Assembly: GCF_032884065.1 (NCBI RefSeq)
Contig: NC_088872.1
Location: 10,403,654 to 10,467,653 of the forward strand
Source of the DNA: Artemia franciscana
Lineage: Eukaryota > Arthropoda > Branchiopoda > Anostraca > Artemiidae
Reading direction: 5' to 3'
Length of the DNA stretch: 64,000 nt
The notes under the pieces were generated by a model. The model was not told the DNA's origin. It saw only the letters and a program-made list of their open reading frames with translations, and searched no databases. Position 1 is the first letter of the stretch; each line of letters opens with the position of its first letter. The translations under genes were made by a program, and so were the position numbers. Shown here one piece after another: positions 1 through 64,000 of this stretch.

Positions 1-900
1 GTTGTGAACATTAGTATCAGGTTGTGGCATCTGCAGATACCTTTGATTCACAGAATATCATCAATAACTTGGCTGATATTTAGGCTTCTTGTTTTAATTT
101 TGAGTTTCCTATTCTTCCTAAAATGTGAGGAATACTACGAGAGAGAAATTCTCCTGACTGTTGCTTGTGATGCGGTGTCTAAAACTCATTTTTCAGTTAT
201 CAGCCAGAGGCACCATTTGGGGGGTCAAAGGTGGGCAAATGCCCACCCCATATTTTCCAGGGGGCCCAAGCTTTCACCACAAAGGACCCTTTACCGGCCA
301 TAATAATCCATTATGTCCGACATAAACCATTCTGCCCAATTGACTTGAAATTAATGCACGCCTATTAACCAAAGAGCATAATTACCTGACGACCCTTGGG
401 GTAATTATACTATTTGCTATTAGCCATTGTAAACTTTGAAAGTAGGCTAGATACATAATTAAATTCTCAAGTTCTGTCAAAAGCCCATTTCGTAGATGAT
501 TATATTAATATCATAAATTCTGAATATTTGCAGTAATTCTTCTAAGTTGACAGATTAAAATAGGTCAGTTCCTGGCAAATGTTTTAATGTTTATTTCCTT
601 GTTTTAGTGAATATAAGCCACCGTTTTAGATTACTCGAGTCAGTTCTTATTCTGTTTCTGTCCTTGTCTTATGTACATTCACTGTGTCATATGTGTAAAT
701 AAACACTTTCATGCTCGACACATAAACCTTATGAAAGTTAGAGACGCTTGACATCCTCTACAGGTCGAACCCCAGATTGTAGGCCAACGCTACCATTATA
801 CTCTAAAGACGAGAGCATAGAGAGAAGTAGAAGACTTTACATCATTAAGCCTATTAGCTTTTTAGTTAGGTAAATATAAAGGTATTAATAGCCATTAGCA
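1..900. other. Unassigned AT-rich sequence, with a tRNA-like fragment
   Basis: No gene is recognised here. Around 225-275 there is a G/C-rich patch containing a short palindrome, with gtgggcaaatgcccac at its core; a related patch lies at about 1950-2000, so this is probably a dispersed repeat. The only other item is the degraded tRNA-like segment near 740-830 on the minus strand. I see no splice-flanked open frame that resembles a known protein. Confidence 0.5.
738..830 (-). repeat. tRNA-like (SINE head or primer-like) fragment
   Basis: Read on the minus strand there is an A-box-like stretch (TATAATGGTAGCG), then an anticodon-arm-like stretch, then a B-box-like GGTTCGACC. The spacing between the two boxes is about nine bases shorter than in a normal tRNA, and no matched acceptor stem is visible, so this is not a functional tRNA. 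A tRNA-derived SINE remnant is the simplest reading; a fragment of an LTR element's primer-binding region is an alternative. Confidence 0.25.
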
Positions 901-904
901 TTAG

Positions 905-1545
905 AACTCAAAAGATCACCAAGCATCTGAAACAATTTGTGACAACTTCGATGCTAGGAAAGAGCTTCATCCAATCTGGAAATCGGACTACTACTTTGGC
1001 GGATGAAATGAAGCAAGAGTACAGCACGAGTTTCGACCGTCTGCTAGGCGAATTTGACAGAAGGTTCACAGATAACTTGCCAGTGCTGAACACACTCGAA
1101 GCCTTGGATCCAAGCTCGACCAAGTTTATGGACACAGAGTTGCTCAAGCGTTTCTCTGCTCTTTAGAGCGAGCTGGATATCAATGACATTCTTCTCGAAT
1201 CTCAAGCTGGTATTGCCAAGCGTTTCTTGCTCGATGAGGAGAAAAAGCTGGAAAACTTCTTAAACATTGTCGACCATCCTCAGGCATTACCAGCGGATTA
1301 TTCAGAAATAATTAAAGCACTTTGTATTGCTGCCATACTTCCTGTGACAACAGCAAGCAGTGAGCGTTTGTTTTTTAGCCTAGAAATAGTGGAAAAACTA
1401 GCTGCAGTTTACAACAGGAGATGATCGTCTCAGTCACCTCCTTTTGATGTTTGCAGAGAAGGATTTAGTAAAAAGTTGAACTACGACCAGCTTGTTGATG
1501 ATTTAGCAAAGATGAAACCTCGGCGGTTCCCCTTGTTACCTTGAG
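905..1545 (+). pseudogene. hAT-family transposase relic, C-terminal part
   Basis: Translation in more than one frame gives the C-terminal half of a hAT-type transposase of the DUF4371/ZMYM1-like kind. One piece contains KLENFLNIVDHPQALPADY, followed by LPVTTASSERLFFSLEIVEK, which corresponds to the hAT dimerisation motif (P-V-T-x-A-S-S-E-R-x-F-S). A third piece in another frame reads LSHLLLMFAEKDL and then LNYDQLVDDLAKMKPRRFPL, typical of the extreme C-terminus. Stop codons at about 1164 and 1422 and at least one frameshift make it non-functional. The N-terminal zinc finger and the first part of the catalytic domain are missing. It lies downstream of the TERT 3' end and has no visible relation to it. 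Confidence 0.75.
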
Positions 1546-4500
1546 TGTTGTAATATTTTTTTTCTCGTATTATGTTTTTCCTTTTTGTAAATATATTTAA
1601 TCTGAAAGATTTCTGCTGAAGAAAAATCAAGATTTTGTTTACAACCTTCAGCACGTTAATGATGATTACTTTCACCGACGTATTGTTTACTTAAATAAGA
1701 AAGTTTCTCACTGAGGAAGGCCAACCTGTAGTTTGGTTGAATTTTCCACTTTCAGTTTAATCACTTAACCTTGTTGATTGTGATCTTCAATGTTATAATT
1801 AATCTTTGAGGTCAGTGTGTCTGAGTTCCACATTCGATTACAGGACATTTCCAAGCAACAAACGGGTGCTGAGAATGCGTTTTTACTTGGAATATTCAAT
1901 TGATGTGCTGCCAAAACCCGCATTTTGTCTTACGCGACATGAAGTGAGTCGGGGGGGGGGGGGTCAAGATGGAGTTCATACCCACCCCAAGATTTGGCCC
2001 AAACGGCGCCTCTGTTATCAGCCTTCCTGTCTTGTCGGTGAAATGGCTCAAAAACAAAGGCTTTATTAGTGAGCTATCCAGGGGATTAGATCATCAAGAT
2101 CAATCAAGAATGTTTGATCAGACTAGTAAGAATAGTTGACATCAAAAGAAATGTTGGGAAGCACATTTGTCTGTGCGAACGCATTGTACCTTGACAGAAG
2201 AAAAAAAAAGTACAAGAGAGGCGGTTTAGATTGAAAGGCAATTTTACCAAATGAGAGAAATTTTATACGGCGGAGAGAATTTACCGAGGGATTAACCGTC
2301 TAGGGATGGAATTGTCCGGGGAGATTAGCCAGACATGGTAAATGTAAAAAATAAAAAAAAATCATTAAAAATTAAATTAAAAACTTTTTTCGTCAAGGGG
2401 AGAAGAATTGGATGGACTTTATAAATATATAAACGAATATTTTCGAAGATTTTGACGAAAGGCCTACAAAGGTTTTAGCCTAACCTGAATAAGAAATTTT
2501 CAATGGCAGTTACAGCTAAGAAGCATATATTTATGCATATTACACAGTTGTAACATACAAAAGTATCAGTTCAAATTTTTTTAGAATGTATACAAGGTTT
2601 TTATGGAATGGTGGGTCGCAGAAACTTGGAACAGGGCTCATTTAATTAGAAATTGGAAGTTATAGTGCTATTTTCAGGAGTCAGCAAGACCCTTTTCAGA
2701 AATGGATTAAGTAAAACCAGCCCCCTCCCACGATCATTGTTTTCCGAACAAAATTTTCACTCAAAATTTTTAGAAGTCAAATTTCTGCAGCATTTTTGAA
2801 ATATCCTCTGGTCATATATTCGAGGTATTAGGTATTTAATTAGGTATGCAAGAATTTGCTTTAATTGCCCAAATTTTAAAAATAGATATCAAACGTTTAG
2901 CCGAAAATTGGTCTTAAGAGGCTTTTCTCCAAATAAAATTAGTTGGCAATTTAGTTTTCTGTATAATGAACTTTTAGGTAAATATACAAAGAATTATCAG
3001 GAAATATTGAAGGGTATTTTAAAGTAATTTCTCTTTCATTTTTTCTTTTGGGGTTTTTGTATATATACAGGATTTCCGGGCCAGCTAGGAGGGTTTTAAA
3101 TTTATAATTGATTCCAGTAGTCAATAAAGCAATTTTATAACCCAACAGAGGCTCGTAAGCTAATATTATTTTGTAGGTATTTCTTGAATAATTTTACTAG
3201 TAGGTATGTATTTCATAAATTTTACCTAACATAGGGATACCATAAAAGAGCTTTATGGCAGACGATCTACCTCGCCCACTAAGAAACTTAAAGCGTCGAA
3301 ACCCATTTAGGCAGGTGGTATTCCTCTGAGGAGCCCTAATGGGAGGTAATCATTTGGAAATATTTCGTTAAATTTCAGGTGCTTTTGATTGTAATTTTAC
3401 AACGGCTTACATTTATTAATGATTATTTTTCATGGATTTGGACATTTTGATTTGGTTGACGGTTTGGTTATACTGTTTGTTTTGTTTTATAATAATAATA
3501 ATTTATTTCTTACCCACAAAAACACTATAAAAGTATTAAAATGTGGAGTAAAAATAATTAAATACACACAAAAAAAGCAAAACATACAAAAAATGAAAAG
3601 TAATGACAATAGATAAGTAAGGTTCAAGTGCTCGTTTATCTCAATTGCTGGATTAGGAAGACAGTAGTTTTCTTCTTCTTTTTCTCTCTTTTTTTAAACC
3701 AAATAATTGCCTCTAACACATTATACTTATTTTCATAATTCTACGTACCGTTTTCATTTCAATCTTTTTCCCTCCTCTGTCTTCATGATTTGCACTGCAC
3801 TACAAGCCCTTTCGGCAATAAAGTTTGAAAAAAGAGCAAACCAAAATGATGCCGGAGATTTTATATCTATGTAGAGCTCAATTCCAGAGGTGTTTTGGTC
3901 GAGAAAAGCAAATACTAGTAAGAAATTAGGTCATTGTTTTCATCATTTTTAGCATTTGTGAGCCTTCCCCTCAACTACTGGTCGATTTGATTTTAATCGC
4001 CGGATAATTTTCCATGGTTTAAAGCAAGGAGTTGAACGAAGCCATTGTGACTGAGCTAATACAGAGTCGGTCCCGCCTGAATAGTTGCAAGTATTGTCAC
4101 CAAAATAAGATCAAGTTTGAAGCCTTAATTTGTAGGTAATTTAGGTTGTTTTCAGCGATAGATTAAGGGCCCAATGCAGTACAGGCAAGCATCTAAACAT
4201 AAAGTAATTCTGATTAAACTGTCTGCAATACAACAAATTCTAAACAATCTCGATCTGGCAAAAATTTAAAAAAAAAACTAGCGTAGACTTGTGGCAATCA
4301 TTAGAAACCGAACAAGACCTAAGAAAAGACCCGAGGACATTTAAATTATAGAGGAGGCATGAATTCATGAAGTAGCATAACTGCGTCAGAAACCGTTTTT
4401 AGGCGTCAGATTTCAAGAATGTTTTAAGCAAATTCGATAAAAACCATTTCCTTACTTGGGAAGAAGCCGAGTTAAAATACACCCAAAGTAATTGAATAGG

Positions 4501-4870
4501 CTTAATTTTTTCGTGGAAAAAAGCTTCATATCTCCAGCCCTAAATTAATACCAAAATCGACAGTTGAATTAGCTTTTTAAAGGCATTAAGGTGTTTTTAA
4601 AGGAATGTTGCCCTGGGCACATTCCAAAATTTTTCAGATCCAGAAAAATAATCCTCTCCTCCTATCACAAATAGAAAAAAAACTAGTTCGCCCACTTATT
4701 AACATAGCGATATTGCAAAAATTATCAATCGATGAGATAACATAAGATCCTGTTATTACCCCTCCTCCATGAGAGATTATAGATATGGCAAAAACGGATA
4801 ATTTTTAATAATTACAGTGGGAAAAAAGAGAAGAACTGCTGGTGTAGCTCGGCAAAGCTTCGAAAATATT
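1546..4870. other. Intergenic sequence downstream of TERT, no gene recognised
   Basis: AT-rich sequence with only short open frames lacking recognisable motifs. Positions 3485-3510 (ataataataataatttatttcttac) followed by A-rich sequence look like the inverted 3' tail of a truncated LINE. A polyadenylation hexamer for TERT was not found in the first 200 bases after its stop, so the 3' UTR end is unknown. Confidence 0.4.
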
Positions 4871-4877
4871 TTCTTAT

Positions 4878-5095
4878 TCAATCCACAGGTCTCTTGGTGC
4901 AAATAACCTTCTGAAGTCTTCGTTTCGTCAATCTTTTCAGCTTACTTCCTGCTTCTGATTTCAGAACTTTCATAAATAGAATTTTCCTTCCATATATATC
5001 TGGATGCTTCTTCATAAATCTTTGGGCTATGTGTATAAACATATATATGGCTGAATTAATCCCAAATGGGATACAGCCTTTATATCGGAGAAACC
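4878..5095 (-). CDS. TERT: TERT exon 7 (C-terminal extension and stop)
   Basis: A good acceptor (T-rich tract ending in CAG at 5097-5096) opens the exon. The first two bases complete a phase-1 codon, and the frame then runs 71 codons to TGA at 4880-4878. The peptide (residues 848-919) contains KGCIPFGINSAIY, followed by IAQRFMKKHPDIYG. This lines up with the last helices of the vertebrate TERT thumb, where an LP-x-E/N-A-x-x-W/Y segment is followed by a basic YxxLL-type helix. The tail is very basic (KLKRLTKRRLQK). No open frame continues past the stop. Confidence 0.85.
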
Positions 5096-8000
5096 CTGAA
5101 AAAAAAAGACTGATTACAGAGGAATCAATATAATTCCATAAAAGATGAAAAATAAGCTGGGATTAATTTTATTGATATGCTGGACACAGGCAACTGAGGA
5201 CTAAGATAAGGTGAATGTATATTAGATTTTCTAGATGAAACTTCGACGATTAGTTAACCAAGGGATTTTTTTTTCACTAGGGGGGGGATTAGTACTGAAA
5301 ATTGGTTTAACCGTTTATGCAAACAATTTTACAAAATTCTAACTTTAGTTGTCGCTAAGTCCATAACACAACTGATGGCTATCTTACCTTCAGACACTGG
5401 ATCGAGTCCGAAAGGTCAAGTGCTGAACTTTAAACCAATCCAATTCAAGATTCTTAATCACATTTGACATTCTAACCAATAAAATCAAAGGTTTTGATAA
5501 ATCAATCTGAATATACTGACCAACGAAACCAAAGATTCTCATTAATCAGATTCAATAACCATTTTATCATGATCTATTCGAGAGGTTGACTGAAATAGCC
5601 TTAGTTGTTACTATTAATAGTTTTTTTCCGGAGGTAAACTTAATAGGAAAAGGCAAAATTGTAAGAATTTACCCTTGCTGAATTTTAAGAATGATTTACC
5701 GGGGTTAAATCCTTTCTTGGTAAAAGCTTGAAATTTGTTTTTGTTTGGGTGAATTGATTCTTGTTAAAAGGGAAATCTAACAGAAACAAAGTTAACGAGA
5801 CACAGAAAATATTTTAGAAGGGCAGCTGATTTTGGCATTTCGCCAATATTAGAACTTGGTTTTATTGTACTTGTAGTAAAAGTTATAAATCTCTTTTGAA
5901 TATCTTTCCAAACCGAAATAATAAAAATTAAAACGATGATTCTTTTAAAAACAAAACCTTTGTTCTTTTCTAACCATTTTTTTGTGTTCATTTTATCTTA
6001 GATATCAGCTACAGGTTGTTTCAAGCACTTTTTTTTTATTAACCGGCTGAGTTTGACGTTTCCACGCTACTCTATTTAATTCTCCAGACTCTATTGAAAC
6101 CAATTACATGCCCACGCTTCAGAACCATATTTGATCATTGTAATTACTTAGCTTCCGATCATCTAATCTTGGTATGAAGACTTATCTTCCTATTCTTCCA
6201 AACCATTTTCGCCCGCAAAAAAATAACCCTGGGTCTTGGCTATTCTACTTTTACCATCTTCAGTGCACCTGCCGTGCTTACTAATAATGCTACCTAGGTA
6301 AGCAAAGCTGTTCATTTGATCGATCTTCTCGTTACCCGACATCATCTCTTCACCTTGACTTATGGCCAGTCTTAACGACTTAAAAGTTCTTCTTAATTTT
6401 CAAAACTAGTCTTGCATTCCAATCCAATCTTGTGAATCCAATTAAGTTTCTCTAAAATTGTCGCTAACCGAGGTAGATACAATAGAAAGTCTCTTGCTAA
6501 ATTATACTCGGTTTTTACAGATCATTCGGTTTTGTTTCTTTCTGGTATTTACCCTATTTTTCATAAAAAAGATATCAGTTCAATTCGTTCTTATTATTTC
6601 CGGTTTTCCCGTTTTCTATTGTATCTGCCTCCATGGTATAGGAATAGGAGCCTCATATCTGTTTATAGTTTTTCGAATATCGGGCCGACGCTCACGGAGC
6701 TTGCTGGCAAAGTACTCCAGTCTACTTATAAGTATATGCCCGCCCACAGAGGCCTTACTCGTTTGCTTTAGTTTCTTGTTCTTTCTGTTTTGTGTAGTGT
6801 TTGTTTTGTTTCTTTTATTGATACTCCGCTTTGATTTTTGTAGCGGGTCAAGAATAAATAAATTATTATTATTATTGTTATTCTAAACTCTCAAATCCTC
6901 CAAAAATGCTTTCAATTTGCTAAGATTCTTATCTAGAAAGCTTAAATCATCAGCATAATCTAAGTCTAGGAGAGTTTTACTTTCCCATTTGATTCTGTGC
7001 TCTCCCACAGCCTTTGCTGTACTGCTTAGGGCCAAGTCAATCAAAATGATACATACACCTGGGTACAGTTACATCAAACATAATACATTTTTAATGTTTT
7101 CACTTTTTTAGACTTCAATAAATTCAAAATTTTAAAGACTAAGGAATTAATACCAGCATATGTCTATTAAACTGTAAATCCACAATCATTTATTCTTTTC
7201 AGTAAGCTTGGTTATAAGGGCATTTTTTCTCTTTTTTTGATATTATAAGAAATAGAAACATTCACCTCGAAACTAAGATTGTTTTCAGTAAAGTGAAAAT
7301 TATATTCTGGTCTTCAAAAGGCATGGGGGCGCACCTCTATAGCCAATATTCAATAGCCAATTGCATTTACTGAATTGCGTTCAAAAGCACTTGCAAAAGT
7401 CTATTGCAATTAATTATTTGCTTATTGTGCTTTAGAGCTCAAATATTGCCCTTTAACAGATAGGAAATTCTCGAAAAACTTATCCATTAGTAAAAGCTAA
7501 CAATTTTTTTGGTGATTTTGTAAGTTTCTATGTATTTACAAGACTAAAATCAAGCCTTTGAATTAAAATCACGTTTACGAGACTTTGAATTAAAATCAAG
7601 TATTTGTAGATATGGCTAATTATAGAAAAGGCCAAGACAGATAGTCCGATTGAGTGAGAGGCAAATCTGGTATTCCCCTTATTAGGATTGTATAAAAATG
7701 ATGTTAGTTCATTTGTTAATAGATAAGTCTATCTATTATCCGTCCATTGAATTTTTTCTTTTGTAAAAAATATATTATAATGCTGAAACTACATTCCTTA
7801 AATTACATTAATTACGCTTATTCAATAATTTATTGCAAGTAATTGCAATAAGCCCTACAGAACGTGGGGCTAAACTAAGCAATTCAACTAAGCCCCAATT
7901 TACAAGCATGTTCGATTTCCTTCCAGTTTTTGGCTACATTTTTCGGTCTTATATTTCCGATTTAAATAGTACAATCTCGTATATCAGACTATACTTTATT

Positions 8001-11000
8001 TCTTTTCTTTGAAAAAAATTCCCCTTACATTTCCTTTCTTTCAAACCCTTCTAAGAGTTTAATTACAAATAAGTTTTGTAAACATGCCAATAAAATTGCC
8101 ATGTGACTACATTATCACCTTGGCATTTCATCTACCGCTTTTTACCACAGGCAGAATCACCATTTTGCCTAAACAGACGTTTTTTGGTTTTAAATAGAAG
8201 TCAAAAAAAATAATACCATTTCATATCTAAAAAAAAGATTGCTCAAAAGTCAACATTTTTATAGATAGATAGATAGATAGGTGTATTTCAAAAACCCATG
8301 GGCCATATACACACAAAAATATAAATAAATAACAAACAAGCAAGGAAATTAATAACAGTACGAACACGCACAAAAAACAGAATTCAACGCAAAATTCAAC
8401 GCATTTTTATATTCAACCTCTAAACTACTTGACTACAGTCAAGTAGTCAAGTATGACCGATTCCTCTCATAAAACACAAAACTACGTAAAAAGGCGGGAC
8501 GTGGTCTCTCATCCTTTTGTAAGTGAAATTTACAATATGATTTTTTTACAATTCACTCCTTTAAATTTAATGACCCCCCCGAAAAATCTGAGTACGCGTC
8601 TGATGGAGAAACTGATAAATGCAATAGAGTCTGATATCACGTCTTTTACTAACTTACTATCGGTTCTATTTTTAATCCCTGCATCAGCAAAATGCTAATC
8701 AACCAGTAAAATACCGGTTGACTAGGTTTTTTTTATCTTGCGGTCAAGCCTACCTAGCTTAAGTAATTTGTAAGATGAAACAAAACCCCTCACCTAGATT
8801 TTATTATATATATAAGTCTTGGTGCACCTACAATAAACCAAACAAATTAGAATTTATTGACGAGCTTGCATCATAACTAAGCATCACATGCATTACAACT
8901 GCTTCACATGCTTACTTGTGGATCAAGGTGACCTAAGATGGAGATTTTCCCAAGGTCAAAAACAGCCTTACGTCAAAACTATCGGCTAGTTATAGGTATA
9001 AAAGTTATACATTGTTTAGCCGTTTACATATTATTTTAGGCAAATTACAGACACCTTATAAGAAAAACGCTCAAATAAAGTGAACATCAATGGTGCTAAC
9101 GAAGCTAGGTTTAGATACAAGCCTTTCTAAAAGGGGTTGGTAGACCTTTTAGGTGTCAGTCAAAAGTGTTTCTCTATTAAACAACAAACAAGTTTTTGCC
9201 TTGAAAGCCAAGAGCGACGATAAAACTTAAAATGAATAGAACTAGTCAAATTGGCTATTGGATAGGACGGGAGATGGATGGGGATCCAACTATCGAGATT
9301 TTACTGAAGAGTCTATCATATGAAGAAGCATTATTCTTTACTAAAATAAATTAGCCGAATATCAAAGAAGGGGGTGGTGAGATCAAATCCATATTTTTTT
9401 CTGAACTTATTCGCCGTGCACAAGAGCCAATCTTCTAGCCTTCTGAAAACTATTCTCCATCACAGCAGGCTTAACTGTTGAGAGCTAGTTTTTTTTCGCT
9501 TTTTCAAAGCCATAATAAATCATTTGAAATGTCACAAAGGAGGATTCTAGGAAATTTTGAGAAATAAGTGTAATATAAGAAAACAGTTCAAATAAGTAAA
9601 CTGCGATTAAATTTCCTGCAAATATAATTGATAAAGCACGAACCTCAATTAAACCAGCAATGTGTAATGGCGTATATTTCTTACACCAGCTGTGGTCATT
9701 TATTGAAACTATTGCTTCAATACATCTCCATCAGAATGAAGCAAAAACTACTGTTTTTGTGTGACTCAAGCCACTTGGTCATTGTAGAAGCTCTGTTACC
9801 CAGAATTACCAATCAGATCAAAACAACCGTTGCGGTTGAGGTGCGTACTACAAAAAACCTTGATTGACTATAGGCGTCCATAATAATGGCGTGTCAAGGC
9901 ACGGTGTCTTATAGGTAGTGAAAGTTTAATGATATGCACTTCAAAAGATATGATAAATCGATCGGGATCTTACCAGTAAACTTTGTTACTATGACAGCTT
10001 TCAACTCAGTTATTATTCTAAATAGAAAGCCAGCAGATCGAATCTTCCCCAAGACATATTTTACTAGGCAAGTGAAGCGCATCATAGTGAATAGGAACAT
10101 ATCACGAAGGTTTTCTCGTCTTCTGGTAATAGTGTTTATTGTTGGATCGAGGGCGATCCAACCCATTTTGGTTACCAATGTTCGAGTGAGTTTTGGCACT
10201 AAAAATCTGAAAATATAAGATATTTGGAATAATTCGAGAAATATTTTATTCTATACAGAAATAACACCCTAAGTTCAACGTTGAATTCTGACGTCCTATT
10301 CTGACTGGATCCTGGATTTTGACGTCCCAAGTTCAACGTTGTTTACAATTTTTGTTATCGGACATTTTACGTTCAATAGCAAAACATCAGGTTTTTTTGG
10401 AGATACTTTTGTGTTCAAAAAAGGGAAACAACAGAGGATCCAGTTCACAAAAATGTAGTGGAGTAGATATTATGTTTTTTTTTATAGTTTTAATAAAAAT
10501 ACCTAATAAAGAGATTTTACAAATCTCAGGGGGGGTCGCTTCCCCCGAAAAACATTAACTAGCTTTTGGGCGACCCTGAACATGCAATTATTTTTCTGAT
10601 TACTAATCAACAGATACCAGAACTTCTAAGCCCAGTTTGAGATGCCCCCTATGAAGATAAGTTAGGTTACGGTTAGGTAAGAGGCGTACGATATTTTACA
10701 AAAAAAAATTCTGAGTTGAAAGAAAAATTACTCAAACATAAAGAGTAAACATCAAAATATATTTAGTCATTACATATCATTAAATAAATATAATTTTATA
10801 TAATTAGCTATGGTTATTAAAATTTGGCTATTATAGGTACAGTTATTATTCATTATCATAGATTTTATTTATGAATACAGCTATTACATATTTTTTTGAA
10901 TAAACATAGATCAAACGCTCGATCCAGACCCATCACTTACGGGGGGAGGGAGGGGGCAGGGGGCATTTGCTCCCTGATGTATTTTTAGCTTCTTATGAAT

Positions 11001-14000
11001 ACCTCTAGAATTCGTTAAGCTCCTTGAGTTTTCTAAAAAGCTCTGTAATTCTTTCAAAATACACTATCTTCTCCATTAACCACAAAAAGTAATGACGTTG
11101 CTGTATGTATAAGAAGAATAATAGACTGGATAACCGATAAAATTTCACCAGAAATCTTGGCTTTCAAGGGTAGATAAATTTGAACTCATTAGCCAGTAAG
11201 ACTAATGTAAAGTTATGAAGCAATGATATTTTGGAAATTCAACTGATGGGAAAAAATACAGAATTGACACAGGATCAAAAATTATATAAAATTTATCAAG
11301 TTTTTGTCCGCAAATTTTCAATGTACAGGCCAATATTGCAAGGTTTTAGACTCAGTGGATGGGGGTTGGTAGCGACACAGTTGAAAGAACTTCCTTGGAC
11401 GAGAATCAATGATAGGAGTTGAATCCTTACTCTTTTTTTTACTGATTCGGGTGGGTGCTTAGTTTAGTACGGCGAACACTGAACGATAAAATTCATAATA
11501 ATGAGTAGCAAGCAGCCAATCGTTTCGAGCTTTTTCTCAAAATCGTTTTCAAAGCAATAAACGGTAAATTAAGATATTCTAATTTGATATCCAGAAGAAG
11601 TTAAAAAGTCCAATCTGGAGCTTCCAGAACTCCCGATATTTTGATTACACGGGATCTTGTATGGCACTCCCCACCTTCAGCCAAAGTGCCAAGGGAAAAT
11701 ATGATTCAGAGCACCTGCCGGTGAGCTAGGATAAATCTTGCGCTTGCGTGCACTGATTTCGGTTAAATAAAGGGAGTTTCTGGCTTAGATCAAACTTAAG
11801 CAGAGTTACCATCGATACAAATTTGACACCAAATTCAGCAAGTTCAATTGTGGGGTTAAAAAAAAATATCTTACAACTGATTGCAGTGTGATTTTCACGA
11901 GATTTTAACTCTTCCTGCTTTCATTTCATTTTATTTTCTATTAAAGGGCGTATATCCAATGCCCCAAAATATAACAACTACTTTTAAACCAGCTGGAATA
12001 ACTGTTCACACAGAGTCTGCTAGCCCAGCACCCGTCAACAGTCCAGCTTCTATTTCAGTTGTTACACTGGAGCCTCATTCAGTTTTTTTACCTCGTGTAT
12101 TTATACCGCTACAAGAAACAACCATGAATTTTATCCGTGAATGGAATACTAGGACGCTACTAAAGAAAGATACAACTAGAATTCCGAACCTTGCAGACTT
12201 TCCATGAAATAACAGACCAGTGGGTTAAATCTCCTCCCCCCTTTAAGTTTACAATTCTCTCCCCCAACTTGATGGCAGTTACCATTTTACGCTTTCTCTA
12301 AATCCAATAAAAGATCATATTTGCCAGTACAAATTTGATGTATTTAAGTATCGACCAATTACTGATAGTTGGCTCCTCAATTTGGGAAAACGGCTTTCAT
12401 AAGAGCAATGGAAAGATGTATTTGCTGTTGATGAAGCGAAAAAGAAAGCCGAACTTTTCCAAGAAAAATTTATCAATAATTATTTACTTCATTTTCCAGA
12501 GGTCATAAAGAAAAGAAGTTTTAATGATAAACCTTATATAAATGACGCAATAAAAAGTTAAATCCGACAAAAATTAAGACTGTTCCGACAAGGAAAGACT
12601 GAAGAAGCTAACCTACTAAAGAAATTTATAAAAAAAAGCAGATTCGAAAAGCTTCGGCCAAGTGTTACCGTAATAAAGTAAGAGAACTCTTTAAAGCACG
12701 GCCGACGCAGCGGTATACACTCAATATAGTCAAGAAAATCAGTGGTAAAACAGTCAAAAATGTTGACTTTAATCTTGATGTTCCCCCTGAAACTACAACC
12801 AAATCATTAAATAAACAACCTGCCGCTATTGTGCAAACCCTCCCTGCTCTCTCATGTCTATTCCCCGCCTCCCAGCACCAGACCAGAATATCCCTACAGG
12901 CTGTTGATGTTGATTGAGGCGAAAATACGTAAACTCAAGAAAACATCAATATGCCCCCTTGACATTCCAATTGATTTAGTAAAAGTATTTCTTGATAAGT
13001 TAACAAAATCTTAATCAAATATTTTTAATACAATAACTAGAAGTGGTTCATTCCTAAGTGCTGGAAAAAAGGATACATTAGACCCATACAGAAGAAAGGT
13101 ATTAGATTGGACAATTAGAGTCCGATCAATTTCCTTAACAAAAATATTTTTAAACTGTAAGAGAGTTTTGCAGCGGATTGGCTTAAAAAGACGATCCTTT
13201 TACTTACTGATGGATAACAATTCGGAAATATGAACACATTACCTGGTCAGTCTTCTCAATACTATATATAAATTACTTGACGAGCCAGATACCTGGCTCA
13301 ATCTCCTTTTAATTGATCTCCAAAAGGCTTTTGATCTGGTTAGTCATAATGTTTTAGTTGAAAAATTGCTGAAAGAATTTAGTGTACCCCATTTTCTAGT
13401 CAATATTGTGGCATCTTTTTTGTCAAATAGGAGTCAAGTTGTTAAATATAAAAATGTTTATTCTGATTCACTCACTACTTCTTCCGGAGTTTCGCAGGGT
13501 ACGCTTTTAGTTCCTTTACTATTTTTGGTAATGATTAACAATCTTGCTAATAAATCAGCCAATCGATGGAAGTTTGGTGGATAACATGTCATTGGTCGAA
13601 AAGTACAGAAGAAATATTAACAGCAGTGCAATGGAAATTCTCTAAGACGCTGCAAGTGAAGCAGCCCAGTCAAAAATGAAAGTGAGCCCCCCATAAATCT
13701 CATATTATGGCCTATAGTTTTCTTAAATCAAAGTCATCATTTGTAACCCCAATACATAATGAAATAATTACAACAAAACTAAACTGCCTAGGGGACACAC
13801 TGACACTGTCTAGCGATTTGAAAGGGGACGCCCATATTTGCTCTATTGTTAAAACAGGCTAGCATATCTCTATCTCTCCTTAAGCTGTTTGCTAAATTTT
13901 CATGCCCAAAAGCACATATCCCCCGCCTTTATATATCTTTTACCCGTCCATAGCTTGAGTATGCTTGCCTGGTGTGGCATTTTGGTCTTATGGTGGACCA

Positions 14001-17000
14001 GTCTGATACAATACAAATTATCCAGAAGAGAGCCCTGAGAATTATTTACAGTCAGGGCAAAGTGCCTTACATTCAACTCCTCAAGGAATTCTAACTCCCT
14101 ACTTTGGCAGCCCAACGTGTTACTCTTTGTATCATTCGGAAATAATCTGCGTTGTAATCCACGCTTTCAATGTATACTCCCAGCCCCTTATTGCCCTCTG
14201 AAGCCCCGTTTACCCTGATCAAAGCACAAGAATCCTGGTTTTAAATCCTATTAATGTAAGAACTGAGCGCTACAGAAAGAGCTTTGTGCCAGCGTTTGTT
14301 AAAATCATAGATAAATTAAAATTGTAATGCATCACATTAATGCGTCATTCGTAATGTCAATGTTTTATTATTTTGTTTTCTGTTTCATTTTTATTTGACA
14401 GTCCAGTTAGATTCATCGCTGTATGTTTTTTAGAACGAACGTACTATAATGTTTTTACTTATGCCTTCATTTTTATTTATTTTACTTATATTTACTTACT
14501 CTTGCTTCTTTTTGCTCGTATTTCACTTGTGTACTTATGTTTGTGTACGGTAGTTAAGTATTCATATTTATTCATTTTATTCATTATAGTCTGTTTATTT
14601 GACATGCCAGTTTGGTTCGTCACTGTGGGCAATGTTTTAAGACTTTACTTATGTACCAATGTTTTATTTTTTGCATACAATGTAGACTAGCTGACTGGAG
14701 GCAATAACTTCGGCAGTTTTTATGTTGTGAGAGTTTGCTTGATAATAAGGTACTATTCTTCCTAATGACAAGCCTGGTTCGATCCAACTTTTTAGGGCTA
14801 TAAAGAAAAATGGTAAGGTGGTTAGGCCACGTTTTACGGAGGAGGAATAACAGATTGCCAAACATTGAGCTGTTTGGCCCTTCCCAACGCTGTTTGCAGT
14901 CAATGTTCTGGTGGTGTGGCATGGACAAAAAACGTGAGCAGTTGATATTGCCTGAGGTGATTTGGTGCAATGAGTCGTCAGTAGTGACAACAGCAGAAAT
15001 GCGTATGTTAATGCATTGTTCTAGCTAAGAGCCTTTGAACATACTTTATTCAGACAAGCAACCGTACTAGGTCGAATCTAAAGCCGTGAAGTTTTGCTTC
15101 CTGCTCGAGAAAACGGCCACAGAAACCCCTTAAGGATGATGTTATGGGGAAACACAAATGTTTCAGTGGTTTCCCGTTTCAAACGTGAAAACATGTCAGT
15201 TCACGATCAAAATCGCTCTGAACTTTTTCGACACCCCGAACAGACGAAAATGTAAAATAAATCGCGAAATCATCCTGAACAATCGAGGACGGACCATTGA
15301 TGAAGCTGCAAAAATATCTAGTGACTTGAAGTTTAGTACAGGTAATTATGACAGAAGATTCGGGGTGAGAAGGGTGGTGGTAAGTTTGTTCCACGAATGC
15401 CGACTGTACAGAAAAAATCAAGCTGCACGAAATCACGCTTGGCTTTGAAGGCAGAGTTCTTTAATGGCCCTAACTTTTTTCCAGTGTTATCACAGGTGAA
15501 GAATCGTGACACTTTGGATAAGATACTAAAACCAAGCAAGAATTGTGTAAATAGGAGACTTCAAATTCTCTTCGTCTTAAAAAAGATCGTCAGGAAAAGT
15601 CAAACGTTAAGACAATGCTCATCGGTTTTTCCGATATGAGAGTAGTCGTCCATTCAGATTTTCCTTTATCGGATCATATAGTTAACCAGCCGTTTTACCT
15701 GAAAATTTTGAAGATAACGCAACAATTTGCAGCGAAAAAGATCTAATTTGTAGCAGTCGAGGGACCGGTTTTCACTTCACAACAATGCTCCTGCTCACAC
15801 AGCCCTTTCTGTACGCCAGAATTAACCAAATATGGTATGATCACTGTGTACCACCCACCCTATTAACTCAGTCTTTCCCCTGCAACTTCTTTTTATATTC
15901 CCATGAGAGTAAATGAAAAAAAAAAGCGGTTTACGAACGTTGCTAAAGTGAAGTAGCGTCTAGTGAAGTGAAGCGACCGCGTTAAAGTGAAACAACATTT
16001 AGTGTTTGAAAACATTTAGTGGTTTCCAGCATATTTGTCAATGGCCGTGCAACCACATTGGATTTCCACCGCAGAAATATTTTGTTAGGTCAAAAGTAAG
16101 GTAACAGATAATCACTTCTATATGGAGTACATAAATAGACTGAGTCAATTTGTATGCAAAATATTGGAATTAATTATTGTTCATTTTAATGGCTTAAAAT
16201 TTCACACAAAAGAGCCAATCATGTTTTGTCTTCCTCTTACAGGTTCAAAGTTTGACAGAGCAGCAACTAGCAAATGCAACAATAGGTAGAAAGCTAGGTA
16301 TTTGGCTTTCCTTTCTGATATACGGTGGAATGAGACTCGCCTAAGTATAGATGTCATTATGTAATGTAAGTAACAATTGTGCTTTGAAGAATTTTTTGGC
16401 AAAAACAGATAAATGTTACTAACTACTGTAAATGAAATATTCAAACAAACGTGAAACATTTTTGGAGAAAACTGCCCATGAACTTTTGATTCTAAAATGA
16501 AAAAGAAATCGAAGAATAAAAAACATACAAATTCCTTGAAATACATGTTTTGTCCATACTGTCTTGAGGTTTGAACAGTGTTTTAGATGTTCGATTACAT
16601 ATTAAAGCTCTATTTGTGACTTTTCCTAAAAGTCATTTTTGACTTTTCCTTTCTGTTGCAATTTAGTGGATTTATTTTTATTTAGCAACTACATTTCTGC
16701 AAGCTATTTAAAAAATGTTACATATAAATAGGATGATAGAAACGGGTATAGCCTACAAACCTTGATGTATCTCTTGAATTCTGTATCCTTAAAGTACTCA
16801 ATAGCGCCTTAGAGGTTAAATCCTTAAAAACCAGACGAACTCCTGACAAGTTTGTATCGAAAGCTACACCACAAAAATTTGCCCATTTTCGGTTCTCACT
16901 GACAAAACCTCCAGACTCCAGATCTAAGCTAGAAGAGCATTTAGTATTTTTGAAAGAAATTCCAAAGTCAGGATAATCCTTAGAGGTTGCTTGGACCATC

Positions 17001-20000
17001 CTGAAATAGAACATGAAAGCAATGAGTATGGTCTATGATGATATATCCAAACCGTTCTACATATAGGACTTCAACCCCCTTTCTAAGATCTTAAAGAAGA
17101 AGAAAAAGAAAGTTTTAAGCATTTCGCAGTAATACTTTTCAGAGCTTCAAATATGGAAAAAAAAAACATAAAAAAATACAGCGTGTTGAGGAGCAGCTTG
17201 GCTTCATTTCGGTGCATCCATGCAGTTAAACACTTCGCTTGTTTGTACGCCTGTCCCTTTACCTTTTCTAAACGAGTGAGCAGATTGGGCTAAAACTTGG
17301 CAAGCTTGACTTCTTTAGCGGAAGAAAATTAAGAAAGGGGTGTATGGATTGAAAGAGATGGTAATAAAGCGCCCCTTGTTTAAAGTGTTTTTACTATAAG
17401 TGACCCGTGACTCTTTCTGACAGGAAAAGGTCAAGTTGGGGTTGGGGGTAGAGCTTATTTGCAAGAAGTATTAGATTGCATCCAAATATTATAACAATTG
17501 ACAATCTTTAAATATATTAATCTCCTAAGAAGGTAGAGGGAGGGTATAATTTCCCCTCTTTGATGACATCCAGGTAATCAGTATATTTGAAAGAGAACAT
17601 TCCGAGTAAATTGTATTTCCATTTAAACAAAAACTGCCCATATTTTAGCTTATGGTGTAAAAAAAATCTAACTCAAACTATCAGAAACTTTGGTAAAGAA
17701 AGGATACATTCACTCATATGGAGCAGATATGGTTAATGATTTAGTGGAATCCCAAGATCTTTCCAGGGACGTTCACCGAGCTTAAAATTAGAAATAATAT
17801 CGACAAAATAGAACATTCTTAGGAGAACAATTGAAAGGCTGTACAGATAATTTTTCTGCTTTGAAGGGGCCTAGGGATTAATATAGAAATTGAAACGGGC
17901 GGAAATGTTTACCAACTATGGTCTGAGGCTAACTAGTTTGGCGTCATTATGCTATAGAGTATATTACTTTGTAATGTAGTCTTTGAGTATAAGGTTTTGA
18001 TAATGGTTAATCTCTCCTAGCCTAATCATCAAACACAATTCTGAAAAATGCAACCACTAGCTTGAAACCCGGTAGAAGATTTTGGACCTCAAATAACGTC
18101 CCTTCGGAAAAAAAAAATCAGATCAACAAATTTCTTTCCTGTGACAAAATTAAGAAATAACTTGTAAGGAATGAGGGGGGAAGATTGCCCCCACTGCCCA
18201 GGCCTAGAACCACCACTAATACATACCTCTCCAAATGACAACCCAAATGCAAAACTAAATTGGCAAAACATGGAACTTGGGACAAGTCCAGCATCTAATA
18301 AGAACAAGCAAGCAAACAAAGTTACCCTAAATACATGCTCGTCATTCCTTCCTTCTATTAAATATCGTAACTGACCACATAACCTACTAGGGAGGAAAGA
18401 GGGCTGAGGAGCTACTCCTAGAAACGTGAAGTTTCCAAAGCCTTTTCATACAATTTTCTTCCTTTTTGATATTTTTTCTCAGTTTTTGTATTTCTTTCTA
18501 TCGAATTTTGCTTCCACCTAGAAATAAACTATTGCTTTCAAGACTGGCTTATCTTTAAGATTATAGACTGACATAAGAGAATATGTTTATGTTACAGAAA
18601 GAGACGTTAAAAGACTGCACCCAAAGGTTTGTAACGAATAATAAAAAATGTCTATAAACCAAGACAGGGCCCAGTGACGTATTTTGAGAGGGGGAAAGGT
18701 ATTTGCATTCATCTCTTCTCAAGATGTCCGGATTTTTATGAGTTTTTCTACCACCTCCTACATTTTCAATGTAACGTGCCTTTTGACGTACCCGTTTATT
18801 TCCAAATTTTTCCTTCGCTCAAAAATACTTGCTCACTTTCAAAGTTGTTTCCTATACATATGTTTGGCGTATGCGATGGAACTAGTTAAGATAGTCAATA
18901 CCCTACATAGCTCATAAGTTTATATCTTTTAATTCCGAAGTAGAAGGCATTAGACAGAGACAATACTGCCGTCTTTTGCATAAAATGGATATCCAAAGGG
19001 CATCTTCATTTTGAAAATAAGCATTTTAGTTAAGACAATTATTAGAGCCAGTTCAAATTTTGACAGTAATTTAAGATGTTCTTCAAGAAGTACTTTCGAA
19101 GTAAAAGCACAATCTGAAATTTTGACGAAAAGCATTTATGAAGAGGGATACCTCCTATTATGTAAAAATGTCAGTTCGGTACTCGGCATTTTTAAGATAA
19201 AAACAAATAAAGACTTTTTGGCATCAAGAAAGCAGCATTATTTACGCTTACTTACTCCAAGTTCCACCTTTTCTTGAGATCATTATCCCAATACAGATTG
19301 AATTACCTTCGCACATCGTTTTCATCATTACTTAGGTACAAATAATCATCAACGCCTCTTAGCATTAGCCTATATGAATCCCCTTCAAGTGGCCAATCGA
19401 TATAGAGTCTATTGAAATATCCCAGATATATATCACACAGAGCACCAGATAAAGCCCAACCTTGAGGTAGACCTTCAGTCATTCTGTAGAAACTAGTCCC
19501 TTGATTCAAGATCACATTTTGGATACACGTCTCAACATATTTAAGGGTATCCATTACGTTAATATCTCTTATTTTGATCGCTGAGACAATTACACACGAA
19601 TTTGGTAACTTTTCAAAGAATCTTTCAACATCATGAACTTGATGTGTGTAATAATGACTTTTCGCTTTCGACTTCTTACCAGGAGTTGCAACAGTTATTT
19701 TATATGCAGAACAAAAAGAGCCAAAAAATGGTTCATATTCCTCATCGTAATATCTCCACAAAAGATCAATCATTGGCGTGTGTTTGATAGAACCATAGGC
19801 ATCTTTTACATCGGAAGAGGCAAAGTGGATTTTCTTGATATTAGATTTCTCTGAAAAAGAAAAAAAAAACAGAGATCAAATCATAAATAAAGCAATATAT
19901 AAACATAAATAAATACTGTTCTGATTGCCGCAGGTACCAACAAATGAGTCCTTTTGATCCTGCTGTGGTTATGAAAAACAAAAATGTCCTTTTGTTTTTC

Positions 20001-23000
20001 ATAACCTCCCCCTCCTTTTATTTACCCGACCGTTGTGAACTGTCTTATGTCCTGTTGACGCGATAAATTAATTAACTCTGATCCAAACATTGCAACTGGG
20101 TAAGAAGTTATTCTCTGAGTCCACAAAGACTTTTCTTCGATAGTATGAGAGAGCAAAAGGTGAAACTGTGGTATATTTGGTTGGAAGGGTGGCCACCTCT
20201 CGTCTACGATTAGTCAGAACACTAATTGTTTACTCCCTCCAATGCATACACTTGAAAAAGATTATTTTATTATTTTTGATTCAGTAAATTTTGCGACTTT
20301 GTTCAATAAGTAAATTTTGGTCTTTATATTACTGGGTATTCGTTATTACAGGCAAGAGTGGTGAATGCCTGATACATTGCTCTGGGAGTACTAACCTTCC
20401 AAGTTGAGCTGGGTATACTTTACAGAAGAGGGTGTCCAGAAGTACAACATTGTAGATTAAAATAGTTTCGCCTAAATGTACCAACATCGTATCTAATAAT
20501 GGTTCTGATTTTTCCTTCTCAAATAAACTTAAAATGAAGCAAAAACAAAGAAGGATAAATATCACCTTGTTTCCCTTTTTTTCATCATTCAAACCCCAAA
20601 ATTGAACCACAACCTACCAACCGATAAAAAACAGGAGAAAACTGAGAACCCAACCCTATGGCCCAACAGCCCTTCAAGCTCCCTCAATGAAAAAACTCAT
20701 AGCTCACTCTCAGACACGCCTGAATATTTCCCCTAACACAATTAAGAACCACCAATGCCCTTCTTTCTCCTACAATAATTATCAAAATATAAACACTTCA
20801 AAAAGGAACGAAGTACCAAGACTACTTACCCAAAGACTGGCGAAAGGTCTTCCATCTTTTATGAACAACCACTGAGTCTGGTTTTGTAGGCACTCTACAT
20901 TGGAAATTTGCAGCCATTGCCTGTAATACAATGAGTGCATCATTCTCCAATACCCTTGCAGCAGCATCACTTGGCTTCTTCACTTTCGTAATCATTCTTG
21001 CACAACCATCAGGTTTTGGTATCCATTTAACTACACCAGAGCAATGAAAATCTTCAAGTCTTTTTTCTGCTAATGTTTTATTTATCACTTCAAGTTTTTT
21101 ATTCTTTAGCATATCTCGAGTGTTTTTTGCTGATTGCTTCAACCATGCAACTTTGTGATAATAGACTAGGTCATATGAGGCCGACTTTTTGCTAATAATA
21201 AAACAGGAACTGGTAATGAAAGGCACAAAATACGCTAATAGCCACATAATTAACTTCCCAGCTGCACACTGCCGTACAGAATCAGTATAATCTTTTGTCC
21301 ACTTGAAATAAGACCATTTAATTCCTTCCATTACTTCTTGTAAATCAAACTCTTGATAATGAGTTCTAAAAACGATCTTTTTTACTTTTTCTTGTAAATT
21401 ATGAATATTACACCGACCACCAAGAAGAGACTTGGGCAAACAAGTATCAATTATTTTCTTAATAAAGTTAAAAATATGTGCTTTTGATATCTCACTAAAA
21501 CCTGGGGCTTTGTGGATGCTCTTTTCAAAAAGGAACGGATTAACCCCTTTTAAACTAGTGCAAAATGAGTTAAGAGCAGGTAGTGAATGGTCAAGTGCTT
21601 CTCTGCATTCAAGATGCACCGTTTTATCACTCCCAATGTCAAGTCTTTGAATTTGACGAAGAAGAGCAGCTCCGTTACATCCATCAATAAGATTACTGAA
21701 ATCAAGTTTCGTTTTCCATTTGACACCTTTGACTTTGTTTAATATTAGAATAGACCGAGGATCATAAGGCCGTCTCTTATCAAATGATCTGAAAAGTGAA
21801 ACAGAAATTTAAATGGAAATTTAGATGAAAAGACTACAGCAACAAGTAAATAAACAACTATACGGCTCTTCTGTGAGGTATATATATATATTTAAAAAAG
21901 GAAATAGCCCATCTTAAAACCATACTCCGCAGAAAAATTGCCAAAATTCAATTTGGCTTGTCTCTGGATCTAGCCTTCGTTGATCCAGTGCCATTTCTGT
22001 AATTTTAAATAAAGTTCAGATAGTATTTTTAGCCTTTTTTGGCGGCTGCAAAAAGGATAGTAATCATGGCCAGCCCAGCCAAAGTGAGAAATTTTGGTTA
22101 AAATGTTAGATTTGATTTTAACTTGATGAAGATCCTATAAGAATTATGCCCATTTGTTCCGTAGTGAGGCAGAGAGCTTGACCTTAGCTTGGTAATACGG
22201 GACCCAGAGATCAAACCTTGCCGTAGCAACACACTACAGGGGGGCCGACGTAAGAACTTTTGTAGTCAAGAAGCGCCGTTAATCCGATTACTTTACGTAC
22301 TTGAAGATTCCGCATTGCATCCTTCAGTCATATAGGCTAACTAAAAACAAGTTTTGTTTATTATTTGATTGACTTGACTTTGTTTGGTATTAAACTGACG
22401 CGGGGATCATTAAGCTGTCTTTTATCAAATTATTTCGAAAATGAAAAGGGCTTAGAAAGAATTATGAAAGTTGACATAGTTGATAGATGCATCTTGGAGT
22501 ATCCAAAGGACAACTTATAGCTATATAAAAACTACTTTCCTCCCTTTCCTTCCAAATTGCAGCATTTCACAGTACTGGAAAAATTTGGATAATACTTCAT
22601 TGATAAGAGAAAGAAAATCAAACCTTTAAGCCCTTCCCTCCTCCCTTATGGAACAATCTTTAAAATATTGAACTTACAGAGACATGCAGTTCTCCCATTT
22701 CTTTGTAAACCGGAATGGTAGCTTCATGTGTTTAACTCTAAAGGACTTTCAGCAATTGGAGCTAATAAATATGAAATTAGCTTAAAAGCAATCACTGAAA
22801 TCTCAGGTGCCCGGAGAAACAAAATCATGATTGATAAATCAACATAAAGCTGACCTTTTTGTCTATTTCCAGTTCTATGAGCATGAAACAATTTTTTTGA
22901 CACCAAAAGGGTCTACTCTTACAGGTCATATCTTCTACATTTTAGTCTTTTAATTCTTTTTCTTTTTCTTTTACGTTGTCTACAGAAACATAAAATGAAA

Positions 23001-26000
23001 TCATCAGTTATTGCAATTTTTCACGTTTGTAGAAAAATTAAAAGATGTGTTTCTTGGATTGGATAGTTGAAGGTAGAAGCATCACTTGGAAATGTTTTTG
23101 ATTTATTATGTTGCGGGAGCAGTGTTTTGGTTTCTATGTCTTTTTATAGTTTTTCTTATGAAAAAGTCAGTACTTCCGTATCACCCAGAACACAATCAAA
23201 AAGAATGCTCTGTTTCTTCGGAAGGACAACCGGTACCAAAAAGTCATAAGAGTCAAAGCTCTGAAATTTTTTTTGGTAAGTATTCATGCCATAGGCAAGA
23301 TTCATAGATATAGCATTCTGAAAAATCCTGTTTTTATTTTATTAATTCAAAAAAAAATCTGAAAAAGAAGTTTTTTAAAAAAAAGCAAAGGCCATATTAA
23401 ACTTAAGGTCAGAAGAAATGAATACCTACAATAACTGAAAGTCAAAGGACCAGAAATTACTATTAAAGAATAAATGAAACCCAAAACGAATAGAAATTAA
23501 ATAAATAATCAAACAGTTCGTGGTAACGAATAATAGTAAGGAGCGACCCGGCTCAATAGTAAACGAAACTCTAAAAAACGGAATTCTGATACTAACAGAT
23601 ACATCAAAAGAATCGGGTTTTCATGCTGATTTTAATTATGTAAGTTATCAAATTTAGTCTTTGTCATCAAAAGTTCGATGTGTCGAGCCTGAGAAAATTT
23701 GCCATATTTTGGAAAAATATGAATATCATTGAATCTTAACGAAAATCACACCATCGCATTTAGCGTATCACAGAACCCTATTGCAAAAGTTTCAAACTCG
23801 TATCTACAAAAATGTGGAACTTCGTGTTTTTTGCCACAAGACCGATCACGGGTGCGTGTTTATTTGTTTTTTGTTTTACTTTCTCTCTTTTCCCAGGGTT
23901 CATCGTATCGACCAAGTGGTCCAAGATTGTCGCAAGAGGGCTCATTCTAACGGAAATGAAAAATTCTAGTGCCATTTTTGAGTGACCAAAAAATTGGAGG
24001 GCACCTAGGCCCCCTCCCACGCTCATTTTTCCCAAAGTCAACGGATCAAAATTTTGAGATAGGGGGAATTTTGATGTGGGGATGACTTACTCCCCACAGT
24101 CCTCGGGGGAGGAGCTGCAAGTTACAAGCTTTGACCAGACTTTACATACAGTAATGGTTATTGGGAAGTGTACAGACGTTTTCAGGTTGTTTTTTTTTTG
24201 GTTCGGGGAGGGGGGGAATTGAGGGGAGGGGGCTATGTGGGAGGATCTTTCCTTGGAGGAATATGTCATGGGGGAAGAGAAATTCAATGAAGGGGGCGCA
24301 GGATTTTCTAGCATTACCATAAAGAAAAATAATGAAAAAATAAACATGAAAAAGTTTTTTCGATTGAAAGTAAGGAATAGCATTAAAACTTAAAACGAAC
24401 AGATATTATTACGCATATGAGGGGTTCTTCTCCTCCTAAATACCTCGCTCTTTATGCTAAAGGTATTTTTTAGTAATTTCAACTATTTATTCTACGGCCT
24501 TTCTGATTCAGGGGCCATTCTTAAAGAATTGGGACAAAACTTAAGCTTTGATGTAAACAGCGAGGTATTAACGAGGGGACAAACCCCCTCATATACATAA
24601 TAAAAAATATAAGAATACAGAAGTTTGTTACTTAAGTTAATTCTTAAGTTACGTATATTTTTTACTAATAAAAATGTTCGTTAAAAATTAAAAGTTCTAG
24701 TTGCCTTTTTAAGTAACCGAAAAATTGAAGGGCAACTAGGCCTCCTTCCCCACCACTTATTTCTCAAAATTGTCAGATCAAAACTAAGAGAAAGCCATTT
24801 AGCCAAAAAAAGAATTAATATGCAAATTTCATTTTAATAATTTATGTGCGGAGAGCCAAAATCAAACATGCATTAATTTAAAAACGTTCAAAAATTAAAT
24901 AAAAAAAACATATTTTTTTTTACTGAAAGTAAGGAGCGACATTAAAACTTAAAACGAACAGAACTTACTCCGTGTATTAAAGGCGATGTTCCCTTCTCAA
25001 AGCCCCACTCTTTACGCTAAAGTTTTTACTGTTTAATAAAGTAGAATTGAAAGAAAGAGTCAAACTTTAGCGTAAAGACCGGGGCATTGAGAAGGGAACA
25101 TCCCCTTTCATGCACAGAGTAAATTCTGTTGGTTTTAATTTTCAATGTCGCTCCTCAGGAGGCTGCATGCTGCAGTGAGTTGTAAATAGTAGCAATAGTA
25201 GAAGTAGTATCACTCAAATTTCACCTTCTTTGTATTGATATACAGGTTAATCGTTTCCCACAATTAACAAGAGCTAAGAGCTCATATGGCACTTGTGACG
25301 AGGTCGGAAGAGCCGAGAGCTCATATGGTACGAGGTCGGAAGAGCCAAGAGCTCATTTGGACGAGGTCGGAAGAGCCAAGAGCTCATATGGTACGAGGTC
25401 GGAAGAGCCAAGAGCCAAGAGCTCATTTGGCACTTGTGAGAAGGTCAGAACCTAAAGTTAAACTTTATAGCACAAGATCCTTCTAAATATCAAATTTCAT
25501 TAAGATCTGGTCACCCTTTCGTAAGTTACAAATACCTCAATTTTCAAAATTACCTCCCCCCTCCCAATTCCACCAAAGAGAGCAGATCCGGTCCAGTTAT
25601 GTCAGTCACGTATCTTAGACAGGTTTCTATTCTTCCCATCCAGTTTCATCCTGATCTCACCGCTTTAAGTATTTTCTAAGATTTCCGGTCCCCCCAACTG
25701 CCCCCCCCCCCAATTACGTTTGATCCGGTTGAGATTTAAAATAAGATATCAGAGTTACGAGGTCCTTCTAAATATGAAGTTTCATGAAGATCCGATCACT
25801 CCTTCGTAAGTTAAAAATACGTTATTTTTCTTATTTTTCAGAATTACCCCCCCCCCCCCGCAATTGAGCGGATCCGTTCCAATTATGTAAATTACGTATG
25901 CAAGACTTTTGCTTATTTTTCCAACCAAGTTTCATCCCAATCCCTCCAATCTAAGCGTTTCCCATCATTTTAGGTCTCCCCACCCCAAACTTCCCCCAAT

Positions 26001-29000
26001 GTCACCAGATCCGGTCAGGATTTAAAATAAGAGCTTTGAGCCACGATATCCTTCTAAAAATCAAATTTCATGGAGATCCAATCACCCGTTCGTAAGTTAA
26101 AAATACCTCATTTTTTTCTAATTTTTCAGAATTAACCCCCCCCCCCCCCAACTACCCAAAAGAGAGCGGATCCGTTCCGTTTATGTCAATCATCTATCTA
26201 GGACTTGTGTTTATTTTTCCCACCATGTTTCATCCCGATCCCTCCACTCTAAGTGTTTTCCAAGTTTTAGGTTCCCCCTCCCAACTCCCCGCCCCCATCA
26301 CAAGATCTGGTCGGGATTTAAAATAAGAGCTCTAAGACACGATATCCTTCTAAACATCAAATTTCATTGAGATCCGATCACCCGTTCGCAAGTTGAAAAT
26401 ACCTCATTTTTCTAATTTTTAAGACTTACTCCCCCCCCCCCAACTACCCCAAAGAGAACAAATAAGTTCCGATTATGTCAATCATGTATCTAGGACTTGC
26501 GCTTATTTTTCCCATCAAGTTTCATCCCGATCCCTCTACTCTAAGTGTTTTCCAAGATTTTAGGTTTCCCCCCTCCAACTCCCCCCAATGTCATCAGACC
26601 CAGTCGGGATTTAAAATAAGAGCTCTGAGACACAATATCATTCCAAACATCAAATTTCATTAAGATCCAATCACCCGCTCATAAGTTAAAAATACTTCAT
26701 TTTTTCTATTTTTCCGAATTAACCGGCCCCTACTCCCCCCCCCCCAGATGGTCAAATCGGGAAAACGACTATTTCTAATTTAATCTGGTCCGGTCCCTGA
26801 TACGCTTGCCAAATTTCATCGTCCTAGCTTACCTGGAAGTGCCTAAAGTAGCAAAACCGGGACTTTAGGTTTTCCCCCTCCGACTCCCCCCAATGTCATC
26901 AGATCCGGTCGGGATTTAAAATAAGAGCTCTAAGACACAATATCATTCCAAACATGAAATTTCATTAAGATCCAAATACCCGCTGATAAGTTAAAAATAC
27001 TTCATTTTTTCTATTTTTTGCGAATTAACCGGGCCCCCACTCCCCCCCCAGATGGTCAAATCGAGAAAACGACTATTTCTAATTTAATCTGGTGCGGTCC
27101 CTGATACGCTTGCCAAATTTCATCGTCCTAGCTTACCTGGAAGTGCCTAAAGTAGCAAAACCGGGACAGACCGACAGACAGACAGACAGACAGACCGACA
27201 GAATTGGCGACTGCTATATGTCACTTGGTTAATACCAAGTGCCATAAAAACGATACGATACCCGACTTAAAACGCTTTTCATTTTCAAAATCATTATTAA
27301 CTATATATACTAGCATTTCCCTTCGGGGAAGACTAAACTTGGTAATGACTAACCTGGCTAATATAGACTTACTTTCTTTTAGCTTGTCAGTAGATTTCAA
27401 CAAAAGATCATGAGATAGGGCTTAAGAAAATATGCTAATAGTATGTTTTTTATTTTGTTTAGTAAGGACTTCCTTTCAGAGTGGTTTAAATCATTCTGTA
27501 CACGGGGAGGGGGGCCAACTATGGAAAATGACAAGAAATAAGGAAAATATGAAATAGTTTGAAAAAAAAGGAAATGAATTAAAAACTGGTTTGAAATTAA
27601 CTATTCAGAAGCCAAGTTCATAAAGTCCATAAAACAAGTATGCTATCCTTAACCCATAAAATATTCTTTAATTTCGAAAATACAGGCACTTGGCAACTTT
27701 TTGACTTTGGTATGTCATCAATAGGCCCAAAAAAGCTAACAAAACAAATAGTAGGGTTCAACACTCCTCGATACTTCTAAGGTAGAAAAAACTACACAGA
27801 AACAGCCAAACTCACGTCTTTTAGGCTTACAACACCAGTTGAGCTCATCTTACAAACCTTTTTTTCTTAATCGTTTTCTTATTATTCCTTTTGACTGTTT
27901 GAATAGGATCGCTTCCTTTAGAGACTTTCCTCTTTTTACAATGAGTTTCTTTGCCAAATGTTGAGCACAATTCATCATATTTTCTTTTCATTACAGCTCT
28001 TTCTTGCAGCTCAGAGGCTTGAGTTCGTCTTAGAAATGCAAAGCGCGATACATGAACGATCGGCATCAGTTTCCCTACAAGAGCCAAGCATTTTGAAAAC
28101 AAAAATGGTTTACCTGCAAAACTCTAATTTTAAGGAATATATTCGGACTAGGCGTTCAAAGTGGAGAGTGAAGGAATGGGCATCCATACTCTTATGACTG
28201 AAAGATTTACAAAGACGGGAGAGGGAGGTATGGAAGAGATGTTCCCCATTCTCCTTTTTTTAAAGCAGTTTTTTGCCAAATTTTGAGTACAATTCATCAT
28301 ATTTTCTTTTCATTGGAGATCTTTTTTCGTAGATCATATTTTCTTTTCATTCTTGGATGTCATATGCTTGAAATTTTAAAAGATATACGAACTCAACAGA
28401 TGAATAAAATAGAATAAGTCCCCAATGAGAGCTGTAAAATTTTCAAAATAAGACTTATTTAAAAAATAAGTCTTATTTGTCATTTATTAACTAGTTAGGC
28501 AATATTAATTAGTCAGAGAGAATTAATTGGTCACTTTTCTTCCCTTAAACCTTGCCGTCCTTGTTCTGCCTCAACAAGAATTTCCACTTTACCCAATAAA
28601 GTGTTTTCAGGAAAGATATTAACTAGTTTCTGTGTTGTATATCTCTAAAATTTTAACAACTTCTTCCATTCTATCCATCATATTTTTTCCTATTAAGTTT
28701 ATATAAGTCACTTGATGAGCATACTATATTCTGTTTCAATTCCTGAAAGATCATTTTTGCATGTTATTCAACCAAAAATTGCAACCCATTTTTGCCTTTA
28801 TTTCAATAATTTTTCTTGAATTTTGCCTCTTATTCTGAGGTAGTGTGGCTAATGTCCTGCATTTTATACCTGTTCATTGCTGATCTACAAAGCAAATTTG
28901 ATTCTCTCAGAAACTACAATAGTATTTCATAATAAAACATTGGCTCACCTTAACCATACTAAAGACATTTCACCAATGAAGAGCTGACAGATTATTACAA

Positions 29001-32000
29001 GACATTAAAATATTCTCGTAAATATTTAGGATCGATGAATCTCAACATATAAATGTCTCTCAAACTGGAAAGTGTTCAGAAGAAGTAAAAATACTCATAT
29101 TCTTCAGCTAGTTCATGTGTCTCTTATTATTATTTTTTTCCAATTAACCATAAAAATATATTAATTAGCTTTCCATATTATTTCCTTTTGCACACCAAAA
29201 AGGAAGCTAGCTTTACTCTAAGGGAATCTGAAGACCTTTAGCACATGCCAAATATACATGTTCCTGAAATTCAACGAAAGTACTCCTACCAGGTACCGAA
29301 GGTGTCCAAAAACCGGTAAAAAAAAAAAGAAGTGCAGTTCATAAGCCTATTCTGAGCTACAGGGGAAAAAAATAAACAAGAATAACAAAAGAATTGGACT
29401 GAAGAAAGCTTTTATATGTTTTATTTTCTTTAACTGCTACTGAACATTAAAAGATTAGAACAAGTAACTAATCCAAGTACTTCTACGTCTTATTTATACA
29501 ATACAACAACCTAAACAAGACATTTTATAGCTTGTAATATCGTAGATCATCGAAGCTTCAGACAATGTGGATGTCAAAACCTTTCTCTTTTCGGGAACAG
29601 AGCAAATTTCTTGAAATAACTGTAACAACAGACACCCCTTAAAGTTAGTTGCGAATCTAGAAGGGTTTGTTCAGTATAAAATATTGGATGATACTAACCA
29701 GTTATGATGTCAAAGCAAGGAAAGCAGTCAATTCTAGAAGACTTTTTGGTTCAAAAATTAGGCGAATGTAGCATCGGTTTTACACTTCTTTATCTGCAGA
29801 AAGGAGAGGGGGTAACATTGGGTCTGGGTCTCAAATTAAAAAAAATTACAAATCTAGGCTTTGATGTTGTTTGAAGCAATGTTGAAATACAACCTTTTCA
29901 TTATAAGATCGACATGAAATACTAAGCTAAAAATTACTTTTTTTATATGAACTTTTTTATGATAAGGATATAATAACGCATCTTTACTTTCATAGAAACA
30001 TTTGTATAACTGAGCATATTTACATGATTTACTAATTAGTTAAGATTTACAAAGTTAATTACTAGTCCATGCTTAAAACTGCAAATGTTCTCAAAACAAT
30101 GAGGCTTGTTTTAAATTGTAGGTGACTCATTAGCATCCATTAAAGTGTATAGCCCAAAGCCTAACACAAACCCCGAAAATATGTGCAATTTCATCGGAAA
30201 TTATATAAGAAGCTATGTCAATAGAATTGAAGAAACGGATGATCGTACGCGATATCAATTGCTTCATAACCCTTGAATTCCACTGTCTGACTACAGCGTC
30301 TCCTATTCAGTTCACATGAAGTAGTGCAGGGACGAACAGAGATGTTTCAATCGTACTCACGTGGAAGAACCCCATTGGTTATTACTCTCAAATAAGATGA
30401 GGGGCTTTCTCTGTAAATACTGTGCTCTGTTTACCGTCGCAGGGGTTGGAGGCTCCAATCAATTGCAAAAGTTGGTAAAGACACCCCTTATGACTTTTGC
30501 TAAGCTACTTGGGAAAGACAGCGACTTGGTATGTCAGGAAAATAATCAGTATCACCGCGATTCAGTTTTTGCAGGCAAACATTTCCTTTTAAAATATAAT
30601 AGCCATGAAAACAGCACTTTAAGCCTTTTAAATAAAAAAGCCAACAAGTGCAGGAAAAAAGAGCGAGAGTGAAGCCAATAGTAGAATCAATTATTTTCTT
30701 GGGTTGACAGGACACTGCTCTTTGTGACCATGGAGGTGATGGAGAATTATTACCAGAGAAGGGCCCATTGATAGACGAAGAAAACTTCCGAGAGCTTTTA
30801 ACGTATCGTGTGAATAGTGGTAACATCACTTTAAAACAACATTTGGAAAGCTCGTGTGCAAATGAAACTTATATAAGCAAACCAATGCAGAATGAATTAA
30901 TTGATTGTTGGGCTAAGGAGATTCTTAATGAAGTACTTACACATGTTCATTCTGCCAAGTTCTACAGTATAATTGTTGATGAAATAACAGATGTTTTACA
31001 CAAGTCACAACTAAGTAGGCTATTGCCCTTTGCTACAATTATAGTTGCACAAGACTTGAGGAATTCGTTTGTTTTTTAGACCAATACAAAACATAACACT
31101 CAGATAGCATTGGAAACTTCGAATTTTTTTTTTAGGTAGGTAAGTTTTATTTTATCCACAATACAAACATAAATAAAAAAATGACAACACTAATAAATTA
31201 TTGCAGCAAAAAGAAAGTCCTAAGGACTTGTGCTGAAATTTCATATTATGATTTACATCTTATAAATAAATATCTAAACATAACATCTCATGATTAACCA
31301 CCTAGCCTATCTTATATATAAAAAATAACAACACATACACATGAACAAAATACAACAAAATAATCATATTAAATATCATTTACCGGTATTCAGTCCCCAC
31401 CCCACATCAATAAACTGCAAAAAAAAGACATCAAAAACCTTCTGCCCTTCAAAACCTATTACTTAAATAAAACATTTTCAATTTATTTTTAAACCCATAT
31501 AAAGTGACAGACTCCCTGATGCCAGCCGGCAAACTATTCCAAACAGAAGGCCCCAGATTCCGAACCACATATGATGATCGAACTGTTTTTCTTTGTTCAT
31601 GGCTTAAAAGTTGTGAATTTCTTGTATCATAATTATGGTACTCCTGATTCATGGAAAAATAATCATGAAAATACTCAGGGCATATATGTTTCATGCTCTG
31701 GAACACAAAAATTGATGCCTGGTAGTCACGAATCTGACCAACATTTAAAACATTACACCGGGAAAAGCTAGCAGTAGTTTTGGATTCAACCTGCTCTTTT
31801 ATGTCCGCAATCAATCGAATGCTTTTATTTTGCAAAATCTGGATCCTTTTATAATTAGAGAAGAAATTACTAGCCCAATGAACACAACCATAATCTATAT
31901 AAGGATGAACAAGGGAAAAATAAATGATTTTTAAAATCTTGAACGGAAAAGTTTTTTTTACACGTCTCAAAATTCCTAGACCCCTAGCCATTTTAGCACC

Positions 32001-35000
32001 AATAACACTGCAATGCTTTTTCCAACTAATATTATTATCTAAATAAAACCCCAAATACCTAATTTCAAAAACTTGTTTAATGGGTAAATGTCCAAAAAAA
32101 ATGTTATTATTATCATTAAGTAACCTACCTGTTCTACTAAATATAATGTAATTTGTTTTAGATGCATTAACTGCTAGGGAACTACCTATTGTAAAACTGC
32201 GCAAACGTTCAAGTGCTAAATTAGCCTTATGTGCAACCTGCACCAAACAACTACCAATTACTATTATCGCAGTGTCGTCCGCGAAAGAGTTCAGCTCCTC
32301 AACTCCAACATGTGAAGCCAACGAATTAACATAAATAAGATAAAGTAGAGGTCCCAGCACGGAACCTTGAGGCACTCCACACTTAACACCGAACTCTCTG
32401 CTTGATATATCTGATAAAGCAACTTTGATAGTCCGGCCATGCAAATACGATGAAAACCACTTTACACAAGTACTACCTAACCCAAGCCCACTTAGTCTAC
32501 TAAGAAGAGTATTAAAATCAACAGTGTCAAAAGCCTTACGGAAATCTACAAAAACAGTTAAAGGAATCATATTATTTTCAAATGCATTATCAACAAAACT
32601 TAAAAGATGGTGTACTGCATGACTAGTGGAATGTTTACTTCTGAAACCAAACTGTCCATTATACAAAATTTTCTTCGAATCCAAAAAATCATACAATCGT
32701 TTATAAATAACTTTTTCATAAATTTTACTAAATAAAGGTAAAATGGAAATTGGTCGCCAATTACAGGGTTCTGAGGGGTCCCCACCTTTATGTAAAGGTA
32801 TGATTTTAGATTGTTTCAGTTCCGACGGGAAATGCCCTTTAACCATTGAGAGATTAATTAAATGAACCAGTACCGGTAAAAGATACACCGACACATAATT
32901 AAAAGCCTTTAGGTTCAATCCATCTACACCAGAAGAATTTGATTTAAGGCTACAAACAATTTTTTCAACTTCTTCTACATTACATGGTACAAATTCAAAC
33001 CCATTCTGCATGCTTGAAGGATTTACCTTAATGTTGACGGCACAACTACCTCTAGACACTTCATTCTGTATAACACTACCAATTTTCGAAAAATAATCAC
33101 CCATGTAATTTGCTATTTCCAATTTATCATGAATAATTCTATTACTAGTTTTTAAATTGGTTATACACATATCTTTTTTTTCACATCCTATCACTTCACG
33201 GACAATTCCCCAAGTATCTTTTATATTACCTTCCTTAATCTTCAAACAGTTTAAATAATACTCATTCTTTGCATTTCTTTTTGAATTATTTACATAATTT
33301 CTCAACTCTTTAAACTCATTTAAAATCATTTCAGATGGATTATCAAGATATTGACAATACAACTTATTTCTTTGTCTTATTAAACTCAAAATTTCATCAT
33401 TTATCCACGGCTTTCTCGGTTTAGCTTTCTTGCAATTAATTTTATTCAATGGGCAATTTTTCTCAAACACAGGGTAAAGAATATCTGAAAAAATGTTAAA
33501 AGCTTTTGAAGCATCATCCTTTTCATTGTAAACCACCTCCCAATCCAACGAACTAACTTCATTTTTAAATTTAGCCAGATTAACTTCTTTCATGTCACGC
33601 CGAAGAATCTTGTTTTTTCTTTTAATTTTACAATGTGATAACTTCTGCAACAAACAAAGAAGCGGTAAGTGGTCCGAACCAGAATGGATTAATACATCAC
33701 ACATGCTATCTTCCACCATAACTTCAGTGACGAAAACATTATCAATCAAAGTTGCAGAATGGTCTGTTAATCGGGATGGGATAGAATTTAATGGGAAAAG
33801 ACCAAATGAAAGCATGACATTAAGGAAATCCAAATTTTTGGCTTGAAGATCTAATAAATCAAAATTAAAATCACCTATGATTACAATTTTATCAAAATTT
33901 CGATTTATTTCAGATATTAAAATTTCAATTTCCTCTAGGAAAAAATCCGGACTAGCACCAGGGGGTCTATACACCGATGAAATAAGAAGTGGATTATTAT
34001 TACTTGTCACTATTTCAATAGCAAAAGTTTCAATCTTACCTTCAATCCATAAAGATAAATCTTCCCTTACTTTAAATTTTATATCATCCTTGATTATGAA
34101 TGCTAAACCTCCCCTTCCCATCAATGACCGGTTCTTGGAAATAAGTGTGTAACCTGGAAAATTAAACAACGAAGCAGGACATTGTTCACTAATAAATGAT
34201 TCACAAATACCTATCACTTGCACCTCACTGTTAAGTTTATTAATTATATCAACTACATCTTCATGTGAAGTAGTTAAATGACAATTCCAGTGGAGAATCT
34301 GGAATCCGGACAGCATAACGGGTGCACTCACATCATCTACTGCAACATATTTACTAAGCCTTGCAGGCTGTTTATCCGAAAATTCCGACCGGCTACCAAC
34401 ATCACTCGACAAAATATTATCCAACGAAAAGCGATTTTTTTCTAACTGAAGTAATCGTGAAAACATTCATAAATAATTAATCCTACTTCCTATTAAAGAA
34501 CTATTACTACGAAAGAATGTAAATACTAAAGTACACATTTATAACTACTAAAACGAAAAAAAAAAAAAAAAAAAAAAACTCAGATTATATGTCGTCACAA
34601 CTCCACAGTCGGCGTGTCCGAGCGTCATTTCCAGATCGAGCGAAAATACGGCCGTGATCGGACCATACGTTGTGGTTACCTAACCTATCACGAGCCAGTT
34701 GCAGAATTTCTCGTCGCTTCTTAGTTAAACTTTCAGACACAAATATACCAGATTTGGCCAGTTTGCTCTTAGCAGCAAATACCTTTCTAGCCACATCCTT
34801 AGACGAAAACTGGGCGAGTACCGGTGCAATCATATCAGGCCGCGTAGGATTCTCTGGAAGGGTAAATCTATACACTTTAGTTAGTTCCGAAACATAAACT
34901 TGTACGCCCATCTTGTCCGAGATAATATTATTAATACACGATTTTACATCAGCACCCGGAGCTTGTTTGACACCACTGAAAATAAGTGAATCCAGCCTAT

Positions 35001-37614
35001 TTTCCTGCTCAATATCGTCAAGTCTACTTTCGATCTTTTTCACTCTCTCTTCGAGTATCATGAAGCTGTTTTTTAGTGATTTTAGTTGCTTTTCGATAAA
35101 ATCAAATTTTGGCGAGTATTCCACCATCAAAGAATCATATACGTCAGATATCATTGATTCAGCCGAGTGCGGGAGTTGATTTTTTATGCGATCGGAAACT
35201 TTACGTGAGATTTCATCCCTGAGATTCGCTTTTACAGCTTCCAATTCTTGTTGAGTCTGAGTTAGTCTCATGTTCAGGTCAGAAGATTGGTTGCCTATAT
35301 CCGGGCTTGAATTTGACGGATGATTTTTCGAAAGATGTCCTGGTTGTTCAGTGCTGTTAGAAACAGTGCCCTTGCGCTTAGGACGGGACGACATCGTAAA
35401 CTACTAATTAGTAACTCTAATTAACATGAGACAAAGACTTACACGCAAGGGGGGCTTTTTTACGACCCCCCAGCTTCAAAAAGTGCCAGATATTATCCAA
35501 TTAGGTTTGCAACAGGCTAATCCAAATCAATTTCCTGCATCAGATATGACACGAACAAATTATAACACTGGTTAAACGAGTTTAGGTGTTTTCACTATGA
35601 ATGGCGGATAGCAACTCAATCAATAAATAAAATCAATCAATAAAGGGAAACTCTTGGATATTTCCCTTGATTTCTTGGGCTAGACCTGGGAAATTGTATA
35701 GACATAGGCACTGACAGATATGCTATGATGGTTTTCGAACATTGTAGTGCTGTAAAAGAAGCTCAAAAGGTAGCAAATGTCCCCTGCGTTGCTTATGTTT
35801 CAACAATATTCTATATCTTTCTATGTCAAAAACTTCGTCTGTCCAGAGTATTAGAAACTCCATTGGAGTAATAAAAGAAATAGTTGCTTTTATCAGTGCT
35901 TCTCCAAAGCGCAATTATGTTTTAACCAGAAAAATGACCGCAAAGCTATCTAAACTATGGGAAATGCACTGGATTGAACGGTCCAACTCCTTACCGCAGC
36001 TAGTGGTAGAGCTCCCAAAAATATTGCAAGCGATTGAGACCATCAGCTGGTAGGCAGAATGCGCAACTGCAGCAAAAGCCTTATTGACTGCAGTCACATC
36101 TTCCAATCTGATAGTAACTATTTGCACAGTAAGTAATATATCTGGACTGATTTTACTGCTCAGTCAGCCATTTCAAAAGAAGAGCTTGGATCTTGTCTCT
36201 ACAGTAAGCTATCTTAAGGAACTTTTTACTCAGCTGGATGTCAAGCATCAGGAGAGTGAAACCTAGCTCAAAACAGAGTTTGACGAGGTAACTAAAGTAG
36301 CAACCGAGTTAGGTTAAGAAATAAAAGTCCCAAGGATAGCAAAAAAGCAAATGAATTGGACGGATATGCCACTCAGTTTACATGATGAATTTACATGATG
36401 AATTTTTCTTCCTATATTGGACACGATCGATTCAGATCTTCCTATATTGGACACGATCGATTCAGATACCGCTTCCCATAGAAACCCTGGACACTTTTAA
36501 GCTCAGTATTAACTTGCCAATAAATTGTTTGGAAACAAAGAAACAGCAATCCGTTGCTATGAGTTATGACTTGTCAGTACATTACTGGCCAGTAACTAGC
36601 TTCAGCTCCCAATTGGTTTATGAATCTGCCCTGACTGGAGAACCGACAAAAGGAAAAACTTGGTGGCTTTGTCTGAGAGAAAGCAATGCAGGATTGGGTA
36701 GAATACATGAACCACTAGGGGAAGCTTTTCACAAACACAACTGCAATGCTGATATTTTTCCAAATTTTCCGGCACTCTTCCAGATCCAGATGCATGTCAG
36801 TGAGGTACATGCAGTGAGGTAAAGCTATTTGAACAAATAAAAGGTGAGAATTTGTTGCATAATATTGATAATTTTTCTATAAATGAAAATTTATAAATAG
36901 CTTTACAGAACTAACAGCTAAATGACAGATAGAAGCAGAGGCATGCAACTTTCAATATCAGTAAGATACATAAGGCTTAATGGAGAATGGGGTTTTATTT
37001 TTGCAACAAGCTACGCCCACACTTCCTAAAATCCTGGAACGGCCCTTGTGGATTTCAAACTGTAAGCTATACAAAAACTATGGGTTGATCCCACTTTTTA
37101 GGGCTGTATTAAAAGAAAGTTTGAGATAGTTTTTTGCAGTGAGTTATTTGTACCAGAAGAAGTATTCAAATAATAAACAAGAAAATCACACATTTTGGGA
37201 AAATTAGCATTTAAAGAAAAAAAAGAAAGATAACAAATGATCCTTTTTAACTTGTCCAAACTTACCAAAAACATGAATTAGGACACCAACATGATCAATA
37301 TAAATTGAGCTGCAGTTATATAATAGCTGTATAAGACCATCACCTAATGCTCGGCAGAAATCATCCCAATAGCAATTACGAATCAATTGAAAAACATCAC
37401 ATGAAGTCGAGCCAATTTGATTAGTGCCACTAACCCCATTTGATAATAACAATTTAATAGAGTCTTCAATTAGTTTATCATATACAATCCATCCACTTGT
37501 GATAACTGTATTTTTGGATGAAACTTTGGCTATGAGGTTTGCTGGTAAAAACTGTCTCAGCAGACTCACTTCTTTGTTTGGGTGAAGGAAACGAAGACTA
37601 TTTTTTGGTCTCAT
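4878..37614 (-). CDS. TERT: Telomerase reverse transcriptase, seven-exon gene
   Basis: TERT is the catalytic subunit of telomerase: it copies the telomerase RNA template onto chromosome ends in the nucleus. Coding exons on the minus strand, in gene order: 37614-37266, 28074-27858, 21788-20830, 19850-19307, 17000-16761, 10206-9974 and 5095-4878. All introns are GT-AG. Junction phases are 1, 2, 1, 2, 2, 1 and each agrees on both sides, giving 2760 nt (919 residues plus stop). Order of parts: TEN-like domain (about 1-130), basic linker (about 130-190), RNA-binding domain with T motif IPKPDG (445-450), motif A with Asp522, motif B' GLPQG (635-639), motif C VDD (Asp676, Asp677), motif D (about 702-711), motif E (WxNFCG, 729-734), and thumb/CTE (about 765-919). 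The T motif before the RT domain separates TERT from retroelement RTs. Assignment is by remembered family motifs, not a search. Start codon and any 5' non-coding exon are the least certain parts. Confidence 0.93.
6050..7060 (-). pseudogene. RTE-like LINE reverse transcriptase fragment, split by an insertion
   Basis: Minus-strand translation of 7060-6890 gives a peptide with LLDLDYADDLSFLDKNLSKL, the RT motif C (YADD) of RTE-like and related LINEs. Translation of about 6400-6150 gives EKIDQMNSFAYLGSIISKHG and then SRIAKTQG, the conserved segment shortly downstream of motif C in the same family. The two parts should be nearly contiguous but are separated by about 440 bases of unrelated sequence. 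Frames are broken. This is a dead fragment inside a TERT intron. Confidence 0.7.
6455..6888 (+). mobile_element. Short retroposon-like insertion inside the RTE-like fragment
   Basis: About 430 bases interrupt the RTE-like RT relic and end in an AATAAATAAATTATTATTATTATTG tail, a simple-repeat 3' end of the kind found on CR1-like LINE tails and SINEs. The 142-codon plus-strand frame here is hydrophobic and Phe/Leu-rich because of T-richness and is not convincing as a protein. Clear target-site duplications were not identified. Orientation is inferred from the tail. Confidence 0.4.
8260..8282. repeat. (GATA)n microsatellite
   Basis: Five GATA units in a row, followed by gtgtatttcaaaaacccatgg. 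The arrangement resembles the inverted 3' tail of a truncated LINE. Confidence 0.6.
9974..10206 (-). CDS. TERT: TERT exon 6 (thumb domain)
   Basis: Acceptor: T-rich tract plus CAG at 10209-10207. Donor: ACTG|GTAAGA at 9974/9973. The exon is 233 nt with phase 2 in and phase 1 out, matching exon 5 before it and exon 7 after it. Residues 770-848 include PKLTRTLVTKMGWIALDPTI, which follows the vertebrate TERT pattern K-L-x3-L-x2-K-x4-L-D-x2-(V/I)-N just after motif E. Then come MMRFTCLV (compare the RFHACV segment) and FLFRIITELKAVIVTKFT, which matches the FFLRVISD-type helix. A competing acceptor eight bases inside the exon (TTTTAG) would break the frame, so the upstream CAG was chosen. The overlapping 94-codon plus-strand frame is treated as a shadow. 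Confidence 0.85.
11900..14330 (+). pseudogene. Degenerate CR1/L2-like LINE (endonuclease-RT ORF2 remnant)
   Basis: Plus-strand translation with frame changes gives successive pieces of a non-LTR ORF2. About 12330-12530 reads YKFDVFKYRPI, then FQEKFINNYLLHFPEV. About 13250-13350 has LLIDLQKAFDLV-like sequence (RT motif A, with the catalytic Asp). 13366-13584 reads VVKYKNVYSDSLTTSSGVSQ, then GTLLVPLLFLVMINNLA (motif B and what follows). About 14230-14310 matches a typical ORF2 C-terminus (RYRKSFVPAFVK-like). Many stops and frameshifts make it non-functional. The family is judged from remembered CR1/L2-type elements. It lies antisense to TERT within intron 5. Confidence 0.75.
14790..14960 (+). 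pseudogene. RTE-like LINE C-terminal fragment
   Basis: A plus-strand frame reads MVRWLGHVLRRRNNRLPNIE followed by LFGPSQR. This is the highly conserved RWLGHVLRM-x-DDRLPK-x-x-LFGQPS segment near the C-terminus of RTE-like LINE polyproteins. A related fragment is present at about 38 kb on the other strand. Only about 40 residues are recognisable. Confidence 0.6.
15150..15915 (+). pseudogene. Mariner-family (Tc1/mariner) transposase relic
   Basis: Pieces of a mariner transposase appear in order on the plus strand across several frames. The first is a helix-turn-helix region (REIILNNRGRTIDEAAKI). Next comes VITGEESxHFGxDTKTKQ, where functional copies have VITGDESW. Then follow SNVKTMLIGFSDM and a VNQPFYLKILK stretch, and finally a NNAPAHTALSVRQ-like stretch before YHPPY. 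The catalytic Asp positions appear as Glu in the first block and Asn in the NNAPAH block, and there are several stops and frameshifts, so it is dead. The two minus-strand frames over this interval are shadows. Confidence 0.85.
16761..17000 (-). CDS. TERT: TERT exon 5 (RT motifs D and E)
   Basis: Acceptor TTTCAG at 17002-17001 and donor CAAG|GTTTGT at 16761/16760; 240 nt, phase 2 in and 2 out. The first base completes an Arg codon started by exon 4. Residues 691-711 (YPDFGISFKNTKC) give motif D, equivalent to the vertebrate PEYGCVVNLRKT, with the lysine retained. Residues 729-738 (WANFCGVAFD) give the motif E primer grip, equivalent to FPWCGLLLD. The following segment, rich in Ser and Leu, leads directly into the exon 6 thumb sequence. 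Confidence 0.9.
17001..19306 (-). other. TERT intron 4 (about 2.3 kb)
   Basis: Spans the donor CGAAG|GTAATT at 19307/19306 to the acceptor at 17001. No gene recognised. The 61-codon minus frame at 18950-19135 and the plus frames at 18171-18374 and 18674-18917 have no family resemblance or codon pattern that I could defend. Confidence 0.5.
19307..19850 (-). CDS. TERT: TERT exon 4 (RT motifs A, B' and C)
   Basis: The acceptor is a long T-rich tract ending in CAG (19852-19851). The donor is AAG|GTAATT at 19307/19306. Length 544 nt, phase 1 in and 2 out. Residues 516-530 (IHFASSDVKDAYGSI) form motif A, with Asp522 at the catalytic position. Residues 635-651 (GLPQGWALSGALCDIYL) form motif B', and 673-680 (RGVDDYLY) form motif C, with Asp676 and Asp677. 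Spacing between A and C fits a TERT palm. Between A and B' there is a lengthy insertion (IFD-like; about residues 550-620), as in other TERTs and unlike most LINE RTs. Confidence 0.93.
20830..21788 (-). CDS. TERT: TERT exon 3 (RNA-binding domain, T motif, RT motifs 1 and 2)
   Basis: Acceptor CACTTTTCAG at 21790-21789 and donor TTGG|GTAAGT at 20830/20829; 959 nt, phase 2 in and 1 out. The exon starts SFDKRRPYDPR (residues 190-200). Residues 306-352 (LPKSLLGGRC, then FDLQEVMEGIKWSYFKW) match the RNA-binding domain pattern (vertebrate LVPPGLWGSRHN, then LSLQELTWKM). Residues 373-450 run from MWLLAYFVPFITSSCF through LVYYHKVAWLK to VVKWIPKPDG. This matches the TERT T motif and RT motif 1 (WLMSVYVVELLRSFFYV, then FFYRKSVW, then IPKPDG). 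It ends with HKRWKTFRQSL, equivalent to IHRAWRTF, just before motif A. Confidence 0.95.
22370..22440 (-). pseudogene. Decayed partial copy of TERT exon 3 start
   Basis: Read on the minus strand, this stretch (TTTGATAAAAGACAGC, later ATGATCCCCG, later CCAAACAAAGTCAA) tracks the first 60-70 bases of TERT exon 3 (TTTGATAAGAGACGGC, ATGATCCTCG, TTAAACAAAGTCAA), in the same order and spacing. The acceptor CAG is changed to CGA and the following sequence diverges. It lies about 600 bases upstream of the real exon in gene orientation. Confidence 0.7.
22985..23275 (+). CDS. Candidate first coding exon of an unidentified membrane protein
   Basis: A long pyrimidine tract ends in CTACAG at 22984. The first suitable ATG is at 23092, and the frame then runs 61 codons to a strong donor, TTTG|GTAAGT at 23275/23276 (phase 1). 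The peptide starts MFLIYYVAGAVFWFLCLFIV, then FLMKKS, then a polar Ser/Lys/His-rich stretch. This looks like an N-terminal signal anchor, as in single-pass ER proteins. I do not recognise the family and found no following exon. It would be a gene nested antisense in TERT intron 2. A chance open frame with lucky splice-like ends cannot be excluded. Confidence 0.3.
23370..25160. repeat. Dispersed repeat block
   Basis: The start (aaaggccatattaaactta, then agaaattactattaaagaataaatgaaa) matches the arms of the foldback element at 38.5-39.9 kb. The phrase ggagcgacattaaaacttaaaacgaac recurs at about 24935, with close relatives at about 23540 and 24370. G-rich patches alternate with AT-rich stretches. 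No intact protein frame is visible. The block runs up to the array beginning at 25260. Confidence 0.55.
24979..25112. repeat. Imperfect inverted repeat (hairpin)
   Basis: The left arm (gatgttcccttctcaa, then cactctttacgctaaagttt) is answered by aaactttagcgtaaag, then ttgagaagggaacatc. Arms are about 45 bases with few mismatches and a loop of about 30 bases. It could fold into a long hairpin as DNA or RNA. It is probably the palindromic end or core of a non-autonomous element. Confidence 0.75.
25260..27245 (+). repeat. Tandem array of about 290 bp units with minisatellite head and hairpin end
   Basis: The head (25270-25440) repeats a unit of about 45 bases, agagctcatatgg...gaggtcggaagagcc. 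The body repeats a unit roughly 290 bases long, marked by atttaaaataagag, then caaatttcatt, then a C-run, then gagcggatccg, then gtttcatcccgatccct. Markers recur near 25733, 26021, 26316, 26608 and 26913. The end holds a (GACA)n run (27168-27200) and a perfect 8 bp stem CACTTGGT-TAAT-ACCAAGTG at 27222-27241. An inverted relative occupies about 57440-59520. Confidence 0.8.
27858..28074 (-). CDS. TERT: TERT exon 2 (end of TEN-like domain and basic linker)
   Basis: Acceptor CTTGTAG at 28081-28075 and donor AAAAAG|GTTTGT at 27858/27857; 217 nt, phase 1 in and 2 out, fitting exon 1 and exon 3 exactly. The first part (GKLMPIVHVSRF) continues the TEN-like domain. The rest (KRKYDELC, then HCKKRKVSKGS, then KRNNKKTIKKKR) is a Lys/Arg-rich, low-complexity linker like the poorly conserved TEN-RBD linker of other TERTs, and it may carry a nuclear localisation signal. 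Sequence similarity alone is weak. The assignment rests on position, strand, phase and character. Confidence 0.72.
28262..28350 (-). pseudogene. Decayed partial copy of TERT exon 2
   Basis: The plus-strand string ttgccaaattttgagtacaa followed by ttcatcatattttctttt matches 27953-27989 in exon 2 (ttgccaaatgttgagcacaa, ttcatcatattttctttt) with two substitutions. A shorter second echo, gatcatattttcttttcatt, follows at 28333. The match then ends. It lies upstream of the real exon in gene orientation. Confidence 0.7.
31449..34466 (-). CDS. LINE ORF2: AP-like endonuclease and reverse transcriptase
   Basis: A 1005-residue polyprotein that nicks target DNA and copies the element's RNA at the nick. 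The endonuclease (EEP) domain covers about residues 55-275, with WN at 60-61, GDFNFD at 198-203 and SDHLP at 264-268. A central linker follows. The RT domain covers about 500-780, with NWRPIS at 569-574, motif A FVDFRKAFD at 639-647, motif B GVPQGS at 697-702 and motif C FADD at 728-731. A C-terminal region of about 200 residues follows. All key catalytic motifs are present and the frame is uninterrupted, so it may still be functional. The motif style fits the CR1/jockey group; the exact clade is not determined. Confidence 0.93.
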   Translation of the reverse strand: MFSRLLQLEKNRFSLDNILSSDVGSRSEFSDKQPARLSKYVAVDDVSAPVMLSGFQILHWNCHLTTSHEDVVDIINKLNSEVQVIGICESFISEQCPASLFNFPGYTLISKNRSLMGRGGLAFIIKDDIKFKVREDLSLWIEGKIETFAIEIVTSNNNPLLISSVYRPPGASPDFFLEEIEILISEINRNFDKIVIIGDFNFDLLDLQAKNLDFLNVMLSFGLFPLNSIPSRLTDHSATLIDNVFVTEVMVEDSMCDVLIHSGSDHLPLLCLLQKLSHCKIKRKNKILRRDMKEVNLAKFKNEVSSLDWEVVYNEKDDASKAFNIFSDILYPVFEKNCPLNKINCKKAKPRKPWINDEILSLIRQRNKLYCQYLDNPSEMILNEFKELRNYVNNSKRNAKNEYYLNCLKIKEGNIKDTWGIVREVIGCEKKDMCITNLKTSNRIIHDKLEIANYMGDYFSKIGSVIQNEVSRGSCAVNIKVNPSSMQNGFEFVPCNVEEVEKIVCSLKSNSSGVDGLNLKAFNYVSVYLLPVLVHLINLSMVKGHFPSELKQSKIIPLHKGGDPSEPCNWRPISILPLFSKIYEKVIYKRLYDFLDSKKILYNGQFGFRSKHSTSHAVHHLLSFVDNAFENNMIPLTVFVDFRKAFDTVDFNTLLSRLSGLGLGSTCVKWFSSYLHGRTIKVALSDISSREFGVKCGVPQGSVLGPLLYLIYVNSLASHVGVEELNSFADDTAIIVIGSCLVQVAHKANLALERLRSFTIGSSLAVNASKTNYIIFSRTGRLLNDNNNIFFGHLPIKQVFEIRYLGFYLDNNISWKKHCSVIGAKMARGLGILRRVKKTFPFKILKIIYFSLVHPYIDYGCVHWASNFFSNYKRIQILQNKSIRLIADIKEQVESKTTASFSRCNVLNVGQIRDYQASIFVFQSMKHICPEYFHDYFSMNQEYHNYDTRNSQLLSHEQRKTVRSSYVVRNLGPSVWNSLPAGIRESVTLYGFKNKLKMFYLSNRF
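34467..34584 (-). other. Inter-ORF spacer of the LINE with a long homopolymer
   Basis: 118 bases separate ORF1 from ORF2. In element orientation a run of about 23 T lies just after the ORF1 stop. The spacer has no other notable feature. Confidence 0.7.
34585..35394 (-). CDS. LINE ORF1: coiled-coil nucleic-acid-binding protein
   Basis: A 269-residue protein starting MSSRPKRKG, just upstream of ORF2. Residues 1-45 are polar and Ser-rich. About 45-130 has heptad-like Leu/Ile/Val spacing with many charged residues (ERVKKIESRLDDIEQENR), consistent with a coiled coil for trimerisation. About 130-235 (SLIFSGV, later VYRFTLPENPTRPDMI, later VARKVFAAKSKL, later IFVSESLTKKRR) resembles the RRM-like and C-terminal domains of LINE ORF1 proteins. 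It probably binds the element RNA in the RNP. No zinc knuckle is visible. Confidence 0.82.
   Translation of the reverse strand: MSSRPKRKGTVSNSTEQPGHLSKNHPSNSSPDIGNQSSDLNMRLTQTQQELEAVKANLRDEISRKVSDRIKNQLPHSAESMISDVYDSLMVEYSPKFDFIEKQLKSLKNSFMILEERVKKIESRLDDIEQENRLDSLIFSGVKQAPGADVKSCINNIISDKMGVQVYVSELTKVYRFTLPENPTRPDMIAPVLAQFSSKDVARKVFAAKSKLAKSGIFVSESLTKKRREILQLARDRLGNHNVWSDHGRIFARSGNDARTRRLWSCDDI
36409..36467 (+). repeat. Two tandem copies of a 29-30 bp unit
   Basis: The unit cttcctatattggacacgat followed by cgattcagat occurs twice head to tail within the hAT relic. It is a recent local duplication. Confidence 0.85.
37266..37614 (-). CDS. TERT: TERT exon 1 (TEN-like N-terminal domain)
   Basis: The exon opens with ATG directly after a T-rich tract and CAG (37616-37615) and ends at TTTTTG|GTAAGT (37266/37265); 349 nt, phase 1 out. 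The peptide starts MRPKNSLRFLHPN. Residues 80-117 (IRNCYWDDFCRALGDGLIQL, then LYNCSSIYI, then VLIHVFG) match the TEN pattern of vertebrate TERT (GAWGLLLRRVGDDVLVHLL, then CALFVLV, then AYQVCG). The TEN domain supports anchoring and repeat-addition processivity. Because an acceptor sits right before the ATG, a 5' non-coding exon or an alternative start upstream is possible. Confidence 0.78.
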
Positions 37615-37619
37615 CTGAA

Positions 37620-38000
37620 AGAAAAATAAAAAAAAAAAAAAAAAACAAGAAAAACAGAGTACACAGTACAGGAGATCCTTTCTTCGAATTTTTTTAAGAC
37701 ACTAAACCAGCTTAAATTTGGATGGTTTTAGGGTTACAGAAAAGTTTTGTCAATCTTGCCCAACAAGCCCAATCTTGTTTCAAGCCTGGTATTTTGAAAA
37801 CATACTTCAAACAAGCTTTCAAATAATGTTGTTGACCATACCACCTCTCCATCATACAAATCAAATTTTGTTCTTTATACTTTCTGTAATTTTTTGCTTG
37901 ACCTCTGATTTTAGGGGAGTTCTTGCCATCCTAACTTCTTTCTATAAGTTGTGTTTTCACAAGCTAATAAAATACTGTCAGCTATAACTGAAGGACTTCT
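37620..38000. other. TERT 5' flank
   Basis: The 380 bases upstream of the first TERT ATG begin with an A-run (T-run in gene orientation). I see no convincing TATA or initiator element. The 89-codon plus frame at 37718-37987 lacks recognisable motifs. Confidence 0.4.
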
Positions 38001-38004
38001 CAAA

Positions 38005-38490
38005 GTGATCACAACTTCTACTACTACTAACAATTCTCAACAACACCAAGCCGCCTGAGGCACAGCTATGCACACTTCTCCTCCATTCTAAGCTGCCCAA
38101 AGGCTCCCTCTTTACACCCTCCCAGAAAGTTCCCATTTCTCTTAAATATTTTTTTAGACTATCCTACCACCCCAACTGCAGACAACCTGCTTTATGTTTA
38201 ACCCTAGACGGTTGACCAAAAAGGACAATCGTTGGCAATCTGTCATCCTACATACACAGAACGTGCCCTAGCCTCAACCTTTCTTCCATTATGGCCCTAG
38301 AAAGCAGGATTGAACTACGCTTTTCGTACAGTCTAGAGTTCGAAATACAGTCAGTCAACTGGGTACCCCAAAAAAATCTGTAGGCAATTTCTCTGTAAAA
38401 CATCTAGCAAATCTTTGTCAGGTTCTTTGGAACCATATTTGATCACCGACATCACTGTATCTTTCAACATTCAAACGTATTCCATTGCTG
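38005..38490 (-). pseudogene. RTE-like LINE C-terminal fragment
   Basis: Minus-strand translation gives TDCISNSRLYEKRSSILLSR, then AIMEERLRxLGHVL, then DDRLPTIVLFGQPSRVKHKA, then LREMGTFWEGVKRE. This is the well-conserved C-terminal part of RTE-like LINE polyproteins. Frame breaks are present. It is the same family as the pieces at about 6-7 kb and 14.8 kb. Confidence 0.75.
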
Positions 38491-38549
38491 AAAAAAAGGG
38501 GGGGGTTTATAAGGTACCATAACCGAGACTAGTTAAAAAAGTTTCCAAA

Positions 38550-39870
38550 AGAGACGTTTTTCCAAGAAAAGTAAAGGCCATATTCAACTTTAGATCAGCA
38601 GATACAAAGACCTGTCAAAATTTAAACTAGAAACGACAAAAAATTACTATTAAAGAATAAATTAAACCCAGAACGAGCTGAAATTAAATCAACAATCATA
38701 ACAAAAAATTACAACAAGTACTAACATAAATGAATGAATTGCAAGATATTACTATTAAAGAATAAATGAAACCTAAAACGAACAGAAATTAAATTAACAC
38801 TCATAACAAACAAACATACAATAGGTACTAATATAAATGAATAAATAAATCTTAAAACGAGTGAAACATAAATTGAATATGCAAATCGAGCTTGAAACAA
38901 AGAAAAATCATTACAAACAAGAGTTTGTGTTTTGCCTCCTTCTCTAAGTGTAAAGCCTAAAATCTACTGCATCATTGGCAATTTAATAAAAACGAATTAC
39001 ATTACAAAGATTTTCTTTTTTACTTATTACAACATTGAAAATAAACATAAAAATAGAAAAGATCAAATTTTGAAGCAATGAGCTTTCAGCTATTGTAATC
39101 GTTATATATCATATATTCAGTTTAATTTTATTGGTTCTTTCCAAGACTGTTCAAGACAAATACAGTTTGACTACAAACAAGAGTTTGGATACTGTCCCCT
39201 TCCTTAGCTGTAAAAGTCTAAAGCCTACTACTTCATTGGCGCTCCACTGAAAAAGAATTATATTACAAATATTTCCTTTTTCCAATTATTACAGCATTGA
39301 AAATGAAAATAAAATTTACTGCAAAATTAACCTTGAATTGATTATCTTTCAACAATTGATATCATTATATATCATAAATTCAGTTTGATTTTATTTATGC
39401 TTTCCAAGACTGTTCAAGATCCATATAGTTTTCAGTAAAGCGCCAATGATGCAGTAGGCTTTAGACTTCTACAGTGATAGAAGGATCCCGAACTCTTGTT
39501 TGTAGTGATTTTTGTTTGTTTCAAGCTTGATTTGCATATTCAATTCAAGTTTCATTCGTTTTAAGATTTATTTATTCATTTAAATTAGTACCTATTGTAT
39601 GTTTGTTTACTATGAGTGCTTATTTAACTTCTGTTCGTTTTAGATTTCATTTATTCTTTAATAGTAATTTCTTGTAATTTATTCATTTATATTAGTACTT
39701 ATTGTATGTTTTTTTGTTATGATTGTTTGTTTAATTTCTGTTTGTTTTGGGTTTCATTTATTCTTTAAAAGGAATTTCTTGTTGTTTCTAGTTTGAATTT
39801 TAACAGATATTTGTAGCTGCTGATCTTAAGTTTAACATAGCCTTTACTTTTCTTTGAAAAACTTCTTTTC
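38550..39870. repeat. Foldback element: long inverted arms around a tandem core
   Basis: The left arm, about 38565-38960 (ctattaaagaataaat, later acaataggtactaatataaa, later gcaaatcgagcttgaaac), is matched in reverse complement by the right arm, about 39480-39860 (gtttcaagcttgatttgcat, later ttagtacctattgtatg, later atttattctttaatagtaat). Between them are two direct copies of a unit of about 245 bases (about 38935-39175 and 39175-39425), marked by acaaacaagagtttg, then cattgaaaa, then ccaagactgttcaaga. The arms also carry internal duplications. There is no protein frame. Confidence 0.85.
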
Positions 39871-40129
39871 CAGAAATTTTTGTACGTTTTTTATTGCAAA
39901 AACTTTCACGTTTTTAGAAAATACCTTATTTCAAAATCAATTTTTTTTCAATATCAAACTTTCATCAAAGTAAGGAAAGCATCTAAGTAAACAAGGTATG
40001 AAGGTAAACAAAGTATCAAAGTAACAATAAGCAAGTTCCATAATTCAGAGCAATTTCTCCGAGGCAGTGGGGTGGTCGAACCCAGAAACATATTATTTGG
40101 CCTTTGAACTATTCTGAGCAAATTGGCTA

Positions 40130-43100
40130 TGTCAAAATTTTGACTTGATGCCTTTTGGGAAAGTGAGGCATGAGGCAATTGCCCATGGATCACTTAAACT
40201 CTTAAAAAACAAAAGTTCCAATTACTGATCAAATGAGCCCCCTCCAAAATTAATACAATCACCTCTTCTGCAAAAAAACTTATATTCTAATAATGGGCAA
40301 CTTACACAAGTTACAATCCTTTACCTATGGGCTATAGAGGATTTTTCGGCCCCTAAGTTATAGTAATTTGAATTTAGGACTATTGTGAACAAAATGGCCT
40401 TTTGTAAAAAGGCACAAGCAGGGGGGGGGGGGGGCTTTCTAATTTTTGATCATTTTCGATTCTTAAAAAGGGCACAATAAATTTCGACTTCCAATCAAAT
40501 GAACTTCCTCCGAAGTTTATATGATAACGCCTTCCATAGAAGCTTTATATGTTAATGACGGGACGCTAGTAAAACTTACAGCCCTTTCTTCCAGGGCTGG
40601 AGGGGGTTTCAAACCCATAACCTTAACTATTTGACATTTGGATGATTTTGAACAAATGGCTAACTCGAAATTTTTATCGAAAGCATTTTGAAAAAAAGGA
40701 ATGGAGGGGGGAGGGTGCTTACCATCTGATTACTCTTGACTTTTAAAATGGAGCTAGAACTTTCAATTTAAATTGTATGAGCCTTTTCTGAAGTCTATAC
40801 AATTGCCCTTTCAATAAAAACCTTACATATGAACAATGGACAGCTTGCCTAGCTTACAGCCCTTAGCCAGGGTGCAGTAGGAAATTTTGTCAGTCCCCTG
40901 AGGAATAATTATTTTAATTGCTTCATCTCTTGATTATTATGGAGATAATGGTCATCTCGAAATTTTGATTGGATGCGTTTGGGGAAAAGAGGGCGTGATG
41001 CTCTCCAATCATGTTTGACTCTTAAAAAGGATGCTAAAAAATGTTACTTCCAATTGAATGAGCCAACTCCAAAAATTACAACACCACCCCTTGCATATGA
41101 AGTGCCACTGGAGAAAAAATTGGAGACTTATGGCTTTGGGGTTGGTGGAAGGAGGCTAGATGCCTTCTCCCACTACTTTTGATCAGATCACTTTTGACTC
41201 TTGAAAGGGAACTGGAACTTTCAATTTCGAACCATTTGAGTCGCCTCCAAAGTCTATACTACCACTTTTTACATAAGAACTTTATATGCCCCCTGAGCAT
41301 AAGTTACAATATTTCCTCTGTTTTTTTCGGGGGGGGGAGAGGGTATCTATACTCTGAAGTTTTGACATCTGATTGTAGAAATATTTCAAACAAAATGGCT
41401 ATCTTGAAACTTTGATTGGATGCATTTGGGGAAAAGAGGGTGGGGGTTGGGAGTATATGCCTGCCAATCACTTTTATATGACTCTTAAAAAAGTAAACAG
41501 AAATTTCAAATTCCAATCAAATGAGTCAGCTCTCATGTTTATACAACCACCCCTTACAATAAACCCTATTTGCCCCTGGGGCATAACTTACAACAGTTCC
41601 TCCAGGTTCTGGGGGGCTGTGTTAACCCCTGAGTTTTTGTTACTTGATCTTTAAACTATTTTGAACACAATAGTTATCTCAAAATTTTGATCAGATGCAT
41701 TTAGGGAAAAAGGGGCCTTGGGGGGCTATATACCCCCTGATCACTTTTGACTCTTAAAATGGGCACTAGAAATTCCGATTTACAATCGAAGGAGCCCCCT
41801 CCAAAATTCATACTACCATCCATTCCATAAAAACCTTATATGCCCTTAGACATAATTTACAACACTTACGCCCAAGTTTTGGTGGGCTGTGATGTCCCTG
41901 GAGGGTTTTCTATATGATCCTTAGTCTAGTTTAAACAAAATGGCTATATAAAAAATTCAATTGGACACATTTGGGGAAAAGAGGTTAGGTGGGGGGGGGG
42001 GCTAGTAGAAATCGGATCACTTTGACTATTAAAAAGGGAATTAGGACTTCCAATTTCTAATCATTTGAGCTCCCTCTGAAGTTTATACGACCACATACCA
42101 GGCTTTATGGTAGGTTAATACCACCTGGATGAGGGATGTTTTGACCATGTTTTTGTTATTTGATTTTTGGACTATTTCAAACAAACTTGCAATCTTAAAA
42201 TTTTGAGCAAATACTGTTAAAGAAAAGAGGGTGTGTGTGTGTGTGTCTGTGAGGTGGGGGGATTAGATACCCTCTTACCCCTTTTGACTCATAAAAAGGT
42301 AACTAGAACTTTCATTTATCCAATCAAATAAGCCACCTCTGAAGTTTATACAACCTCCCCTTAAATAAAAAAACTTATATGACCTCAGGGCATAACTTAA
42401 AACTCTTGCCCCCAAGCTTGAGGGGTTTGTGCTGACTCTGGAGTTTTTATTGATTTAACTATTCTTAACAAAATGGCTATCTTAAAATGTTTATTGGATG
42501 GTTTTGAGGAAAAAGAACATGGGGTGGGGGAGCTAATTGCCCTTGGTCTCTTTTGACTCTTTAAAAGTGAACAAGAATTTTCTATTTCTAATTAAATGAG
42601 ACCTCTGTAATGTTTATACAAGAATCACTTCCACAAGCACCATATATGCTCCCAGAGCATAACTTATAATGCCTGCCCCTGGAGGTTTGTGTAGATCCAA
42701 GAGTTTTTATCATCTGATATTTGGACTATTTCTCACAAAATGGGCTATCTCAAAATTTTACTGGATGGGTCTGGGGAAAAAAGGCGTGGAGAGGGGGAGG
42801 CTAGTTGCCCCCTTAGCCCAATCAAATTCTCTGAGGTTTATGCAAGCATCTCTTCTACAAGAGTCATATATGCCCCCAGGGCATAACTTACAATGCCTGC
42901 CCCTGGGAGACTTTGTCAACCCCAGAGTTTTATTATCTGATGCTTGAATTATTTTTAACGAAATAGCTATCTCAAAATTTTTATTGGATGGGCTTGGGGA
43001 AAAAAGGCATGTAGGTGGCTAATTGCTCTCTGATCTCTTTCGACTCTTAAAAAGTGAGCTAGAACTTTCAATTTCCAATAAAATGAGCCCTCTCTAAAGT

Positions 43101-43480
43101 TTACACAACCATCCCTTCTATAAGAACCATATATGCCCCCAGGCCCTAACTAGCAATGCCTGCCCCTGGGGGTTGTATTGACCCCAGAGTTGTTTTATGA
43201 TCTTTGAACTATTTTTAACAAAATGGTCATCCCAAAATTTTTATTGGATTTATTTGGGGGAAAAGAGTGTGGGGGGCTAGTTACCTCTGATCTTTTTTTA
43301 CTCTTAAAAAGTGAACTAGAACTTTCAATTGCCAGTCAAATGAGCCCTCTCTGAAGTTTATATGAGCATCCCTTCTATAGGAGCCATGTATGCCCCCAGT
43401 GCATAACTTAAAATGCCTGCCTCTGGGCCCTAGGGGGTTTGTCAACCTTGGAGTTTTTATTATCTGATGTTTGAACATTT
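40130..43480 (+). repeat. Tandem array of about 265 bp units (about 13 copies)
   Basis: Each unit contains, in order: tgactcttaaaa-like, ttccaat(c)aaatgag, ccc(t)ccaaag, tatatgcccc(c)agggcataac, acaatgcctgcccctggg, tattatctga, then aaaatggctatctcaaaatttt, then tggatg..tttggggaaaa, then a G-run. Marker positions for the gactcttaaaa motif fall near 40195, 40455, 40735, 41020, 41195, 41480, 41750, 42025, 42285, 42555, 43045 and 43300. One copy near 42810 has lost part of the unit. Divergence among copies is considerable. Open frames here are by-products. Confidence 0.85.
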
Positions 43481-43489
43481 CTAAAAAAA

Positions 43490-43755
43490 AATGTTTTTCC
43501 CTGTGTCCCAGTCGTGATTTGTGTCCGGGTGTCCCAGTCTGTAATTTCTCTTTGAGGTTCCCGGTCGTCATTTAAATTCCCTGTGTCCTGGTCGTCATTT
43601 GTGTCCTGGTATGTAATTTCATCAGTTGACAAACATGACGTCAGTCGACAAACAACTTCATGACACATACAGCTCAATCCTTATAATGATGTCAGTTGAC
43701 AAACATGATGTCAGTCAACACACAAACATGACGTCACACACACACACAGACAACT
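43490..43755. repeat. Short degenerate repeats with TGACGTCA-like palindromes
   Basis: The motifs gtgtcc(c/t)(a/g)gtcgtcatttgtgtcc and gtcagt(c/t)gacaaacatgacgtca each recur several times, ending in a (CA)n run beside the TA microsatellite. It resembles the simple-repeat-rich end of a transposable element. Class not determined. Confidence 0.6.
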
Positions 43756-43761
43756 TATTTT

Positions 43762-46900
<3,139 letters not shown>

Positions 46901-47009
46901 AATAATAAATCCTAAATGATATTCTTTTCATGTGTGTTACTTTTTTCCTGCTGACTCAATTTTACATGTGGAGGTTTTCCCGGGAATTTTCTGCCGGGTT
47001 GGAATTGTA

Positions 47010-47290
47010 AAGGAAAACGGAGGATATTTTTCAAGGGAAGGGGGATTAACTGTGGGCAAAATTCTCTTTGGTGAAATTTGCCACAGAAAGTTATAGGTCT
47101 CATAATTGCTAAAAGGTTCAGCTATTCGTACTGATTCAGCATAAATCGTACTGATACACCGTCTTTTTGAATATTTTTTTTGAAAACGGAGGATATTTTT
47201 CAAGGGAAGGGGGATTAACTGTGGGCAAAATTCTCTTTGGTGAAATCTGCCACAGAAAGTTATAGGTCTCATAATTGCTAAAAGGGGCAG
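47010..47290. repeat. Two direct copies of an approximately 105 bp segment
   Basis: The segment from gaaaacggaggatatttttc to ctcataattgctaaaagg occurs at about 47012-47116 and again at about 47182-47286 with one or two differences. Confidence 0.9.
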
Positions 47291-47512
47291 AATATACTAA
47301 AAGAGTGTAAAAGCATAAAATAAAATGAAGCTCATGTCAGAGAAACAAAAGGAGGGGCTTATAAGGGATGGGTAAGATGCTCCCTTACCCAAGACATGGA
47401 TGGCCATTTTATTTAGTTTAAACAATGAGAGTAACTAATACGTACAACACAAATCCCAGTATATAAAATAAAAGCAAACTCTCTTTTCATAATCAGCCTG
47501 TAATGGAAGAAA

Positions 47513-47514
<2 letters not shown>

Positions 47515-47555
<41 letters not shown>

Positions 47556-47560
47556 AAAAA
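47515..47560. repeat. Poly(A) tract
   Basis: About 39 A in a row, a T, then more A. It may be the tail of a retroposed sequence, but no source gene is recognisable on its 5' side. Confidence 0.9.
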
Positions 47561-49030
47561 TCTAATTCAATGGCAAATTTGTCAATGAATTCTGAATTAA
47601 AATGAATTCTGAAAATTCTGAATTCTGAAAAAACTGAAAATGAATGCTGAACTCTGAATGAGGTGATATATGGTTTCAGACTGCATCTGATTTTTCAGAC
47701 CCCGTAAATGGAAAGGTGTCCTATTTCAGGAAGGTTGCTAACTCCTGTAAGTATTTGCTTGCATCTGTCATACCAATAAAATAATGAAACAAACTTTTGT
47801 CTTCTGATCAATGAAGTTCTTCTCTGGAACTTGCATTTTCGAAATTTTGAATTTGACATGACCAACGTTGATGGTAAAACGGCAATACGACGTTTGAAGA
47901 CTGTATACCCTTACTTTACAGAGAAATGAATACACTCTATGGTGGACAAGTTCCTTCCAAGAAGGTGGAAAAACCTCCAAGATTTTAAAAGCCAAAATAT
48001 GTTTGTCAAACAGCTTGTAGTAGTGAACTTAAATGAAGCAACTTGGCTCAACATGACCTAAATTTTAAAAGACGATATTTAGATAACAATAGATACATCC
48101 AATAAATTAGATTTTGATGGGGATTCGAAATAAATAATACGCATTGAGGTTGATGTTACCCATCAAACGCTAAGAGCCATAGAAAACTTGTCTGATTTTT
48201 AAAAAAGAAGGTAAACACCCCAAGAAAGTCAAAGAATTTATAGAAAGATTCCCTACCGTCACATTCAGTCAATAAGTGAAGCTTACTGTAAAGATTTGAA
48301 CCACCCTTCTACAAAAATGTAGATAGTATTTTATGCTCGAAGAAAGATCACGGGTGCCTGTTTATTTCTTTTTTCCAATGAGACCGTCTTGGATGTTCAG
48401 AGTAAAGTTGATATTTAAAACGAACAAAATTATCACCCCATCCTCTCGTACTGTCATTTAAATTGACTTGCGTTTTACTGAAAGCAAAAATGAGGAACAA
48501 GGCTTATACCTTCACTGCTTAAAAAAACAAACCAGCCTCTTGGTGCCCTTTAAGCGTTTGCCACTAAGTCACTATTATCAATTACAACCCTTGAGTCTAT
48601 GGAATACATTTATGTGGTAAATCTACCAGTTGTGCTATAAAAGCTAGGAACATAACAGTACAAAGGTGAATTTTCTGACCGTTCATAGGTTTTCTTTTAA
48701 CTTTACATAATACTCTTTCTGAATAAGATCGTGACATGCATGCTATAAGCCAATTGTATCAAGGATATTTTATTTTTTATAGTTTTAGATATATTTGCTT
48801 TCAGTTAAGCACTATTCAAATTTACAACGGCATACATGGAGGGGCGATAATTTCTATCTGGTCATTGGGCCATCATTTTGCTTTTTACTTACACTTATGT
48901 GTATATTATCTGATAAGCTAATTCTATTTTTTTCCTCATTTTACCCTTATTAGCGCTATAATAATGGCATAACAGAGTTCGCTATTTTGTGCTAGTGATT
49001 GCGCTCATTTGGGCTATGCGTTTTGCCGAA
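47561..49030. other. NDUFA1 upstream region
   Basis: No gene recognised. Around 48330-48380 the phrase gatcacgggtgcctgtttatt is shared with about 23845 (dispersed repeat). The 75-codon minus frame at 47768-47995 has no known match that I can name. Confidence 0.4.
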
Positions 49031-49037
49031 AACTAGC

Positions 49038-49089
49038 AATCGTACTGATACACCGTCTTTTTGAATATTTTTTTTTTCAATCGTGAAAA
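49038..49089 (+). promoter_or_regulatory. NDUFA1: NDUFA1 5' leader, partly duplicated 1.9 kb upstream
   Basis: The bases just before the start codon (aatcgtactgatacaccgtc and the following tttttgaatatttttttt) also occur at 47144-47181. The ATG context is gaaaaATGT, with A at -3, favourable for initiation. Whether this is 5' UTR or core promoter cannot be told from sequence alone. Confidence 0.4.
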
Positions 49090-63946
<14,857 letters not shown>

Positions 63947-64000
63947 GCGAAATTAAGTCGAATTGTGAGTAAGAGTATCTACTCGGAGAAGATCTATAAA

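Follow-up and report, generated by a model that had tools for sequence, protein, structure and literature searches.

A telomerase reverse transcriptase gene with seven coding exons, very probably from the brine shrimp Artemia franciscana

Telomerase is the enzyme that rebuilds chromosome ends. The gene for its reverse transcriptase (TERT) was identified, almost beyond doubt, in a 64,000-nucleotide stretch of brine shrimp DNA, very probably from Artemia franciscana, which was analysed as a whole and is called the window here (C10:10403654-10467653, from an assembly of 1.27 Gb in 6468 contigs). The gene is an ordinary one that is already known and named TERT in public databases, and little is added here beyond its intron structure and a second exon-1 donor.

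Reconstruction from the sequence yielded seven minus-strand exons running from 37614 to 4878 with a sum of 2760 nt, corresponding to 919 residues and one stop, and the initial annotation, which had proposed exactly this protein and a longest exon of 959 nt, was thereby reproduced. In the 919-residue model, coding exon 1 (37614-37266, 349 nt) ends at the donor GTAAGT. Coding exon 2 (28074-27858, 217 nt) encodes a basic linker and is identical to the corresponding part of the deposited protein described below. The longest exon, exon 3 (21788-20830, 959 nt), carries the telomerase RNA-binding domain with what we take to be the T motif, together with the presumed motifs 1 and 2 of the reverse transcriptase (RT). 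Exon 4 (19850-19307, 544 nt) contains DVKDAY, GLPQG and GVDDY, presumably RT motifs A, B and C, and exon 5 (17000-16761, 240 nt) the presumed motifs D and E, with FCG. The first part of the C-terminal extension, or thumb, is assigned to exon 6 (10206-9974, 233 nt) on the basis of a weak TERT_C match, and the end of this extension, including RLQKV, to exon 7 (5095-4878, 218 nt including the TGA). The basis for exon 7 is its identity to the deposited protein, as no homology to other TERTs was found for this part. All six introns of the rebuilt model are bounded by GT and AG, their phases are 1,2,1,2,2,1 as had been claimed, and a single terminal TGA closes the 919-codon open frame of the joined exons.

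A comparison with public records indicated that this set of junctions is not a product of chance. The translated exons 3-5 (580 residues) were used as a core query and returned one protein from the 7997 candidates sharing most words. It has 893 residues, is listed by both NCBI and UniRef as 'telomerase reverse transcriptase-like isoform X2 [Artemia franciscana]' and belongs to a cluster of three member sequences. When exon 1 was ended at 37344 and joined to the other six exons, the product was letter for letter the deposited isoform X2 over all 893 residues. This identity makes Artemia franciscana the very probable source of the window. It also shows that annotation did not miss the gene, and the earlier suggestion that an automated procedure might miss or split it is contradicted by a deposited model that spans all seven exons. 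Neither the core query (7997 candidates) nor residues 575-700 of isoform X2 (98 candidates) returned a second TERT, this protein alone being recovered. Artemia TERT appeared in no open-access literature title among the matches listed, and the word Artemia has 0 occurrences in the main text of PMC5405514.

The identity of the protein was further supported by domain profiles. On the 893-residue form, two profiles that had been proposed as a check scored above their Pfam cut-offs: Telomerase_RBD (PF12009) with an E value of 3.6e-16 (60 bits against a cut-off of 25) and RVT_1 (PF00078) with an E value of 4.2e-12 (46.7 bits against 29.6). The same two domains were recognised in single open frames, Telomerase_RBD in the frame 21808-20825 that contains exon 3 (E 1.3e-16) and RVT_1 in the frame 19875-19306 that contains exon 4 (E 2.3e-07). 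Among PDB sequences, all 15 matches to isoform X2 with E values up to 10 were TERTs and none was a retroelement RT, and the exon 3 frame alone likewise matched only TERTs (11 of 11, E up to 1). Together with the public record of the same name, these results uphold the assignment to TERT.

Two solved structures, 7qxa and 6d6v, which we take to be the human and the Tetrahymena TERT, respectively, were informative about the extent of the likeness. A single continuous alignment to 7qxa covers residues 267-812 of isoform X2 (E 9.5e-14) and includes the RNA-binding domain, the RT domain and part of the C-terminal extension. It leaves out 266 residues at the N-terminus and 81 at the C-terminus of the Artemia protein, and no TEN/GQ region was recognised. 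The alignment to 6d6v falls into two stretches (E 1.5e-15). Catalytic-motif residues were found as DVKDAY at 496, GLPQG at 609 and GVDDY at 648, and FCG is also present; we presume these to be motifs A, B, C and E. DVKDAY and GVDDY, the presumed motifs A and C with their catalytic aspartates, align with the solved TERTs, as does the stretch in exon 3 that we take to be the T motif. The earlier claim of a T motif, RT motifs and a thumb can accordingly be retained for the T and RT stretches, whereas the thumb is weakly supported by homology, the TERT_C profile remaining below its cut-off of 27 on isoform X2 (residues 748-822, E 0.12, 13.1 bits).

The two ends of the protein are its least recognisable parts. 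The last 150 residues alone gave no TERT match in the PDB; one non-TERT match with an E value of 1.2 was dismissed as chance. In the first 260 residues no Pfam family was recognised, including TEN/GQ. According to PMC5405514, the GQ motif was lost in protostomes except nematodes, and most arthropods have also lost the CP motif; a missing TEN match is therefore expected. That paper quotes four crustacean TERT motifs, RL(K/Q)x(I/V), R(L/F)xAL, FPxxHILS and ILxxNxG. The first of them, a C-terminal motif, is present as RLQKV at 881, and when the last 80 residues were shuffled 5000 times, a motif of this type arose in 76 cases. One of the two C-terminal motifs reported there for crustacean TERTs was thus found in Artemia TERT, while the remaining three of the four quoted (the second C-terminal motif and the two N-terminal ones) were not found. 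An AlphaFold2 prediction made without an alignment on isoform X2 had a mean pLDDT of 34 and was unusable.

Since RVT_1 matches are given by an RT domain alone, and the window contains further RT sequences, namely an ORF2 (34466-31452) and a fragment (13234-13581), a retroelement RT from a LINE or a Penelope-like element might be mistaken for TERT. We regard this as extremely improbable, because the gene carries a Telomerase_RBD domain in frame, the coding sequence is interrupted by six introns, and the LINE ORF2 itself gave no Telomerase_RBD match at E values up to 1. The Telomerase_RBD profile moreover matched the assembly only once, in this gene (9 candidates, 9 scored). Placement of the RT exons among retroelements, with no RNA-binding or TEN domain, had been named in the initial annotation as the outcome that would speak against TERT; the RNA-binding domain was matched and the PDB matches contained no retroelement RT, the TEN domain being unrecognised.

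A second alternative is that the locus is a decayed or non-functional relic of a TERT gene, a reading favoured by the large introns, one of which harbours a LINE, and by decayed partial exon copies nearby. Against it stand the open frame of 919 codons, the GT-AG borders of all six introns and the preserved catalytic motifs. TTAGG arrays are present in the assembly, and the sole match to the RNA-binding domain genome-wide means that no other TERT was seen. A relic is thus very improbable, and an intact TERT gene remains by far the preferred interpretation.

The intact gene would encode an ordinary telomerase catalytic subunit, as judged from what is known of the TERT family. Its RNA-binding domain would hold the telomerase RNA, and the RT domain would copy the template of this RNA into TTAGG repeats at chromosome ends; catalysis would depend on three aspartates of motifs A and C, with the C-terminal extension acting as a thumb. 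TTAGG is the usual arthropod telomere repeat. The pattern (TTAGG)5 was matched 21438 times in the forward and 10862 times in the reverse orientation of the assembly, overlapping matches counted, and the reversed-order pattern 0 times. We infer that the TTAGG arrays are made by this enzyme and are sited at chromosome ends. Among the matches listed was a run of more than 570 bases at ~2.59 Mb of contig C1 (2592354-2592927), consisting mostly of TTAGG repeats. Rfam at gathering thresholds gave 0 matches in the window, a result to be read with the caveat that the library may not cover an arthropod telomerase RNA, and ARAGORN found 0 tRNA genes there.

The 5' end of the gene probably lies outside the coding exons. 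The start codon at 37614 is immediately 3' of a polypyrimidine tract and the acceptor-like sequence TTTTTCTTTCAG, and the tract with TTTCAG (37615..37641, minus strand) probably serves as the acceptor site of a 5' untranslated intron. Because this acceptor-like sequence abuts the start codon, a further upstream exon is likely, which would probably be untranslated, and the TERT gene would then probably exceed 33 kb. The 33-kb span given in the initial annotation therefore holds for the coding exons (37614-4878), while the whole gene is probably longer.

Exon 1 has two possible GT donors, one with the exon ending at 37266 and a protein of 919 residues, the other with the exon ending at 37344 and a protein of 893 residues. 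The donor of the deposited isoform X2 (exon 37614-37344) is 78 nt earlier than that of the 919-residue model, which, with the downstream donor, has 26 more residues; the difference falls in the N-terminal region. As far as can be judged from the sequence, the two donors could yield both forms, of which the 893-residue form alone matched a deposited protein. An isoform labelled X2 presupposes an X1, and the 919-residue model is probably this isoform X1.

In comparison with its relatives, the gene is mildly notable for its introns. Crustacean TERTs are called intron poor in PMC5405514, which gives counts for two of them, one intron for Daphnia pulex and three for Parhyale hawaiensis. The six coding introns of Artemia TERT constitute a modest departure from this reported pattern. 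It appears unlikely that the gene departs from the intron-poor crustacean TERT through the whole combination of six coding introns, a probable 5' untranslated intron, an intron with a LINE and two alternative-donor forms whose strongly diverged N-terminal domains differ by 26 residues. If it were true, the 26-residue change made by the alternative donor might tune DNA anchoring.

Intron 1 carries a non-LTR retrotransposon (LINE) at 31452-35400 on the minus strand, in the same orientation as TERT. The product of its ORF2 (34466-31452) is 1005 residues long and has an endonuclease and an RVT_1 domain. An open frame upstream of ORF2 (35400-34588), which matches no Pfam family above cut-off, was taken for the LINE ORF1. 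Decayed partial copies of two TERT exons were also found on the minus strand, which we consider mildly notable. A copy of exon 2 lies in intron 1 (28252..28327; 86% over 78 columns) and is not coding. The copy in intron 2 (22332..22446; 74% over 116 columns) corresponds to the 5' end of exon 3 together with the acceptor region and has in-frame stops. Each copy lies upstream of its genuine counterpart, at a distance of a few hundred bases.

Other features were observed in the window. An open frame on the plus strand at 30708-31076 matches DUF4371, which we take to be transposase-like, and the RT fragment at 13234-13581 is another RVT_1 open frame, also on the plus strand. Long (TA)n runs occupy 43762-44179 (210 copies) and 52133-52253 (61 copies), and tandem arrays of a 200-base unit, with 96% matches between copies, extend over 60576-62339.
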